Assembly (NCBI GenBank): GCA_903876735.1
Contig: CAIRAW010000043.1
Span: 62,001 to 126,000 of the forward strand
Direction: 5' to 3'
DNA from: an uncultured beta proteobacterium
Lineage (GTDB): Bacteria > Pseudomonadota > Gammaproteobacteria > Burkholderiales > Burkholderiaceae_C
DNA length: 64,000 bases
The notes beneath the pieces were generated by a model, which worked only from the letters and a program-made list of their open reading frames with translations, was not told the DNA's origin and ran no database searches. A program made the translations under genes and the position numbers. Shown piece after piece: positions 1 to 64,000 of the stretch (the stretch's first letter is position 1; each line of letters starts with the position of its first letter).

Positions 1-855
1 GCTTTGCTTGCGGTTTGCGCTTTGGCAGCGATTCACTCCATGGTGTCGCTGTTCACTGCGACCACAGGTACCATCATCGTGCGCGACGTTTTTCTGCGTT
101 ACCTGACGCCCCGTGCCGATATGACGCAACAAAAGCTCTATGCCCGCTGCAGCATGGCGGCGATCATCTTTGCCGCTTTGCTGTTGGCAACCTTTGCACC
201 GAGCGCGCAAGCACAAATGGGTTCGCTTGCCTTGGGTTTTTCCCTTCAACTGTGGCCAGCATTGGCAGGCGTTTGCTGGTTTCCCTGGATTACACGTCAA
301 GGAACCAGTGTCGGTCTGATCGCCGGCCTACTGGGTGTATTGTTCACGGAGACACTGGGCAACACCGTCTGCAGTTTTCTGGGCTTCGATCTACCTTGGG
401 GGCGTTGGCCGTGGACCATCCACTCAGCCGGATGGGGTATCTTCCTGAACATTGTTTCTTGCACGGTGGTGTCCTGGATTTCCGCCGACAGGCATGACCG
501 TGTTCGCCGCGCGCAGTTCCATGCCCTGTTCGCGCAGACCGTCGCTATTGCACCGAAGAAGCGCTTTCTGCGCCCGGTCGCATGGTCATTGACCCTCATC
601 TGGTTTTTCTTTGCCATGGGTCCGGGGGCAATTTTGGGAAATGATCTATTGGGCGCGCCCAATGTCGGTCCCAAAGGCTGGATCATGGGTGTGCCTTCGC
701 TTTGGGCTTGGCAAATGATGTGGTGGGCCTTGGGTGTTTTGATCCTCTGGTTTTTGGCCTATCGGATGCAGATGTCCACCCCGCTCCAGGGCGACAACTT
801 ATTCTACGAAGCCGTTCCAACCCATTCCATTTCAATTTCGAAGGAGTCTTCATGA
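1..855 (+). CDS. sodium:solute symporter (SSS family), C-terminal part
   Basis: The reading frame is open from the first base, so the gene starts upstream of the window and only about 284 C-terminal residues are present. The protein is very hydrophobic, with several membrane segments (for example around residues 48-70, 75-95, 99-120, 140-158, 192-212 and 232-255). The opening VSLFTATTGTIIVRDVF resembles the SSS core helices. It is probably an inner-membrane sodium-coupled importer of an organic acid or similar solute. The stop overlaps the next start (ATGA at 852-855), so it is translationally coupled to the lactone/alcohol catabolic genes downstream, and it probably imports their substrate. 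Family assignment is fairly sure; the substrate is unknown. Confidence 0.75.
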   Translation, partial: ALLAVCALAAIHSMVSLFTATTGTIIVRDVFLRYLTPRADMTQQKLYARCSMAAIIFAALLLATFAPSAQAQMGSLALGFSLQLWPALAGVCWFPWITRQGTSVGLIAGLLGVLFTETLGNTVCSFLGFDLPWGRWPWTIHSAGWGIFLNIVSCTVVSWISADRHDRVRRAQFHALFAQTVAIAPKKRFLRPVAWSLTLIWFFFAMGPGAILGNDLLGAPNVGPKGWIMGVPSLWAWQMMWWALGVLILWFLAYRMQMSTPLQGDNLFYEAVPTHSISISKESS

Positions 856-1241
856 CGACAGACATCAAAAGCTGGGCGATCAAGTTCAAGAACCTGTCTG
901 ACAGCGACAAGACGATTGCCGCGATGGCGAAGTATTACACCTGTACCTACATGTGGGACATGGGCGAGAAAAAACTCATCATTGAAATGCACGACGGTAA
1001 GGTCAAGCACATCAACACCGATCCGGCACCGCTGGACGCCTATGACTTTGCACTGCGGGCCAGTGCCCAGACCTGGCGTGAGTTTGGCAGGCCGATGCCA
1101 CGCCCGATGTTCCACGGTATCTGGGCGGCGAGTTTCCGGGAAGACCTGAAGCTTGAAGGCAACATCCTGGTATTGATGCAGCACTTACGCAATTTCACTG
1201 TGCAGTTCGAGTTGCTGCGCAAGTGCGGCGTACCTGTTTAA
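852..1241 (+). CDS. small SCP2-like protein
   Basis: 129 residues, cytosolic, with no signal peptide or membrane segment. The ATG at 852 is preceded by AAGGAG and overlaps the symporter stop, which fixes the start. The pattern (Lys-Tyr-Tyr-x-Cys, a glycine turn, charged strand, then WREFGRPMPRPMFHGIWAA and a C-terminal helix) resembles SCP2/sterol-carrier-like domains that bind hydrophobic ligands or act as accessory modules. That assignment rests on fold-level resemblance only. It lies between a transporter and an alpha/beta hydrolase, so it may handle the imported compound. The function is not established. Confidence 0.6.
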   Translation: MTTDIKSWAIKFKNLSDSDKTIAAMAKYYTCTYMWDMGEKKLIIEMHDGKVKHINTDPAPLDAYDFALRASAQTWREFGRPMPRPMFHGIWAASFREDLKLEGNILVLMQHLRNFTVQFELLRKCGVPV

Positions 1242-1288
1242 GCACGGGATTTAACACCGGTCATTTTCTACACGAAGGAGCTCAATCC

Positions 1289-2140
1289 ATGGCACGCCAT
1301 TCACCTGTTACCGGACGTTACGTCACGATCGACGTCGACGGCATGGAATACAAGGTCTTTTACTTGCAGAACGGCAAAGGCCAGCCGCTGATATGCCAGC
1401 ACACGGCGGGATGTCACAACCACCAGTGGCGCGGATTGCTGGAAGATGAAGAGATCACCAAGAACTACAGCGTCATTGCCTATGATCTTCCGCGCCACGG
1501 CAAATCGGATCCGCCGCTGAACACCAAGTGGTGGGAGTCCGAATACAAACTCACTGCTGACCACTACGTCAACTTCATCGTTAAGCTATGCGACGCGCTG
1601 GAGTTGCGCGACCCGATCTTCATGGGTTCTTCGTTCGGCGGCAATGTAGCCCTGCAACTCGCGCTGCGGCATCCGGAGCGCTTCAAGGCCGTGATACCGG
1701 TCGAGGCCGGCGACTACGCGCCTGGCTTTTACCTGGATTGGTGGCGTCACCCGATGGCCAATGCGGCGCAGGTCTGCGCCAGTGGTGTGTGGGATCTGAT
1801 GGCGCCGCAGTCACCCGACAAGGACCGCTGGCTGACCTGGTTTTACTACACCCAAGGCTCAGAGGCTTTCAAAGGCGACCTCTATTTCTACTCTGTTGAT
1901 CACGACTTGCGCGAAGAGCTGGGGCGTATCGATGGCCGCAAGTGCCCGGTGATCATGATGACCGGCACCTACGACTATCTGACTACGCCAGAGATGACCG
2001 AGAACACCGCTCGACAAATCAAAGGTGGAGTCTATATCGAGATGGAAGACATCGGACACTTTCCCATGAGCGAGAACTATCCCGTCTTCAAGATCTACTT
2101 GAAGGAGGCTTTGCGCATCATTCGTGAGCGCAAAGGCTGA
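1289..2140 (+). CDS. alpha/beta hydrolase
   Basis: 283 residues. The start is the ATG at 1289, preceded by GAAGGAG; the in-frame ATG at 1223 lies inside the previous gene. A classical alpha/beta-hydrolase core is visible: oxyanion region QHTAGCHNHQW, nucleophile elbow GSSFGGN, acid in TGTYDYLTTPE, and histidine in DIGHFPMSENY. The Ser-Asp-His triad is therefore complete. It would hydrolyse an ester, lactone or C-C bond. Followed by an unknown gene and then lactonase-ADH-semialdehyde dehydrogenase, it probably makes or opens the hydroxy-acid/lactone fed to them. The substrate cannot be read from the sequence. Confidence 0.85.
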   Translation: MARHSPVTGRYVTIDVDGMEYKVFYLQNGKGQPLICQHTAGCHNHQWRGLLEDEEITKNYSVIAYDLPRHGKSDPPLNTKWWESEYKLTADHYVNFIVKLCDALELRDPIFMGSSFGGNVALQLALRHPERFKAVIPVEAGDYAPGFYLDWWRHPMANAAQVCASGVWDLMAPQSPDKDRWLTWFYYTQGSEAFKGDLYFYSVDHDLREELGRIDGRKCPVIMMTGTYDYLTTPEMTENTARQIKGGVYIEMEDIGHFPMSENYPVFKIYLKEALRIIRERKG

Positions 2141-2173
2141 TGCCGGCGGGATTCCTGTTACCCGGAGAACCGA

Positions 2174-2740
2174 ATGAAACTCGCACAAGTCAATGATTTT
2201 GCTGACAGCATTCCTTTGCTGCATGAACAGGCCTGCGAGCTATTTGATTTGCCAATGGCGCCAACGGACTGGCTGGCAGACCTTGGCACCGACAACGATG
2301 ACCTGATCCGTTACGTAGAAAGGCTCCGTCCCTGCTATGACCGGCTTGGCCGCATCATTGGGCAACTAGCAGGGCTGTTCGTTCTGGCGCGCTTCGGTGC
2401 TCGTTTTGAAACCGATTGGACCGCAGTGACCAAGGTGCTTGAGCAAACCCGGCAGACCGAGGCGGACATGCGCGCCGTATGGGTGCCGAAGATCGCGCAG
2501 CAGCACTACGCCTATCTCCTGCTGGCTTTTGGCAAGACAGCCGCCGTTACACGCGGCTTCAATGCAGATCTGCGCCGATCCGACGTATTGAATGAACAAC
2601 TCGACAGTTGGACACGCGAACTCAAAGTGGCCGGTGCCATGTTGAGTCGGGCCGCTGCCGAGAAGCTCGGGCTGTTGCCGGTCGATTTCAGTCAGGCTTG
2701 CTGCAACTGTGTTGCCAGCACCCCCAAACTTTTTCACTAA
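2174..2740 (+). CDS. hypothetical protein in lactone/alcohol operon
   Basis: 188 residues, not recognised. The start has a good GGAG seven bases upstream. The protein is mostly helical and cytosolic, with no signal peptide, repeat or catalytic motif that I can name. Near the C terminus is a Cys-Cys-Asn-Cys cluster (QACCNCVAS) that could bind metal or be a disulfide site. It sits 33 bases after the hydrolase gene and 17 before the lactonase gene, so it is surely in the same operon. An accessory or subunit role is possible but unproven. Confidence 0.6.
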   Translation: MKLAQVNDFADSIPLLHEQACELFDLPMAPTDWLADLGTDNDDLIRYVERLRPCYDRLGRIIGQLAGLFVLARFGARFETDWTAVTKVLEQTRQTEADMRAVWVPKIAQQHYAYLLLAFGKTAAVTRGFNADLRRSDVLNEQLDSWTRELKVAGAMLSRAAAEKLGLLPVDFSQACCNCVASTPKLFH

Positions 2741-2757
2741 AACTCTGAGTTGCTCTT

Positions 2758-3633
2758 ATGTCTGAATACTCAATCTGGGTCATGGAATACGCCTACGTTA
2801 CGCAATGTGCCGTCAGTAGCGTTATCTACGGCGCGCACAACCAAGGCATACGAAAGCTGCCCTACTGTTACGTTGTAATCAAGAGTCGTGATCGGATCGC
2901 GATGGTCGACGTAGGCTACAACGACAAGGAATACGGCCACTACATCTCGAGCAAGTTCGGGGTCGAAAACTGGCATTCGCCGGAAAGCGTGTTGGCACCC
3001 TGCGGCATCCGGCCAGAGGACGTTGATGACATCTTCATTACGCATGCGCATTTTGACCACATGGGAAACATTGAATCTTTCCCAAATGCCGTCTTCCATA
3101 TTCAGGAGCGGGAGCTGACGAAATGGATATGGGCCATGTCACTGCCGGACCGGCTACGTTACATGATGGTGGCAACGGACCCGTCAGACGTGCTGCGAGT
3201 CGCGGATTTGGCGCGGCAGGGTCGGCTGCGTTTGATTGACGGCGACAAACGGAACGTGATTCCCGGGATCGATCTGCATGGCGCACCCGATACGCACACC
3301 TATGGCAGCCAGTGGGTGCATGTGCGCAATGACATGCAGGCTGAGTCAAGCGACAGTTGGGTGCTCGCGGGTGACCTGGTTTATGTTTATGAAAACATTG
3401 AAGGGACCGGTACCGACAAGATGTACATACCAGTCGGTCTCGGGCTGGGTAGCACGACCAATCTGGTGCTAACAACCGAAGACATGATGAAGGCAGTGGA
3501 CTATGAAGTGAAACGCCTCATTCCGGTACATGAAGAGAAACTGAAGGATGTTTTTCCATCCCGAATCACGTCTTCAGGGTTGAGGATCAGCGAAATTTGT
3601 CTGGCCAGCGGTCAGAAATCAATCGTCACTTGA
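2758..3633 (+). CDS. MBL-fold lactonase-like metallohydrolase (BlcC/AHL-lactonase family)
   Basis: 291 residues. The metallo-beta-lactamase signature HAHFDH lies at residues 96-101. Further metal ligands appear as the His in DTHTYGSQW, the Asp in LAGDLVYVYEN and the His in IPVHEEKL, the spacing typical of the N-acyl-homoserine-lactone lactonase family. In Agrobacterium the family member BlcC (AttM) opens gamma-butyrolactone next to an iron alcohol dehydrogenase and a succinate-semialdehyde dehydrogenase, exactly the two genes that follow here. I infer a gamma-lactonase producing an omega-hydroxy acid. It is about 35 residues longer than AttM. No strong ribosome site is visible before the start. 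Confidence 0.8.
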   Translation: MSEYSIWVMEYAYVTQCAVSSVIYGAHNQGIRKLPYCYVVIKSRDRIAMVDVGYNDKEYGHYISSKFGVENWHSPESVLAPCGIRPEDVDDIFITHAHFDHMGNIESFPNAVFHIQERELTKWIWAMSLPDRLRYMMVATDPSDVLRVADLARQGRLRLIDGDKRNVIPGIDLHGAPDTHTYGSQWVHVRNDMQAESSDSWVLAGDLVYVYENIEGTGTDKMYIPVGLGLGSTTNLVLTTEDMMKAVDYEVKRLIPVHEEKLKDVFPSRITSSGLRISEICLASGQKSIVT

Positions 3634-3658
3634 ACACAGCGACTTATAGGGATTCATC

Positions 3659-4813
3659 ATGACAACATTCAGTTTCGAAACGGCACCAAAAATCATCTGC
3701 GAGCAAGGCGGCGTCAACCGTTTGGGCGAGATTGCCAAAGGCCTGGGCATGACGCGCTTGTTTCTGGTCACCGATGCTGGCCTGATCAAAGCCGGATTGC
3801 TGAAGGGTGCGCTGGCCTCACTCGCCACTGCCGGGTTGACGGCCACGGTGTTTTCCGAGGTGCTGGCTGACCCTCCCGAAGTCAGCGTGCAGGCCGCAGT
3901 GGATGCGGCGCGTTCCGTTGGCGCTGACGGCGTGGTGGGTTTTGGTGGTGGGAGTTCGCTCGACACCGCCAAACTGGTCGCCCTGCTGGCGTGTACAGCG
4001 CAGGCTTTGCCCGCTATCTACGGCATTGGCTTGGCACGTGGACCGCGACTGCCACTGATCCAGGTGCCAACCACGGCCGGCACCGGCTCCGAGGTCACGC
4101 CGATTTCGATTCTGACGACCCCAAACCATGAAAAGAAAGGCGTTGTCTCACCCTTGCTGTATCCGGACGTGGCCTTGCTCGACAGCCGCCTGACACTGGG
4201 CCTGCCAGCGGCGGTGACCGCCATGACCGGGGTCGACGCCATGGTGCACGCGGTCGAGGCCTTCACGACGCGCTTGAAGAAGAATCCGCTCAGCGACGCG
4301 CTGGCGATCAAGGCACTGCAACTGCTCTACCCCAACCTGCTGGCGGCCGTTAACGATGGCCAAGACGCAGCGGTGCGCGAAAGCATGCTGCTGGGCTCAC
4401 TGTTCGCCGGGATGGCCTTCGCCAATGCACCGGTTGGTGCAGTACACGCGCTGGCCTATCCGCTCGGTGGCCATTACGGACTGCCGCACGGACTGAGCAA
4501 CTCCCTTGTTTTTGTTGCGGTATTGAAATTCAATTTGCCCCAGGCGCAAGCGCTTTATGCCGAACTGGGGCGCGCCATTGTGCCGCAGCTGGGCAGCGCC
4601 AGTGACAGCGATGCGGCTGCGGCCTTCGTCGCTGTCATCAGTGCACATGTTTCGGCGATGCCCTACGCACAAACGCTGCGCGCGGCCGGCGTCAAGGAAG
4701 ACGATCTGCCGATGCTGGCGCGCGATGTCATGAACATCCAGCGGCTGCTGGTCAACAACCCGCGCGATGTCACGTACGAAGATGTCTTGGCCATGTACCA
4801 GGCTGCCTACTAA
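3659..4813 (+). CDS. iron-containing alcohol dehydrogenase (BlcB-like)
   Basis: 384 residues, the normal length for group III alcohol dehydrogenases. The NAD-binding GGGSSLDTAK motif and PTTAGTGSEVTP are present. The metal-binding block is complete: Asp and His in GVDAMVHAVEAF, and two His in HALAYPLGGHYGLPHG. It oxidises an alcohol or hydroxy acid with NAD, probably 4-hydroxybutyrate or a related omega-hydroxy acid to the semialdehyde. It lies 25 bases after the lactonase gene and 22 before the aldehyde dehydrogenase gene, giving the three-step lactone, hydroxy acid, semialdehyde, diacid route. Confidence 0.9.
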   Translation: MTTFSFETAPKIICEQGGVNRLGEIAKGLGMTRLFLVTDAGLIKAGLLKGALASLATAGLTATVFSEVLADPPEVSVQAAVDAARSVGADGVVGFGGGSSLDTAKLVALLACTAQALPAIYGIGLARGPRLPLIQVPTTAGTGSEVTPISILTTPNHEKKGVVSPLLYPDVALLDSRLTLGLPAAVTAMTGVDAMVHAVEAFTTRLKKNPLSDALAIKALQLLYPNLLAAVNDGQDAAVRESMLLGSLFAGMAFANAPVGAVHALAYPLGGHYGLPHGLSNSLVFVAVLKFNLPQAQALYAELGRAIVPQLGSASDSDAAAAFVAVISAHVSAMPYAQTLRAAGVKEDDLPMLARDVMNIQRLLVNNPRDVTYEDVLAMYQAAY

Positions 4814-4835
4814 ACTTTTTAACTGGAGCACTCTC

Positions 4836-6296
4836 ATGATGCAACTCAAGGACCCCTCACTGCTGCGCCAGCAGGCGTATGTCGACGGAAACTGGTGCGA
4901 CGCCGACAGTGGAGAAACCTGCGCCGTCACAAATCCGGCCACCGGCGACGTGATCGGTACCGTACCAAAAATGGGTGCAGCGGAAACCCGCCGCGCCATT
5001 GCCGCTGCAGACGCTGCCTGGCCCGCCTGGCGTGCCAAGACCGGCAAAGAGCGCAGCGCGGTGATCCGCAAATGGAATGACCTGATGATTGCCAACGCTG
5101 ATGATTTGGCCATGATCATGACCATTGAGCAAGGCAAACCCCTGGCGGAGGCCAAGGGTGAAATTGGGTATGCAGCCTCCTTCATTGAATGGTTTGCCGA
5201 GGAGGCCAAGCGGGTCAGCGGCGACACACTCGCATCCCCCTGGACCGATCGGCGCATCGTCGTCATCAAACAGCCGATTGGTGTTTGCGCTGCCATCACA
5301 CCCTGGAACTTCCCGTCCTCGATGATCACCCGCAAAGCGGGCCCGGCGCTCGCCGCCGGATGCCCGATGGTCCTGAAACCAGCTTCGGCGACACCCTTTT
5401 CCGCGCTGGCACTAGCCGTGCTGGCCGAGCGCGCGGGTGTGCCAGCGGGCATCTTCAGCGTGCTGACCGGATCGGCGAGCGCCATTGGCGGCGAGATGAC
5501 CTCCAACCCCACTGTACGCAAGCTGTCTTTCACCGGCTCCACCGAAATCGGCAGCATGCTGGCGCAACAATGCGCCAAGACCATCAAGAAACTCTCGCTG
5601 GAGTTGGGCGGCAACGCACCCTTCATCGTGTTTGACGATGCCGATCTGGACGCAGCGGTCGAAGGCGCCATCATGTCCAAGTACCGCAACGCCGGCCAGA
5701 CCTGTGTTTGTGCCAACCGCTTGTATGTGCAGGATGGCGTTTATGACGCGTTTGCCAAGAAACTGGTCGTGGCGGTGGAGAAACTCAAGGTAGGCAACGG
5801 CCTGGAGGCCGGCGTCACACAGGGGCCGCTGATCGACGACGCCGCCATCAAGAAGGTCGAGGAGCACGTTGCAGACGCGCTGGCCAAGGGCGGGCGACTT
5901 TTGACGGGCGGCAAGCGCCATGCGCTCGGTCAGAGCTTCTTCGAGCCCACCGTGATTGCCGACACCACGCCGGACATGCTGGTGGCCAAGGAAGAGACCT
6001 TTGGGCCGCTGGCGCCGCTGTTTCGCTTCAGCACCGATGCGCAGGCTGTCGCCATGGCCAACGATACCGAGTTTGGACTGGCCAGCTATTTCTACTCGCG
6101 CGACATCGGACGCATCTGGCGCGTCGCCGAGGGCATTGAGAGCGGCATGGTTGGCATCAACACCGGCATCATTTCCAACGAAGTCGCGCCCTTTGGCGGC
6201 GTGAAGCAATCGGGTCTGGGCCGCGAAGGCTCCAAGTACGGTATGGACGAGTACCTGGTGATCAAATACTTGTGCATGGGTGGTCTCGATAAATGA
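4836..6296 (+). CDS. gabD: NAD(P)-dependent succinate-semialdehyde dehydrogenase family protein
   Basis: 486 residues, full length. The start is the ATG at 4836 (GGAG 9 bases upstream); an ATG at 4839 is equally possible, and the in-frame ATG at 4767 lies inside the previous gene. The catalytic Glu is in LELGGNAPF and the catalytic Cys in NAGQTCVCANRLYV; KPASATPFSALAL and GSTEIGS line the cofactor site. The sequence is typical of GabD, oxidising succinate semialdehyde to succinate. It is the last gene of the operon and would feed the TCA cycle. The BlcA-like role is inferred from context; other short omega-oxo acids are possible substrates. Confidence 0.88.
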   Translation: MMQLKDPSLLRQQAYVDGNWCDADSGETCAVTNPATGDVIGTVPKMGAAETRRAIAAADAAWPAWRAKTGKERSAVIRKWNDLMIANADDLAMIMTIEQGKPLAEAKGEIGYAASFIEWFAEEAKRVSGDTLASPWTDRRIVVIKQPIGVCAAITPWNFPSSMITRKAGPALAAGCPMVLKPASATPFSALALAVLAERAGVPAGIFSVLTGSASAIGGEMTSNPTVRKLSFTGSTEIGSMLAQQCAKTIKKLSLELGGNAPFIVFDDADLDAAVEGAIMSKYRNAGQTCVCANRLYVQDGVYDAFAKKLVVAVEKLKVGNGLEAGVTQGPLIDDAAIKKVEEHVADALAKGGRLLTGGKRHALGQSFFEPTVIADTTPDMLVAKEETFGPLAPLFRFSTDAQAVAMANDTEFGLASYFYSRDIGRIWRVAEGIESGMVGINTGIISNEVAPFGGVKQSGLGREGSKYGMDEYLVIKYLCMGGLDK

Positions 6297-6736
6297 CGAT
6301 TCGTAATCCTTGGTGCGATTGTGTTGCACGTAGGAGAACGTATATTCTCTCGTTGAGTGACCGCTTCTGATTTTTTCCTCAACTCGGCGACCGCTATCGA
6401 AAACAACAATGGCTGTCTGTTGATGGTCGGGACTTGCCGATCAATTTGCGATTCAGACTCCTCCAAACCAGCACATCAGCGTCGGCTGGGAATTCAATTT
6501 CAATGTCCGCAATATGCCGTGCTACAAAAAAGTCAGCTGGCCGCTTTGGAGAGGGGAGTTGGGAACCAGTTGATTCCTCGACTGACCGGATTGTGTCTAA
6601 CCTCGCCAGTCACCGTGAAATCCGGAACTTGTTTGCTTGACCTGCTGCAGCAGACACCAATCAACTGCAGAGATTTCCGAACTGACAATTCCCAACCAGC
6701 CCTTGACAGGCCGGAGGTCAGCAATACCCAGATCTT
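6297..6736 (+). other. gene-poor gap, possible decayed sequence
   Basis: This 440-base stretch lies between the convergent ends of gabD and the M23 peptidase gene. Base composition is lower in GC than the neighbours. No reading frame here has a good start, codon use or family motif. One open stretch (about 6420-6570, plus strand) reads like protein (HISVGWEFNFNVRNMP) but has no start and ends after some 50 codons, so it may be a remnant. No clear terminator hairpin with a T-run was seen. Confidence 0.3.
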
Positions 6737-7885
6737 TCAGCCAGCAAGGTCAAAGATAGTCGTTTCTTCCATCATCGAATGCGTCACGTACTGTCCTGGC
6801 ATAACGGTGCCGAACGCCTCGCCGACCTTGGTATACGCTTCGATCACAAACGGAATGCCGCGTGACCAGAAGAAGTCCGGGCCGTCGCAGATCTGGAAAT
6901 GCAGGTGCGGCGCGGTGGAATTGCCCGAGTTTCCCAGGCTGGCGAGCACATCGCCTTTGCGCACGCGGTCACCGGGGCGCACCTTGACCGAACCCGGTAT
7001 GCAGTGCGCATAGCAGGCGTAGCGGCCGCCGCCAATGTCCAACATCACGTAGTTGCCGGCATATTCGATCAGGGAGTTGAGCACCACATCCCGTGCGTCA
7101 CCGTGGTTTTCGGGCTTGCTGTTTTCGACTTGTATGACCGCGCCATCCGCTACCGCGTACAAGGCACTGCCGTAGTTGAAATACGAGGCGTTGATCTTGG
7201 GGTCGCCCGCATTGAAGTCGGTTAAGGCCTCGTTGACTTGCATCGAATCGAAAGCGTAACGCTCCGAGGTGTAAATGCCACCTTGAAAGAATAGCGCAGC
7301 ATCGAAATGGTAGGCCATGGTCGACTGGTTCACGAATACCTGGCGGCTACCCCGAACGGGGGATGCAATCACGAGCGGTTGTTCGCTGGTGCGCGGGCTG
7401 AGCACACCGCCTTCGACGGTCTGGCCATTGGTGAACACCAGCCGGTGCCGAATGGTGCGCGGCACCGCCTGACCCAAGGGGATAGTAAGGCGCAAGGAGA
7501 CGAAATAGCGGGTCAGGTTGTCAAACTGATAGCCGAGGACGCTGCCCTGGTCGCCCTTGAAGATCTTCGGCAGACTGGCCTTCCCGATTGTCTGCAGCAC
7601 CGCCGACGTGTCGTGGTCCAGGATAATGATTCTGTCCAGCGTCAGCCCCTCGCGCTCAAATTCCCAGGTGGACAGCATGTAGCCGATCAGCAGGTTCTTT
7701 TCAGTCGGGTAGGCAATGTCGTTCAGAACGACCTCGATTGGCGCAGCGCCACTGCCACCGCAGCCCGACAGCAAGGGCGGCAACAGGGCCGTGGCGCAGG
7801 CCAATCCGCCCAGGCGCAGAACGTCGCGGCGATTGGACTGGATGCGCTCGAGTCCTTGGATTGACGGGCTGGTGTGGCAAGACAT
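6737..7885 (-). CDS. exported M23 (LytM-type) peptidase, Tat lipoprotein
   Basis: 382 residues from the ATG at 7885, which has GAAAGGA upstream; the frame is open further but inside the neighbour. The N terminus has a twin-Arg motif (NRRDVLRLGG), a hydrophobic stretch and lipobox LLSGC, so it is probably a Tat-exported lipoprotein. The C-terminal third carries the LytM core: GGGRYACYAHCIPGSVKVRPGDRV, then GNSGNSTAPHLHFQICDG with the zinc HLH. M23 peptidases usually cut peptidoglycan cross-bridges; the long unique N-terminal domain makes the real substrate uncertain. It follows the serine hydrolase gene by 19 bases, so the two are co-transcribed. Confidence 0.85.
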   Translation of the reverse strand: MSCHTSPSIQGLERIQSNRRDVLRLGGLACATALLPPLLSGCGGSGAAPIEVVLNDIAYPTEKNLLIGYMLSTWEFEREGLTLDRIIILDHDTSAVLQTIGKASLPKIFKGDQGSVLGYQFDNLTRYFVSLRLTIPLGQAVPRTIRHRLVFTNGQTVEGGVLSPRTSEQPLVIASPVRGSRQVFVNQSTMAYHFDAALFFQGGIYTSERYAFDSMQVNEALTDFNAGDPKINASYFNYGSALYAVADGAVIQVENSKPENHGDARDVVLNSLIEYAGNYVMLDIGGGRYACYAHCIPGSVKVRPGDRVRKGDVLASLGNSGNSTAPHLHFQICDGPDFFWSRGIPFVIEAYTKVGEAFGTVMPGQYVTHSMMEETTIFDLAG

Positions 7886-7904
7886 GGTGAATCCTTTCTG
7901 GAGA

Positions 7905-9095
7905 TTACTTGTCAAGAATGGTCCGCAAGGCCGCAGAGAAGTACTCGACCGGCGTGCCTGGTAGCGCCTGATTAACCAGAATGACAAGGGTAATCTTCTT
8001 CACGGTATGGAAAAAGACATGCGAGTTGTACCCGTATATGGTCCCTGGGTGTCCAACCCAGTAACCGGCCTTCATGACACAAAAGCCGTACTGATCGTCA
8101 ACCCACTTGAACCGCTCTGCCCGGGAGCGCTCGGACAGCAGACTGCCGTCGGCGACCGCCCTGGCCCACATCTTCATGTCCGCAAAAGTGGAAACCAGGG
8201 CACCCGCCGTGTAGCCCCAGGAGGGGTTCCAGGTGCTGGCATCGAGCAAATTGTCACTGTCGTCCTGTTTGCTGTAGCCATGCGTATAGGGTGTCGCCAA
8301 AGCCCCCGAGTCCGGCCAGTAGGTGTGCGTCAGACCCATAGGCTGGATCACTTTTTCGTCGATCACCTGTTTGGCCGACTTCCCGGTCACCTTCTCCATC
8401 AACAGACCGAGCAGCACGATGTCCGTGTTGCAGTATTTGTGCTTTGCGTCAGGACCGGGCAGGAAATAGGGCGGGTGACTAAAGGCTGTTGCCAGTAGTT
8501 GCTGCGGGGTATAGGCCAATGAATAGCCGCTGGCAACAAACGGCTCAAGGAACAACTCATCGTCCGAGTAGTTGAACAGCCCGCTGGTCATGTTGCCCAG
8601 CATCCGAACGGTGATGCGCTCCCCGTTGGGGATGTTGTATTCCGCAAGATAGCTCGCTATCGGCGCATCCAGGTTGATCTTTCCCTCGTCGGCCAGGATC
8701 AGCACCGCAGCGCCAGTGAAAGTCTTGGTGTTGCTGGCGATCCTGAAATAGTGCGCTTCATTCATGGGCGCACCGCTTGACCGATCGCTGACGCCGCGTC
8801 GGATGAAGTAGTCGCCTTCACCATCGACCGAGATCAGGGCGATCATGCCAGGCGGGTTTACCTGGGCAAAAACGGAATCGCTGGCGGCTTCGAGTTGCGT
8901 CTTTACTTCCGGCGTCAGCACCCTGGGTCGCAGCAGCACATCGGTGCCGCCACAGCCGGCCAGCAGGGCGGGCGCCATCAGGCCAAGGCCCGACAAACCC
9001 GTCAGTTGCAGGGCATGACGCCGTGAGAGGGACTGTGAGGCTGTGTCGCTATTGACAGAGCTTGAGGTAGCGCGAGGTTTGGTTTGTGCGTTCAT
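7905..9095 (-). CDS. serine hydrolase, beta-lactamase/D-Ala-D-Ala carboxypeptidase family, Tat lipoprotein
   Basis: 396 residues from the ATG at 9095 (GGAAA upstream). It has a twin-Arg signal (LSRRHALQLTG), hydrophobic core and lipobox LLAGC. The nucleophile motif SxxK is SNTK in RIASNTKTFTG, the second motif is Tyr-Ser-Asp in TSGLFNYSDDE, and the third is HPG in VGHPGTIYGYNS. This is a class C-type penicillin-binding fold acting in the periplasm on peptidoglycan peptides, esters or D-amino-acid peptides. Paired with an M23 peptidase gene, it suggests cell-wall or peptide processing. True beta-lactamase activity is not implied. Confidence 0.85.
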   Translation of the reverse strand: MNAQTKPRATSSSVNSDTASQSLSRRHALQLTGLSGLGLMAPALLAGCGGTDVLLRPRVLTPEVKTQLEAASDSVFAQVNPPGMIALISVDGEGDYFIRRGVSDRSSGAPMNEAHYFRIASNTKTFTGAAVLILADEGKINLDAPIASYLAEYNIPNGERITVRMLGNMTSGLFNYSDDELFLEPFVASGYSLAYTPQQLLATAFSHPPYFLPGPDAKHKYCNTDIVLLGLLMEKVTGKSAKQVIDEKVIQPMGLTHTYWPDSGALATPYTHGYSKQDDSDNLLDASTWNPSWGYTAGALVSTFADMKMWARAVADGSLLSERSRAERFKWVDDQYGFCVMKAGYWVGHPGTIYGYNSHVFFHTVKKITLVILVNQALPGTPVEYFSAALRTILDK

Positions 9096-9247
9096 TCGTG
9101 TTTCCACCGAGCGTATGAGCAGGCGCTGGATTGAGCCAGTTGCCAAGGTCATTCTCGGCGCGCTGGCGCAATAAACCTTTGCTGAACGTCGCGATAGTTG
9201 TGCTGGACGGCTTTATTTTTGCCGGCTAACAGTCGGCACAGGGCGAT

Positions 9248-10078
9248 CTATCCCTTGACCGCGCCGGCGGTCAGTCCGGTGATGATCTGGCGCGCCGCGA
9301 TAAAGGTGAAGATCAGCGGCGGAATGGCAATCAGGCTGCCCAGTGCCATGATCTTGCCCCAGTCGACGCCGATGTCGGTTATGTAGAGCGAGGCGGCGAC
9401 CGGCAGCGTGCGGGTGGCGCGGTCGGTCAGGACCAGCGCCAGGATGAACTCGTTCCAGGCAATGCGGAAGGTAAAGATCGAGGCTGCCGCAATGCCCGGT
9501 TTGATCAGCGGCAGCACCACTTTGTAGAAGACCTTGACCGGGCCGCAGCCGTCGATGGCAGCGGCCTCCTCCAGTTCCCTGGGCACCTGCAAAATGAAGC
9601 CGTACAGCAGCCAGATCGCAAACGGCAGATTGACCGCGACGTAGAGCAGAATCAGACCCCAGAGCGAGTTGATCAGCCCGACCTGGCTCCAGATCATGAA
9701 CACCGGCACCGCCAGTACCGCCAGCGGTACCGTGCGCAGCAGCAACGTGACGTAGGCCATGCTCTTGCGCCCGGGGAAGCGAAAGCGCGCCAGCCCGTAG
9801 GCCGCCATGCAAGCCAGCACCAGCGTGATGGCAGTCGACACCACGCCCACGATCAGGCTGTTGGCGAGGTAGCGCTTGAAGCTGTCTTCGCCCAGCACGT
9901 CGCGGTAGTTCTCCAGCGTGGGCGCAAAAATGAAGTGGATGCCGGTGGTGAATATCTGCGTCTGCAGTTTGAGCGAGGTGGCGAACATCAGGATGATGGG
10001 CGCCACGCACACGACTGCCAGCAAAATCAGGGTGCCGTAATGCGCTGCCACCAGGGCCGGATGCCTTCTGACACTCAT
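9248..10078 (-). CDS. sugar ABC transporter permease (MalG-type)
   Basis: 276 residues. The start is the ATG at 10078, five bases after GAGGAG, rather than the GTG at 10081; it shares its A with the stop of the upstream permease (TGATG). There are six membrane segments, and the ABC-binding EAA loop is clear (EEAAAIDGCGPVKVFYKVVLP without its first residue), followed by LTAGAVKG at the C terminus, typical of MalG/UgpE-type inner subunits. It forms the membrane channel with the next permease. It is the last gene of the ulaG-ABC operon, so the cargo is probably the sugar acid, lactone or pentitol used by the kinase/epimerase genes. Confidence 0.93.
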   Translation of the reverse strand: MSVRRHPALVAAHYGTLILLAVVCVAPIILMFATSLKLQTQIFTTGIHFIFAPTLENYRDVLGEDSFKRYLANSLIVGVVSTAITLVLACMAAYGLARFRFPGRKSMAYVTLLLRTVPLAVLAVPVFMIWSQVGLINSLWGLILLYVAVNLPFAIWLLYGFILQVPRELEEAAAIDGCGPVKVFYKVVLPLIKPGIAAASIFTFRIAWNEFILALVLTDRATRTLPVAASLYITDIGVDWGKIMALGSLIAIPPLIFTFIAARQIITGLTAGAVKG

Positions 10079-10956
10079 CACCGCTCCTCGTCCTTGAGCG
10101 GATTGGAAAGGCGCAGCGCAAACCAGGACAGCGCCACCACCACCATCAACAGCAACACCGAAATGGCCGCGGCGCTGCCCATGCGCTGGCCGACAAACGC
10201 CGTCTTGTAGATGTGCAAGGAGAGGATTTCGGTGCTGTCGCCGGGGCCGCCAAAAGTCAGGATGTAAATGACTTCAAGTACCCGGAAGGCGTCGATCAGG
10301 CGCATCAACAGCGTGATGGCGATGACGTTCATCACCATCGGCAGCTTGACACGAAATGTGGTCTGCCACCAGTTGGCGCCGTCGACCCGCGCGGCTTCCA
10401 GCACGGCACCGTCGACATTGGCCAGCGCGGCAATCATCATGATGAAGACGAATGGCGTCCATTGCCAGATGTCGGCAATGATGATGGCGATGAAAGCCGT
10501 GTTCTCCTGCGCCAGCCAGCCGATCGGTGCCGCGTCAAAGATGGCCAGGATGGCGTTGAGCAGGCCGAACTGCGCATCGAACAGGTAGCGCCAGGTCAGG
10601 CCGACGGCGATCGGCGCGATCATCATCGGCAAAATGAACAGCGTGCGGAAAAACGCCATACCCCGAATCTGCCCCTCCAGCGCCAGCGCCAGCGCAATGC
10701 CCAGCACCATTTCAGCCGTGACGCAGACCGAAGCAAACAAGAGCGTGGTGCGCAGCGAACGCCAGACTGCCGGGTCCTGAAAGGCCCGGCTGAAAGCGTC
10801 CATGCCAACCCACTTCGCTTCACCCCAGGGGGTGCCCATGCTCCAGTCGTAAAACCCCAGTTGCAGCGCCGACAACAAGGGGTAGAGACAGGCCGCCGCC
10901 ATCACGGCAACGGCCGGTCCCAGATAGAGCCAGGGAACCCAGCGCGGGGTGCGCAT
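10078..10956 (-). CDS. sugar ABC transporter permease (MalF-type)
   Basis: 292 residues with six predicted membrane segments, beginning with a cytoplasmic Arg-rich tail. The EAA loop is VLEAARVDGANWWQTTFRVK. The TFGGPGDSTEILSLHIYKTAF stretch (first 20 residues) is typical of the CUT1 sugar permease family. It pairs with the MalG-type subunit downstream (one-base overlap) and starts 3 bases after the binding-protein gene. The inner-membrane channel of the importer is encoded here. Confidence 0.93.
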   Translation of the reverse strand: MRTPRWVPWLYLGPAVAVMAAACLYPLLSALQLGFYDWSMGTPWGEAKWVGMDAFSRAFQDPAVWRSLRTTLLFASVCVTAEMVLGIALALALEGQIRGMAFFRTLFILPMMIAPIAVGLTWRYLFDAQFGLLNAILAIFDAAPIGWLAQENTAFIAIIIADIWQWTPFVFIMMIAALANVDGAVLEAARVDGANWWQTTFRVKLPMVMNVIAITLLMRLIDAFRVLEVIYILTFGGPGDSTEILSLHIYKTAFVGQRMGSAAAISVLLLMVVVALSWFALRLSNPLKDEER

Positions 10957-10959
10957 GGA

Positions 10960-12300
10960 TCAGCCCTTCAGGTAGCCACCGCGCTTCATGATGTCGGTGA
11001 CCTTGGGCACCATGCCGTTCAAGGCCTCCTGCGGCGTCTTCTTGCCGGTCAAGGCCTCCGACACCGCCACACCGAGCGCCTGAATGTTGATCTCGTCCCA
11101 CTCGGCGATGATCGGGCGCCAGTCCGGGTCCGAATACTCAAGCTGCTGACGCAGCGTGATGTACTCGGGGTACTGGCGCACCATGTCCTGGTCCATCATG
11201 GTCGAATTGCGGCTCGGCACACCGCCGATGCGGCAGACTGCCTTGTCCTGCTCTTTCGAGGTCAGCCACTGCATCAGCAGGAAAGCGGCATCCGCGTTCT
11301 TGGCGTTCTTCGGAATCGCCAGGCCCAGCCCGCCCGATTGCGAGGAATAGCGCACACCCTTGGGATGCACCACATAGCTGACCTGGCCGCCGATCTTGGA
11401 GATCGAGGGGTTGTTGACCTGACCGAAGATCAGCGAGGAGTCGAGGTACATCGCAGACTGTCCTTGCAGGAAGGAGGTGATCATCTCGCCCTGGCCATAA
11501 CCCGGAATGCCGACCGGACCCGTGTCCGAGACCAGCTTGAGGAACTTGAGAGCCTTGACGCCGACTTCGTTATTGAAGATCGGTTTCCACTTGTCGTCGA
11601 AGATCTTGCCGCCCAGCGGATTGAGGTGCAGCAACCAGGCATGCACGCACTGGTGACCGGCCTGGCCGCGCGAAGTCAGGGCGCCGATGCCGGCCTTGTC
11701 CTTGAGGATGGGCAGCAGCTTTTCAAACTCGGTGTAGTTGTCCGGCGCCTTCAGGTTGTGCTTGGCGAAGATGTCGCGGCGGTAGGCCAGGATCGAGGTC
11801 TCAGCGCCATAGGGCATGCCGTAGAGCTTGGCGCCCGGACCGGCCAGGTAACCCTTGGGGCCACCGACCAGGCCCATGTTCTCGACGTAGCGCGGCACCA
11901 CGTCCTTGAAGTCGTAATTCGGGTCAGCCAGCGCCGGGTTCTTGAAGAAGGGCTCGAGTTCGCGGATCAGGTTCTTCTTGACGTATTCACCCTTCCACAT
12001 CACCACGTAGCAAACCAGGTCGTAGTCGCCCGAGGGCTTGGCCATCTCGAGCAACTGCTTGTCCTTCATGCGCGCCATGGCGAGCTTGTCCACCTCGACC
12101 TTGATGCCGGTCTGCTTGGTGAACTCGGGCAGCAGTTTGACCATGGCGTCGTAGTGCGGGTGCGCCGGAATGCTCAGCACCACGGTCTGGCCCTTGTATT
12201 TCGCATAGCGGTCCTGGGCGTAGCCAAACAGGGGCAAACCCGCGCCGAGCAGACCCAGAGCGCCGCCGCCGGCGGTTTGAATCAGGGTGCGTCTTTTCAT
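10960..12300 (-). CDS. sugar ABC transporter substrate-binding protein, Tat-type signal
   Basis: 446 residues from the ATG at 12300. AGGAG directly abuts the other ATG at 12306, so the second ATG has the correct spacing. The N terminus MKRRTLIQTAGGGALGLLGAG is a twin-Arg signal (first 20 residues), cleaved near GYAQ. The mature protein has the periplasmic type 1 (CUT1) sugar-binding fold, with the TGIKVEVDKL and SGDYDLVCYVVMW patterns. It captures the substrate in the periplasm and passes it to the two permeases. Ligand identity is unknown; gene neighbours suggest an ascorbate/gulonate-related acid or a C5 sugar or polyol. Confidence 0.9.
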   Translation of the reverse strand: MKRRTLIQTAGGGALGLLGAGLPLFGYAQDRYAKYKGQTVVLSIPAHPHYDAMVKLLPEFTKQTGIKVEVDKLAMARMKDKQLLEMAKPSGDYDLVCYVVMWKGEYVKKNLIRELEPFFKNPALADPNYDFKDVVPRYVENMGLVGGPKGYLAGPGAKLYGMPYGAETSILAYRRDIFAKHNLKAPDNYTEFEKLLPILKDKAGIGALTSRGQAGHQCVHAWLLHLNPLGGKIFDDKWKPIFNNEVGVKALKFLKLVSDTGPVGIPGYGQGEMITSFLQGQSAMYLDSSLIFGQVNNPSISKIGGQVSYVVHPKGVRYSSQSGGLGLAIPKNAKNADAAFLLMQWLTSKEQDKAVCRIGGVPSRNSTMMDQDMVRQYPEYITLRQQLEYSDPDWRPIIAEWDEINIQALGVAVSEALTGKKTPQEALNGMVPKVTDIMKRGGYLKG

Positions 12301-12326
12301 ATTCATCTCCTAAAGGTTGTCGAACA

Positions 12327-13418
12327 TCAAACGTGAATCCGCAGGCCGCTGGTCTTGTCAAAAACGTGCAGTTCGCCCGCTTCCAGATCCAGCGCCACTG
12401 TCTTGTGCAGCAGGTCGATGCGGTGGCCGCTGACCACCGCCGTGATGCGGGCCTCGCTGCCACCGGCCAATTTGCCCACCAGAACCGATTCGGTGCCGAG
12501 GTACTCGACCACGTCCACCTGCAACTGCAACATGCCGGCGCCAGACGCCAGGCGCAGCCCCTGAGGCCGCACACCGACCACCAGTTGCGCCGGCCACGGC
12601 CCTGCGACCGGCAGGGCCAGCGAAAAACCCGGACCACGTAGATACACCTGCGCGCCCTCGGTGACCAGCGCGCCTTCAAGCAGGTTCATGCTGGGCATGC
12701 CGATGAAGGCGGCTACAAACAGATTGGCGGGCCGGTTGAACACTTCGGACGGCGTGCCGACCTGCTGGATATGGCCCTTGTGAAAGATCACGATGCGCGA
12801 GGCCAGCGTCATGGCCTCGACCTGGTCGTGCGTCACATAAATGGTGGTCTTGCCCAGGCGCTCGTGCAACATCGCCAGCTCGGTGCGCATGTGGCCACGC
12901 AACTTGGCGTCCAGATTGGACAGCGGCTCATCAAACAGGAAGATCGCGGGCTCGCGCACAATGCAGCGGCCGATGGCAACGCGCTGGCGCTGGCCGCCCG
13001 AGAGTTCCTTGGGCTTGCGCTTGAGCAGGTGCGTGATGTTGAGGACCTCGGCCGCGTTGGCCACGCGCTTTTCAATCTCGGCCTTGGGCTTGCCTGCCAG
13101 ATCCAGCGCAAAACTCATGTTCTGCGCCACGTCCATGTGCGGATAGAGCGCATAGTTCTGAAACACCATGGCAATGTCACGCGCCTTGGGCGGCAGATTC
13201 GTGACGTCTCGGCCCTTGATGAAGATGTGGCCTTCACTGACCTCCTCGAGGCCGGCAATCATGCGCAGCACGGTCGATTTGCCGCAACCGGACTCGCCCA
13301 GCAGCACGACAAACTCGCCCTGCTCGACCGTCAGGTCAAGCTCCTGCACCACGGAGACATCGCCAAAGCGCTTGCTCACGCCCTGGAGCTGCAGACCGTG
13401 GACGGGTGCTGTTGTCAT
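12327..13418 (-). CDS. sugar ABC transporter ATP-binding protein (UgpC/MsmK-type)
   Basis: 363 residues. Walker A GESGCGKST, Q-loop FQNYALYPHM, signature LSGGQRQR, Walker B IFLFDEPLS and the switch His in VTHDQ are all present. The C-terminal part is a TOBE/MalK-type regulatory domain. The protein powers the importer encoded by the next three genes; UgpC-type ATPases are often shared between CUT1 importers. The second such ATPase in this window is at 38252-39349. It lies 39 bases after ulaG. Confidence 0.94.
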   Translation of the reverse strand: MTTAPVHGLQLQGVSKRFGDVSVVQELDLTVEQGEFVVLLGESGCGKSTVLRMIAGLEEVSEGHIFIKGRDVTNLPPKARDIAMVFQNYALYPHMDVAQNMSFALDLAGKPKAEIEKRVANAAEVLNITHLLKRKPKELSGGQRQRVAIGRCIVREPAIFLFDEPLSNLDAKLRGHMRTELAMLHERLGKTTIYVTHDQVEAMTLASRIVIFHKGHIQQVGTPSEVFNRPANLFVAAFIGMPSMNLLEGALVTEGAQVYLRGPGFSLALPVAGPWPAQLVVGVRPQGLRLASGAGMLQLQVDVVEYLGTESVLVGKLAGGSEARITAVVSGHRIDLLHKTVALDLEAGELHVFDKTSGLRIHV

Positions 13419-13457
13419 GCTGTGGCCTGTGTCGTTCAGAACGGTCAGGGCATCCGC

Positions 13458-14522
13458 TCAGAGGAAGGACGGGAAGGGCAGATCGGTGTCATTGGTGAAG
13501 ACATCGTCAAAGCCACGGTCGTAGTGGTACTCGAGGTCGTCCTTGTTGTCGGGGAAGATGAACTTGCCGCCAACCTGCCAGATAAAGGGCTTGAACTTGT
13601 ACTTGAGCCGGTCCTTCTTCATGTTCCACAGCATGTTGATCTCCATCGGATCGGCCATGAAGTTCGACCAGATATCGTGGTGGTAGGCAATGACGACCTT
13701 GCAGTTCAGGGCCTCGCCCATGCGCAGGATGTCCGACGAGGTCATCTTGTCGGTGACGCCGCGCGGGTTCTCGCCGTAGCTGCCCAGCGCCACGTCGATG
13801 GCGTGTTCGTTGCCATGCTTGGCATAGCCATTGGCGTAGTGTGAATCACCGCTGTGGTAAACACTGCCGCCCGGTGTCCTGACCAGGTAGTTGACCGCCA
13901 CATCGTCCATGTCGGGCGGCATCTTGCCCTTGGCCGTCTGGCCGGCCGGAATCGTCAGCGCCATGGTGCGGTCAAAAGCTTCGAGCACCACGATCTCGAC
14001 GTCGCCGACCTTGACCACATCACCCGGACGCACCGTGGTAATGCGCTCGCGCGGCACACCCCATTTAAGCCAGACGTCGGTGCTGGACTGCGGGCCGATG
14101 AAGGGCACCGTGTCCGGACAGTTCTTGAGCACGGCAGCGGCCACGTTGATGTCAATGTGGTCGTTGTGCGTGTGCGAGGACAGCACGGCATCGACCTGGC
14201 GGATGGCAAACGGGTCGATCACAAAAGGCGAGACGCGCAGATTGCGCTGCAGCTTGACGCAACCAGTCATGCGCGCCATCTGGTGGTGCGCGTCCATCAG
14301 CGGGTTCTTCATGCTGCGCTTGCCGGTGCCGCACCAGAGGTCGATGCAGATGTTGGTGTTGCCCTCGGACTTGACCCAGATGCCGGTGCAAGCCAGCCAC
14401 CACATGGCAAAGGTGCCGGGTTTGACGACTTCTCGCTCGATCTCTTCATTGAGCCAGGTTCCCCACTGGGGAAAGGTGCTCAGAACCCAGGATTCCTTGG
14501 TGATTTCATCTACTTTTGCCAT
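13458..14522 (-). CDS. ulaG: L-ascorbate-6-phosphate lactonase homologue (UlaG, MBL fold)
   Basis: 354 residues, the same length I recall for E. coli UlaG. The metal motif HTHNDH is at residues 117-122, with GDSHYANGY and YHHDIWSNF supplying further ligands. UlaG opens the lactone of L-ascorbate-6-phosphate to 3-keto-L-gulonate-6-phosphate. Here it heads an operon with an ABC importer rather than the UlaABC PTS, so the incoming substrate would not be phosphorylated on entry. Two copies of the palindrome GGATCAATTTGATCC flank its putative promoter. Homology is strong; identity of the substrate is inferred and may differ. Confidence 0.85.
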
Positions 14523-14564
14523 CTTGCCGCCTTATTGCGAATCGACGAATAGTCTTCGTCAACA

Positions 14565-14579
14565 GGATCAATTTGATCC
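14565..14579. promoter_or_regulatory. operator O1, probable DeoR site
   Basis: A perfect palindrome GGATCAATTTGATCC with a central T, lying between the putative -10 box of the ulaG operon and the ulaG start. An identical copy is 62 bases away (centre to centre, about six helical turns) and a near copy precedes the kinase gene. The DeoR-family gene at 17395 is the obvious candidate binder. Confidence 0.75.
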
Positions 14580-14596
14580 AAAAATTGTTTGTAATG

Positions 14597-14624
14597 ATAT
14601 TAATCTGAATCTTCAGAAAAACAA
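14597..14624 (-). promoter_or_regulatory. putative ulaG operon promoter
   Basis: On the minus strand TTGTTT, 16 bases, then TAATAT, located between the two GGATCAATTTGATCC palindromes and upstream of ulaG. The match to sigma-70 boxes is moderate. The flanking operators would allow repression by looping or by blocking polymerase. Confidence 0.5.
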
Positions 14625-14626
14625 TT

Positions 14627-14641
14627 GGATCAATTTGATCC
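14627..14641. promoter_or_regulatory. operator O2, probable DeoR site
   Basis: Second perfect copy of GGATCAATTTGATCC, immediately upstream of the putative -35 box of the ulaG operon promoter. With O1 it brackets the promoter. Confidence 0.75.
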
Positions 14642-14666
14642 TTGAGCCGTGTTTCTTTGAGAAGGA

Positions 14667-15689
14667 TCAATAGTTGAAGAAATAGAGCGCTGCTTCGGCC
14701 TTCTCCCGGTTCGCCGAAACCAGAATGTCCCGCCCCTTCTCATGCAGGACGTAGACATTGCTCGGGCCGACACCTTCCTCGATCACCACGGCCTTCAGTT
14801 CCGGCGTCGCATGGACATAAAACAATTGCTGCTTGCCGCGCCGACAGCCGCCGATGAACACCGGCTTTTCGGCCAGCGTTGTACCGACAACGACATGGTA
14901 GAACTCGGTGACTTCCGGGTGCTCAAACACCTTGCAGAATTTGCCGCCTATCTTTTTGTAAATGCGGAAATACGAGCCGTGAAAGGACTCGATGGTGGCG
15001 AACTCGAGTTCACCATCGCCATCAATGTCCACCGCCGAGATGTCGCTGATCGGCCAGTCCATGAACTGCTCGACGCGCCAGGCGGCGCCCGGTGTTGGCG
15101 GCGGCGTCACTTCGAAGGCGCCCTGTTCGCAGGTGACCAGACTCACCATGCCGGATTCCCGCGTCAAGCGGCTGTAGCCATGGTTCTTGCTCAGGCCGTC
15201 CTTGAGCACCGTCAGCGTCAGCGGCTGACCGGGAACGAACTCGCCGACCCAGATCTTGCCGGGGTCGGACCAGTCTTCCTTGGACTGCTTGGTAGTGGCC
15301 AGCGTGCAGCCGATGAAATAAAGCCGGTCGCCCACGCTCAGCAGGTCAAAGCGGTGGATGTAGGGCAGGTGCAGTACGTCGCTCACCGCATAGCCACCGC
15401 CGCTGAGTGGTCGCACATGGACAATCTTGGCCTCTTCCCACTGGAACATCTTGAAGAACTTCTGAACCGCCAGAAATTCACCATTGGTGCCGGGAATCGG
15501 CACCATCGACATGGTGCCGCCGGGGCCGTCCCATACCGTGTGCGAGGTCTCGTAGTCCGGGCCGTTCCAGGCCAGGCAAGGCCCTTCGCCCTCGGTTGCC
15601 AGCAGGATGCGGGACTGACCGTCAACGACGATGCGGTTGGCCGAATAGCAGCGGTTCATCTCGGTTAAAAACCGTTTTTCAAATTTCAT
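14667..15689 (-). CDS. FG-GAP/VCBS-repeat-like cytosolic protein
   Basis: 340 residues from the ATG at 15689, which has GAGGTGAT upstream; the ATG at 15698 is less well placed. There is no signal peptide. The sequence reads as a beta-propeller: repeated short beta strands with aromatic and Gly turns, and one clear calcium-type FG-GAP loop DIDGDGELEFATIE. The function is not known to me. Its position between ulaG and the kinase gene, with DeoR-type operators on both sides, ties it to the sugar-acid pathway. It could be a lactone- or sugar-binding or isomerising enzyme of the pathway, which lacks an obvious UlaD. It is a good candidate for a new function. Confidence 0.7.
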   Translation of the reverse strand: MKFEKRFLTEMNRCYSANRIVVDGQSRILLATEGEGPCLAWNGPDYETSHTVWDGPGGTMSMVPIPGTNGEFLAVQKFFKMFQWEEAKIVHVRPLSGGGYAVSDVLHLPYIHRFDLLSVGDRLYFIGCTLATTKQSKEDWSDPGKIWVGEFVPGQPLTLTVLKDGLSKNHGYSRLTRESGMVSLVTCEQGAFEVTPPPTPGAAWRVEQFMDWPISDISAVDIDGDGELEFATIESFHGSYFRIYKKIGGKFCKVFEHPEVTEFYHVVVGTTLAEKPVFIGGCRRGKQQLFYVHATPELKAVVIEEGVGPSNVYVLHEKGRDILVSANREKAEAALYFFNY

Positions 15690-15789
15690 AGAGATCACCT
15701 CGACACGCCAAAATGAAAGAAATCACCCTTGATAAAGCCAATTTTAGGCGGCTTGTCGGCGTGCAAGCGATCATTTCAGCACCTAAATT

Positions 15790-15804
15790 GAATCAAATTG
15801 ATCC
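15790..15804. promoter_or_regulatory. operator O3, probable DeoR site
   Basis: GAATCAAATTGATCC, one base different from the ulaG operators read on the other strand. It lies in the divergent region between the FG-GAP gene and the FGGY kinase gene. A TACAAT at 15824-15829 may be the kinase -10 box. It probably links the kinase-deoR operon and the FG-GAP gene to the same repressor. Confidence 0.65.
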
Positions 15805-15864
15805 AAGTCTTGATCATTGGTTTTACAATCACGGTCAAATGCTTGAAGCAGGAAGTGGCGAGTC

Positions 15865-17373
15865 ATGAAAGCGATCATCACCGTCGATGTCGGGACAACC
15901 AGCGTCAGGGCCTGCCTTTACGGCCTTGAGGCGCAACTGCTTCATCTGGCGCAGCGTGAAAATGTTCCGACCTTCTTCGACGACGGCCGGGTCGAGCAGG
16001 ATCCGCTCGCCTGCCGGGCCAGTGTGTTCGCAGTCCTGAGCGCTTGCGCCGATGTAGCCAAGCTCAATGGGCTGGAGCCGCTCTGCATTGCGGTCACAGC
16101 CCAGCGTTCCTCCGTCATAGCGGTCGACCGCAACGGCGAGTGCCTGCACCCCGCCATCATGTGGCAGGACCGCCGCACGGCCGCTCTGGCGCGTGATCTG
16201 GGCGCCTCCAATCCTTTGGTTTACGGCAAGACCGGGCTGCGGATATCACCGGTTTTCTCGGCCCTGAAAATGACCTGGCTGCGCCGCAACCGCCCCGACG
16301 TCTGGCGCAAGACGCACAAGATGCTGGGCATTCAGGACTGGATCATCCACGGTCTGACCGGCGCCTTTGTCACCGACCAGACCTTTGGCAGCCGCACCAA
16401 TCTGCTCAACCTGCGCACGCGCCAGTGGGACCCGGAACTGCTGCAACTGTTCGAGGTCGAGCCCGGCATGCTGTGCGAGCTCGTCGCACCAGGTTCGATG
16501 GTCGGCGGCCTGAGCGCATCCGCCGCCAGCGCCACCGGACTGCGCGCCGGCCTGAGCGTGGTCTCGGCGGGCGGCGACCAGCAGTGCGCGGCGCTCGGGC
16601 TGGGGCTTTTTTCAGGCGAGCGCGCCGTCTCCAATACCGGAACCGGGTCTTATCTGATCGGCCACGCAGAACAAGCAGTTTTCGATCCGGCCATGGGCCT
16701 GTCCTGCAATGTCTCGGCGGTGCCGGGCGCTTACATCGTGGAAGCGGCTGTGCTGACCTCTGGCACCATTTACCGCTGGTTCAACGAGTCCATCTGCAGG
16801 GGCACGGACCGTGGCGACGAAGCGTTCAACACCCTCAACGCCGAGGCGGCGCTGGCACCTGCCGGCGCCAACGATTTATTGTTGCTGCCGCATTTCAAGG
16901 GCTGTGGTTCGCCTTACTGGGACCCGCAGGCCAAAGGTGTTTTCTTCAACCTCAGCCTGAGCACCTCGCGCGGTGACATGGCGCGAGCCATCCTCGAAGC
17001 CATTGCGATCGAGATGAAGGCCAGCCTGGAACTGGTGGAGCAACTGTGCGGCGTGGTCCGCTCGGTCAGCGTATCGGGCGGCCTGAGCAAGTCCGACCTG
17101 TTCAACCAGATTCAAAGCGACATCTTCGAGCGCCCCGTGCTTCGTTTCGACAACAACGAAGCCACCTCGGGCGGCGCCTGGATTGCGGGCGCGGTCGCCA
17201 CCGGGGTCGAGTCCAGCTACCCGGCGGCCTTTGCGCGCCTGGTGGAAAAAAGCGCCGCCATCACCTACGCCAGCAACGCGGCAAACCATGCGCTTTACGC
17301 GCGCAAACGCCAGCAGTCGCAAGCGCTCTATGCCGCGCTGGCCAGCCCCGGCATGCGAGCCGCCTTCCAGTAA
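15865..17373 (+). CDS. FGGY-family carbohydrate kinase (xylulokinase/L-xylulose kinase-like)
   Basis: 502 residues, normal length for FGGY kinases. The N-terminal phosphate loop is DVGTTSVRACLY, the catalytic region is WQDRRTAAL, and the C-terminal nucleotide motif is VSVSGGLSKSDLFNQIQ. It transfers phosphate from ATP to a sugar or sugar acid. Because uptake is by an ABC system, this kinase must provide the phosphorylated intermediate needed by UlaG/UlaE/UlaF-type enzymes. L-xylulose, 3-keto-L-gulonate or a pentitol-derived ketose are possible substrates. It is the first gene of an operon with the DeoR regulator 21 bases downstream. Confidence 0.88.
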   Translation: MKAIITVDVGTTSVRACLYGLEAQLLHLAQRENVPTFFDDGRVEQDPLACRASVFAVLSACADVAKLNGLEPLCIAVTAQRSSVIAVDRNGECLHPAIMWQDRRTAALARDLGASNPLVYGKTGLRISPVFSALKMTWLRRNRPDVWRKTHKMLGIQDWIIHGLTGAFVTDQTFGSRTNLLNLRTRQWDPELLQLFEVEPGMLCELVAPGSMVGGLSASAASATGLRAGLSVVSAGGDQQCAALGLGLFSGERAVSNTGTGSYLIGHAEQAVFDPAMGLSCNVSAVPGAYIVEAAVLTSGTIYRWFNESICRGTDRGDEAFNTLNAEAALAPAGANDLLLLPHFKGCGSPYWDPQAKGVFFNLSLSTSRGDMARAILEAIAIEMKASLELVEQLCGVVRSVSVSGGLSKSDLFNQIQSDIFERPVLRFDNNEATSGGAWIAGAVATGVESSYPAAFARLVEKSAAITYASNAANHALYARKRQQSQALYAALASPGMRAAFQ

Positions 17374-17394
17374 AAAGCACGAAAGTCCAAGCCC

Positions 17395-18189
17395 ATGATC
17401 AGCCCACGCGCACCCGCGAAGATCAGCAACTACCGGCACAAAAAAATTCTGGAGATGCTGGGCCTGCGTCAATCGATCTCGGCCGATGAACTGGCGACCG
17501 AATTCGGCGTGTCAAAAATCACCATCCGGCGCGACCTCGACGCCCTGGCGCAGGACAAGCTGCTGGACCGCACGCGCGGCGGAGCGGTCTCGGTGTCGGG
17601 CCTGCGACTCGAGGAGGTATTTGAAGAAAAAGACCACACGGCCAAGCGCGAAAAAGCCCTGATCGGCCGCTACGTCGCCTCCCTGGTCAAGGACAACGAA
17701 ACCATTTTTGTCAACGCCGGATCAACCACGCTGGAGTTCATCCATTACCTGCACGGCAAGAAGGTGCGCATCGTCACCAACAACGCCGCTTGCCTGGCGC
17801 TCGAACTCGATCCCCAGCAGGAACTGATCCTGCTTGGCGGCGACTACCGCGCCCAGTCCAAATCACTGGTTGGCGACCTGACCCTGGCGGGCCTGAGTGG
17901 CGTGTTTTCCAGCCTGACCGTGCTCGGCATCAACGGTGTCAGCATCACCAAGGGCTGCACGACGGCGGTGAACCAGGAGACCAGCGTCAACAAGCGGATG
18001 ATCGAACACTCCAGCGGCAAGGTGATCGTGGTGGCCGACCACACCAAGATGAATTGCGTGTCAAGCTTTCTGACCTGCCCGCTTGAGCGCATCGACATGA
18101 TCGTCACCGACTGGATGGCGCCACTGTCCTTCTGCGAGGAACTCGAACAAGCCGGCGTCAACGTGGTGCGCGTGCCGGAAGAAAGCTAA
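17395..18189 (+). CDS. DeoR/GlpR-family transcriptional regulator
   Basis: 264 residues, a full-length DeoR protein. The N-terminal helix-turn-helix (about residues 20-45) contains SADELATEFGVSKITIRRDL; the C-terminal sugar-phosphate sensor domain has FVNAGSTTLEF and VLGINGVS. Such repressors usually release DNA on binding a phosphosugar. It is co-transcribed with the kinase that would make that inducer. The three GGATCAATTTGATCC-type palindromes around it are the likely operators. It is comparable in role to UlaR of E. coli. Confidence 0.9.
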   Translation: MISPRAPAKISNYRHKKILEMLGLRQSISADELATEFGVSKITIRRDLDALAQDKLLDRTRGGAVSVSGLRLEEVFEEKDHTAKREKALIGRYVASLVKDNETIFVNAGSTTLEFIHYLHGKKVRIVTNNAACLALELDPQQELILLGGDYRAQSKSLVGDLTLAGLSGVFSSLTVLGINGVSITKGCTTAVNQETSVNKRMIEHSSGKVIVVADHTKMNCVSSFLTCPLERIDMIVTDWMAPLSFCEELEQAGVNVVRVPEES

Positions 18190-18195
18190 ACCGCC

Positions 18196-18891
18196 CTACT
18201 TCTGGCCGTAGTAAGCGCCAGGCCCATGCTTGCGCAGGAAATGTTTTTCCAACAGGTACTGCGGCATGGCCGGCTGGTCTGCGTTCAATTGCAGCGTCAG
18301 CAAGGCCATGCGGGCGGTCACTTCCAGCACGGCGGCATTGTGGACTGCTGCGCTGGCGTCGACGCCCCAGGCAAACGGGCCGTGATTGGCGACCAGCACG
18401 GCCGGCATGCGACTCGCATCGAGACCCGCGTCCTGGAAACACTTGACGATTGCCAGCCCGGTTTCGAGTTCGTACGTGCCACCGACCTGCCCGGCTGTCA
18501 GGGTCGGCGTGCAGGGAATTTCGCCAAAGAAATAGTCGGCGTGCGTTGTCCCCAAGGCCGGAATGCCGCGGCAGGCCTGAGCCCAGACGGTGGCCCAGGT
18601 CGAGTGCGTGTGCACGATGCCACCGATCGACGGAAAGTGGCGATAGAGCTCGAGATGCGTTGCCAGATCGGATGAGGGCCGCAGCCGGCCTTCGAGCACA
18701 CGACCCGTCATGTCGACCACCACCATGTCGTCCTGCGTCATGGTTTCGTAGGCAACGCCGCTGGGCTTGATGACGATGGCGCCGCTTTGCGCGTCCTTGC
18801 CGCTGACATTGCCCCAGGTGAAATCGACCAGGCCGAGCTTGGGCAATTCCAGATTGGCTTCGAGCACCTGTTTTTTCAGCAATTCCAACAT
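18196..18891 (-). CDS. ulaF: L-ribulose-5-phosphate 4-epimerase (AraD/UlaF/SgbE family)
   Basis: 231 residues, the usual AraD/UlaF length. The ATG at 18891 shares its A with the stop of the ulaE-like gene (TGATG), which fixes the start. Class II aldolase/epimerase motifs are clear: [34 protein letters not shown], zinc His pair in [10 protein letters not shown], and NHGPFAWG. It converts L-ribulose-5-phosphate to D-xylulose-5-phosphate, which enters the pentose phosphate pathway. It is convergent with deoR. AraD, UlaF and SgbE cannot be separated by motif; the ulaE partner favours UlaF/SgbE. Confidence 0.88.
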
Positions 18892-19757
18892 CAGGCGTAG
18901 CCTCCGAGTTTCATGCGCTCGCCCACCCACTGACGGGCCCGGGCGATCTCTTGCAGTGGATCGGCAGCCTTCTCGGTCCACATCTCGATCAGAAACGGCC
19001 CCGCGTATCGGAGTTCACGCAGCGTCTTGAAGCAGCGGACAAAATCGACCGTGCCTTCACCAAACGGAACATCGCGAAACGCACCGGGGAAACCAGGGCC
19101 GACCGGTTTGGTTTCCTTGACGTGAACGCCGACGATGTGGTGGATGCCCGCCGTCAACTCCTCGGCCACATCGTTGCCCCAGGCCGTGAGGTTGCCCAGG
19201 TCCGGGTAGACCTTGAACCAAGGAGATGGCAAGCGCTCCTTGAGCTTGAGGTACTTGCTGATCGAGTTCAGGAACGGCGTGTCCATGATCTCCAGCGCCA
19301 GCATCACCTGGTGTTGCGCTGCCACTTCCAGGGCGCGCTCCATGCCCTCGTAGTAGCGCTGCCGCGATTCAAGCGTGGTCGGCTCGTAGTAGACGTCATA
19401 GCCGGCCAGCTGGATCACGCGGATACCGGTATCGCCGGCAAAACGGATCGCCTTTTCCATGAAGGTGGCGGCTTGGGCGCGTATCGCCGGATCGGCGCTG
19501 CCAAACGGAATCTTGCGATGCCCCGACAGGCACATGGACGGCACGGGAATGCCGGCTTCGCGCGAGGCACGAAAGAAGTCAAGCCTCTCGGCCAGCGTCC
19601 AGTCCAGCCGCGCCATGCGCTCGGGTGTCTCGTCGACCGACATCTCCAGAAATTCATAGCCGGCCGCGCGGGCCGCGTCGAAACGCTGCGCCCAGTTCAG
19701 GTCTTTGGGCAGGGCCTTTTCATAGATTCCAACCGGGTTGTGCATGACGACGTTCAT
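18891..19757 (-). CDS. ulaE: L-xylulose-5-phosphate 3-epimerase (UlaE/SgbU family)
   Basis: 288 residues. The N terminus [13 protein letters not shown] matches UlaE closely, and the TIM-barrel metal ligands appear in [33 protein letters not shown] and LIEMWTEKA. It converts L-xylulose-5-phosphate to L-ribulose-5-phosphate, the substrate of the next enzyme. The start at 19757 lies directly after AAGG, so the ATG at 19745 may be the real start. No DeoR palindrome was found in the short region before it. Confidence 0.87.
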
Positions 19758-19800
19758 CCTTCATAGAATTGTAGTTGAGCACACCGTCAGGATCAGACCC

Positions 19801-20712
19801 ATGGACCGCAGAACTTCCCTCGCCGCGATTGGCGCCCTGCCCGCCGTCGTATCGACCGCGCTGGCCAACGCCGCCAGCCTGCCCGTCATCCAGGCCCTCA
19901 AACCGTCGCCCACCCTGCCGGTGCTGTTCCTGGGCCATGGCAGCCCGATGAACGCGATCGAAGACAACCCCTGGCGTCGCGCCTGGCAGGCCATGGGGAC
20001 CGAGATACTGGCACGCAACGGACCGCCGCAATTGATCCTGTGCATATCCGCCCATTGGCTGACCCGTGGCCAATGGCAACTCACAGGAATGGCCAAACCC
20101 AAAACCATTCACGACTTCGGCGGCTTTCCGCAGGCGCTGTTCGAGCAGCAGTACCCGGCGCCTGGGGCGCCGGCGCTTGCACAGAAACTGGCGCAAGAAC
20201 TGCAGTCCCCGGCCAGCGGCAGCGCGCTCGGTGTCGACCCGGCCGAATGGGGCTTCGACCATGGAACCTGGTCGGTGCTCAAGCCGATGTTTCCCAAAGC
20301 GGATATCCCGGTGCTGCAGCTGAGCATGGATTTCAGCCGCCCGCCGTCCGAGCACTATGCGCTCGGCCAGCAACTGCGCAAGCTGCGCCAGCGTGGCGTG
20401 CTGATCGTCGGCAGCGGCAACATCGTGCACAACCTGCAAGCCACGCGCCAAGGCAGCGCAGCGCACGAGGCTTACGACTGGGCCAGGGAATTTGACGCCA
20501 CGGTGCAGCAACAAATCAGGCAGGGGCAGCTCGATGCGCTGGCGAACTTTCAGTCGCTCGGTGCGCTTGCAAAACAGGCGCATCCCACGCCTGATCACTA
20601 TCTGCCACTGCTCTACGCGGCCGGTGCCGCCGCCCCGTCTGAAATGCCGCGTTTCTTCACTACCGGATTCCAGGCCGCCTCGATCTCGATGCGCTCGGTG
20701 CTTTGGGGCTGA
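19801..20712 (+). CDS. 4,5-DOPA extradiol dioxygenase family protein (YgiD/LigB-like) with export signal
   Basis: 303 residues. The LigB-type core is recognisable: FLGHGSPMNAIEDNPW, CISAHW, DFGGFPQALF, FDHGTWSVLKPMFP and GSGNIVHNL, with the His residues that bind the metal. Unlike YgiD as I know it, it begins with a signal-like segment MDRRTSLAAIGALPAVVSTA (twin-Arg start and hydrophobic stretch). A twin-Arg route would allow export of a folded metalloenzyme. The substrate is probably an aromatic diol, but may differ. It is divergent from ulaE and convergent with the SDR gene, one base apart. Confidence 0.82.
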   Translation: MDRRTSLAAIGALPAVVSTALANAASLPVIQALKPSPTLPVLFLGHGSPMNAIEDNPWRRAWQAMGTEILARNGPPQLILCISAHWLTRGQWQLTGMAKPKTIHDFGGFPQALFEQQYPAPGAPALAQKLAQELQSPASGSALGVDPAEWGFDHGTWSVLKPMFPKADIPVLQLSMDFSRPPSEHYALGQQLRKLRQRGVLIVGSGNIVHNLQATRQGSAAHEAYDWAREFDATVQQQIRQGQLDALANFQSLGALAKQAHPTPDHYLPLLYAAGAAAPSEMPRFFTTGFQAASISMRSVLWG

Positions 20713-20713
20713 T

Positions 20714-21481
20714 CTACATCCAGGTCAGGGTCTGACCGCCGTCAACCGCAATCGCCGTGCCCGTCATGTAGCGGCCCGCATCGGACGCCAGCAGCAGCGC
20801 GACGCCATCAAGGTCCTCCGGTTTGCCGAAACGCCGCAGCGGCGTGCGCTTGATCAGGGCCTTCTCGAAATCTTTCAGCGACGCCTGCATGTCGGTCTCT
20901 ATATTGCCCGGGCAAATGGTGTTGACCCGTATGCCTTTGGACGCCAGTTCCAGCGCCATCACGTTGCCCAGATGGATCAATGCGGCTTTCGAGGCGCAGT
21001 AACTCGAGAGCGAACCACCGGCGCGCAAACCCGCGGTCGACGCAATATTGATGATGACGCCGCCATCGGCTGCGCTCATGCGCCGCGCCGCCTGCTGCGC
21101 CACCAGCATGGCCCCCTTGAGGTTGGTGTCGAAGACCCGGCTGATTTCGCTCTCTTCCTGCTCCAGAAAGCCTTTTGAATAGAGGATGCCCGAGTTGTTG
21201 AACAGGATATCAGGCGGCGCGCCCAGGTCTTTCTCGACCGCATCAAAAGCGGTGCCAATGGTGTCGGTCTGCGTCACATCGAGGAAGACGCCAGAGGCCT
21301 GATGCCCGGCGCGGCGCAGTTCGTCTACCGCAGCCTCGATACGGTCGAGCCGGCGCGCTGCCAGCACGACGCGGGCGCCAGCGCGGGCGTAAACGCCGGC
21401 GATGTGCAAGCCGATGCCGCTGGAGGCGCCGGTGATCAGGGCCGTGCGGCCTTCGAGGCTGAAGATGGTTTGCGCAATCAT
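20714..21481 (-). CDS. SDR-family oxidoreductase
   Basis: 255 residues. The NAD(P) motif TGASSGIG, NNSG, catalytic Ser in NIASTAG, YCASK and the late NTICPGNIETDM are all in place. It is a classical short-chain dehydrogenase acting on an alcohol or 3-hydroxyacyl group. Its promoter carries the CCAGTTTTCGCAAGAC element, which groups it with the acyl-CoA genes across the divergent region rather than with the dioxygenase gene. It could be the 3-hydroxyacyl-CoA or terpenol dehydrogenase of that regulon; AtuG of P. aeruginosa is an SDR in a comparable setting. Confidence 0.9.
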   Translation of the reverse strand: MIAQTIFSLEGRTALITGASSGIGLHIAGVYARAGARVVLAARRLDRIEAAVDELRRAGHQASGVFLDVTQTDTIGTAFDAVEKDLGAPPDILFNNSGILYSKGFLEQEESEISRVFDTNLKGAMLVAQQAARRMSAADGGVIINIASTAGLRAGGSLSSYCASKAALIHLGNVMALELASKGIRVNTICPGNIETDMQASLKDFEKALIKRTPLRRFGKPEDLDGVALLLASDAGRYMTGTAIAVDGGQTLTWM

Positions 21482-21534
21482 GGGTTTTGTCTCTTTTCAA
21501 ATCATTGATTCATGGCCTTGCAGGCCTGCCGGGA

Positions 21535-21573
21535 ACTTTAACCCGAGCAGCCACCCTGTCTTGCGAAAACTGG
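21535..21573 (-). promoter_or_regulatory. acyl-CoA regulon element, copy E (SDR gene)
   Basis: On the minus strand CCAGTTTTCGCAAGAC (21573-21558), 17 bases, then TAAAGT as -10 box, 53 bases before the SDR start. The 16-mer is identical to copy B at 25139. See copies A-F. Confidence 0.7.
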
Positions 21574-21745
21574 TCAGATCGCGCCCGGTGCCGTGCCGTG
21601 AATTTCGCTTCGCCATGAAGCTTTCAATTGTTTCTTCCCGTTACCACTTCCACTGTGAAAAAGCGCCCGATGCGTTCCAGAATAGCCTGGCTGCGCGGCC
21701 CAGCCGCATAAGCAGCCCTTAACTTTTGATGCTTACGATCACTCC

Positions 21746-21925
21746 ATGCAAAAAACACGCACGACACCGGCCCCCACTTTTGACCTTGATCTGGCCCATG
21801 AGCACACGGGAACCGCCCTGGACTTCGTCCATCACATCAAATCAAATGGATTTATCCTCGCGACTTTTACGCCGCACCTGGTCATTCTTGCCTTGATTTC
21901 GGGCGCCCTGCTCCTGCGCAATTAG
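21746..21925 (+). CDS. possible small membrane protein, 59 residues
   Basis: A short open frame from the ATG at 21746 that is easily missed by length cut-offs. The first 30 residues are polar (MQKTRTTPAPTFDLDLAHEH), and the last 25 form one hydrophobic segment (TPHLVILALISGALLLRN), so it could be a small single-pass membrane protein. No good ribosome site precedes it and I do not recognise it. It occupies the otherwise empty region between the SDR and acyl-CoA dehydrogenase genes. Confidence 0.35.
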   Translation: MQKTRTTPAPTFDLDLAHEHTGTALDFVHHIKSNGFILATFTPHLVILALISGALLLRN

Positions 21926-21955
21926 CGCGAATTCGGCGCGCCCTGGCTCTCGCAG

Positions 21956-21995
21956 CCAATTGACGCAAGACCGGCCCCGGCGACTGCCGTAAGCT
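21956..21995 (+). promoter_or_regulatory. acyl-CoA regulon element, copy A (acyl-CoA dehydrogenase)
   Basis: CCAATTGACGCAAGAC (21956-21971), 18 bases, then TAAGCT at 21990-21995, 70 bases before the start at 22066. The 16-mer is identical to copy C at 54494. The CAAGAC part sits where a -35 box would be, so an activator overlapping -35 is the simplest reading. Confidence 0.7.
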
Positions 21996-22065
21996 GGGTC
22001 TTCAAGCCAGGCGGGAGCAACCGGCCTGTGCTTGAGTCAACCCGAACCCAAGATTGGCGCGCACC

Positions 22066-23235
22066 ATGTTTGACTTTCAACCCCTGCCCCACTACTTCTC
22101 GCCTGAACATGAGCAGTTCAGGGCCACGCTGCGCGACTTCGTCGCACGCGAGATCACGCCCTTTGTCAACGAGTGGGACGAAGCCGGCACCTTTCCGCGC
22201 TCGCTCTACAAGCGCGCCGCCGAACTCGGCATCGCGGGCCTCGGCTACCCGGAAGAATTTGGCGGCACGCCGGTCGATGTTTTCTACCACCTGGTGGCGG
22301 CCGAGGAGTTTGCGCGCAGCGGCGGCGGCGGCGTCTCGGCCTCGCTCAATTCGCACACCATCGGCCTGCCACCGATCCTGAACCATGGCTCGGATGAACT
22401 CAAGCAGCGCGTCATCCCCAGCGTGCTGGCCGGGGACAAAATTGCCGCGCTGGCCGTCACCGAGCCCTCCGGCGGCTCTGATGTGGCGGCCCTGCGAACC
22501 ACGGCGGTGCGCGACGGCGACCACTACATCGTCAATGGCGAGAAGACCTTCATCACCTCCGGCATGCGCGCCGACTTCTTCACCGTGGCCGTGCGCACCG
22601 ACCCGGCCAACAAGGGCGCGGGCGGCATCTCGGCCCTGCTGATCGAGGGCAATACACCGGGCCTCTCCCGCACCGAACTGAAGAAAATGGGCTGGTGGTC
22701 TTCCGACACCGCCCACCTGCATTTCGACAACTGCCGCGTGCCCGTGCGCAACCTGATCGGCGTCGAGAACAAGGGCTTCAAGACCTTCATGAGCAACTTC
22801 AACTCCGAGCGCCTGGGCATGGCCGCTTCGGCCTGCTCCTACGCCCAGGTCTGCCTGGAAGAGGCGCTGGACTGGGCGCGCCAGCGCCAGACCTTCGGCC
22901 AGCCTTTGTCGGAACGCCAGGTGATGCGCCACAAGATGATGGACATGGCGCTGCGCATCGACGCCGCGCGCTGCCTGATCTACGAACTGGCCTACCGCAT
23001 CAAGCACCAGGCGGGCGACCCGAATCAACTGGTTGCGCGCATCTGCATGGCCAAGGTGCTGGCCACGCAGGCCATGCAGTTCTGCGCCGACCAGTCAATC
23101 CAGATCCTGGGCGGCATGGGCTATATGCGCGGCACCAAGAGCGAGCGCATCTACCGCGAGGTTAAAGTCATGATGATTGGCGGCGGCTCCGAGGAAATTC
23201 TCAAAGACCTGGCCGCGCGCCAGCTCGGAATTTAA
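22066..23235 (+). CDS. acyl-CoA dehydrogenase
   Basis: 389 residues from the ATG at 22066; a TTG at 22054 is in frame. The FAD-binding motifs are AVTEPSGGSDVAAL and TFITSG, and the C terminus has GGMGYMRGTKSERIYREVK. The usual catalytic Glu near the C terminus is replaced (MIGGGSEEIL). A Glu at about residue 248 (NSERLGMA) is placed as in isovaleryl-CoA and long-chain enzymes, suggesting that helix-G type. It oxidises acyl-CoA to enoyl-CoA in the cytosol. It heads a three-gene operon under regulon element A. Confidence 0.9.
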   Translation: MFDFQPLPHYFSPEHEQFRATLRDFVAREITPFVNEWDEAGTFPRSLYKRAAELGIAGLGYPEEFGGTPVDVFYHLVAAEEFARSGGGGVSASLNSHTIGLPPILNHGSDELKQRVIPSVLAGDKIAALAVTEPSGGSDVAALRTTAVRDGDHYIVNGEKTFITSGMRADFFTVAVRTDPANKGAGGISALLIEGNTPGLSRTELKKMGWWSSDTAHLHFDNCRVPVRNLIGVENKGFKTFMSNFNSERLGMAASACSYAQVCLEEALDWARQRQTFGQPLSERQVMRHKMMDMALRIDAARCLIYELAYRIKHQAGDPNQLVARICMAKVLATQAMQFCADQSIQILGGMGYMRGTKSERIYREVKVMMIGGGSEEILKDLAARQLGI

Positions 23236-23258
23236 CAAGACCGCTGGAGGACCCCACC

Positions 23259-24059
23259 ATGCAAGACACCTGTCGCGACCTGCTGGCCGAATACCAGGCA
23301 CTGGCCGATCTCTGCGAAACCCTGACGCCTGCGCAATGGCAAACGCGCAGCACCTTCTTTGGCTGGACGCCATGGGACGAGATTGCGCACCTGTGCTATT
23401 TCGACGAGACCGCGCTGCAGTCGGCTACCGAACCCGAAGCCTTCATCAAAGGCATGAAAGAACTCGGCCCCAAAATGGCAGCGGGCGAACCTATCAGCGT
23501 CATCGCCCGTCTCAAGTACGGCGCCTTCGACGGCGCGGCACTGACACAGCACTGGCGCGGCCTGCATGAGCGTCTGGTGGCGGCGCTCGCAGGCCTGGAC
23601 CCCAAAGCGCGCCTGCCGTGGTACGGCCCGTCCATGAGCGCGCGCTCTTTTGCCACCGCGCGGCTCATGGAAAGCTGGGCCCACGGCCAGGACATCTGGG
23701 ACGTGATCAAACGCGAGCGCCCGGCGACAACGCGGCTCAAGCACATCGCGCACATCGGCGTCACCACCTTTGGCTGGAGTTTTGTCAACCGCAAGCTGGC
23801 CGTTCCCGGCAACGTGCCGCACATCGAACTGCGCGCGCCCGACGGCGAACTCTGGGCCTGGGGCGAGCCCTCCGATACCGACTGGGTGCGCGGCAGTGCC
23901 CAAGATTTCTGCCTGCTGGTCACGCAGCGGCGCAACCGCGCCGACACCCAACTCACATCGCAGGGCACAGCGGCCGATCAGTGGCTCGCCATTGCGCAGT
24001 GCTTTGCCGGCCCCCCGGCCGACGCACCCGCGCCGGGCGCTTACGGCCCGGCAAAATGA
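23259..24059 (+). CDS. TIGR03084-family DinB-like metal-binding protein
   Basis: 266 residues. The N-terminal four-helix DinB/maleylpyruvate-isomerase-like domain has FFGWTPWDEIAHLCYFDE and ESWAHGQDIWD, whose His and Asp/Glu residues are suited to bind a metal; the C-terminal part is a small beta-rich domain (VPHIELRAPDGELWAWGE). It matches my recollection of the TIGR03084 family, whose role is unknown, although related proteins use thiol cofactors. It has GGAGG before the start, 23 bases after the acyl-CoA dehydrogenase gene, so it belongs to that operon. Confidence 0.75.
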   Translation: MQDTCRDLLAEYQALADLCETLTPAQWQTRSTFFGWTPWDEIAHLCYFDETALQSATEPEAFIKGMKELGPKMAAGEPISVIARLKYGAFDGAALTQHWRGLHERLVAALAGLDPKARLPWYGPSMSARSFATARLMESWAHGQDIWDVIKRERPATTRLKHIAHIGVTTFGWSFVNRKLAVPGNVPHIELRAPDGELWAWGEPSDTDWVRGSAQDFCLLVTQRRNRADTQLTSQGTAADQWLAIAQCFAGPPADAPAPGAYGPAK

Positions 24060-24973
24060 TTCCTGCGATGGCGGCGGCGGCCGGCGCGCCCTTGCCGCCG
24101 GGCCTGCCGCTGGAACTGGCGCAGCGCGCGCGCATCGAGACGGCGCTGGCCGCCTGCCATGCCGGCGCTGGCCGGGAGCGCTTATCGGACCTGGTCTTCT
24201 CCAACCTCTATCTGTTCCGCGCCGCGCACGACTACCGCCTGGTCGAAGGCGAGTGGCCGCTGATCAGCGGGCGCACCTACGATGGCTCGCGCCACGCGAT
24301 CCCGCTGTTCGACATCCAGCAGGCCAGCCTGCCGCTGCTGACGCAACTGCTGGCGCAATACGACTGCCTGTACCCGCTCTCAAGCCAGCAGGTGGCGCAA
24401 CTCGACGCCACCGTCTTCGAAGCCGTCGCCTCGCGCGACGACGCCGACTACCTTTACCCGGCGGACAACTTCCGTTTTTACCGCGGCACCAAACTGCTGA
24501 AAAAGCGCAACCTGATGAAACAGTTTCTCTCCAGCCATGCCGTGCGCAGTGTGGCGCTGGAGGCCGGCCAACTGGACGAAGCACGCGCCGTGCTGGCCGG
24601 CTGGATGGCGGACAAGGGCAAGACCCGCGGCGAGGCCGACGAGCAACCCTGCCTGGAGGCGTTGGCCCACCTGGAAGAATTCGGCCTGCAGGGTTTCCTG
24701 CACTACGCCGACGATGAACCGGCCGGCTTCGTGCTGGCGCAGGAGATCAGCAGCGGCGTCTTCGTCATGCGCTTTGCCAAGGGTCTGGCGCGCTACAAGG
24801 GCATTGCCCAGTACATGTTCCACCACTTCGTGACGGCAACGCCGCAAACTGTGCAGTGGCTCAACTTCGAGCAGGACATGGGCCTGGCCAATTTCCGCAA
24901 GACCAAGCTGTCCTACCAGCCGAGCGCGCTGATCGACAAGTACCGCCTGCGTTTGCGCACCGGCAACGCTTGA
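24056..24973 (+). CDS. DUF2156 / phosphatidylglycerol lysyltransferase C-terminal-like protein
   Basis: 305 residues from the ATG at 24056, overlapping the previous stop (ATGA). The N-terminal part (LSDLVFSNLYLFRAAHDYRL) and the C-terminal GNAT-like part (FVMRFAKGLARYKGIAQYMF, LNFEQDMGLANFRKTKLSY) fit the DUF2156 fold found in MprF C-terminal domains and FemX-like acyltransferases. There is no membrane segment. It presumably transfers an acyl or aminoacyl group; the substrate is unknown. Translational coupling to the TIGR03084 gene suggests a joint task. Confidence 0.75.
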   Translation: MIPAMAAAAGAPLPPGLPLELAQRARIETALAACHAGAGRERLSDLVFSNLYLFRAAHDYRLVEGEWPLISGRTYDGSRHAIPLFDIQQASLPLLTQLLAQYDCLYPLSSQQVAQLDATVFEAVASRDDADYLYPADNFRFYRGTKLLKKRNLMKQFLSSHAVRSVALEAGQLDEARAVLAGWMADKGKTRGEADEQPCLEALAHLEEFGLQGFLHYADDEPAGFVLAQEISSGVFVMRFAKGLARYKGIAQYMFHHFVTATPQTVQWLNFEQDMGLANFRKTKLSYQPSALIDKYRLRLRTGNA

Positions 24974-25004
24974 TCGCGTTCCTGCCGGAAACCCCAAACC
25001 ATGG

Positions 25005-25026
25005 ATTGCGGGTCGGAGCCCGCAAT
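25005..25026. repeat. intergenic inverted repeat
   Basis: ATTGCGGG, six bases, CCCGCAAT: a perfect 8-base stem with GTC-rich flanks, in the gap after the DUF2156 gene. It looks like a dispersed genomic palindrome; no T-run follows, so it is not a textbook terminator. Confidence 0.55.
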
Positions 25027-25062
25027 GACAGCCTCGGGACCCCGTGACAAATCAACGGCGTC

Positions 25063-25083
25063 ATCCCGGACTTGATCCGGGAT
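25063..25083. repeat. intergenic inverted repeat (TCATCCCGGA type)
   Basis: ATCCCGGA, loop CTTGA, TCCGGGAT: a perfect stem, set in GTCATCCCGGACTTGATCCG. Elements of this wording are widespread intergenic repeats in proteobacterial genomes (general knowledge, not searched here). Located just upstream of regulon element B. Confidence 0.6.
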
Positions 25084-25138
25084 CCACTGCCATGAACAGC
25101 ATCGGGACGCGATGACTGCCAACTGAGTCTGCTTACAG

Positions 25139-25178
25139 CCAGTTTTCGCAAGACCGGCCGCAAGGCGCTGCCTAAACT
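25139..25178 (+). promoter_or_regulatory. acyl-CoA regulon element, copy B (carboxylase operon)
   Basis: CCAGTTTTCGCAAGAC (25139-25154), 18 bases, then TAAACT at 25173-25178, 76 bases before the carboxylase start. The flanks also match copy A (CAGCCA before, CGGCC after, CTGCC just before the -10 box). Confidence 0.72.
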
Positions 25179-25254
25179 GAGCCAACAGTCCCGAACTCCG
25201 GGTCTTTAATCCGTTGAATTTTGACAAGGATGGCGCATTTCGCCCAAGACATTC

Positions 25255-26877
25255 ATGGCCCACATTGAATCCCCCATTTCCAGCAGCAGTGAAGAATTCA
25301 AGGCGAACCGCGCTGCCATGCTCGCGCTGATCGAGCGCGTGCGCGCGCTGGAGGAACGCACGCGCGCCAAGTCCACCGCCGCGCGTTCGCGCTTCGAAAA
25401 GCGCGGCCAGTTGCTGCCGCGCGAGCGCCTCTCGCTGCTGCTCGATTCCGGAACACCTTTTCTTGAACTCTCGACGCTGGCCGGGCTGGGACTGGACACG
25501 CCCGATCTGGAGAAAAGCGTACCCGGCGGCGGTGCCATTGCCGGCATCGGCTTTGTCAGCGGCATCCGCTGCATGGTGCTGGCGTCGGACTCCGGCATCG
25601 ACGCTGGCGCGCTGCAACCGATGGGCCTGGACAAGGTGCTGCGGGTGCAGGAACTCGCGCTCGAAAACAAGCTGCCCTATGTGCAACTGGTCGAGAGCGC
25701 CGGCGCCAACCTGATGACCTACAAGGTCGAGGACTTCATCCGCGGCGGCAACTCCTTCCGCAACCTGGCGCTGATGTCGGCCGCCGGGCAACCGGTGGTC
25801 ACGGTCACGCACGGCTCCTCGACCGCCGGCGGCGCCTACCAGACCGGCCTGGCCGACTACATCATCCTGGTGCGTGGCCGCTCGCGCGCCTTCCTGGCGG
25901 GACCGCCTTTACTCATGGCCGCCACCGGCGAGGTCGCAACGGAAGAAGAATTGGGCGGCGCCGTCATGCACACCTCGATCTCGGGCCTGGGCGACTACCT
26001 GGCCGAGGACGACCGCGACGCGATCCGCCTGGCGCGCGAAATCATGGCGCAAATCGACTGGAACCACGGCATGCCCGCCGAGCCACCCCGCAGCTTCAAG
26101 CCGCCGCGCTTCGAGGCCGAGGAACTGCTGGGCATCGTGCCGGCCGATTACAAGCGCCCGGTCGACATGCGCCAGGTTATCGCGCGCATTGCCGACGACT
26201 CCAACTTTCTGGAGTTCAGCGAGAACTACGGCAGCGCCACGGTCTGCGGCCACATCAAAATTGAAGGCTGGCCGGTCGGCGTCATCACCAACAACGGCCC
26301 GATCGATCCGGACGGCGCGGCCAAGGCCACCCACTTCATCCAGGCCTGCTGCCAGAGCAAGACACCGCTGCTCTACCTCAACAACACGACCGGCTTCATG
26401 GTCGGGCGCCACTACGAAGAGGCCGGCATCATCAAGCACGGCTCCAAGATGATCCAGGCCGTCTCCAACGCCACCGTGCCGCAGATCACGATCTATTGCG
26501 GCGCCTCCTTCGGCGCCGGCAATTACGGCATGTGCGGTCGCGGCTTTCATCCGCGCTTCTGCTTCTCCTGGCCCAACGCCCGAACCGCCGTGATGGGCGG
26601 CGAGCAGGCCGCCGGCACCATGGCCATCGTGACCGAGGCCGCCATGCAGCGCAAGGGTGAAGCCGTTGACCACGCGAAGATTGACGCGCTCAAGGCCCGC
26701 ATCATCGACCGCTTCGACCGCCAGATGAGCGTCTTCACGACCAGCGCGCTGCTGCTCGACGACGGCGTCATCGACCCGCGCGACACGCGCGCCGTGCTCA
26801 GCGAGGTATTTGCGGTCTGCCGCGAAGCCGACGCGCGCAAGCCGCAAGCCATGCAGTTCGCCGTGGCCCGTCCCTGA
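25255..26877 (+). CDS. acyl-CoA carboxylase beta subunit (geranyl-/methylcrotonyl-CoA carboxylase type)
   Basis: 540 residues, full-length carboxyltransferase. Typical stretches are GGGAIAGIGFVSG, HGSSTAGGAYQTGLADY, FLAGPPLLMAATGEVATEEE, and NNTTGFMVGRHYEEAGIIKH. It moves CO2 from biotin to a 3-methyl-enoyl-CoA. In place of the HFG found in methylcrotonyl-CoA carboxylases it has Gly-Gly-Asn at residues 164-166. A Phe-to-Gly change at about this place is, as I recall, the reported selectivity switch to geranyl-CoA, so a larger branched substrate is likely (AtuC-like). First gene of the beta, ACAD, alpha, hydratase operon. Confidence 0.88.
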   Translation: MAHIESPISSSSEEFKANRAAMLALIERVRALEERTRAKSTAARSRFEKRGQLLPRERLSLLLDSGTPFLELSTLAGLGLDTPDLEKSVPGGGAIAGIGFVSGIRCMVLASDSGIDAGALQPMGLDKVLRVQELALENKLPYVQLVESAGANLMTYKVEDFIRGGNSFRNLALMSAAGQPVVTVTHGSSTAGGAYQTGLADYIILVRGRSRAFLAGPPLLMAATGEVATEEELGGAVMHTSISGLGDYLAEDDRDAIRLAREIMAQIDWNHGMPAEPPRSFKPPRFEAEELLGIVPADYKRPVDMRQVIARIADDSNFLEFSENYGSATVCGHIKIEGWPVGVITNNGPIDPDGAAKATHFIQACCQSKTPLLYLNNTTGFMVGRHYEEAGIIKHGSKMIQAVSNATVPQITIYCGASFGAGNYGMCGRGFHPRFCFSWPNARTAVMGGEQAAGTMAIVTEAAMQRKGEAVDHAKIDALKARIIDRFDRQMSVFTTSALLLDDGVIDPRDTRAVLSEVFAVCREADARKPQAMQFAVARP

Positions 26878-26905
26878 CCCACCTCTTTGATTCAAGGTTT
26901 ACACC

Positions 26906-28057
26906 ATGCAGCTCACCCCCGAACACGATGACATGCGCCGCACGCTCGAGCGCTTCATCGACGCCGAAGTCAATCCGCATGTCGACGCCTGGGAGCGCGC
27001 CGGCACCTTCCCCGCGCACGACATCTTCAAGAAGCTCGGCACGCTGGGCCTGCTCGGTGTCTGCAAGCCGGTTGAATACGGCGGCCTCGGGCTCGACTAT
27101 TCCTACGGCGCCCTGATGGCCGAAACGCTGGGCCGCATCAACTGCGGCGGTGTGCCGATGGCCATCGGCGTGCAGACCGACATGGCGACCCCGGCGCTGG
27201 CCGAGCACGGCAGCGACGAACTGCGCCGCGAGTTCCTGGCCGGTGCCATCAGCGGCGATCTGGTCGCCTGCCTCGGTGTCTCGGAAGTCGGCAGCGGCTC
27301 GGACGTGGCATCGATCAAGACCTCGGCGCGCAAGGACGGCGACGACTACATCATCAACGGCGGCAAGATGTGGACCACCAACGGCACGCAAGCCGATTTC
27401 TGCGTCGTGCTGGCCAATACCTCGGACGGCTCAACGCACCGCAACAAGTCGCTCATCATCGTGCCGATGGCAGCCAAGGGCGTGCAGGTGGCGGCCAAGA
27501 TCGAAAAAATGGGCATGCACTCGTCCGACACGGCCCAGCTCTACTTCGATGATGTGCGCGTGCCGCAGCGCTACCGCATCGGCGAGGAAGGCATGGGCTT
27601 CATCTACCAGATGGAGCAGTTCCAGATCGAACGCCTGTGGGGCTCGCTCAACGGCATCGGCGCCATGCGCTACCTGCTCGACGCCACGATCGACTACACC
27701 CGCCAGCGCCAGGTCTTTGGCAAACCCCTGCTCGACAACCAGTGGGTGCATTTCAAGCTGGCCGAGCTCAAGGCCGAACTCGAAGCGCTGAGCGCCCTGA
27801 GTTGGCTCGGCGTCGAGAAAGTGGTGGCCGGACAGGACGCGACCGAACTCGCGACCATGGCCAAACTCAAGGCCGGGCGCCTGATGCGCCAGTTGACCGA
27901 CACCTGCGTGCAGTTCTGGGGCGGCATGGGCTTTGCCGACAGCCGCATCTCGCGCGGCTTCCGTGACGGCCGCCTGGCCTCGATTGGCGGCGGCGCTGAC
28001 GAGGTGATGCTACAAATCCTCTCCAAATACATGGGCATCTTCCCCAAGCAAGCCTGA
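26906..28057 (+). CDS. acyl-CoA dehydrogenase (AtuD/LiuA-like position)
   Basis: 383 residues. FAD motifs LGVSEVGSGSDVASI and KMWTTNG are present; the C terminus has FWGGMGFADSRISRGFRDGR and IGGGADEVM without the usual catalytic Glu. A Glu at about residue 242 (FQIERLWGS) could serve as base, as in isovaleryl-CoA dehydrogenase. Placed between the two carboxylase subunit genes, it should make the enoyl-CoA that the carboxylase uses, for example from a citronellyl- or isovaleryl-type CoA. The substrate is inferred from gene order only. Confidence 0.9.
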   Translation: MQLTPEHDDMRRTLERFIDAEVNPHVDAWERAGTFPAHDIFKKLGTLGLLGVCKPVEYGGLGLDYSYGALMAETLGRINCGGVPMAIGVQTDMATPALAEHGSDELRREFLAGAISGDLVACLGVSEVGSGSDVASIKTSARKDGDDYIINGGKMWTTNGTQADFCVVLANTSDGSTHRNKSLIIVPMAAKGVQVAAKIEKMGMHSSDTAQLYFDDVRVPQRYRIGEEGMGFIYQMEQFQIERLWGSLNGIGAMRYLLDATIDYTRQRQVFGKPLLDNQWVHFKLAELKAELEALSALSWLGVEKVVAGQDATELATMAKLKAGRLMRQLTDTCVQFWGGMGFADSRISRGFRDGRLASIGGGADEVMLQILSKYMGIFPKQA

Positions 28058-28088
28058 GCCGCCTGGCCCACATTCCACACCAAACACC

Positions 28089-30071
28089 ATGAAACGCCCA
28101 ACCCCGTTCAAAAAAATCCTGATCGCCAACCGGGGCGAAATTGCACTGCGCGTGATGCGCAGCGCACGCGCCCTGGGCTACCGCACGGTGGCGGTCTACT
28201 CGACTGCCGATGCCCATGCGCGCCATGTGCGCGAAGCCGATCAGGCGGTCTGCATCGGCGAGCCGCTGCCGGCCCAGTCCTACCTCTGCATCCCGGCCAT
28301 CATCGAGGCCGCAAAGATGACCGGCGCGGACGCCGTCCATCCCGGCTACGGCTTTCTGGCCGAGAACGCGGCTTTCGCCCAGGCCTGCCGCGAGGCCGGT
28401 CTGGTCTTCATCGGCCCCTCGCCCGAAGCCATCACCGCCATGGGCAACAAGGCCGGCGCCAAGGAGTTGATGATCGCCGCCGGCGTGCCCTGCATCCCCG
28501 GCTACCAGGGCGACGACCAGAGCGAGGCGCGTCTCACCCAGGAGGCGGCACTGGTGGGATTTCCGGTCATGATCAAGGCCACGGCCGGCGGCGGCGGACG
28601 CGGCATGCGGCTCGTGCCTTCGTCCGCGCAATTCGCCGAACTGCTGCGCAGCGCCCAGTCCGAAGCGCAGAACTCCTTCGGCGACCCGCATGTCATCCTG
28701 GAGCGCGCCATCATCGAGCCGCGCCACATCGAAATCCAGATCTTCGCCGACCGCCAGGGCAACGCCATCCATCTGGGTGAGCGCGACTGCTCGGTACAGC
28801 GCCGGCACCAGAAGGTGGTCGAGGAATCGCCCTCGCCCGCCGTCGACGCGGCCTTGCGCGAGCGCATGGGCGCCACCGCCGTCGCGGCCGTCAAGGCGAT
28901 CGCGTACGAAGGCGCGGGCACGCTCGAGTTCCTGCTCGACCGCGAAGGCAACTACTACTTCATGGAGATGAACACGCGGCTGCAGGTTGAGCACCCGGTC
29001 ACCGAGGCCATCACCGGCCTTGATCTGGTCGAGTTGCAACTGCGCGTGGCCGCCGGCGAGGACCTGCCTTTGACGCAGGCCGACGTCAAGTTCCACGGCC
29101 ACGCGATCGAAGTGCGCCTGTGCGCCGAAGACACCGACCAGGGCTTCATGCCGCGCAGCGGGACTGTCGCGCTGTGGCAGGCAGCCAGCCATCTGCGGGT
29201 CGAGCACGCACTCGAATCAGGCACAGAGATTCCACCCTACTACGACTCGATGATCGCCAAGATCATTGCCCACGGCCGCACGCGCGACGAAGCCCGGCGC
29301 AAGCTGATCCGCGGCCTCGAAGACACGGTGCTGCTGGGCGTCACGACGAACCAGGTGTTTCTGACGCGCTGCCTGGCGCATCCCGTCTTTGCCATTGGTG
29401 GCGCCACCACCGCCTTCATCGAGCAGAACAAGACCGCCTTGCTGGCCGCCGATACCGACCTGCAGAAACGCGCCACGGCGATTGCCGCCTGTTTGCTGCT
29501 GGTGACGGCCCCTAGCGCCGGCCACCGCACGCCGCAGCGCCAGCTTGCACACACGCTGCCGACCGGCCTGCATTTCGAGATCGACGATGTCAAATGCTCG
29601 GCCATGCTGACCCAATTGGGACTGCGGCACTTCACGGTCAGCCTGGGCGCCGAGGAAACCCAAGTCGAACTCAGCGAGCTCACGGCACACGGCGTTCGCG
29701 TCAGCATTGGCGGCATTTCCGAGCCGGCGGTCTACAGCGGCCACGCCGGCCACCTGCTGCTGCATTACCGTGGCTACTCGTTTGCGGTGCAGGACCATAC
29801 GCGCGCGGCCTCGGAGCGCCAGGGCGAAGGCGGCGGCGACGGCAAGGTGCGCTCCTCGATGAACGGGCGCGTCGTTGCAGTGGCGGTGACGGTCGGCCAG
29901 CGCGTCGAAGCCGGGCAGGCCCTGGTGACGCTCGAAGCCATGAAGATGGAACACGTTCACTTTTCTCCGGTGGCCGGCACCGTGCTGGCCCTGCACGCAG
30001 TCTGCGGCGACCAGGTCCAGGGTAAGCGCATCCTGGTTGAGGTGCAGCCCGACGCAGTGGCCGCGCCATGA
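28089..30071 (+). CDS. acyl-CoA carboxylase alpha subunit: biotin carboxylase plus biotinyl domain
   Basis: 660 residues. The N-terminal biotin carboxylase domain (about 1-450) has KILIANRGEIALRVMR, VHPGYGFLAENAAFA, the ATP-grasp loop ATAGGGGRGM, and EMNTRLQVEHPVTE. The C-terminal biotinyl domain has EAMKMEH with biotin on Lys 619. It carboxylates biotin with ATP and bicarbonate for the beta subunit encoded two genes upstream. Its length and domain order match methylcrotonyl-/geranyl-CoA carboxylase alpha chains. The stop overlaps the hydratase start (ATGA). Confidence 0.93.
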   Translation: MKRPTPFKKILIANRGEIALRVMRSARALGYRTVAVYSTADAHARHVREADQAVCIGEPLPAQSYLCIPAIIEAAKMTGADAVHPGYGFLAENAAFAQACREAGLVFIGPSPEAITAMGNKAGAKELMIAAGVPCIPGYQGDDQSEARLTQEAALVGFPVMIKATAGGGGRGMRLVPSSAQFAELLRSAQSEAQNSFGDPHVILERAIIEPRHIEIQIFADRQGNAIHLGERDCSVQRRHQKVVEESPSPAVDAALRERMGATAVAAVKAIAYEGAGTLEFLLDREGNYYFMEMNTRLQVEHPVTEAITGLDLVELQLRVAAGEDLPLTQADVKFHGHAIEVRLCAEDTDQGFMPRSGTVALWQAASHLRVEHALESGTEIPPYYDSMIAKIIAHGRTRDEARRKLIRGLEDTVLLGVTTNQVFLTRCLAHPVFAIGGATTAFIEQNKTALLAADTDLQKRATAIAACLLLVTAPSAGHRTPQRQLAHTLPTGLHFEIDDVKCSAMLTQLGLRHFTVSLGAEETQVELSELTAHGVRVSIGGISEPAVYSGHAGHLLLHYRGYSFAVQDHTRAASERQGEGGGDGKVRSSMNGRVVAVAVTVGQRVEAGQALVTLEAMKMEHVHFSPVAGTVLALHAVCGDQVQGKRILVEVQPDAVAAP

Positions 30072-30847
30072 GCGAGCAGCCCAGCGTCCTGCTGGAGCGG
30101 CGCGAAGCCGTCTTCTGGATCACGATCAACCGCGCCGACAAGCGCAACGCCATCAACCAGGGCGTCGTCGACGGCATCCGCGACGGTTTTCGCCAGGCCC
30201 ACGCCGACCTGGCGGTGCGCGCCATCGTCCTGACTGGCGCCGGCGACAAGGCCTTCTGCGCTGGCGGCGACCTGCAGCCCGGCGCCGGCTTCGCGTTCGA
30301 CCTTGCACGCCCCAACATTGACTACGCCGATCTGCTGCGCGAAGCCAGCAACGCTACCCTGCCCAGCATCGCCCGTGTCAACGGCACCTGCATGGCCGGC
30401 GGCATGGGCCTGCTGTGCATGACCGATTTCGCGATCGCCGCAGACCACGTGCTGTTTGGTCTGCCCGAGGTCAAGATCGGCCTGTTTCCGATGCAGGTGC
30501 TGAGCCTGCTCAAGGACATCGTGCCCAAGCGCGTGCTGCGCGAATGGACCATCAGCGGCGAGCCGTTCCCGGCGCAGGAAGCGCTGCAGGCCGGCCTGCT
30601 CAACCATGTGGTGCCGGCGGCCGATCTCGACGCGCGTGTCAACTGGCTGCTTGCGCGCATCACCGACAAATCACCCACCGCGATCCGGCGCGGCAAATAC
30701 GCCATGCGCGCCATGGAGGCCATGTCTTTCGACCAGGCCATTGCTTACACCGAAGGCCAGATCGCCCTGCTGGCCATGACCGAAGACGCGCGCGAAGGCC
30801 TGACCTCGTTCAACGAGAAGCGCAAACCGGTCTGGACCGGTCGTTGA
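30068..30847 (+). CDS. enoyl-CoA hydratase/isomerase (LiuC/AtuE-like)
   Basis: 259 residues, crotonase fold. The oxyanion pockets are in FCAGGDLQPG and CMAGGMGLL; one catalytic Glu is kept in GLPEVKIGLFPM, while the other classical Glu position is Leu, as in methylglutaconyl-CoA hydratases. It would hydrate the carboxylated enoyl-CoA made by the carboxylase. The start overlaps the carboxylase alpha stop, so production is coupled. An HMG-CoA-type lyase to finish the route is not in the window. Confidence 0.88.
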   Translation: MSEQPSVLLERREAVFWITINRADKRNAINQGVVDGIRDGFRQAHADLAVRAIVLTGAGDKAFCAGGDLQPGAGFAFDLARPNIDYADLLREASNATLPSIARVNGTCMAGGMGLLCMTDFAIAADHVLFGLPEVKIGLFPMQVLSLLKDIVPKRVLREWTISGEPFPAQEALQAGLLNHVVPAADLDARVNWLLARITDKSPTAIRRGKYAMRAMEAMSFDQAIAYTEGQIALLAMTEDAREGLTSFNEKRKPVWTGR

Positions 30848-31050
30848 GGAAGATGGCCTCGCGCGTCCACGTTGAGCATGCAACGCCGTCGATGACTTGC
30901 CCGCGCCGATTACGATGATTCTGCCTTTGGGCGGTGCTTACCGGTGGGCGGGTCGAAACGGCGCCGGTTGTTATGCAAAACATAGGCGTCACGCGTTTGT
31001 CTTGTCTTCTCTGAAAACCATTGATTCAATAACAAGACCAAAATTTCGAG

Positions 31051-32097
31051 TCACTGGCCCGTTGGCAGGTACTTGCTGATGGCCTCCCACAAGCCATTGA
31101 GGTAGACAGCCCCCAGCGCGCGGTCATACAGGCCGTAGCCCGGTTTGCCGGTCTCACCCCAGATCATGCGGCCATGGTCCGGGCGCACATAACCGTCGAA
31201 ACCGATGTCGTGGTAGGCCTTGACGATGGCCGCCATATCGAGCGAGCCGTCGCACGACCGATGCGTGGATTCATAAAACGTTCCGTCCGGCTCGACCTTG
31301 ACATTGCGCAGGTGGCCAAAGTGGATACGGCCCTGGCTGCCAAATTCGCGCACCAGGGCTTCAACGTTGTTGCACAAATCCGCGCCCAGCGAGCCCGAAC
31401 ACAGGGTCAGGCCGTTGGCTGTTGAGTCGACCATATTGACCAGGCGCTGCAAGTCTTCGCGGTTCTTGACGATGCGCGGCAAGCCAAAAATGGGGCGCGG
31501 CGGGTCGTCCGGGTGCATGGCCATCCGGATACCGGCTTCTTCAGCGACCGGGATGATGGCCTTGAGGAAGTATTCGAGGTTGGACCACAGGGTTTCCTCA
31601 TCCACCGCTTTGTACTCGGCCAGCAGGCTTTTGAGCTGTTCCGGTTTGTAGCTGGCGTCCCACCCTGGCAAAGCGATGCCTTTTTCCGGGTCAATCCTGG
31701 CCACGGCCTGGGCGTCGAAGGCCAGGGTGAAGGAGCCGTCAGGCAGTTCCTTGGCCATTTCGGTGCGGGTCCAGTCAAATACCGGCATGAAGTTGTAGCA
31801 GATCACTTTCACACCCACCGCAGCGCAATGGCGGATGTTTTGCTGGAAATTGGCAATCAGGCGGTCCCGTGTCGGCTTTCCCAGCTTGATGTCTTCGTGG
31901 GTTGGAACACTTTCAACCACTTCAAACTTCAGCCCTGCGCCTTCAATGCGCGCACGCAGTGCCTGCAACTTGTCCATGGGCCAGACCTCGCCCACTGGCA
32001 CATCGTAAATGGCGGAAACAATGCCGTACAGGCCGGGGATCTGGCGGATGTATTCGAGCTTGACGGGGTCGGACTCGCCGTACCAGCGAAAGGTCAT
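31051..32097 (-). CDS. uxuA: mannonate dehydratase
   Basis: 348 residues from the ATG at 32097 (MTFRWYG, the usual UxuA opening). Typical blocks are [53 protein letters not shown] and [13 protein letters not shown], containing the metal-binding Cys/His residues. It removes water from D-mannonate to give 2-keto-3-deoxygluconate in hexuronate breakdown. It is divergent from dgoK, so uronate and galactonate use may be controlled together. No KDG kinase of the KdgK type was seen; DgoK may act instead. Confidence 0.93.
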
Positions 32098-32147
32098 TTT
32101 CAAGGTGCTGCTCCAGAGGAAGGTCCAATGTATCACGGTGCTGTTGC

Positions 32148-32171
32148 GGCCAATTGGTGGCCTACAATTGT
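32148..32171. promoter_or_regulatory. palindromes between uxuA and dgoK
   Basis: Two adjacent palindromic stretches in the divergent region: GGCCAATTGGTGGCC (32148-32162, symmetric arms GGCCA/TGGCC and inner CCAATTGG) and ACAATTGT (32164-32171). They are candidate operators for a regulator controlling both directions. They do not resemble the LacI sites near gntK. Confidence 0.35.
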
Positions 32172-32230
32172 TCGCGGACGGTCCTCATCCATGTCGAATC
32201 CTGACTGTTGCAGCAGATTCAAACAAACCA

Positions 32231-33286
32231 ATGAATCAAGCACAAAGTCAAACACAACTCATCGCCCTTGACTGGGGCACTTCGTCGTTGCGGGCTTATC
32301 GCCTCGGTGCTGACGGTCGGGTACTGGAACTGCGCTCCCTGCCGTGGGGCGTGATGCAGTTGCCGGTGGTCGTGCCACCCGAAAACTCCGTCGTCGACTC
32401 AAAATCGGGCTTTGAGTTTGCTTTTGAAGAGGCTTGCGGCGACTGGCTCCGTGCCGCACCGCAGGCCCCCGTAATCGCGGCCGGGATGGTCGGCAGCCGC
32501 CAGGGCTGGCTTGAAGCGCCTTATCTGACGTTACCGATCGCGGTCGATCAGATCGGAGGCACGCTGAGCCAAGTGCATACCCGAGGCGGCCAGGTGGTCC
32601 ATATTGTTCCCGGCCTGATCGAAAACTCGGCACTGCCCAATGTCATGCGTGGTGAAGAAACCCAGGTCATTGGTGCGCTGAGCATGCCCGACTTCGCCAA
32701 GACGCCAACCGGCGCAGAACAACAAGCTGAGCAGGAGGAAATCCTGATCGGCTTGCCTGGCAGTCATTCCAAATGGGTGCAGGTACGAATACAGCACCGT
32801 GAAGTGCAAAGCTACATCGAGCATTTCCATACCTTCATGACGGGCGAGGTCTACGCGGCGCTTTGCGAGCACACCATTTTGGGACGCGGCATGCAAACCA
32901 ATGATGGCAACGATGACAATCATGCGGCGTTTGATCGCGGCGTCCTGGTACCGAAAAGCCCGGCCGGAAGTGCCGGCGTCCTGTCGACCATTTTCAGCAC
33001 ACGCGCACTGGGCCTGACGGGCGTACTTGATGGCATGGGTCAGCGTGAATATCTTTCAGGGCTGCTCATCGGCCATGAAGTAGCGGCATTGCAAACTCTG
33101 CTGTCGCAACGCGCCCATCAGCCAGCGCGGGTCATACTGATCGGCAATGCAGCACTGTGTGATCGTTACACGCGTGCCCTCAAAGCCTATGGCATTGATC
33201 AGGTCGAAGTAGCGGGGCAAGCGACCGAACGTGGCTTATGGCGGCTGGCAAAAGCTGCCGGTCTGCTGCGTCACTTGCAACCCTAA
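32231..33286 (+). CDS. dgoK: 2-dehydro-3-deoxygalactonokinase
   Basis: 351 residues starting MNQAQSQ; upstream in-frame ATGs lie in the divergent promoter region. Motifs are IALDWGTSSLRAYRL (phosphate loop), CGDWLRAAP, AAGMVGSRQGW, IVPGLIENSALPNVMRGEETQ and GLPGSHSKWV, all diagnostic for DgoK. It phosphorylates 2-keto-3-deoxygalactonate with ATP. It lies 12 bases before dgoA and is the first gene of dgoK-dgoA-dgoD. It is longer than E. coli DgoK owing to an insertion around GAEQQAEQEE. Confidence 0.92.
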   Translation: MNQAQSQTQLIALDWGTSSLRAYRLGADGRVLELRSLPWGVMQLPVVVPPENSVVDSKSGFEFAFEEACGDWLRAAPQAPVIAAGMVGSRQGWLEAPYLTLPIAVDQIGGTLSQVHTRGGQVVHIVPGLIENSALPNVMRGEETQVIGALSMPDFAKTPTGAEQQAEQEEILIGLPGSHSKWVQVRIQHREVQSYIEHFHTFMTGEVYAALCEHTILGRGMQTNDGNDDNHAAFDRGVLVPKSPAGSAGVLSTIFSTRALGLTGVLDGMGQREYLSGLLIGHEVAALQTLLSQRAHQPARVILIGNAALCDRYTRALKAYGIDQVEVAGQATERGLWRLAKAAGLLRHLQP

Positions 33287-33298
33287 CTGGAAAGTCAC

Positions 33299-33934
33299 AT
33301 GCTCAAGACTGCAATGCAACACTGTGGGCTGATCGCCATTCTGCGAGGGATTCGTCCGGATGAAGTCGCGGCCATCGGCCTCGCCTTGTATAAGGCCGGA
33401 TTCCGGGTGATCGAAGTGCCGTTGAACTCCCCGCAACCCTTTGAAAGCATACGGACATTGCGCTTGACGCTGGCCGCAGACTGTGTGGTTGGTGCGGGCA
33501 CCGTGCTGTCGACAGCACACGTTGCGCAGGTGAAACAAGCAGGCGGCGAAATCATCGTGATGCCGCACAGCGACGCCAAAGTGATCGGTGCCGCCAAACA
33601 GGCTGCCATGGCCTGCGCGCCAGGTGTTGCCACCCTGACCGAAGCATTTGCCGCGCTGGCCGCAGGCGCTGATGTACTGAAAATGTTCCCTGCCGAGCAA
33701 CTCGGTCCAGTCGTGGTCAAAGCATGGCGCGCGGTCATTCCGGGTGACGTCGCTTTGATTCCGGTGGGCGGAATCACACCCGCCAATATGGCGTCCTTTG
33801 TCGCTGCGGGCGCATCCGGTTTTGGCTTGGGCTCAGCGCTCTATAAGCCAGGCCTGAGCGCGACTGAGGTCGCCCGAAATGCCGACGAATTCATTGTCGC
33901 ATGGCACTCCACGCAAGAGCAGAAATCAAGCTGA
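33299..33934 (+). CDS. dgoA: 2-dehydro-3-deoxy-6-phosphogalactonate aldolase
   Basis: 211 residues, class I KDPG/KDPGal aldolase. The catalytic Glu is about residue 39 (FRVIEVPLNSPQP) and the Schiff-base Lys about residue 128 (DVLKMFPAEQLGP); GAGTVLST and IPVGGITPANM bind phosphate. It cleaves KDPGal to pyruvate and glyceraldehyde-3-phosphate. The VPLNSP wording fits DgoA better than Eda. It has GGAAAG before the start. Confidence 0.93.
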   Translation: MLKTAMQHCGLIAILRGIRPDEVAAIGLALYKAGFRVIEVPLNSPQPFESIRTLRLTLAADCVVGAGTVLSTAHVAQVKQAGGEIIVMPHSDAKVIGAAKQAAMACAPGVATLTEAFAALAAGADVLKMFPAEQLGPVVVKAWRAVIPGDVALIPVGGITPANMASFVAAGASGFGLGSALYKPGLSATEVARNADEFIVAWHSTQEQKSS

Positions 33935-33991
33935 TTCAAGCAAAATCAGCAGGCTTGTCAGCAACCCCATTCCTCGAGAAGAGAAGGAACA

Positions 33992-35140
33992 ATGAAGATC
34001 ACCAAACTGACCACTTACATCGTGCCACCGCGCTGGTGTTTTCTGAAAATTGAAACCGATGAAGGCGTGTTCGGCTGGGGCGAACCGGTCGTTGAAGGTC
34101 GGGCGCACAGCGTGGCAGCTGCTGTTGAAGAGTTATCCGACTACCTCATCGGCAAGGACCCGCGCAATATCGAAGATCACTGGACCGTGTTGTATCGCGG
34201 GGGCTTTTATCGCGGCGGCGCAATCCACATGAGCGCGCTGGCCGGTATCGATCAGGCGCTATGGGATATCAAGGGCAAAGCGCTCGGGGTCTCGGTGAGC
34301 CAACTGCTGGGCGGCCCGGTGCGCAACAGTATCCGCGTCTACTCCTGGATTGGCGGCGACCGCCCGGCCAATGTTGCAGCGGCCGCCAAAGATGCTGTGG
34401 CGCGCGGGTTTACGGCGGTCAAAATGAACGGAACTGAAGAACTGCAGTTCGTCGATTCGCATGAAAAAGTTGAAGCGGCATTGGCCAATGTGGCGGCGGT
34501 GCGCGACGCAGTCGGTCCTCACGTCGGCATCGGCGTCGACTTTCACGGTCGGGTCCATAAACCGATGGCCAAAGTGCTGATAAAGGAACTGGATCCATAC
34601 AAGCTGATGTTCATTGAAGAGCCGGTTTTGAGCGAAAACTACGAGGCGCTCAAGGAACTCGCGCCGCTGACCAGCACGCCAATTGCTCTGGGTGAGCGAC
34701 TTTATTCACGCTGGGATTTCAAACGAATTCTCAGCGAAGGCTATGTCGACATCATCCAGCCCGATGTCTCGCACGCCGGCGGTATCACGGAAACCCGCAA
34801 GATCTGCACCATGGCCGAAGCCTACGACGTCGCCGTGGCGCTGCACTGCCCGCTCGGCCCGATAGCACTGGCCGCTTGCCTGCAGGTCGATGCCGTGTCG
34901 TACAACGCCTTCATCCAGGAGCAAAGCCTGGGCATCCACTACAACCAGAGCAATGACTTGCTGGACTATCTGACACAGCCGGAAGTCTTTGCCTATGACA
35001 AAGGCTATGTCGTGATTCCGCAAGGACCTGGCTTGGGGATTGAAATCAACGAAGCGTACGTCAAGGAGCGCGCCGCTATCGGCCACCGCTGGCGCAACCC
35101 GATCTGGCGTCACAAGGACGGCAGTTTCGCCGAATGGTAG
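33992..35140 (+). CDS. dgoD: D-galactonate dehydratase
   Basis: 382 residues, identical in length to the E. coli enzyme, of the enolase superfamily. Key residues are at the family positions: Asp183 and His185 in VDFHGRV, metal Glu residues in IEEPVL and LGERLYSRW, the base His in LHCPLGPIA and Glu in IQEQSLG. It dehydrates D-galactonate to 2-keto-3-deoxygalactonate. It has a strong AAGGA ribosome site. It completes the De Ley-Doudoroff trio with dgoK and dgoA. Confidence 0.95.
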
Positions 35141-35149
35141 AAATGCCGC

Positions 35150-35968
35150 TTACCCTTTGACAGCGCCCATCGTCAGCCCCTTGACCACGTATTTCTGGAA
35201 AATCATGGTCAGAATGAGCGCCGGCGCCATGATGGCCACGGCAGCGGCCATCACGCCGCCCCAGTCGACTTCGGCATAGGACAGAAAGTTGTAGACGGCG
35301 ATCGGCAGGGTCTTGGTCCGCTCCATGCTGAGCACTTGCGAGAACATGAAGTTGTTCCAGGAAAAGATGAACGACAGTGTTGTGGCGGTGATGATGCCAG
35401 GACCCGACAGGGGCAGGATGATCTTCAGAAACGCGAGCTGTCGCGTGGCACCGTCAACCATGGCCGACTCTTCGAGCTCACGCGGAATCGTATTGAAATA
35501 GGTCGACATGATCCAGACCACAATCGGCAGCGCGATCAGCATGTGCGAGAGGATTAACGCGACATAGCTGTCCATCAGGCCAAGTCGCGAGAAAATGATG
35601 TACCAGGGCATCAGGAAAGAAATGCCGGGCATCAGGCGCGCCAGCAGGATAAACAAGGCGAGCTTTTTCTGGGCAAAGCGGGAAATCGAGTAGGCCGCCG
35701 GCAATCCTAGCAACAGGGACAGGCCGACCGCCATCGCGCCGACAAGGGTCGAGTTAAAAAAGTATTTCAGGAAGTCCTGCTCTTCGAACACCTTGCGGTA
35801 ATTCTGTAGCGTTGGTTCAAAGAACAGCTTGGGCGGCCAGGAGATGATGTCGACCTGTGTCTTGAACGACGAGGTCAGCATCCACAGGAAAGGAAACAGC
35901 ACGACCAGCGCAATGATCAGGACCAGCAGGTAGAACAGGACGGTGCTGACGATTTTGTTTTTCTTCAT
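35150..35968 (-). CDS. sugar ABC transporter permease (MalG-type)
   Basis: 272 residues with six membrane segments. The EAA loop (ELEESAMVDGATRQLAFLKI) and C-terminal LTMGAVKG mark a CUT1 inner permease. It starts 10 bases after the partner permease gene with a GAGGAAG ribosome site and is the last gene of the gntK-ABC operon. The gene is tail-to-tail with dgoD. The cargo is likely a sugar acid or a glycoside yielding gluconate or galactonate. Confidence 0.93.
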   Translation of the reverse strand: MKKNKIVSTVLFYLLVLIIALVVLFPFLWMLTSSFKTQVDIISWPPKLFFEPTLQNYRKVFEEQDFLKYFFNSTLVGAMAVGLSLLLGLPAAYSISRFAQKKLALFILLARLMPGISFLMPWYIIFSRLGLMDSYVALILSHMLIALPIVVWIMSTYFNTIPRELEESAMVDGATRQLAFLKIILPLSGPGIITATTLSFIFSWNNFMFSQVLSMERTKTLPIAVYNFLSYAEVDWGGVMAAAVAIMAPALILTMIFQKYVVKGLTMGAVKG

Positions 35969-35978
35969 GACTGCTTCC

Positions 35979-36857
35979 TCAGTTCTCGCTCGACGCGCGC
36001 AGTTTCATGATGCCCAGGCTGCACAGCAGCACCACCAGGAACAGGGCTACCAGAATGACCGACGACTGACCCATGCGGAAGTACTCGAAGCTGTACTTGA
36101 AGCCCATGATGTTGAGCGTCTCGGACGCATAACCAGGGCCACCGCCGGTCATGGCAAAGATGATGTCGAAGGTCTTGAGCGCATCGATCAGGCGCAGAAT
36201 CATCGCCGTCAGAATGACCGGCATGACCATAGGGATGGTGACATAGCGCAGAATCTGCCACTCGCTGGCACCGTCTACGCGCGCAGCTTCGACCGGCTCC
36301 TCCGACAAACCGGCCAGGCCGGCGAGCACGATCAGCGTGATCATCGGTGTCCACTGCCAGACATCGACCAGGACCAGCGACGCAATGACGGTGTTTTCGC
36401 TTGAGACCCAGCGCCCCTGCGGCAGCCCGATGGCGTCGAGGGCGAAATTGAGCAGACCGATAGTCGGGTCGTAAAAAAGATTGAAGACAATGCCCACCGC
36501 GACCGGCGTGGCCACGAGCGGCAGCAAGAGCAGCAGTTTGGCCAGACTCCTGCCAACAAAGGCGCGGTTCAGAATCAGTGCAATGGCAACACCCAGCACA
36601 ACCTCGATCGCCACGGCAGACACCGTGAACGAGAATGTTCGGCCAACGGCGCGCAGAAAACGTGGCTCGAAGAAGACGCGCAGATAGCTGTTGAGGCCGA
36701 CAAACGACGCTTCCATCCCCGAGGTGAGATTCCAGTTGGTAAAACTCAGGTACAGGGTGTAGAGAATCGGAAACACCATCAGCAAGCCGATGAAAACGAC
36801 GGCTGGAAGCGGAAACAAAATCCGCAAATTCCGTTCGGTAAAGCTTGACTGGATCAT
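35979..36857 (-). CDS. sugar ABC transporter permease (MalF-type)
   Basis: 292 residues from the ATG at 36857 (GAAGG upstream); the longer frame runs through the intercistronic hairpin and is unlikely. Six membrane segments, EAA loop PVEAARVDGASEWQILRYVT, and TGGGPGYASETLNIMGFKYS identify the CUT1 outer permease. It pairs with the next permease. About 100 bases and a hairpin separate it from the binding-protein gene. Confidence 0.93.
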   Translation of the reverse strand: MIQSSFTERNLRILFPLPAVVFIGLLMVFPILYTLYLSFTNWNLTSGMEASFVGLNSYLRVFFEPRFLRAVGRTFSFTVSAVAIEVVLGVAIALILNRAFVGRSLAKLLLLLPLVATPVAVGIVFNLFYDPTIGLLNFALDAIGLPQGRWVSSENTVIASLVLVDVWQWTPMITLIVLAGLAGLSEEPVEAARVDGASEWQILRYVTIPMVMPVILTAMILRLIDALKTFDIIFAMTGGGPGYASETLNIMGFKYSFEYFRMGQSSVILVALFLVVLLCSLGIMKLRASSEN

Positions 36858-36904
36858 GACTGGCCTTCTACGCGAAAATTCTTGAGCGATCTCAACCTGG
36901 CATA

Positions 36905-36932
36905 CGGGCAGTCCACCGAGGTGAACTGCCCG
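36905..36932. repeat. intercistronic hairpin between binding-protein and permease genes
   Basis: CGGGCAGT at 36905-36912 pairs with ACTGCCCG at 36925-36932, and the inner CACC/GGTG can extend the stem. No T-run follows. In sugar ABC operons such hairpins often protect the upstream binding-protein message and lower permease expression; that role is inferred here. Confidence 0.6.
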
Positions 36933-36956
36933 CGTACAAGTCAAGCAGCAGTGCGT

Positions 36957-38213
36957 TTACTTGCCGAATTCACCGCTGTCCTGCAGCAGTTCGTTGACCC
37001 GCGTGACTTTTTCCTTGGCCATCTGATCGAGCTTGGTGGACGTGCCCTTGGTGTTGATCGACTCGATGATGATTTCGCCGATGAGGTCGCGCGCCTCGCC
37101 CACGGCGCTCATGTAGGGCCGGTCAACCGGCGTGCCGTGCTTGGCCGCAAAGGCGCGCGTCTCGATCAGGCCGGGGTTCATCTTGCTGCGCACGATCTGG
37201 TCATCCCAGACCGATGAACGTGCCATTGTGATGTTGCCCATCATGCCTTTGATCGCCATTTCCTTGCTTGATGCCCAGTTCAGGAACTTCATGGCCAGGT
37301 CTTTCTTCTTGGACTGGCTGGCTACCGAAATTCCCCACGAAGAGACGATGAAAGGCGCATTGGTCTTGGGTCCTGCGGGGAAGTTGGCAATGTCAAAATT
37401 AGCCACCGGGATTTGTGTCTTGGACTGATCAACGACCTGGCCATAGAACACCGAGGCGTCAGTCCACATCGCAACCTTGCCGGCCTGGAACAGCGGCATG
37501 ATGTTTTCCCATGACATCGAAGTCACGCCCTTCGGACCATAGTTGCCGAGCAGTTTTCCGTAATAACGGATCGCGTCGATGGCTGGTTTCGAGTTGAAGA
37601 CCGCCGTGCCTTTGTCGAGATACTGGCCACCGTAGTTGAATATGTAGCTCGAGGCCTGGGTTACGGCTGCCGCGCCTTTGCCACGCGAAGCGAAGCCGGC
37701 GACATTTTCGGAATTGAGCTTAAGGGCGGCTGCTTCGAGTTCATCGAAGGTGGTCGGCACTTTGAGCCCCGCCTGCTGCAGCAGGTCCTTGCGGTAGTAG
37801 AGCACCTGCCATTCGGTGACCAAAGGAACGATGTAGGGTTTGCCGCCAAAAGAGGCAGCGTTCATGATGTTCTTCGGATAGTCATTGAAGTCATAGCCAG
37901 TCAGGGGTGCGTACCAGCCATTCTTCGAGAACATCTTGCCTTCCTGCAGCGGGCGCGTCATGAAGACGTCGACGGTGGAGGATTTGGTGGCGAATTCAGT
38001 CGTGAGCTTTTGCGTCAGCTGGCTTTCCTGCAAGCTTTCGACGTTGACCTTGATGCCGGTGCTTTTCTCGAACTGCGGAATCGACAGCTTGAGCAATTCA
38101 CCATAAGGGTGGTTGGCCACCAGCACACGGATTTCACCCGATTGCGCCATTGCACCCGCGCACAGACACATTGAAGCCAGTGCAACCCCGATTTTTGACA
38201 ATTTGTATTCCAT
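36957..38213 (-). CDS. sugar ABC transporter substrate-binding protein
   Basis: 418 residues from the ATG at 38213, which follows GGAGG. There is a Sec signal peptide (KLSKIGVALASMCLCAGAMA, cleavage after MAQ). The mature part is a CUT1 binding protein: FEKSTGIKVNVESL, DVFMTRPLQ, TEWQVLYYRKDLLQQAGLK. It captures the ligand in the periplasm for the two permeases. Operon partners gntK and the LacI regulator hint at gluconate, galactonate or a parent sugar. Confidence 0.92.
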   Translation of the reverse strand: MEYKLSKIGVALASMCLCAGAMAQSGEIRVLVANHPYGELLKLSIPQFEKSTGIKVNVESLQESQLTQKLTTEFATKSSTVDVFMTRPLQEGKMFSKNGWYAPLTGYDFNDYPKNIMNAASFGGKPYIVPLVTEWQVLYYRKDLLQQAGLKVPTTFDELEAAALKLNSENVAGFASRGKGAAAVTQASSYIFNYGGQYLDKGTAVFNSKPAIDAIRYYGKLLGNYGPKGVTSMSWENIMPLFQAGKVAMWTDASVFYGQVVDQSKTQIPVANFDIANFPAGPKTNAPFIVSSWGISVASQSKKKDLAMKFLNWASSKEMAIKGMMGNITMARSSVWDDQIVRSKMNPGLIETRAFAAKHGTPVDRPYMSAVGEARDLIGEIIIESINTKGTSTKLDQMAKEKVTRVNELLQDSGEFGK

Positions 38214-38251
38214 GAAAACCTCCAAGTTAAAAGAGTAAAGAACCATCCACC

Positions 38252-39349
38252 CTAAACGATGACGTCTGAAGTGTTCTTGTCGAACACGTGCGTGTTGGCC
38301 ATCTTGAAATCGATCTGTATCGTTTCGCCGACACCGATCGGCTGCTTCGGCACGGCCATGCGCGCCACCAGGGCATGCGCGTCGCAGCTGAGGTGCGCGA
38401 AGATTTCGGAGCCGAGCAACTCCACCACCTCGGCCCTGGCGCTGATCGCACTGCCGACATCGGAGCCCGGTTCATGCAGCGCAATGTCTTCCGGGCGAAC
38501 ACCGAAGACCACCTCCTTGCCGGCGTGCGCAAGCAGCTTGGCGCGGAAGACTTCGGGCATGGCAATGCGGAAACTGCCACCATCAATGAACAGTTGGCCT
38601 GCTTCGCTGACCAGACGGGCGTCGAAGAAATTCATCGCCGGCGAACCGATGAAGCCGGCGACGAAACGGTTGACCGGTTGGGCATAGACTTCCATCGGCG
38701 CGCCGCTTTGCTGTACCACGCCCTTGTTCATGATGAAGATGCGGTTGGCCATGGTCATGGCCTCGACTTGATCATGCGTGACATAGATCATGGTTGCACC
38801 CAGGCGGCGGTGCAACTTGCTGATTTCGGCACGCATCGCCACGCGCAACTTGGCGTCCAGGTTGGACAGTGGCTCGTCGAACAGGAACACCTTGGGCTTG
38901 CGTACGATGGCGCGGCCTACCGCCACGCGCTGGCGCTGGCCACCAGAGAGTTCTTTGGGCTTGCGCTCCAGCAGTTCGCCCAGTCCGAGAATGTCGGCAG
39001 CCTCCTGCACCCTGTCGTCGATTTCGGCTTCGGAGAGCTTGCGAATCTTCAGGCCGAAGCCCATGTTTTCGCGCACATTCATGTGCGGGTACAGGGCGTA
39101 ATTCTGAAACACCATCGCGATGTCGCGATCCTTCGGGGCCATGTCGTTGACCAGCGTGTCGCCGATGTAGATTTCGCCCGAAGTGATGGTTTCCAGGCCG
39201 GCGATCATGCGCAGGGCGGTCGACTTGCCGCAGCCCGAAGAGCCCACCAACACGGCAAATTCCTTGTCCTGAATTTCGATCGACAAATCGTTGACGACGT
39301 TGACGGATCCGAACCGTTTGACGACGTTTTTCAAAGTGACTTTGGCCAA
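38252..39349 (-). CDS. sugar ABC transporter ATP-binding protein (UgpC/MsmK-type)
   Basis: 365 residues. Walker A GSSGCGKST, Q-loop FQNYALYPHM, signature LSGGQRQR, Walker B VFLFDEPLS and VTHDQ are complete, followed by a MalK-type regulatory domain. The start is an unusual TTG at 39349, about nine bases after GGAG; no ATG is better placed. It energises the importer encoded downstream. It is closely similar to the ATPase at 12327, so the two could substitute for each other. Confidence 0.93.
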   Translation of the reverse strand: MAKVTLKNVVKRFGSVNVVNDLSIEIQDKEFAVLVGSSGCGKSTALRMIAGLETITSGEIYIGDTLVNDMAPKDRDIAMVFQNYALYPHMNVRENMGFGLKIRKLSEAEIDDRVQEAADILGLGELLERKPKELSGGQRQRVAVGRAIVRKPKVFLFDEPLSNLDAKLRVAMRAEISKLHRRLGATMIYVTHDQVEAMTMANRIFIMNKGVVQQSGAPMEVYAQPVNRFVAGFIGSPAMNFFDARLVSEAGQLFIDGGSFRIAMPEVFRAKLLAHAGKEVVFGVRPEDIALHEPGSDVGSAISARAEVVELLGSEIFAHLSCDAHALVARMAVPKQPIGVGETIQIDFKMANTHVFDKNTSDVIV

Positions 39350-39364
39350 GTGCGATTACTCCTT

Positions 39365-39934
39365 CTATTTGGCGTTTGACTGACGACCCTGGGCATCAAT
39401 CCACTGGATCGTCTTCGCGCACAACTCGGACGGCGCACTCGCACCATCCAACTGAAGCACACGCTCTTCGCCGCGGGGATCCTCCAGGGTCGCAAATTGG
39501 CTTGCAACCAGGCTACTGGGGAATGGATGCCCCCCGGATCGGGCTTGGACCCGCGCATTTGCGAGTTCCTGCGTGACGCTCAGATGCACGAAGCTTAACC
39601 GCGGAATCGCTTGGCGAAGACGCGCCCGGTAGATACGCTTGAGCGCAGAACAGGCCAGAACCGCCCCACCGGGATGACTTAGCAATTCAACACCGAGACG
39701 ATCGAGCCACCCGTCCCGGTCCGCGTCGTCCAGGGCGATTCCTCGGCTCATTTTCTGGATATTTTCTGGCGGATGAAACTGATCACCTTCGACGAAAGTC
39801 AGCTTCAGCGCGTCAGCCAGGTGCTGCGCCAGTGTGGACTTGCCGCATCCTGCGACTCCCATGACGATGAGCCGCAGAGCCTCCCGAGGATGATCGGCTG
39901 ACGGTGATGGCACGGATATCGGAACCTGAATCAT
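39365..39934 (-). CDS. gntK: gluconokinase
   Basis: 189 residues, with an N-terminal extension before the usual start. The P-loop is MGVAGCGKSTLAQHLA, followed by FVEGDQFHPPENIQKMSRGIALDDADRDGWL and ACSALKRIYRARLR, all typical of GntK/IdnK (long runs quoted in parts). It makes 6-phosphogluconate. It is the first gene of the operon with the sugar ABC importer and has the palindrome AGATAGCGCTATCT 18 bases upstream of its start, so it is probably repressed by the LacI protein encoded divergently. Confidence 0.92.
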   Translation of the reverse strand: MIQVPISVPSPSADHPREALRLIVMGVAGCGKSTLAQHLADALKLTFVEGDQFHPPENIQKMSRGIALDDADRDGWLDRLGVELLSHPGGAVLACSALKRIYRARLRQAIPRLSFVHLSVTQELANARVQARSGGHPFPSSLVASQFATLEDPRGEERVLQLDGASAPSELCAKTIQWIDAQGRQSNAK

Positions 39935-39951
39935 TGACCATTCTCAAAATT

Positions 39952-39965
39952 AGATAGCGCTATCT
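39952..39965. promoter_or_regulatory. LacI/GntR-type operator before gntK
   Basis: A perfect 14-base palindrome AGATAGCGCTATCT, 18-31 bases upstream of the gntK start. A central CG pair is the hallmark of LacI-family operators. It matches 12 of 14 bases of the site before the regulator gene. Confidence 0.8.
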
Positions 39966-40111
39966 TAACCATCGACGGATCAAATTTGGCTAGGGTTTAC
40001 CCGATATTCATCCGGTTTTCTTGATATGTCGCAAGCAGTTTCTTCAATGAAAGTAAAGCAAAATGGCTGGCCGGATTATTTGATCCATCATGCGCGGCTC
40101 GACCGGCTGTC

Positions 40112-40125
40112 AGGTAGCGTTATCT
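40112..40125. promoter_or_regulatory. LacI/GntR-type operator before the regulator gene
   Basis: AGGTAGCGTTATCT, an imperfect copy of the gntK operator, 15-28 bases upstream of the regulator start. The placing mirrors the gntK site, suggesting autoregulation, with weaker binding than at gntK. Confidence 0.72.
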
Positions 40126-40139
40126 GATAGGATTCCATC

Positions 40140-41174
40140 ATGGTCACGAAAAAACGGGATACGAGGGCTTCAGGTCGGGTCACGCTCGACGACGTGGCTT
40201 TGGCCGCAGGTGTGAGCCGCATGACGGTTTCACGTGCACTGCGCGGGGACCGCAAGGTTGCGCCTGAACTGGTGGAACGTGCCACTTCGGCGGCCAAACG
40301 CCTGGGCTATGTGCCGGACCCGGCTGCGCGCGCGCTGGCATCGAGCAGGAGTTCGCACGTGGCAATACTGATTCCGCTGCTTTCGAATCAATTGTTCGTC
40401 GATTTGCTGGAGGGCGTTCAACGCACACTCTTGCCAGATGGATACCAGACGCTGATGGGGGTCACCCACTATGACGCGTCCGAAGAGGAACAACTGCTCA
40501 AGGGGTATCTGATGCATCGGCCGGCCGGGTTGCTGGTTACAGGGTCGGAGCACTCAGAGTCGACCAGGCAGCTCATTGCAAAAAGCGGCATTCCTTGTGT
40601 GTACTTGATGGAAACCCTTGCGCAGGAGGGTATGTACAGCGTGGGATTTTCACAGCGCGACGCGGCGCGCGCCATGACGCAACATTTGATCGACACGGGG
40701 CGCCGCCGGATTGCCTTTGCCGCAGCTCAGCTCGACCCACGCACGCTTCAGCGAGCGCAGGGTTACCGTGATTGTCTGCAGGCGGCGGGCCTGTACGATG
40801 CCACGCTTGAGTGGCAGAACCCCGCGCCCTCTTCGCTGAAGGTGGGAAACACCATGTTCGAACAGATCATCAGCATTCGCCCGCGTGTTGATGCCATCTT
40901 CTTTTGCAACGATGACTTGGCCCAGGGCGGTTTGCTGGCCGCCTTGCGCATGGGCATCAAGGTGCCGCGCCAGGTTTCGATCGCCGGCTTCAATGATTTA
41001 CCGGGCAGCGCTGAATTCGTACCCAGCCTTAGCACGGTGAAAACACCACGTTGGGCGATCGGTGTTCGAGCCGCGCAAATGCTGTTGCAGCTGATGCGGG
41101 GTGAGCCTGTCGCCGAGCCCAAAGTCGATTTGGGTTTTGAGTTGGTTTTGCGGCAAAGCACCGCCCTTGCCTGA
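40140..41174 (+). CDS. LacI-family transcriptional regulator (GntR-like)
   Basis: 344 residues. The helix-turn-helix VTLDDVALAAGVSRMTVSRAL and hinge (YVPDPAARALASSRS) are followed by a full periplasmic-binding-type effector domain (IPLLSNQLFVDLLEGV, IDAIFFCNDD-like VDAIFFCNDDLAQGG, SIAGFNDLPG); the longest of these is quoted only in part. The wording is closest to GntR/IdnR gluconate repressors, fitting gntK next door. The inducer is probably gluconate or a related aldonate. It is divergent from gntK with an operator at each start. Confidence 0.9.
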   Translation: MVTKKRDTRASGRVTLDDVALAAGVSRMTVSRALRGDRKVAPELVERATSAAKRLGYVPDPAARALASSRSSHVAILIPLLSNQLFVDLLEGVQRTLLPDGYQTLMGVTHYDASEEEQLLKGYLMHRPAGLLVTGSEHSESTRQLIAKSGIPCVYLMETLAQEGMYSVGFSQRDAARAMTQHLIDTGRRRIAFAAAQLDPRTLQRAQGYRDCLQAAGLYDATLEWQNPAPSSLKVGNTMFEQIISIRPRVDAIFFCNDDLAQGGLLAALRMGIKVPRQVSIAGFNDLPGSAEFVPSLSTVKTPRWAIGVRAAQMLLQLMRGEPVAEPKVDLGFELVLRQSTALA

Positions 41175-41518
41175 CCCGTTGACGGGTTGAACCTGAGTGC
41201 GCACGACAGGCGCCTGATGACACCAGCTTTTGATCATTTCCAGATAGCCTGCTGTGGATGGCGTTTACGATGTTTCTCCGCTTGTATCCGGTATACCAAC
41301 TGACATCTGACAATTAGCAATTGACAAGGAACGGACGAGTTGCACCAGGATTGAACGATGGAAGGTGGCGATGCCGAAAAAGTGACTTGGGGGACATCGC
41401 TCCCGCTGCACTGGAAGCCGCGACGGAATTAAAAATGATCGGAAGCCTTGATCATTCGCAACGCACGGCGGCGCGGTTGGCATAGCGTGGTCCAGGCAAT
41501 CGTATCTGGGGGATGTTC
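41175..41518. other. gap between LacI regulator and chitinase genes
   Basis: 344 bases without a supported gene. A short stem ACCCG/CGGGT lies directly after the regulator stop (near 41172-41186) but lacks a T-run. A TTGACA at 41322 has no matching -10 box. Sequence is lower in GC than the flanks, which may mark the edge of a transferred segment carrying the chitinase gene. Confidence 0.3.
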
Positions 41519-43036
41519 ATGACAACGCTTGGACGAATCATGATCTCGCTATTGCTGTGCGGGTTGACGGTTTTTTCGTCCACCTCCCACACGGCCACCT
41601 CGGGATTTACGCTTAAAACGTCGGTGACGTGCGTCGGGGGTGGCATCGACTGCGGGTCTGTGGCGCCCATCACGCAAACCTGCAAGCGAAACTGCATCAT
41701 CACCGTGCAGGCAAGTCCATGGACTGACTGGCGCTTCGACCACTGGGGAGGCGGCGCGTCTGGCAGCGCCAACCCGACCACCGTGCGCCTGACCGCCGAT
41801 ACGAGTGTCATTGCGTTCTTCGTCAAGTCGACTCCGCCTCCTCCACCGCCTCCTCCCGCAGTCGGTCGCGAGGTCATCGGTTACTTCATCCAATGGGGGA
41901 TTTATGGGCGTGATTACCTGGTCAAGGATGTTGCCGTCTCGGGCGCAGCGAACACTTTGACCGTTGTTAACTACGCATTTGCCGGCATCGCCGACAACCT
42001 CACCTGCAGCAGCCTCGATACCTTCGCGGATTGGGGCAAGAGCTTTACCGCGAGCGAAAGTGTGGACGGCGTTGGGGACTCGGTTGGCCAGTCCTTGAAA
42101 GGCAACTTCAACCAACTCAGGAAACTCAAGGCGATCTACCCGCAGATCAGGGTCGTTATCTCGATTGGTGGATGGAGCGATTCCGCACGATTCTCTGACG
42201 CAGCACTCGCGGCCAACCGGGTGAAGTTCGTGCAATCCTGCGTGGACATGTTCATCAAGGGGCAGTTCGCCGCTGGCGTCAGCGGCCCCGGCGTGTTCGA
42301 CGGAATCGACATCGATTGGGAGTACCCCGGTGCCTGTGGTGCCACCTGCAGTTTTCGCCCGGAAGACAAGGACAACTTCACGCTGCTGCTGCAGGAGTTT
42401 CGAACGCAACTCGATGCTGTGAGCCCGGGTCGACTGCTGACCGCAGCGACGCCGGTTGCGGCGTCCTACGACAACACGATGATGGATCTGCAGAAGATTT
42501 CGGCGGTCGTTGATTGGCTGAATCTGATGAGCTACGACTTCCACGGCTCCTGGGAGCCAAACGGCCCAACCAATCATCACGCTAACCTTTATCCAAACGC
42601 CTTCGATCCGTCAGCGTCGAAATTGTCGGTGGATGGGGCGGTATCCGCGTACATCGGCAAAGGGGTGCCGGCGGCCAGGATCGCCATCGGCCTCCCGTTT
42701 TACGGGCACGGCTGGACCAGAGTGCCAAGCCCGGGCCTTTACCAAAGCGCAGGAGGCCTGCCCCGCGGCGCCTGGGAACGGGGCATTGATGACTACAAGG
42801 TGCTAAAAGCAAAAGGCTATCCGGAATATTGGGACGCCGTCGCCTACGCGAGTTGGTTGTACAACGGCAGCACCTTCTGGAGCTTTGATTCTCCCCAGGC
42901 TGTGCGCAACAAGATGCTCTACATATCCACCAAGGGGCTCAGGGGCGTCATGATCTGGGAATTAAGCGGAGATGACGGCACACTGACCCGAGCCATCGCC
43001 GACTGTCTCGCTGGCATTGACAAGTGCCCGTCATAG
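41519..43036 (+). CDS. secreted chitinase, glycoside hydrolase family 18
   Basis: 505 residues from the ATG at 41519, which follows GGGGGA at good spacing; an ATG at 41513 is less likely. Domains in order: signal peptide (about 1-26), a small InlB-B-repeat-like domain with Cys residues (WRFDHWGGGASG), a linker of eight prolines (about 106-113), then the GH18 barrel. The catalytic motif DGIDIDWE is at residues 261-268 with Glu268 as acid; ISIGGWSDS and MSYDFHGSW are the other GH18 signatures. It cleaves chitin or chitooligosaccharides outside the cell. It stands alone between sugar-acid and acyl-CoA genes. Confidence 0.93.
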   Translation: MTTLGRIMISLLLCGLTVFSSTSHTATSGFTLKTSVTCVGGGIDCGSVAPITQTCKRNCIITVQASPWTDWRFDHWGGGASGSANPTTVRLTADTSVIAFFVKSTPPPPPPPPAVGREVIGYFIQWGIYGRDYLVKDVAVSGAANTLTVVNYAFAGIADNLTCSSLDTFADWGKSFTASESVDGVGDSVGQSLKGNFNQLRKLKAIYPQIRVVISIGGWSDSARFSDAALAANRVKFVQSCVDMFIKGQFAAGVSGPGVFDGIDIDWEYPGACGATCSFRPEDKDNFTLLLQEFRTQLDAVSPGRLLTAATPVAASYDNTMMDLQKISAVVDWLNLMSYDFHGSWEPNGPTNHHANLYPNAFDPSASKLSVDGAVSAYIGKGVPAARIAIGLPFYGHGWTRVPSPGLYQSAGGLPRGAWERGIDDYKVLKAKGYPEYWDAVAYASWLYNGSTFWSFDSPQAVRNKMLYISTKGLRGVMIWELSGDDGTLTRAIADCLAGIDKCPS

Positions 43037-43121
43037 CAACTTTCGAATCGGAACCAGGACTGGAGCGCCATCCACTGCCACGCCGGATGCCCGCCCCATC
43101 GCAAGCCTGCGCTTGCCGGGG

Positions 43122-43154
43122 CTAGTGGAAACCCCTAGTTGCGTTAGCCACTAG
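43122..43154. repeat. inverted repeat at regulon element F
   Basis: CTAGTGG at 43122-43128 and CCACTAG at 43148-43154. The right arm overlaps the start of the regulon element upstream of the Liv-type binding-protein gene, so it may add a second regulator's site. Confidence 0.4.
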
Positions 43155-43187
43155 TCGCAAGAACCATTGCAGTCGCGCCCCTACCAT
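43148..43187 (+). promoter_or_regulatory. acyl-CoA regulon element, copy F (Liv-type ABC operon)
   Basis: CCACTAGTCGCAAGAA (43148-43163), 18 bases, then TACCAT at 43182-43187, 94 bases before the start at 43282. The weakest copy, but with the same spacing as copies A-C. Confidence 0.5.
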
Positions 43188-43281
43188 GCCAAATTGGGTT
43201 CGCCCGTGCTTCACGGCAATGGGCAAGGCACCGCGAAAGCGACTTTCTTTTCGGTTCAAACGTCATCAAGGGGGGATCAAG

Positions 43282-44466
43282 ATGCGAAACTGGTTTCAAA
43301 AAAGGCTCCCGGGCTGCCTGATCTTTGGCTGCGCGCTGCTGGGCGCGCAAGCGATTCAGGCGCAGACAGTGAACGGCGTAAGCGCCAATGAAATCCTGAT
43401 CGGCACCGTGCAGGACCTGTCCGGCCCGGTAGTCGCGTTCAGCAAGGAAGTCGTCAACGGCCTGCGCATGCGCTTTGATGAAGCCAATGCCGCCGGCGGT
43501 GTTGCCGGGCGCAAGATCCGCCTGATCGTCGAGGACTCTGGCTACGACACCAAGAAGGGCATGATGGCCGCGCAGAAGCTGGTGCAGAGCGACCGCGTCT
43601 TCATGGTTCTGGGCACCATGGGCACGGCGGTTGCGGTCACCACGCTGCCGATTTTTCTCGAGGCCGGCATCATCCACGCCTTTCCGAACGCCGCCTCGCC
43701 GCTGGCCTACGACCCGCCCTCACCGCTGAAATTCGCGCATGCACCACCCTACAACGGCATGGGCCGGGTCATGATGCGCTTTCTGATCAAGGCGCGCGCC
43801 GATCGCAAGTTCTGCTCACTGGTGCAGGATGACGATTTCGGCCAGGACCTGATGCGCGGCGTCAACGCCGAGGCCGCGGCGCAGAAAATCAACCTGCTTG
43901 AGCGCACCACCTACAAACGCGGCGCCACCGACTTCACGTCGCAGGTGGCGCGCCTGAAGGCCGCTGGCTGCGACACCGTGGTGCTGGGTACAACGGCGCG
44001 CGAGACCGTGGCGACGCTGGCCGAAGCCAAAAAGCTCAGCTTCAGCCCGGACTTCATCAGCTCCGCAGCAGCCTTCTCGGCCCAGGTGCCCAAACTCGGT
44101 GGCGACGCCATGGAAGGGCTGATGGCCGTCGGCCTGAATCTGCCGCCCGACGCCAGCGGCCCGACCGAAGGCATGAAGAAATGGTTTGCCGCCTACAAGA
44201 CCAAGTACGGCGAAGAGCCCGGCCAGTACGCCTCGGGCGGCTACGCCAGCGCCGGCTGGGTGCTCAAGGGCATGGAAGGCGCAGGCGCCAATCTGACGGC
44301 GGCGCGCTTTAACGAAGCGATGGAACGCCTTCAGATCCCGGCTGACGAACTCGGCTTTGCGCCCATCACCTTCGGCCCGACCAAGCGACTCGGTGGCACC
44401 GACATGCGCATCTACCGCATCCAGGGCGGCAAGTGGCTGCCCGTCAGCGACTTCATCCCTTCTTGA
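43282..44466 (+). CDS. ABC transporter substrate-binding protein, branched-chain amino acid (LivJ) type, no. 1
   Basis: 394 residues from the ATG at 43282, with GGGGGGA upstream. The signal peptide is about residues 1-32 (LIFGCALLGAQAIQAQ). The mature part is a type I periplasmic binding protein (Peripla_BP_6): EILIGTVQDLSGPVVAFSKE, NAAGGVAGRKIRLIVEDSGY, FTSQVARLKAAGCDTVVLG; quotes are partial. It probably binds a carboxylic acid rather than an amino acid, given the acyl-CoA synthetase gene downstream. First of three such proteins around one Liv permease set. Confidence 0.92.
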   Translation: MRNWFQKRLPGCLIFGCALLGAQAIQAQTVNGVSANEILIGTVQDLSGPVVAFSKEVVNGLRMRFDEANAAGGVAGRKIRLIVEDSGYDTKKGMMAAQKLVQSDRVFMVLGTMGTAVAVTTLPIFLEAGIIHAFPNAASPLAYDPPSPLKFAHAPPYNGMGRVMMRFLIKARADRKFCSLVQDDDFGQDLMRGVNAEAAAQKINLLERTTYKRGATDFTSQVARLKAAGCDTVVLGTTARETVATLAEAKKLSFSPDFISSAAAFSAQVPKLGGDAMEGLMAVGLNLPPDASGPTEGMKKWFAAYKTKYGEEPGQYASGGYASAGWVLKGMEGAGANLTAARFNEAMERLQIPADELGFAPITFGPTKRLGGTDMRIYRIQGGKWLPVSDFIPS

Positions 44467-44495
44467 TTCACCGGCACCCTATAACAGGAGACACC

Positions 44496-45686
44496 ATGAG
44501 CATCAACCGCAGAAACCTGATCGTCCAAGGCGCTGCCGGTGCATTTGCACTGACGGCACTGAGCCGCAACGCCAGCGCCCAAGGCCGCACCCAGGGCATT
44601 ACCGATACCGAGATCCTGATCGGCTCGCACCAGGACCTGAGTGGCCCGGTGGCGGCGCTGGGCAGCCCGCTGCGCGACGGCATGCTGCTGGCGGTGGACG
44701 ACATCAACGCGGCCGGCGGCATCAACGGCCGCCAGTTGCGCATGCTGGTCGAGGACACGGCGTTCGACCCGAAGAAAGCCGTGCTGGCCACCGAGAAACT
44801 GGTCGGGCAGGACAAGGTTTTTGCCATGATCGCCTGCCTCGGATCGGCGCCGGTGCAAGCCTCCATGCCGCTCATGCTCGAAGCCAATGTGCCGGTGCTG
44901 TTCTCGGGCACGCCGGCTGAATTCACTTACGCGCCGTTTCACCACATCAAGTTCGGCCTGAACCTGCCCTACGGCATCCAGGTGCGCGCCATGGTGCGCC
45001 ACGCGGTCGAGAAGCTGGGCAAGAAACGCGTCGGCATCCTGTACCAGGACGACGAGACCGGCCTGAGCGTGCTGCGTGCGACCGAGGAACAACTCAAGGT
45101 GCACAACATGGCGATCGTGGAGCAGACCAGCTACAAGCGCGGCGCGATCGACTTTGCCTCGCAGATCTCCAAGCTCAAGGCCGCCAACGTCGACCTGGTG
45201 GTGCTGGGCACCATCATCCGCGAGACCGCCGGCGCCTGCATCGAAGCCAAGAAGCAGGGCTGGAATGTGGACATGATGGTGACGCTGGCCGGCGCCAACA
45301 GCGCCGTGGTGAAAATCGGCGGCGCTGCCGTTGAAGGCCTGTACGCCATGACGCAGTTTGTGGCCATCAACGCGCAGACCCAGACGCCGGCGCTGCAGGG
45401 CGTGCTCGCGCGCTACCTGGCCAAGTACAAGAAAGAACCCGACGACGGTCTCATCTACGGCTACATGTCGGTGCAGTTGTTCGCGGAAGCCGCTCGCAAG
45501 GCCGGACGCACGCTCACCGTCGACACGCTGGTGGCCGCGCTCGAACAGGTCAAGGGCTGGACCGGCGTGTTCCAGGCCGCTCCGGTTAGCTTTGCTGCGA
45601 ACGAACATCTGGGCGCGCGCTCGGGCATTCTGACGCGCGTGAAGGATGGCAAGTTCATGCCCATCACCGGCGCACTGACCTACTGA
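44496..45686 (+). CDS. ABC transporter substrate-binding protein, LivJ type, no. 2, Tat-type signal
   Basis: 396 residues from the ATG at 44496 (AGGAG upstream). The N terminus INRRNLIVQGAAGAFALTAL is a twin-Arg-like signal, cleaved near ASAQ. The mature protein resembles no. 1 (EILIGSHQDLSGPVAALG, YKRGAIDFASQISKLKAANV), so the two arose by duplication, but the signals differ (Sec-like against Tat-like). It is immediately upstream of livH. Two receptors for one permease pair suggest a widened substrate range. Confidence 0.92.
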   Translation: MSINRRNLIVQGAAGAFALTALSRNASAQGRTQGITDTEILIGSHQDLSGPVAALGSPLRDGMLLAVDDINAAGGINGRQLRMLVEDTAFDPKKAVLATEKLVGQDKVFAMIACLGSAPVQASMPLMLEANVPVLFSGTPAEFTYAPFHHIKFGLNLPYGIQVRAMVRHAVEKLGKKRVGILYQDDETGLSVLRATEEQLKVHNMAIVEQTSYKRGAIDFASQISKLKAANVDLVVLGTIIRETAGACIEAKKQGWNVDMMVTLAGANSAVVKIGGAAVEGLYAMTQFVAINAQTQTPALQGVLARYLAKYKKEPDDGLIYGYMSVQLFAEAARKAGRTLTVDTLVAALEQVKGWTGVFQAAPVSFAANEHLGARSGILTRVKDGKFMPITGALTY

Positions 45687-45728
45687 TTTTTCACGATTGA
45701 TGGCGCGACGAGCGCAGGAGACAACAAC

Positions 45729-46604
45729 TTGGTGATCCTACAACTGACGATTTCGGGCATCTCGCTCGGCTGCATCTACGCGCTGATCGCGCTCGGATTC
45801 GTGCTGATCTACAAGGCCACCGAGACCGTGAACTTCGCGCAGGGTGAACTGATGATGCTGGGCGCCTTTTCCGGCCTGGTGCTGATGAAGATGGTCGGAC
45901 TGCCGTTCTGGGCCGCGGCGCTGATTGCCGTCGTCGGCATGGGCGGCTTCGGCTTTCTGGTCGAGCGCATCGCGATCCGTCCGATCCTGGGCCAGCCGCA
46001 GTTCACGGTGGTCATGCTGACCATCGGCCTGGGCTATGTGCTGCGCGGCCTGATCACCATGATTCCCGGCATTGGCTCGGACACCAACACGCTGGAGGTC
46101 CCGTACAAGGGCGTGGTCTGGAACATGTCGGGCCTGGTGCTCAGCGCCGAGCAACTGGCCATCATCCTGATCACTGCCGTGCTGTGTCTGGGCCTGTACC
46201 TGATGTTCCGCTACAGCAAGATCGGCATCGCCATGCAGGCGGCCTCGCAAAACCAGATTGCCGCCTACTACATGGGCATTCCGGTCAAGCGCCTCAACGG
46301 CCTGGTCTGGGGCCTCTCTGCCGCAGTCGCGGCGCTGGCCGGTCTGCTGCTCGCGCCTATCACCTTCGTCCACGCCAACATGGGCTACATCGGCCTGAAG
46401 GCGTTTCCGGCGGCAGTGGTCGGCGGCTTTGGCAGCCTGCCCGGCGCCATCGTTGGCGGCCTGGTCATCGGCATCGTCGAATCCTTCGCCGGCTTCTACC
46501 TGCCCGAGGGTTTCAAGGACATCGCCGCCTACGTGGTGGTGCTGATCATGCTGGTGCTCAAGCCGACCGGACTGTTCGGCGGCAGTGTTCGTAAAAAGGT
46601 TTGA
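45729..46604 (+). CDS. livH: branched-chain amino acid-type ABC permease LivH
   Basis: 291 residues, about eight membrane segments. The start is a TTG at 45729 (or GTG at 45732), since AGGAG lies 8-11 bases upstream and no ATG fits. Typical LivH wording: GCIYALIALGFVLIYKATE, NFAQGELMMLGAF, AVVGGFGSLPGAIVGGLVIG. Inner-membrane channel subunit with livM. The non-ATG start may lower its synthesis relative to the binding proteins. Confidence 0.93.
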   Translation: MVILQLTISGISLGCIYALIALGFVLIYKATETVNFAQGELMMLGAFSGLVLMKMVGLPFWAAALIAVVGMGGFGFLVERIAIRPILGQPQFTVVMLTIGLGYVLRGLITMIPGIGSDTNTLEVPYKGVVWNMSGLVLSAEQLAIILITAVLCLGLYLMFRYSKIGIAMQAASQNQIAAYYMGIPVKRLNGLVWGLSAAVAALAGLLLAPITFVHANMGYIGLKAFPAAVVGGFGSLPGAIVGGLVIGIVESFAGFYLPEGFKDIAAYVVVLIMLVLKPTGLFGGSVRKKV

Positions 46605-46613
46605 GGATTTCCC

Positions 46614-47690
46614 ATGCGCTTTATCTTCAAGACTGATTACGTTCAGGACATCAATCTGGTCAAGCACCGGGGCCAGTTGTTCTGGTACGGCCTGCTGCTG
46701 CTGGCGCTGCTGACAGCGCCGCTATGGGCCACCTCCTACTGGCTGTCGCAGCTCAACTTCGTGCTGATCTACGGCGTTGCCGGCCTGGGCCTGATGCTGC
46801 TGGCCGGCTACACCGGTCTGGCCTCGATCGGCCACGCCGCCTTCTTTGGCGTGGGCGCCTACACCGAGGCCTATCTGGCGACCAAGGGCTGGCCGTTTCC
46901 GTTGTCTATGCTGGCCGCGGGCGCTTTGTCGGCCGCCGTGGGTGTCGTCGTCGGCCTGCCGGCGCTGCGCATCAAGGGCATGTACCTGGCGATCGCGACC
47001 CTGTCCTTTGGCTTCATCGTCGAAGAGGCACTGGCGCGCTGGGAATCGGTCACCGGTGGCAACAGCGGCATGGCGGTCAAGGTGCCGGAAATCTGGGGCT
47101 GGGAACTCAAGTCCAGCGAATCCTTCTACTGGCTCAGCCTGGCTGTCGCCGTGCTGGTCACACTCGCCGTACTCAACCTGCTGCGCTCCTCAACCGGGCG
47201 CGCCTTTATCGCCATTCGCGATTCCGAAATCTCGGCGCAGAGCATGGGCATCCAGCTGGCGCGCTACAAGACGGTCGCCTTTGCGCTCTCCGCCGTCATC
47301 GTTGGCCTGGCCGGTGCGCTCTACGCGCACAAGCTGCGCTTCATCTCGCCTGAGCAGTTCGGCATCACGCAATCGGTCGAACTGCTGTTGCTGGTAGTGG
47401 TGGGCGGCCTCGGCTCCGTGCACGGCGCCTACCTGGGTGCGATCTTCATCATCACCATGCCGCAACTGATCTCGCTGGCCAAAGACCATCTGCCACCGGC
47501 CATCGGCCAGGCCACCGGCTTGCAGTCGGTCGTCTTCGGCCTGGTGCTGATGGCCTTCGTCCTGTTTGAGCCGATGGGCCTGTATGGCCGCTGGCTCAAG
47601 ATCCGAACCTACCTCGAACTGTTTCCGATCTACCGCAAAGGCATGTTCAAGCGGCAGAAATCGTTCCAGAAGTCCGAACAGCAAAAATAA
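46614..47690 (+). CDS. livM: branched-chain amino acid-type ABC permease LivM
   Basis: 358 residues with many membrane segments. LivM signatures are [40 protein letters not shown], and [14 protein letters not shown]; the C-terminal tail is basic ([18 protein letters not shown]). GAGG precedes the start. Second channel subunit of the importer, 9 bases after livH. Confidence 0.93.
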
Positions 47691-47705
47691 GCGAGAACCC
47701 CCTTC

Positions 47706-48503
47706 ATGACAGACATCCTGCTTTCGGTCAAGGACATCTCCGTCCGTTTTGGCGGCGTTCTGGCGGTCAACAAGGTCAGCTTCGACGTGCGCCGCGGCGA
47801 GGTCTTCACGCTGATCGGACCCAACGGTGCCGGCAAGACCACCGTGTTCAACCTGATCAGCCGCATCTACCAGCCGACATCGGGCGAGATCCGCTTTGAC
47901 GGCGAACTGCTGACCGCGCTGCCACCGCATGGCATCGCTGCGCTGGGCATTGCGCGCACCTTCCAGAACATCGAGCTGTTCGAGTACGCAACCGTGCTGC
48001 AAAACCTGCTGATCGGTTTCCACACCCACCGCAGCTGCGGCTTGCTCGCCGAAGTGTTCTTCACGCCAGCGGCGCGGCGCAGCGAGCTGGCAGCGCGGCG
48101 CAAGGCCGAAGAGGTGATCGACCTGCTCAAGCTCCAGCATTACCGCGATTCCCACGTGGCCGGTCTGCCCTACGGCGTGCGCAAGGTGGTGGAACTGGCG
48201 CGCGCCCTGTGCACCGAACCCAAACTGCTGCTGCTCGATGAGCCCTCATCCGGACTGAACGCCGAAGAGACCGAGGACATGGCCTGGTGGATCCAGGACA
48301 TCCAGGAGGAGCTCGGCGTCACCGTGCTGATGGTCGAACATGACATGAGCCTGGTCTCGCGTGTGTCGGACCGCGTGCTCGCGATGAACCAGGGTGAAGT
48401 CCTGTTCCAGGGCAACCCGAGCGAGGTCGAGAACAATCCGGCTGTGATCGAAGCCTACCTCGGCACCGTCAGTGACGTGGCCAGCTTGCGGAGGGTGGCA
48501 TGA
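47706..48503 (+). CDS. livG: branched-chain amino acid-type ABC ATPase LivG
   Basis: 265 residues. Walker [10 protein letters not shown], Walker [13 protein letters not shown], and [20 protein letters not shown] are present; the signature is the variant [15 protein letters not shown] usual in LivG. The stop overlaps the livF start (ATGA), so the two ATPases are coupled. Confidence 0.93.
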
Positions 48504-49285
48504 GCGACAACACAGCACCCACCATGCTCGCGCTCTCGAATGTCGAGAGCTCCTACGGGCCGATCAAGGCAATCCGCGGCGTCAGCCTGAAAGTGCGCAA
48601 GGGCGAAATCGCCACCGTGCTGGGCTCCAACGGCGCGGGCAAGAGCACCATCCTGAAAACCATTTCCGGCATTCTGGACCCGACGCGCGGCACGGTGGAG
48701 TTCAACGGCCAGGACATCACGGCGCAGGACCCAACGCTGATCGTCAAGCGCGGTCTGAGCCATGTGCCCGAAGGGCGCGAAGTGTTCCCGCTGCTGTCAG
48801 TGCGCGACAACCTCTTGATGGGCGCCTACACGCGAGCCGACAAGGACGGTGTGGCGCGCGATCTGGAGTCGGTCTACGCCTACTTCCCGATCCTGCACGA
48901 GCGCGCCGCGCAGCACGCCGGCCTGCTCTCGGGCGGCCAGCAGCAGATGCTGGCCATCTCGCGCGCGCTGATGGCGTCGCCGCAACTGATCCTGCTCGAC
49001 GAGCCGAGCCTGGGCCTGAGCCCGAAGCTGACCAAGGACATCTTCGAGATCGTCGTGCGCATCAACCGCGAGCGCGGCACCACCATTTTGCTGGTCGAGC
49101 AGAACGCCAACATGGCGCTCAACGTCGGTGATTTTGGCTACGTTCTGGAGAACGGACGCATCGTGATGGAAGACAGTTGCGCGCGCCTGCGCGAGAAGGA
49201 AGACATCCAGGAGTTCTACCTCGGGATGAAGGAAGCCGGTGTGCGCGGCGAGCGGCGCTGGAAAAAGAAAAAAACCTGGCGCTGA
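48500..49285 (+). CDS. livF: branched-chain amino acid-type ABC ATPase LivF
   Basis: 261 residues. Walker A GSNGAGKST, signature LSGGQQQMLAISRAL, Walker B LILLDEPSLGLSP, and switch VEQNANMALN fit LivF. A lysine-rich tail (RRWKKKKTWR) extends past the usual end. It completes the importer; the next gene activates an acid to its CoA ester, so the imported ligand is probably an organic acid. Confidence 0.93.
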   Translation: MSDNTAPTMLALSNVESSYGPIKAIRGVSLKVRKGEIATVLGSNGAGKSTILKTISGILDPTRGTVEFNGQDITAQDPTLIVKRGLSHVPEGREVFPLLSVRDNLLMGAYTRADKDGVARDLESVYAYFPILHERAAQHAGLLSGGQQQMLAISRALMASPQLILLDEPSLGLSPKLTKDIFEIVVRINRERGTTILLVEQNANMALNVGDFGYVLENGRIVMEDSCARLREKEDIQEFYLGMKEAGVRGERRWKKKKTWR

Positions 49286-49337
49286 GTGTGGCCGCTGGCA
49301 ACAACTTTCTGCTTGACCGATCAACCTGAATAACCTG

Positions 49338-51188
49338 ATGGCCCCAATGAGCACTGCATTGACCACTTCTCCCGATTACGCGACCCTGGCGCAAATGTTC
49401 TGGCATGGTGTGCGCACGCGCTCCAGCGCGACCATGATGCGCCAGAAAGACCTTGGCATCTGGCGCAGCTACAGCTGGACCGAGGTCGGCGAGATCGTCA
49501 CCGATGTCGCCGCCGCTCTGCGCAGCTTTGGCATGCAAGCCGGTGACGTCACCTCGGTGCTGTCCAACACGAACCGTGAATGGGTCTGGGCCGATCTGGG
49601 CGCGCTCACCGCCGGCGGCGTGGTCAATGGCATCTACCCGACCGATGCGGCAGCGCAGCTTGAATACCTGTGCAGTGATTCCCGCACCCAATTCCTCTTT
49701 GTCGAAGACGAAGAGCAACTCGACAAGTACCTGGAGGTGCGCGAGCGTCTGCCCGAGCTGCGCCAGGTCATCGTCTTTGACATGGAAGGACTGCGCAAGC
49801 TCGACGACCCGCAGGTCATGAGCTTCGAGCGTTTCCTGGAAGTCGGCCGGGCCTACCGGCAACAGCATCCCGACATCGTGGCCGAGGGCCTGCGCGCGCG
49901 CACGGCCAACGATCTGGCGATTCTGGTCTACACCTCCGGCACCACCGGCAAACCCAAGGGCGCCATGCTCTCGCACGGCAACCTGGTGGCGTCCTGCCTG
50001 ATGGCCAGCGCCGTGCTGTTCAAGGACCTGCCGGCTTACAGCGAACGCATTGCCTTCCTGCCGCTGTGCCACGTAGCCGAGCGCATCGGCGGCGAGTACA
50101 CGGCGATCCAGACCGGCCACATTCTCAATTTTGTCGAGAACCCGGACACCGTGTTCGAGAACCTGCGCGAAGTGCAGCCCGCCTATTTCGCCGGTGTGCC
50201 ACGCATCTGGGAAAAAATTTACTCCAGCACGATGATTGCGCTGAAGGAAGCCTCCGGTCTGCAGCAATGGGCCTATGCCCAGGCGATCGCCGCCGGCCAG
50301 GCCATGGCCAGCGTGCACGAGCAATGGCAGGAGCCGGGTACGGGGCTGCGCCTGCGCTACTGGCTGGCGCGCAAACTGGTGCTGAACAACCTGCGCCGGG
50401 CCATGGGCCTGAACCAACTGCTCTGCGGCGTCACCGGCGCGGCGCCGATCTCGCCCGAACTGATCCGCTGGTACCACGCCATGGGCATCGACCTGCGCGA
50501 GACCTGGGGCATGACCGAGTCCGGCGGCGGCTCCACGCTGACACCGAAACGCCGCCGCCCAGGCAGCATCGGCATGCCGTTTCCGCCGATGGAGCTGCGC
50601 ATCTCGGACGAAGGCGAACTGCAACTGCGCGGTCCGACCGTCTTCATGGGTTACCTCAATCTGCCTGAGAAAACCGCCGAGACACTGGAGGGCGGCTGGC
50701 TGCACACGGGCGACGCCGGGCGCGTCGACGCCGACGGCTACTACTACATCACCGACCGCATCAAGGACATCATCATCACCGCTGGCGGCAAGAACATCAC
50801 GCCCTCAGAATGGGAGAACCAGCTCAAGTTCAGCCCCTATGTCACCGACGCCGTGGTGATCGGCGACAAGCGCGCCTACCTGAGCTGCCTGGTCATGATC
50901 GACCACGAAAACGTGGAGCAGTGGGCGCAGGACGCGCAAGTGGAGTTCTCCGACTACCGCTCGTTGTGCCGCAGTCGCCAGGTGCTCGACCTGATCGGCG
51001 CCGAGATCGAGAAGGTCAACAAGGAATTCGCCCGGGTCGAACAGATCAAGGAGTTCCGCCTGATCGAGAACAAGCTGACCGCCGAGGACGAAGAGCTGAC
51101 ACCGACCATGAAGCTCAAGCGCAAACTTGTCAACGAAAAATACAAGGACCTCATCGCCTCCATGTACGGAGCCGGGAAGGCGGCCTGA
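49338..51188 (+). CDS. long-chain acyl-CoA synthetase family protein (AMP-binding)
   Basis: 616 residues. AMP-binding motif [37 protein letters not shown], the ATP motif [11 protein letters not shown], and the hinge [21 protein letters not shown] are all present (the last quoted in part). It joins a fatty or branched acid to CoA. The start may be the ATG at 49338 or 49347; neither has a clear ribosome site. Placed after livF, it likely traps the imported acid inside the cell. Confidence 0.9.
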
Positions 51189-51202
51189 CACAAGGGGTAA
51201 GT

Positions 51203-54459
<3,257 letters not shown>

Positions 54460-54493
54460 GCGCACGGGCGAAGTCGGGCACCACCCGGCGTAA

Positions 54494-54533
54494 CCAATTG
54501 ACGCAAGACGCCTGGCGGCAGGCGGTCTATTCT
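54494..54533 (+). promoter_or_regulatory. acyl-CoA regulon element, copy C (crotonase operon)
   Basis: CCAATTGACGCAAGAC (54494-54509), 18 bases, then TATTCT at 54528-54533, 34 bases before the start at 54568. The 16-mer is identical to copy A, 32 kb away. Confidence 0.72.
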
Positions 54534-54567
54534 GCGCCCGATCTACTACTGCGAAACAACACACGCG

Positions 54568-55356
54568 ATGCCCACTGCCCTGTTGCTTGACTACCGCGAT
54601 GACGTGGCCGTGTTCACCCTGAACCGACCACAGCGCGCCAATGTGCTCGACTTTGAGATGTCGGCCGCCCTGATCGCGGCCATCGAAACCGTAGCGAAAA
54701 ATCAATCGGTGCGCGCCGTGCTGCTGCAGGCGCGCGGCCGACAGTTCTGCGGCGGTGGCGACATCACCGATTTTTCCCGCGCGCTCGACCAACTGGGCGA
54801 TCTGCTGGAGCGCGGCATCCCGCCGCTGCACCGCGCCATCCACCAACTCGCAACGCTGCCAGTGCCGGTGATCAGCGCGCTCAACGGACCAATCGGCGGC
54901 GGTGGCATTGGCCTGGCGCTGTGCGCCGACATCGTCATTGCCGCAGAGTCGATGAAGCTGCGCGGCGGCTATTCGGCCATCGGCCTGACGCCTGATGTCG
55001 GCGCCTCCTGGTTCCTGGCCCGACGCATCGGCGCAGCCCGGACCAAGGAAATCTTCTTCACCAACGAAGCCCTGTCAGCGCAAGAATGCCTGGCGCTGGG
55101 CATCGTCTCAAGGGTCTGCCCGGACGCCGAGCTGGCCGAGCGTGCGTTTGCCCTGGCGGCCTCGCTGGCGCGCGGCGCCACCGGATCGTTCGGGCGCATC
55201 AAACTGCTGGCAGACGGCGCCGCTGATCGCTCGCTGGCCGAGCAACTCGATCTGGAGCACCGCTGCATGGTCGAGTCCGGCCGCAGCGCCGAAGCCGTCG
55301 AGGGCGTCACCGCCTTCATGCAGAAAAGAGCCCCCTGTTTCACCAAACCGGCCTGA
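54568..55356 (+). CDS. enoyl-CoA hydratase/isomerase (PaaG/ECI-like)
   Basis: 262 residues, crotonase fold. Oxyanion pockets: FCGGGDITDF and GGGGIGLALCADI. The catalytic region reads SAIGLTPDVGASWFLARRIG, with Asp at the place used by PaaG-type and delta-3,delta-2-enoyl-CoA isomerases and no hydratase Glu. I therefore favour double-bond isomerase activity. It heads an operon with a binding protein and a second crotonase under regulon element C. Confidence 0.87.
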   Translation: MPTALLLDYRDDVAVFTLNRPQRANVLDFEMSAALIAAIETVAKNQSVRAVLLQARGRQFCGGGDITDFSRALDQLGDLLERGIPPLHRAIHQLATLPVPVISALNGPIGGGGIGLALCADIVIAAESMKLRGGYSAIGLTPDVGASWFLARRIGAARTKEIFFTNEALSAQECLALGIVSRVCPDAELAERAFALAASLARGATGSFGRIKLLADGAADRSLAEQLDLEHRCMVESGRSAEAVEGVTAFMQKRAPCFTKPA

Positions 55357-55411
55357 ACCTCCAGAGCCGAAACCATCACTTTTCCCTCACCCACCACAAG
55401 GAGCATAGCCC

Positions 55412-56584
55412 ATGCTGAAGACCTGCCTGACCACTTTGCTGCTGAGCGCAGCCACCCTGGCGATTGCCCAAAACAAGGGCGTCACCGATACCGAGATCGT
55501 GCTCGGACTGGTCACCGACCTGTCGGGGCCGATTGCCAACTACGGAAAGGAGTCACGCAACGGCATGAACATGGCCGTCGACGAGATCAACGCCAAGGGC
55601 GGCATCCAGGGGCGCAAGATCCGCCTGGTGATTGAAGACCACGGCTATGAGCCCAAGCGCGCCCTGCTAGCCGCGCAAAAGCTGGTGCAGCAGGACAACG
55701 TCTTCGCCATCCTGGGGCATCTGGGAACAGCCACCAACATGGCGGCACTGCCCTTTGTTTTGGAGAACAAGGTCTTCAACTTCATGCCGCAAGGCGCCTC
55801 GCCGGCGCTGTCGGAGCCGCCGAGTCCCTACAAGATTGCGCTGGCACCGTCCTACTTCACCATGTCCACGACGACGCTGGACTACATGCTCAAGAAGAAG
55901 CCCTACAAGCACATCGGCGTGCTGTACCAGGACGACGACTATGGCCGCGAGGTCATGGAGGCAGCCGAGGTCTACCTCAAGAGCAAGGGTCTGGCGCTGG
56001 CCGAAAAGGTCTCCTACAAGCGCGGCGCCACCGACTTCGCCTCCCAGATGGCCAAGCTCAAAGCGGCCAATTGTGATCTGGTCATCAACGCCTCGACCCT
56101 GCGCGAGTACATCGGCTCGGTCGGCGAAGCGCGCAAGATCGGCTTCAACCCGGACTTCCTCGGTACCGCAGCCAACTACTCGCAGCAGGTACCGACGCTG
56201 GGCGGCGCCGCCATGGATGGCGTTTATGGCGCCACCTTCATCCCGCTGCCCTATGCTGATGACGCCAACCCCGCAGTACGGACATGGGTGGCAGCCTACA
56301 AGAAACGCTTTACCGATGACCCGGGCCTGTACTCCATGTACTCCTACTATGCGATGACCACCTTCGCCAAACTGGCGGACAAGGCCGGCAAGAAGTTCAA
56401 CGCGGAAACCTTTAACGCCGCAATGGAGGCCACCAAGCTCGGCCCCGATGAACTCGGTAACCCGCCGTTCAACGTGACCAAGGACAACCGTCAGAGCAAC
56501 AAGAAAGTCCGCATGACGCAGGTCACCGGCAACAAATGGGTTTTGGTGACGGGTTACCTTGATCCGGTTCTCGAACAGAAATAG
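55412..56584 (+). CDS. ABC transporter substrate-binding protein, LivJ type, no. 3
   Basis: 390 residues with AAGGAG upstream and a Sec signal (LTTLLLSAATLAIAQ). Peripla_BP_6 fold: TEIVLGLVTDLSGPIANYG, NAKGGIQGRKIRLVIEDHGY, YKRGATDFASQMAKLKAANC (partial quotes). Related to nos. 1 and 2 but set between two crotonase genes, away from any permease gene. It presumably docks on the LivHM pair encoded 8 kb upstream. Confidence 0.92.
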   Translation: MLKTCLTTLLLSAATLAIAQNKGVTDTEIVLGLVTDLSGPIANYGKESRNGMNMAVDEINAKGGIQGRKIRLVIEDHGYEPKRALLAAQKLVQQDNVFAILGHLGTATNMAALPFVLENKVFNFMPQGASPALSEPPSPYKIALAPSYFTMSTTTLDYMLKKKPYKHIGVLYQDDDYGREVMEAAEVYLKSKGLALAEKVSYKRGATDFASQMAKLKAANCDLVINASTLREYIGSVGEARKIGFNPDFLGTAANYSQQVPTLGGAAMDGVYGATFIPLPYADDANPAVRTWVAAYKKRFTDDPGLYSMYSYYAMTTFAKLADKAGKKFNAETFNAAMEATKLGPDELGNPPFNVTKDNRQSNKKVRMTQVTGNKWVLVTGYLDPVLEQK

Positions 56585-56593
56585 GACCGCACC

Positions 56594-57424
56594 ATGAACG
56601 CGCCCCTGCCACCCCACTTCGAGACACTGGCGGTTTCGCTGGCAGCGGGCGTGGCCCGCATTGAACTCAACCGCCCGCACAAGGCGAATGCGATCAACGC
56701 CGCCATGTGGCGCGAGTTGCGTGAGGCCATGCAATGGTTGGACCAGACGCCCGGGGCGCGCGTGGGCATTCTGTCTGCGGCCGGTGGCCACTTTTCGGCC
56801 GGGCTGGACCTGCAGATGCTGCTTGAACTCAAAACGCAAGCGCAGGACGATTGCGACGGCCGCGCGCGCGAAAAGCTGCGCCGCTCCATCCTCGACATCC
56901 AGGACACCGTGAGCTCGATCGAACGCTGCCGCAAGCCGGTACTGGCCGAGGTGCACGCGGCCTGCGTCGGCGGCGGCATCGACATCATCACCGCCTGCGA
57001 CATGCGCTACTGCAGCAGCGAAGCCTGGTTCTCGGTCAAGGAAATCGATGTCGGGCTGGTGGCCGATGTCGGCACGCTGCAGCGTCTGCCGCGCCTGGTG
57101 GGCGAAGGCATGGCACGCGAACTGGCCTACAGCGGCCGGCGCTTTTCAGGCGCCGAGGCAGCCGAGATGCGCCTGGTGAATCGCTGCTACGCCTCGCAAG
57201 CCGCGCTGCGCGCCGGTGTGCAGGAAATGGCTGCGTTGCTGGCGGCCAAATCGCCACTGTGCCTGCGCGGCACCAAGGAGATGATTACCCATGTGCGCGA
57301 CCATTCGGTGGCCGACGGTCTGAACTACATTGCCACCTGGAACGCCGCCATGCTGATGTCACAAGACCTCGCGGAAGCGGGGCAGGCGATGCGCGAGAAG
57401 CGAGCGCCGGTCTTTCGAGACTGA
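56594..57424 (+). CDS. delta-3,5-delta-2,4-dienoyl-CoA isomerase-like crotonase
   Basis: 276 residues. The segment CVGGGIDIITACDMRYCSSE followed by FSVKEIDVGLVADVGTLQRL reproduces the eukaryotic ECH1 active site: Asp in TACD, Glu in VKE and Asp in VADVG. It would move double bonds from 3,5- to 2,4-positions, giving the substrate of FadH. It begins 9 bases after the binding-protein gene and is the last gene of this operon. General hydratase activity cannot be ruled out. Confidence 0.88.
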   Translation: MNAPLPPHFETLAVSLAAGVARIELNRPHKANAINAAMWRELREAMQWLDQTPGARVGILSAAGGHFSAGLDLQMLLELKTQAQDDCDGRAREKLRRSILDIQDTVSSIERCRKPVLAEVHAACVGGGIDIITACDMRYCSSEAWFSVKEIDVGLVADVGTLQRLPRLVGEGMARELAYSGRRFSGAEAAEMRLVNRCYASQAALRAGVQEMAALLAAKSPLCLRGTKEMITHVRDHSVADGLNYIATWNAAMLMSQDLAEAGQAMREKRAPVFRD

Positions 57425-57438
57425 CCGCTGGGCAACAG

Positions 57439-57711
57439 TCACCTTCGTTTTTTTGCCTGCTCGCGTTTGCGCCAGTACTGAAACGCGTCCTCGGTCACTT
57501 CCATGTCAATTTCCATGACGCGCATCTGAAGGCGCTCCTGAACTTTGGCGACGGCCATGTTGTAAATGACCGGGCCGACTTCCTCGACAAAAAATGCCAG
57601 CAACTCTGCGGCAGCGATATTGCCGATTTTTTGATCCCGGCTTTCAAGGAAGTAGCGCTCGATGGAAGCCACCGCTTCCTTGCGCACTTCGCTGGTGATG
57701 TCGATGCCCAT
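57439..57711 (-). CDS. DUF2164 family protein
   Basis: 90 residues, cytosolic. The pattern EVRKEAVASIERYFLESRDQ, then IGNIAAAELLAFFVEEVGP and IYNMAVAKVQERLQMRVMEI is that of the DUF2164 family of small proteins of unknown function. It lies 11 bases after the aldehyde dehydrogenase gene on the same strand, so it is probably co-transcribed. Convergent with the preceding crotonase gene. Confidence 0.85.
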   Translation of the reverse strand: MGIDITSEVRKEAVASIERYFLESRDQKIGNIAAAELLAFFVEEVGPVIYNMAVAKVQERLQMRVMEIDMEVTEDAFQYWRKREQAKKRR

Positions 57712-57722
57712 GGCAAGCTGCC

Positions 57723-59150
57723 TCAGATCCAGCGGAAGATTTTGCGCAGCAGACCCAGCATCCAGGGTGGCACCTCGCCGGCCTTGAACATCCTGGTTGC
57801 CAGACCGAAGCGCGTCTGCACCACGCCGCGTTCGTGGCTGAAGGTGCGAAAACCGTAGCGCCCGTTGGCGTTGCCCATGCCGGAGTTGTTCACACCGCCA
57901 AACGGCAGATGCCCGTGCAGGTAGTGGATGATGGCGTGGTTGACACAGGCGCCACCCGACGAGGTCTGCGCCAGCACATTGTCGATCGAGGCCTTGTTCT
58001 CGCTGTAGAGGTAGAGCGCCAGCGGTTTGGGCGCGCCATTGATGTGTGCGATGACCTCGTCAAGTTCGTTGAATACCAGAATGGGAAGCAGCGGCCCGAA
58101 GATTTCCTCGTGCATGATGTTGGCATCCGCTGGCACGCCATCGAGCAGGGTGGGGGCGATGTAGCAGTCGTCGAGCGCCACCACGTCACCCGTGAGGGCG
58201 CGCGCGCCACGTGCCTTGGCGTCGTCGAGCAGCGCCTTGATGCGAGCAGCGTGGCGGGTGTTGACGATGCGGGCAAAGTGCGGACTCTGCGCCGCCGGAT
58301 CCTTGCCGAAGGCCTGCTCAAGCTGGACGCGGCAGCACGCCACAAACGCGTCCTTCACCGAGCTGTGCACAAACACGTAGTCGGGCGCGATGCAGGTCTG
58401 GCCTGCGTTGGTGCACTTGGCCCACATCACATTCTGCGCGGCAAGATCGAGATTGGCGCTGGCGTCGACGATGGTCGGGCTCTTGCCGCCGAGCTCCAGC
58501 GTGACGCTGGTGAGGTGTTTGGCCGCAGCCGCCATCACCACCTTGCCGATCATCGGGCTGCCGGTAAAGAAGATGTGGTCAAACGGCAGTTCCAGCAGCC
58601 CCTGGGCCACACTGGCGTCGCCTTCGAACAGGGCAACCTCGTCCTCACTGAAGACCTCGCGCACCAGCCTGGCCATCGCGGCGGCCAGATTGGGCGCCAT
58701 TTCAGACGGCTTGATGATGACGGTGTTGCCGGCGGCGATGGCCGCCACCAGTGGGCAGAAGGTGAGGTTGACCGGATAGTTCCAGGGCGAGATGATCAGA
58801 CAGCGCCCACGCGGCTCGTACTTAACCCAGGACTTGGTCCCCATCAGCATCGGCGTGGGCCACACAAGCGTCGGCTTCATCCAGGACTTGAGCTTGCGGA
58901 TGGCGTCATTGACCTCCACCACCACCGGCAGGACCTCGGCCAGTTCCACCTCACCGGGCGGCTTGCGGAAATCGGCCCAGCCGGCCTTGCACCAGGTGTC
59001 GGTGTAGGCGATGACAGCAGCGCGCAGGCGCTTCAACTTTTCGATGCGCTCGGCAGCGGTGGACGTGCGCAGTCGCAGCGCGGTGGCGCGCTGGCGCTCG
59101 AAGACATCGGCAAAACTGGCGTGCTCAGGTGAATCAACGGCATTTGACAT
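57723..59150 (-). CDS. aldehyde dehydrogenase (class 3 / coniferyl-aldehyde dehydrogenase-like)
   Basis: 475 residues; GGAGGG precedes the start. Catalytic Glu in TLELGGKSP and Cys in NAGQTCIAPDYVFV; IISPWNYPVNLTFCPLVAAI and PFGGVNNSGMGNANGRYGF fit the ALDH3/CalB group (partial quotes). It oxidises a medium-chain or aromatic aldehyde to the acid, consistent with feeding alcohols or aldehydes into the acyl-CoA route. It has its own sigma-70-like promoter but also lies in line with the MBL gene upstream. Confidence 0.9.
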   Translation of the reverse strand: MSNAVDSPEHASFADVFERQRATALRLRTSTAAERIEKLKRLRAAVIAYTDTWCKAGWADFRKPPGEVELAEVLPVVVEVNDAIRKLKSWMKPTLVWPTPMLMGTKSWVKYEPRGRCLIISPWNYPVNLTFCPLVAAIAAGNTVIIKPSEMAPNLAAAMARLVREVFSEDEVALFEGDASVAQGLLELPFDHIFFTGSPMIGKVVMAAAAKHLTSVTLELGGKSPTIVDASANLDLAAQNVMWAKCTNAGQTCIAPDYVFVHSSVKDAFVACCRVQLEQAFGKDPAAQSPHFARIVNTRHAARIKALLDDAKARGARALTGDVVALDDCYIAPTLLDGVPADANIMHEEIFGPLLPILVFNELDEVIAHINGAPKPLALYLYSENKASIDNVLAQTSSGGACVNHAIIHYLHGHLPFGGVNNSGMGNANGRYGFRTFSHERGVVQTRFGLATRMFKAGEVPPWMLGLLRKIFRWI

Positions 59151-59178
59151 GGGGCCCTCCGACTTGCTTATGTGGGGC

Positions 59179-59208
59179 GGTATAGCAAGAAGGCGAACAC
59201 GGTGTCAA
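59179..59208 (-). promoter_or_regulatory. sigma-70-like promoter of the aldehyde dehydrogenase gene
   Basis: On the minus strand a perfect -35 box TTGACA (59208-59203), 18 bases, then TATACC (59184-59179), about 29 bases before the start. A small AAGTC/GACTT hairpin overlaps its upstream edge. No regulon element is present here. Confidence 0.6.
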
Positions 59209-59227
59209 GTCTTTTTGACTTTGCAGC

Positions 59228-60277
59228 TCAGCGCAGGAAGTAGCGGTGCACGCCGTCGTCGTCGAGCACGCGCTGGACTTCGCCGCGGTAGATCAGGTGG
59301 TTGAGACAGGCGGCTGTTTCGCCCGTGGCCATGTGGAACAGCGGAATGTTGTCCTCGCCAATGGGGCGACCAAACAGCGCTTCAAACAGCTCGACCGCGC
59401 GGCGCGGTTGCTGCAGCACGCGCTTGAGTCGCTCAAAGGTGCGCTCCTGATCCGCAGCGAGCTGGTCCAGACGCGCATGCAGGCCGCGAAAGGGCTCGTT
59501 GTGCGAAGGCAGCACCAGCACGTCGGCGGGCACTTCGCGTTTGAGTTTTTGCAGCGAGGCCAGCCAGTCACGCATCGGGTCGGCGTCGGGCTCGCTCGGA
59601 AAAACCGATATGTTCGACGAGATGCGCGGCAGGACCTGGTCGCCCGAAATCAGCACACCGAGTTCGGGGCAATACAGACAGGCGTGCTCTGGCGAGTGGC
59701 CGCTGCCGACGACGACGCGCCAGTTGCATGCGCCAATGCGCAGCTCCTCGCCATCCTGCAGGCGCCGGTAACTGTCGGGCAGGGCATGGATGTGTTTGCC
59801 GAAGACGCCAAAAGCCTTGTGATAAGTCTCAATGGCCGGCGCCGACCAGCCGGCCTGCAGGTAAAAACTCAGGTCATCGGGTGAGGCTGCGCGACCGTTC
59901 TCCGACACCAGCACGCGACAGTTCAGGTACTCGAGCCGCGTCATCCACAAGCGGATGCGGAACTTGCGCGTGAGCCAACCGGCCATGCCGACGTGATCGG
60001 GGTGCATGTGTGTCACAAAAATGCGCGTGATCGGTCGCGGGTCGGTGGCCTGGGCAAACAGTTCACGCCAGACCTGGGTGTTGTCATCGCTGCTGGTGCC
60101 GGTGTCAACCACGGCCCAGCCGGCGCCGTCGTCGAGCGCCCACAGGTTGATGTGGTTAAGCGCAAACGGCAGCGGCATGCGGATCCAGTGCACGCCCGAC
60201 GCCACTTCGCAGGTCTGGCCACGCGCCGGAACCGCAAACGGGTAGCTCAGTGCGCTTGCCGGTTTCTCTTTGTTCAT
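59228..60277 (-). CDS. MBL-fold metallohydrolase (glyoxalase II-like)
   Basis: 349 residues with AGGAAGG upstream. The metal motif HMHPDH is in IFVTHMHPDHVGMAGWL; the other ligands are His in GSGHSPEHACLY, Asp in LISGDQVLPRIS and His in LPSHNEPFRG. The C-terminal helical domain is of the type found in thioesterase-like MBL enzymes. It may hydrolyse an acyl-CoA or other thioester, or a lactone. Its promoter carries regulon element D-minus, back to back with that of the BKACE gene. Confidence 0.85.
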   Translation of the reverse strand: MNKEKPASALSYPFAVPARGQTCEVASGVHWIRMPLPFALNHINLWALDDGAGWAVVDTGTSSDDNTQVWRELFAQATDPRPITRIFVTHMHPDHVGMAGWLTRKFRIRLWMTRLEYLNCRVLVSENGRAASPDDLSFYLQAGWSAPAIETYHKAFGVFGKHIHALPDSYRRLQDGEELRIGACNWRVVVGSGHSPEHACLYCPELGVLISGDQVLPRISSNISVFPSEPDADPMRDWLASLQKLKREVPADVLVLPSHNEPFRGLHARLDQLAADQERTFERLKRVLQQPRRAVELFEALFGRPIGEDNIPLFHMATGETAACLNHLIYRGEVQRVLDDDGVHRYFLR

Positions 60278-60316
60278 GCCACCTTCCTGTGCGCCTTTCA
60301 GCGGTTCTGAACGGCA

Positions 60317-60356
60317 AGCCTAGGGCGATCCGGTCCGGCGGTCTTGCGCAAACTGG
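60317..60356 (-). promoter_or_regulatory. acyl-CoA regulon element, copy D-minus (MBL gene)
   Basis: On the minus strand CCAGTTTGCGCAAGAC (60356-60341), 18 bases, then TAGGCT (60322-60317), 39 bases before the start at 60277. One base different from copies B and E. Confidence 0.7.
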
Positions 60357-60360
60357 TTAG

Positions 60361-60401
60361 CAAGATAACGCAAGACCCAGGCACTGTTGCGCGCCTAAGA
60401 T
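60361..60401 (+). promoter_or_regulatory. acyl-CoA regulon element, copy D-plus (BKACE operon)
   Basis: CAAGATAACGCAAGAC (60361-60376), 19 bases, then TAAGAT at 60396-60401, 36 bases before the start at 60438. Together with D-minus it forms an inverted pair GTCTTGCG/CGCAAGAC with 20 bases between. Confidence 0.6.
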
Positions 60402-60437
60402 GAATCGCTTCATACCCATCGCCATTGAAAGAATCCC

Positions 60438-61307
60438 ATGTCCGACAAAGTCGTTATCACCTGCTCGCTCACCGGCAGCCTTACCGATCCGGTGCAGCAC
60501 CATGTGCCGGTCACGCCCGAACAAATGGCCAGGGAAGCCCGCGCCGCCTACGACGAGGGCGCCACCGTCATGCACTGCCACTTTCGCCAGCAAGAGCCCG
60601 GCAAGGGCAACCTGCCAAGCTGGGATCCGCAGGTGTCGCGTGACATCCAGCAGGCCATCCGCGAAGCCTGCCCCGGCGTCATCATCAACCACACAACCGG
60701 CGTGGTCGGCCCGGCCTATCTGGACGCGCTCAAATGCGTGCGCGAGACCCGGCCCGAAATGGCGGCATGCAATGCCGGCTCGCTCAACTACCTCAAGGTC
60801 AAGGCCAACGGCACCTGGGCATGGCCGCCGATGCTGTTCGACAACGCACCGGGCAAGGTCAAGGAATTCATCGACGTCATGAACGAGGTGGACTGCCTGC
60901 CCGAGTTCGAGTGCTTTGATGTGGGCATCGTGCGCTGCGTCGAGATGTACCAGCGCGTCGGCATGTACACCGGCCCGCTTGAATACAACTTCGTCATGGG
61001 TGTCGAGTCCGGCATGCCGGCCGACCCGGAACTGTTGCCGATCCTGATCAAACTCATCGTGCCGGGTTCAAACTGGCAGGTCACCGCCATCGGGCGCAAG
61101 GAAATCTGGCCGCTGCACCGGCGCTGCGCCGAACTCGGCGGCTTTCTGCGTACCGGCCTTGAAGACACCTTCTACTTGCCTGACGGCACCAAGGCCACCT
61201 CGAACGGCCAGTTGATCGCCCAGCTCGCGCAGTACGCACGTGAAGCCGGGCGCTCCATCGCGACACCGGCCGAAGCGCGCGCCCTGCTGCACCTGCGCCA
61301 GGACTGA
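60438..61307 (+). CDS. 3-keto-5-aminohexanoate cleavage (BKACE, DUF849) family protein
   Basis: 289 residues, TIM-barrel zinc enzyme. The opening VVITCSLTGSLTDP, zinc ligands in TVMHCHFR, INHTTG, ACNAGSLNY, and the GVESGMPA and AIGRKE segments are typical of BKACE enzymes. These condense a beta-keto acid with acetyl-CoA to give acetoacetate and a new acyl-CoA. The stop overlaps the next start (TGATG), coupling it to an acyl-CoA synthetase. It would release a CoA ester of an unusual keto acid within the regulon. Confidence 0.88.
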   Translation: MSDKVVITCSLTGSLTDPVQHHVPVTPEQMAREARAAYDEGATVMHCHFRQQEPGKGNLPSWDPQVSRDIQQAIREACPGVIINHTTGVVGPAYLDALKCVRETRPEMAACNAGSLNYLKVKANGTWAWPPMLFDNAPGKVKEFIDVMNEVDCLPEFECFDVGIVRCVEMYQRVGMYTGPLEYNFVMGVESGMPADPELLPILIKLIVPGSNWQVTAIGRKEIWPLHRRCAELGGFLRTGLEDTFYLPDGTKATSNGQLIAQLAQYAREAGRSIATPAEARALLHLRQD

Positions 61308-62866
61308 TGAACACGGCCTCGACCATCGGTGCCACGCTGGCCGAGGCGGCACTGCGGCGCGCCGACGCCAGCGCCTGCATCGACGGCGACCACAGCTATT
61401 CCTACGCCGACATCGAAGCCTCGTCCCAGCGTGTAGCCTGCGGTCTGCTCGCGCTCGGCCTGGTGCGCGGTGATCGCATCGGCATCGCAGCCCTGAACCA
61501 GATCGAATGGCTGCAGATTTTTTACGGCGCGGCGCAAATCGGCGTCACCGTGGTCGGCATGAGCCTGCGCTACCGCGACAACGAGCTTGAATACATGGTG
61601 GCCGACAGCCAGGTGAAGTTTGTCTTCACGCTGGCCAGCCATGCCGACTTTGATTTCTTTGCCATGTGGGAGCGACTGGCACCACGCCTGCCCACGCTGC
61701 AAGGCGTGATGGGCATCGACCGGCGCAGCAGTGGCAACGCCAACTGCCTGTCCGATCTGCTCGCAACACCGCTGGCGCAGCAGGCCCTGGCGCGGGCCAC
61801 GGGCCTGGTGCTGGAGACCGATCTGGCAATGGTGATCTACACCTCGGGCACCACCGGCCGCCCCAAGGGCGCCGGCCTGACGCATCGCAGCATGCTGGCC
61901 TCGGCGCGCGCGCAGGCCGCACACATGCGGCTGGACGAACACGACCGACTGACGCTGCCAATGCCGCTCAACCACGTCGGCGGCATCACCTGCGGCATTC
62001 TCAGCATGCTGCTCGGTGGTGGCTGTATCGACCTGATCGCCGAATTCAAGGCCTCACTGGTGCTCGATCGCATGGCGCTGCACCCACCGACCCTGGTTGG
62101 CGGCGTGCCCACCATGATGACGCTGCTGCTGATGGACACGCAGGCGCGCGCCATCGACTGGCAGCGCGTGCGCCTGGTCTACGTCGGCGGCTCCAACGTC
62201 GACGCCACGCTGCTGGCGCAACTGCAGACGCGCATGCCCAACGCGGCGCTGATGAACCTCTACGGTCTGTCCGAGTCATCCGGCGCGCTGGTCATGACAC
62301 CGTGGGACTGCACAGAGGACGACCTGATGAACAGCATCGGCAAGCCAATCGGCAATGGCGCGGTGCGCGTGCTGGCAGCCGACGGCAGCGTTTTGCCCAG
62401 CGGCGAAGTCGGCGAGCTTTGCTACCGCGGCGCCGGCGTGATCGCGACCTTTGTCGGCGCGGCAGCGGCCAACGCTGCGCTCGACGCTGGGGGCTGGCTG
62501 CACAGCGGCGACCTGGGCGTGGTGGACAACCGCGGCGTCATCACACTCAAGGGCCGCTCGCGCGACATGTTCATCCAGGGTGGCTTCAACGTCTACCCGG
62601 TGGAAGTCGAGAGCTTCATCGCGCGCCACCCCAAGGTGATGATGGTCGCCGGCATTGGCGTGCCAGACCCGATGATGGGCGAGATCGGCCGCTACTACAT
62701 CGTTGCCAAGCCGGGCTCGGACTTGAGCGCAGCCGAAGTCACTCAGTTCTGCCGCGAGCAACTGGCCGACTACAAGGTGCCGCGTCAGATCGTGCTGCGC
62801 GACGAGTTGCCACTGACACCGGCCGGCAAGATACACAAGGCGGCATTGCGCAACGAAGGCGGCTGA
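61307..62866 (+). CDS. acyl-CoA synthetase (AMP-binding, class I adenylate-forming)
   Basis: 519 residues. AMP-binding motif YTSGTTGRPKGAGLTHRS, ATP motif LYGLSESSGALVM, hinge HSGDLGVVDNRGVITLKGRS, and the C-terminal catalytic Lys in LTPAGKIHKAALR are complete. It activates a medium, branched or aromatic acid. It is translationally coupled to the BKACE gene (one shared base). Its last 82 bases overlap the opposite-strand DUF2591-like gene. Confidence 0.92.
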   Translation: MNTASTIGATLAEAALRRADASACIDGDHSYSYADIEASSQRVACGLLALGLVRGDRIGIAALNQIEWLQIFYGAAQIGVTVVGMSLRYRDNELEYMVADSQVKFVFTLASHADFDFFAMWERLAPRLPTLQGVMGIDRRSSGNANCLSDLLATPLAQQALARATGLVLETDLAMVIYTSGTTGRPKGAGLTHRSMLASARAQAAHMRLDEHDRLTLPMPLNHVGGITCGILSMLLGGGCIDLIAEFKASLVLDRMALHPPTLVGGVPTMMTLLLMDTQARAIDWQRVRLVYVGGSNVDATLLAQLQTRMPNAALMNLYGLSESSGALVMTPWDCTEDDLMNSIGKPIGNGAVRVLAADGSVLPSGEVGELCYRGAGVIATFVGAAAANAALDAGGWLHSGDLGVVDNRGVITLKGRSRDMFIQGGFNVYPVEVESFIARHPKVMMVAGIGVPDPMMGEIGRYYIVAKPGSDLSAAEVTQFCREQLADYKVPRQIVLRDELPLTPAGKIHKAALRNEGG

Positions 62867-63216
62867 TCCTGGAGCGGCTCCTCTCCGGCGATGAGGTCTT
62901 CAACCTCGTCACCGAACTGTGAAGCCACATAGGCCCGCATGAACCACACGGTCGGAATGTGAACGACGGTGTTGACGCTGGTCCATTCGGGGCCGAACCA
63001 TTCGATCAGGATGTCTTCGATTGCGTACCATTCATCGGACACAATCGGCCCGGCCTGGGACCAGTTGCTGGCGGGTCGGTAGGTGGCCGGATGCCAACTG
63101 CCGCTGTCCGGGTCGTGTTTCGCGCCGGCCAAAGGCGGTTCCGACAGGCGTGTAAGCCCCCTGGACTTGGCAACCCAAAAGTTCAGCAGCGTTCCCTCAA
63201 GTTTTTTTACGATCAC
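62785..63216 (-). CDS. DUF2591-like hypothetical protein
   Basis: 143 residues from a GTG start at 63216, five bases after AAGGAG. The text LNFWVAKSRGL, YRPASNWSQAGPIVSDEW and FMRAYVASQFGDEVED resembles the phage-related DUF2591 family (first half Leu-x-x-Trp-Ala-Val-Ala-like, then Ser-x-x-Trp-x-x-Gly-Gly-Pro). The last 25 or so residues come from antisense of the synthetase gene, so the original stop may have been lost. The role is unknown. Confidence 0.65.
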   Translation of the reverse strand: MIVKKLEGTLLNFWVAKSRGLTRLSEPPLAGAKHDPDSGSWHPATYRPASNWSQAGPIVSDEWYAIEDILIEWFGPEWTSVNTVVHIPTVWFMRAYVASQFGDEVEDLIAGEEPLQDQPPSLRNAALCILPAGVSGNSSRSTI

Positions 63217-63453
63217 ATCAACTCCTTAATCGATTGATGGCTTGCACCGATGCCTGCACATGCTGAATTCTGAAACAATGCAACATTTCATAACACGCCC
63301 AAAGTTCGCCATCTTGTGCGGTCAAAGGGCCCACCATTTTTCAGACCTTGGTCCCTGTCGGCTGGCCCCGCTGGCTGTTACAGTGGGCGGCGGCTGCAGC
63401 GTTTGTCGTTGCACGCTGCGCCAGGACCTGTCAATCGGTATTCCCTCCCACAG

Positions 63454-64000
63454 ATGAAAGACGCTTTCGCCCGACTGTCGCTGTCAAAGCAGTTCCTGAC
63501 ACTGAGTTTTCCGATTCTGCTGGCCGCAACGGTGGTCATCGGATGGTGGATTGGCGAGCAGGTCAAGGACAGTGTGGTGCACCGCACGGGCGCCGTTACC
63601 GCGCTTTATGTGGGAAGCTTCATCGCGCCCCATGTGCAGTCGCTGGCCAACGCCAGCGACCTCACGCCAAGTGAGCAGGACGCGCTGCGCGCCGATCTGA
63701 CGAGCACGCCGCTTGGGCAAAAAATTGTTGCGCTAAAAATCTGGCGCAAGGACGGCTACGTCCTGTTCAGCAGCGACCCCGATCTGCGCGGCCGGGTATT
63801 TCCGATCGGTCAAGGCTTGGCACAAGCCCTGGCCGGCAATATCTTTGCGGAAATAAGCGAACGCTCGCAAGCCGAGCAGCTCACGCATGGCCAGCCGATG
63901 CCGCGCCTGATCGAAACCTATACACCGATCCATGCAGACCAGACCGGAGACATCATCGCTGCGGCCGAGTTCTATGTAAAACCGGATGACGTTGACCGTG
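63454..64000 (+). CDS. sensor protein, N-terminal part (probable sensor histidine kinase)
   Basis: 182 residues are visible and the frame is still open at the window edge. A basic start (MKDAFARLSLSKQ) is followed by a membrane segment (about residues 14-33, FLTLSFPILLAATVVIGWWI), then a soluble, presumably periplasmic sensor domain with a PAS/CACHE-like pattern (IVALKIWRKDGYVLFSSDPD, IETYTPIHADQTGDIIAAAE). The kinase or cyclase output domain would lie outside the window, so the class is not certain. No strong ribosome site is seen. Confidence 0.7.
   Translation, partial: MKDAFARLSLSKQFLTLSFPILLAATVVIGWWIGEQVKDSVVHRTGAVTALYVGSFIAPHVQSLANASDLTPSEQDALRADLTSTPLGQKIVALKIWRKDGYVLFSSDPDLRGRVFPIGQGLAQALAGNIFAEISERSQAEQLTHGQPMPRLIETYTPIHADQTGDIIAAAEFYVKPDDVDR

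Follow-up and report, generated by a model that had tools for sequence, protein, structure and literature searches.

A 19-bp promoter box shared by acyl-CoA-catabolism genes of an uncultured betaproteobacterium, a likely operator of an AraC-type activator

Introduction

Acyl-CoA genes comparable to those considered here are controlled in other bacteria by LiuR, LiuQ, FadR, and PsrA, which belong to the MerR, TetR, or GntR type and recognise palindromes. Many AraC proteins bind as dimers to two sites, and the sensor domain of AraC itself is an N-terminal cupin. MarA has no N-terminal cupin domain, and marbox sites hold two recognition patches in one ~20 bp site. In the class II arrangement, as given in excerpts of two reports, a forward-oriented AraC-family site overlaps the -35 of a sigma-70 promoter (PMC12052159, PMC8811837). 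Excerpts of further reports describe AtuR as a TetR-type repressor that binds 13-bp inverted repeats (PMC9973270) and report a TetR gene whose product shares 38% identity with AtuR from Thauera linaloolentis, also a betaproteobacterium (PMC4847356).

Here, we analysed a 64,000-nucleotide stretch of contig C43 of an uncultured betaproteobacterium, called the window throughout. A preliminary description had reported seven copies of a promoter element before acyl-CoA-catabolism genes in it.

Results

Layout of the element in the window

All seven copies were found at the reported positions, on the strands and with the -10 boxes first assigned to them. They are listed here with two further features of the window.

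21535..21576, minus strand: element A, box TGACCAGTTTTCGCAAGAC (21576-21558), 17 bp, -10 TAAAGT (21540-21535); promoter of SDR dehydrogenase gene 21481-20714
21953..21995, plus strand: element B, box CAGCCAATTGACGCAAGAC, 18 bp, -10 TAAGCT; promoter of acyl-CoA dehydrogenase, ATG 22066
24885..24903, plus strand: box-like coding sequence with no -10, judged outside the regulon
25136..25178, plus strand: element C, box CAGCCAGTTTTCGCAAGAC, 18 bp, -10 TAAACT; promoter of geranyl-CoA-carboxylase-like beta subunit, ATG 25255
25255..30847, plus strand: co-directional genes after element C (carboxylase beta, acyl-CoA dehydrogenase, biotin carboxylase alpha, enoyl-CoA hydratase), an Atu-like core
43145..43187, plus strand: element D, box TAGCCACTAGTCGCAAGAA, 18 bp, -10 TACCAT; promoter of periplasmic substrate-binding protein, probable ATG 43282
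54491..54533, plus strand: element E, box TAACCAATTGACGCAAGAC, 18 bp, -10 TATTCT; promoter of enoyl-CoA hydratase family gene, ATG 54568
60317..60359, minus strand: element F, box TAACCAGTTTGCGCAAGAC (60359-60341), 18 bp, -10 TAGGCT; promoter of MBL-fold hydrolase gene 60277-59228
60358..60401, plus strand: element G, box TAGCAAGATAACGCAAGAC, 19 bp, -10 TAAGAT; promoter of beta-keto acid cleavage enzyme gene, ATG 60438

The full element has the consensus CAGCCARTT-NN-CGCAAGAC, followed by mostly 18 bp and then TANNCT. Five copies have the 18-bp spacer, with 17 bp at 21576 (minus) and 19 bp at 60358 (plus), within the 17-19 bases reported earlier. The reported 34-94 bases to the start codon are counted from the last base of the -10 box (53, 70, 76, 94, 34, 39, and 36 bases for A to G, with the start codons at 22066 and 43282 being our choice), and the 19-bp box itself ends 58-118 bases from the start codon. 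Both pairs of identical 16-mers (B/E and A/C) were recovered as well. The copies at 43148 and 60361 carry three and two mismatches to the 16-mer and, with the -10 included, score 22.3+7.6 and 23.1+9.0 bits, respectively. Elements F and G stand back to back, the first two bases of G overlapping F. The genes behind element C appear to form one operon, and the substrate-binding protein gene behind element D precedes genes of a branched-chain-type ABC importer, which we named by inspecting their translations. An exact 16-mer copy at 24888 (plus), absent from the earlier list, lies near the 3' end of an ORF, where it encodes ANFRKT, and we judge it a coding coincidence. In our matrix scan of the window, no other gene class carries the element; the earlier description had found none before sugar-acid, chitinase, or lactone genes.

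The box spans 19 bp, with two conserved patches one helical turn apart, and extends into the -35 position. Taken on sequence alone, with the "forward" orientation assigned by analogy, it overlaps the -35 at a fixed distance from the -10 as a class II site does, and the layout looks marbox-like. Outside the box and the -10, the flanking bases have almost nothing in common, and column information of the aligned sites revealed no second conserved site upstream from -50 to -2. We rejected a palindrome or dimer site on this ground and on the weak internal symmetry of the box, judged by eye. That one conserved site only is seen counts against reading the box as an AraC operator.

Enrichment in the genome

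The exact 16-mer has seven copies in the 3.91-Mb genome, all on the window's contig, and its reversed control none. The extended element, with up to three mismatches and an 18-bp spacing, occurs 12 times including the coding copy, against one occurrence of the reversed control. A matrix trained on 13 sites of this genome gave eight matches in the window at a score of at least 16, against 0 in each of 10 permuted matrices, and eight against 0-1 at a score of 14; this count is not an independent test, because the window's seven sites were in the training set. One matrix match, C43:17328 (minus, score 19.4), falls within an ORF, and we left it out of the promoter count. With up to three mismatches, the bare 16-mer matched 23 times against a shuffle mean of 13.6, a modest enrichment (one of 100 shuffles reaches 23) that is concentrated in the good matches and not in the loose ones.

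An origin by chance, repeats, or compositional artefact could draw on that modest excess of the three-mismatch 16-mer over shuffles. Its probability is practically negligible given the near-zero reversed-pattern and permuted-matrix controls, flanks that share almost nothing beyond the box and -10, and the recurrence of sites upstream of homologues (below). The preliminary description had named a genome scan as the check, with random or coding positions speaking against the element; the sites are not random and precede start codons of related genes.

Two AraC-type regulators near the window

It had also advised looking elsewhere for a regulator gene that itself carries the element, and such a gene, A1, lies just beyond the window.

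C43:128252-129076, minus strand: A1, AraC-type, 2.25-3.08 kb right of the window end
C43:154771-155787: A2, AraC-type paralogue of A1, with PF12833

The promoter of A1 carries CAGCATGCTGACGCAAGAC, 18 bp, and TAACCT. PF12833 matches A1 at 2.6e-13 and A2 at 4.5e-12, both above the gathering score, and the DNA-binding domain of AraC (2k9s) was matched by hmmsearch at 3.4e-10. The predicted structure (pLDDT 88) comprises a cupin and a two-HTH domain, and AraC-family regulators match over its length. The regulator has the C-terminal two-HTH domain of AraC/XylS proteins and, by prediction, an N-terminal sensor: the putative cupin has eight strands in residues 16-89 and Foldseek matches to cupin proteins, and no Pfam domain was found in this N-terminal region. 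Among regulator homologues, the helix-turn-helix segment is nearly invariant. Alignment A3 covered 46 of the 80 loci described below, L088 being excluded because its match ran past a stop. The box is present in 12 of the 39 regulator upstream regions examined (39 of 80 loci; permuted mean 0); because the other 27 have no box, autoregulation would be lineage-specific.

TetR candidates were considered and rejected. The AtuR 13-bp repeat is not enriched in the window (three matches with up to two mismatches against a shuffle mean of 4.0), which speaks against AtuR-type regulation of its genes. Thirteen TetR genes were found in the genome, the sole one on C43 lying at 35112, ~48 kb from the first box.

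Co-occurrence of element and regulator

An A1 homologue at E <=1e-60, a cut-off set after the list had been seen, is present in eight of 150 genomes of the family. Two or more elements occur in six of these eight genomes against 0 of the 142 others (Fisher p 2e-9; 3.7e-8 leaving out the window's own genome). G118 has one further match (E 1e-22, 32% identity), which comes without the element and was not counted as a homologue. G122 and G132 have an A1 homologue and no element at pattern stringency; the matrix, applied to the 40 kb and 20 kb surrounding the regulators, picked up a single weak site in G122 and nothing in G132. An order-level sample of 249 other genomes, at least five of which also belong to the family sample, held no regulator at E 1e-40 and no genome with two or more elements; 15 of them had a single element, and the reversed pattern gave 12.

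Large contigs of their own carry the regulator and most of the boxes in G071 and G011; therefore, physical linkage alone does not account for the association. This bears on whether a different regulator of the same neighbourhood binds the box while the AraC gene is only a passenger of the cluster. Regulator genes often lie next to their targets, and a LuxR-type response regulator lies near A1 (C43:126847-127497). However, besides the separated contigs, the regulator's own promoter is boxed in 12 of the 39 tested and none of the 13 TetR genes falls inside the boxed stretch of C43, so we consider another binder very unlikely.

The preliminary description had left a choice between an activator overlapping the -35 and an unusual sigma factor. 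The activator half is supported by an AraC gene that carries the element and tracks it. An alternative sigma factor reading CGCAAGAC as its -35 and TANNCT as its -10 would explain the near-fixed spacing between the two blocks, but an upstream block of 19 bp, with two patches about one turn apart, is longer than a -35 hexamer, the -10 block resembles an ordinary sigma-70 box, and the presence of the element follows the AraC gene across genomes. We regard such a factor as extremely improbable.

Recurrence upstream of homologous genes

In 80 named homologue loci (1.46 Mb), a matrix trained on sites of the window's own genome only matched 125 times, against 3, 0, 2, 2, and 0 times for permuted matrices, and 22 of the 80 were without any match. 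These loci overlap the genome samples (G044 is L087/L103, G011 is L134, and G104 is L152). A crude gene caller placed 21 of the 125 matches in ORFs and had 83 of the 125 no more than 150 bp from a start; as it miscalls frames, for example at the C16 site, it was replaced by translated BLAST of the downstream 900 bases. By this measure, which has no random-position control, 120 of 137 distinct matches elsewhere precede homologues of the cluster genes, and nothing matched downstream of the remaining 17. Of the 120, 31 are due to AtuA and alpha/beta hydrolase references that were added after the matches were seen; the other 89 were scored with proteins of the window's own genome. The homologue of the element B gene is preceded by 22 of the 137 matches and that of the element C gene by 16; 15 of the 120 precede an A1-type regulator gene and one an A2-type gene. 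The counts are not fully independent, because many loci are close relatives, especially in Variovorax, and duplicates in the 137-match tally were dropped only if their 43 bases were identical. Element F is conserved in L082, with the box also in L083, and element G is conserved in both. The system was seen in many Burkholderiales loci, with Polaromonas sp. P2-4 and Cupriavidus basilensis among the cultured carriers, and in two alphaproteobacterial ones.

When sites were selected on the box only, 49 of 90 had TANNNT at a downstream spacing of 18 bp and 64 of 90 at one of 17-19 bp; among other spacings from 8 to 24, it appeared only at 21 (two) and 23 (one). Such near-fixed 18-bp phasing is needed for contact activation and not for repression. 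The AraC protein might instead be a repressor or dual regulator that blocks RNA polymerase at -35 until an acid is bound: the box extends into the -35, where bound protein could also block, and AtuR of comparable Pseudomonas genes is described as a repressor in part of PMC9973270. Against this, besides the phasing, the -35 hexamer is weak and MarA-like proteins at such a position are activators in the excerpted accounts (PMC12052159, PMC8811837), which leaves repression or dual control unlikely and favours activation.

Pathway and targets

The earlier label of acyl-CoA catabolism holds and can be narrowed to a geranyl-CoA-carboxylase (Atu-like) pathway. The beta subunit at 25255-26877 scored 650 against 476 bits in the geranyl-CoA carboxylase test. 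As excerpted from PMC4673880, geranyl-CoA carboxylase has Gly where MCC has Phe191 and is described as lacking a three-residue insertion before the Phe191 equivalent. In our reading of alignments to 5ikl_B and 3u9r_B, the subunit has the Gly, and its insertion stretch has one residue more than that of geranyl-CoA carboxylase and two fewer than that of methylcrotonyl-CoA carboxylase. Because the carboxylase under control most resembles geranyl-CoA carboxylase, an acyclic-terpene-like pathway is probable. AtuA (PF07287) was not found in this genome (97.8% complete, 82 contigs), and the pathway is therefore not a standard Atu pathway; PF07287 was found in all four other regulator-bearing genomes tested, of seven. 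An alcohol dehydrogenase on another contig, C16, is a further element-bearing candidate pathway gene.

Discussion

The element is very probably the operator of an AraC-type activator, with A1 the likeliest binder, a role it probably shares with A2. This assignment draws on the sequence of the element and where it lies, on its occurring together with the regulator and at the regulator's promoter, and on target genes that recur. One subunit would read CAGCCANTT and CGCAAGAC in two successive major grooves through its C-terminal two-HTH domain. The -35 hexamer would be poor, and the bound activator would recruit sigma-70 RNA polymerase by direct class II contact, because the box ends in AAGAC at -35, 17-19 bp before TANNCT. 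The N-terminal cupin domain may sense a pathway acid or CoA ester, and the regulator may boost its own level via its own box. The putative regulon would serve uptake, activation, carboxylation, and beta-oxidation of 3-methyl-branched, terpene-like acids of the Atu/geranyl-CoA-carboxylase type.

A broader reading is tentative, and we think it doubtful as a whole. Cupin-AraC activators of Burkholderiales and some Alphaproteobacteria might form an undescribed family whose ligands are terpenoid or branched acyl acids, perhaps held in a pocket that resembles the one of fatty-acid-binding AraC proteins. Taking the role of the TetR repressor AtuR, they would activate a dispersed regulon, each time from a single 19-bp marbox-like site. 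The window's lineage might then have recruited the beta-keto acid cleavage enzyme and MBL hydrolase, perhaps to replace AtuA.

No description of regulator or box was evident by title or abstract start among the literature matches listed, which does not imply absence from print. The analysis offers a specific, testable operator and regulator for a branched-acid/terpenoid catabolic regulon. Its matrix can be used at once to find more pathway genes, such as the C16 alcohol dehydrogenase and, in relatives, hydrolases and AtuA genes.

Like the marbox of MarA, SoxS, Rob, and RamA, the box would be an AraC-family site, forward by analogy, that overlaps the -35 of a sigma-70 promoter. However, its sequence is another, it serves catabolic and not stress genes, and the model of the regulator, unlike MarA, has an N-terminal cupin domain. 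ToxT/Rns-type regulators are the best full-length structural matches of that model (best E 1.6e-8), a likeness only, at 7-13% identity and with poor superposition, the rmsd being 6.6-13.1 over the full length among the first 21 rows. Fatty acids are named as bound in several PDB entry titles among these matches, which by analogy suggests an acid ligand. As in the AtuR-atu system of Pseudomonas, the genes under putative control are those for geranyl-CoA carboxylase, an acyl-CoA dehydrogenase, a hydratase, and, in relatives of the window's genome, AtuA; the window's system differs in its AraC-type regulator and single asymmetric box. This comparison of sequences suggests that the same type of pathway runs under opposite logic, TetR repression in Pseudomonas and AraC activation here.

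The element and its copies in the genome

The preliminary description had reported seven copies of a box followed by a -10-like hexamer in the window, and all seven are present as described. Alignment with further sites from the same genome lengthened the original 16-mer core by three bases and sharpened the -10, giving the consensus CAGCCARTTNNCGCAAGAC, 17-19 (mostly 18) bp, TANNCT. Seven exact copies of the 16-mer exist in the 3.91-Mb genome; every one lies on C43, the window's contig, and the reversed control has none. We scanned the whole genome for the full element using a pattern with 18-bp spacing only; at three or fewer mismatches it gave 12 matches, versus 1 in the reversed control.

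A matrix was built from 13 own-genome sites, with the window's seven in the training set, and used to scan C43 minus its first 2000 bases plus 20 kb of contig C16. At a score of 16 or more, there are eight sites in the window versus none with ten permuted matrices. Seven of these are the copies already described. The eighth, at 24885-24903 (+), matches the 16-mer core exactly and has no -10 box; it lies in the 3' part of an ORF, where it encodes ANFRKT, and looks like a coding coincidence. An extra match at C43:17328 (minus, score 19.4) also falls within an ORF. The sites beyond the window are listed here, with C43 and C16 coordinates counted along the whole contig.

Elements outside the window
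C43:129157, minus, before an AraC-type gene
C43:135970, minus, before an APH-family kinase-like gene
C43:135986, before a zinc dehydrogenase gene
C43:149224, minus, before a FadB-like gene
C43:154757, minus, before an acyl-CoA ligase gene (product named by eye)
C43:163052, minus, weaker box before a second acyl-CoA ligase gene (by eye)
C16:95034, on a contig other than the window's, before a zinc alcohol dehydrogenase gene

As far as sequence can show, the element is a true operator-promoter motif.

Anatomy of the box and promoter

Across 95 non-redundant sites spaced at 18 bp, information peaks at box positions 0-8 and 11-18 and at the -10, with no conservation from -50 to -2; because the matrix chose the sites, these flat flanks are the informative part of the profile. 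Sites selected on the box alone provide a test of the -10 free of selection for it. In 49 of 90 non-redundant boxes, TANNNT follows at exactly 18 bp, and 64 of 90 have it at 17-19 bp; the only further instances at spacings from 8 to 24 are two at 21 and one at 23.

The two box patches, roughly ten bases apart, suit a single AraC-family subunit with its pair of helix-turn-helix motifs. The box ends in AAGAC at the place expected for the -35 hexamer, whose consensus is TTGACA, and the core promoter looks weak because only GAC is shared. An AraC-type protein bound at the box in a class II layout would activate such a promoter. AraC-type sites at this place and orientation are termed class II in the portions of PMC12052159 and PMC8811837 used here.

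Two of the window's boxes, at 60317-60401, are divergent and back to back with a two-base overlap. The 36-base block GTCTTGCG...CGCAAGAC of this pair is identical at one related locus (L082) and has two differences at another (L083), and the spacers vary more than the block. At L083, the MBL-side promoter is shorter by about 13 bases between its box and its -10.

Candidate regulators

A co-occurring regulator gene that itself bears the element, as envisaged in the preliminary description, was found just beyond the window: A1, whose own promoter reads CAGCATGCTGACGCAAGAC, 18 bp, TAACCT. A paralogue, A2, is 51% identical to A1 across the aligned part.

AraC-type regulator genes
C43:128252-129076, minus, A1, 274 residues, just beyond the window
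C43:154771-155787, minus, A2, beyond the window, in the regulon's distal part

The structure predicted from 46 related sequences (the first row being a 95%-identical relative at L082) has a mean pLDDT of 88, with a cupin at the N-terminus and a two-HTH domain at the C-terminus. The top matches among solved structures, headed by ToxT and Rns, are AraC-family regulators aligned over the full length. A gene for a LuxR-type response regulator is also close to A1, right after the end of the window (C43:126847-127497, +).

We searched for the A1 homologue and the element in the same 150 family genomes. Eight have the homologue at E <=1e-60 (the own genome G000, G011, G044, G071, G104, G122, G129 and G132). 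Two or more elements occur in six of the 150, every one among these eight; none of the other 142 has two and four have one, the reversed control giving two single matches. The association has a Fisher p of 2e-9, or 3.7e-8 with the own genome left out. G122 and G132 have the regulator and no element at the pattern's stringency, and G118 has an A1 match at 1e-22 only and no element. In G071 and G011, most boxes lie on other contigs than the regulator, far from contig ends. Another 249 genomes were sampled at order level, at least five of which also belong to the family sample; they contained no homologue at 1e-40 and no genome with two elements. One element was found in 15 and a reversed-control match in 12, so single matches are background.

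Furthermore, a profile search of genome contigs with the regulator alignment gave 507 loci, of which the best 80 were taken (Limnohabitans, Polaromonas, Cupriavidus, Variovorax, Rubrivivax and others, plus the Alphaproteobacteria Sphingosinicella and Niveispirillum). Near them, the own-genome matrix found 125 matches in 1.46 Mb, at 58 of 80 loci; five permuted matrices gave 3, 0, 2, 2 and 0. Upstream regions of the regulator gene were scored at 39 of the 80 loci. A strong box, scoring 22.5 to 33.4, is present in 12; none of the remaining 27 exceeds 6.3, and permuted matrices average 0 above 18.

Based on co-occurrence and self-targeting, the most probable reader of the element is the AraC-type protein whose gene neighbours the window, as a putative class II activator that would be positively autoregulated in some lineages.

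Probable target genes and pathway

Distinct matches in other genomes number 137 (118 from the named loci, 19 from elsewhere), and 120 precede a homologue of a cluster gene, a tally made without a random-position control; it is 89 without AtuA and the hydrolase, which joined the reference set after the matches were seen. In 114 of the 120, the box and the implied start are 20-200 bp apart (median 67). The genes behind the 137 include acyl-CoA dehydrogenase of the window 22066 type (22), carboxylase beta (16), alpha/beta hydrolase (16), A1-type regulator (15) and AtuA (15), among others; 17 matches have no reference protein behind them. In Variovorax loci such as L118, L121, L126, L142 and L158, the box precedes the alpha/beta hydrolase in 14 distinct named-locus matches. 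It is usually the locus's only box and has a poor -10, CATGGT or CATCGT among the matches listed. These loci might represent a sub-branch whose regulon is reduced or different.

The window's carboxylase beta best matches geranyl-CoA carboxylase (650 bits versus 476 for methylcrotonyl-CoA carboxylase). A glycine position and a short insertion separate the two enzymes in the part of PMC4673880 consulted; by our own reading of the alignments, the position holds glycine, and the insertion is intermediate. AtuA (PF07287) genes are preceded by boxes in relatives. Despite its geranyl-CoA-carboxylase-like genes, the own genome yielded no AtuA in a search that was positive in four of four other regulator-bearing genomes tested. 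Genes for a beta-keto acid cleavage enzyme (BKACE) and an MBL hydrolase are boxed there instead, and we speculate that these substitute for AtuA.

Three branched-chain amino-acid type periplasmic substrate-binding proteins accompany one importer (43282-45686 and 55412-56584; the protein at 44433 was assigned by eye), which suggests several transported acids. Additionally, a TIGR03084-family metal-binding protein is encoded at 23259-24059 (+) between acyl-CoA dehydrogenase and carboxylase genes.

Comparison with known systems

Among the matches listed, we found no description of this regulon in the open-licence literature. The repressor of comparable Pseudomonas genes is the TetR protein AtuR, according to the sections of PMC9973270 consulted, and the AtuR repeat is not enriched in the window. 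The two systems differ in their regulator: a TetR repressor in Pseudomonas, whereas the window's genes have a candidate AraC-type activator.
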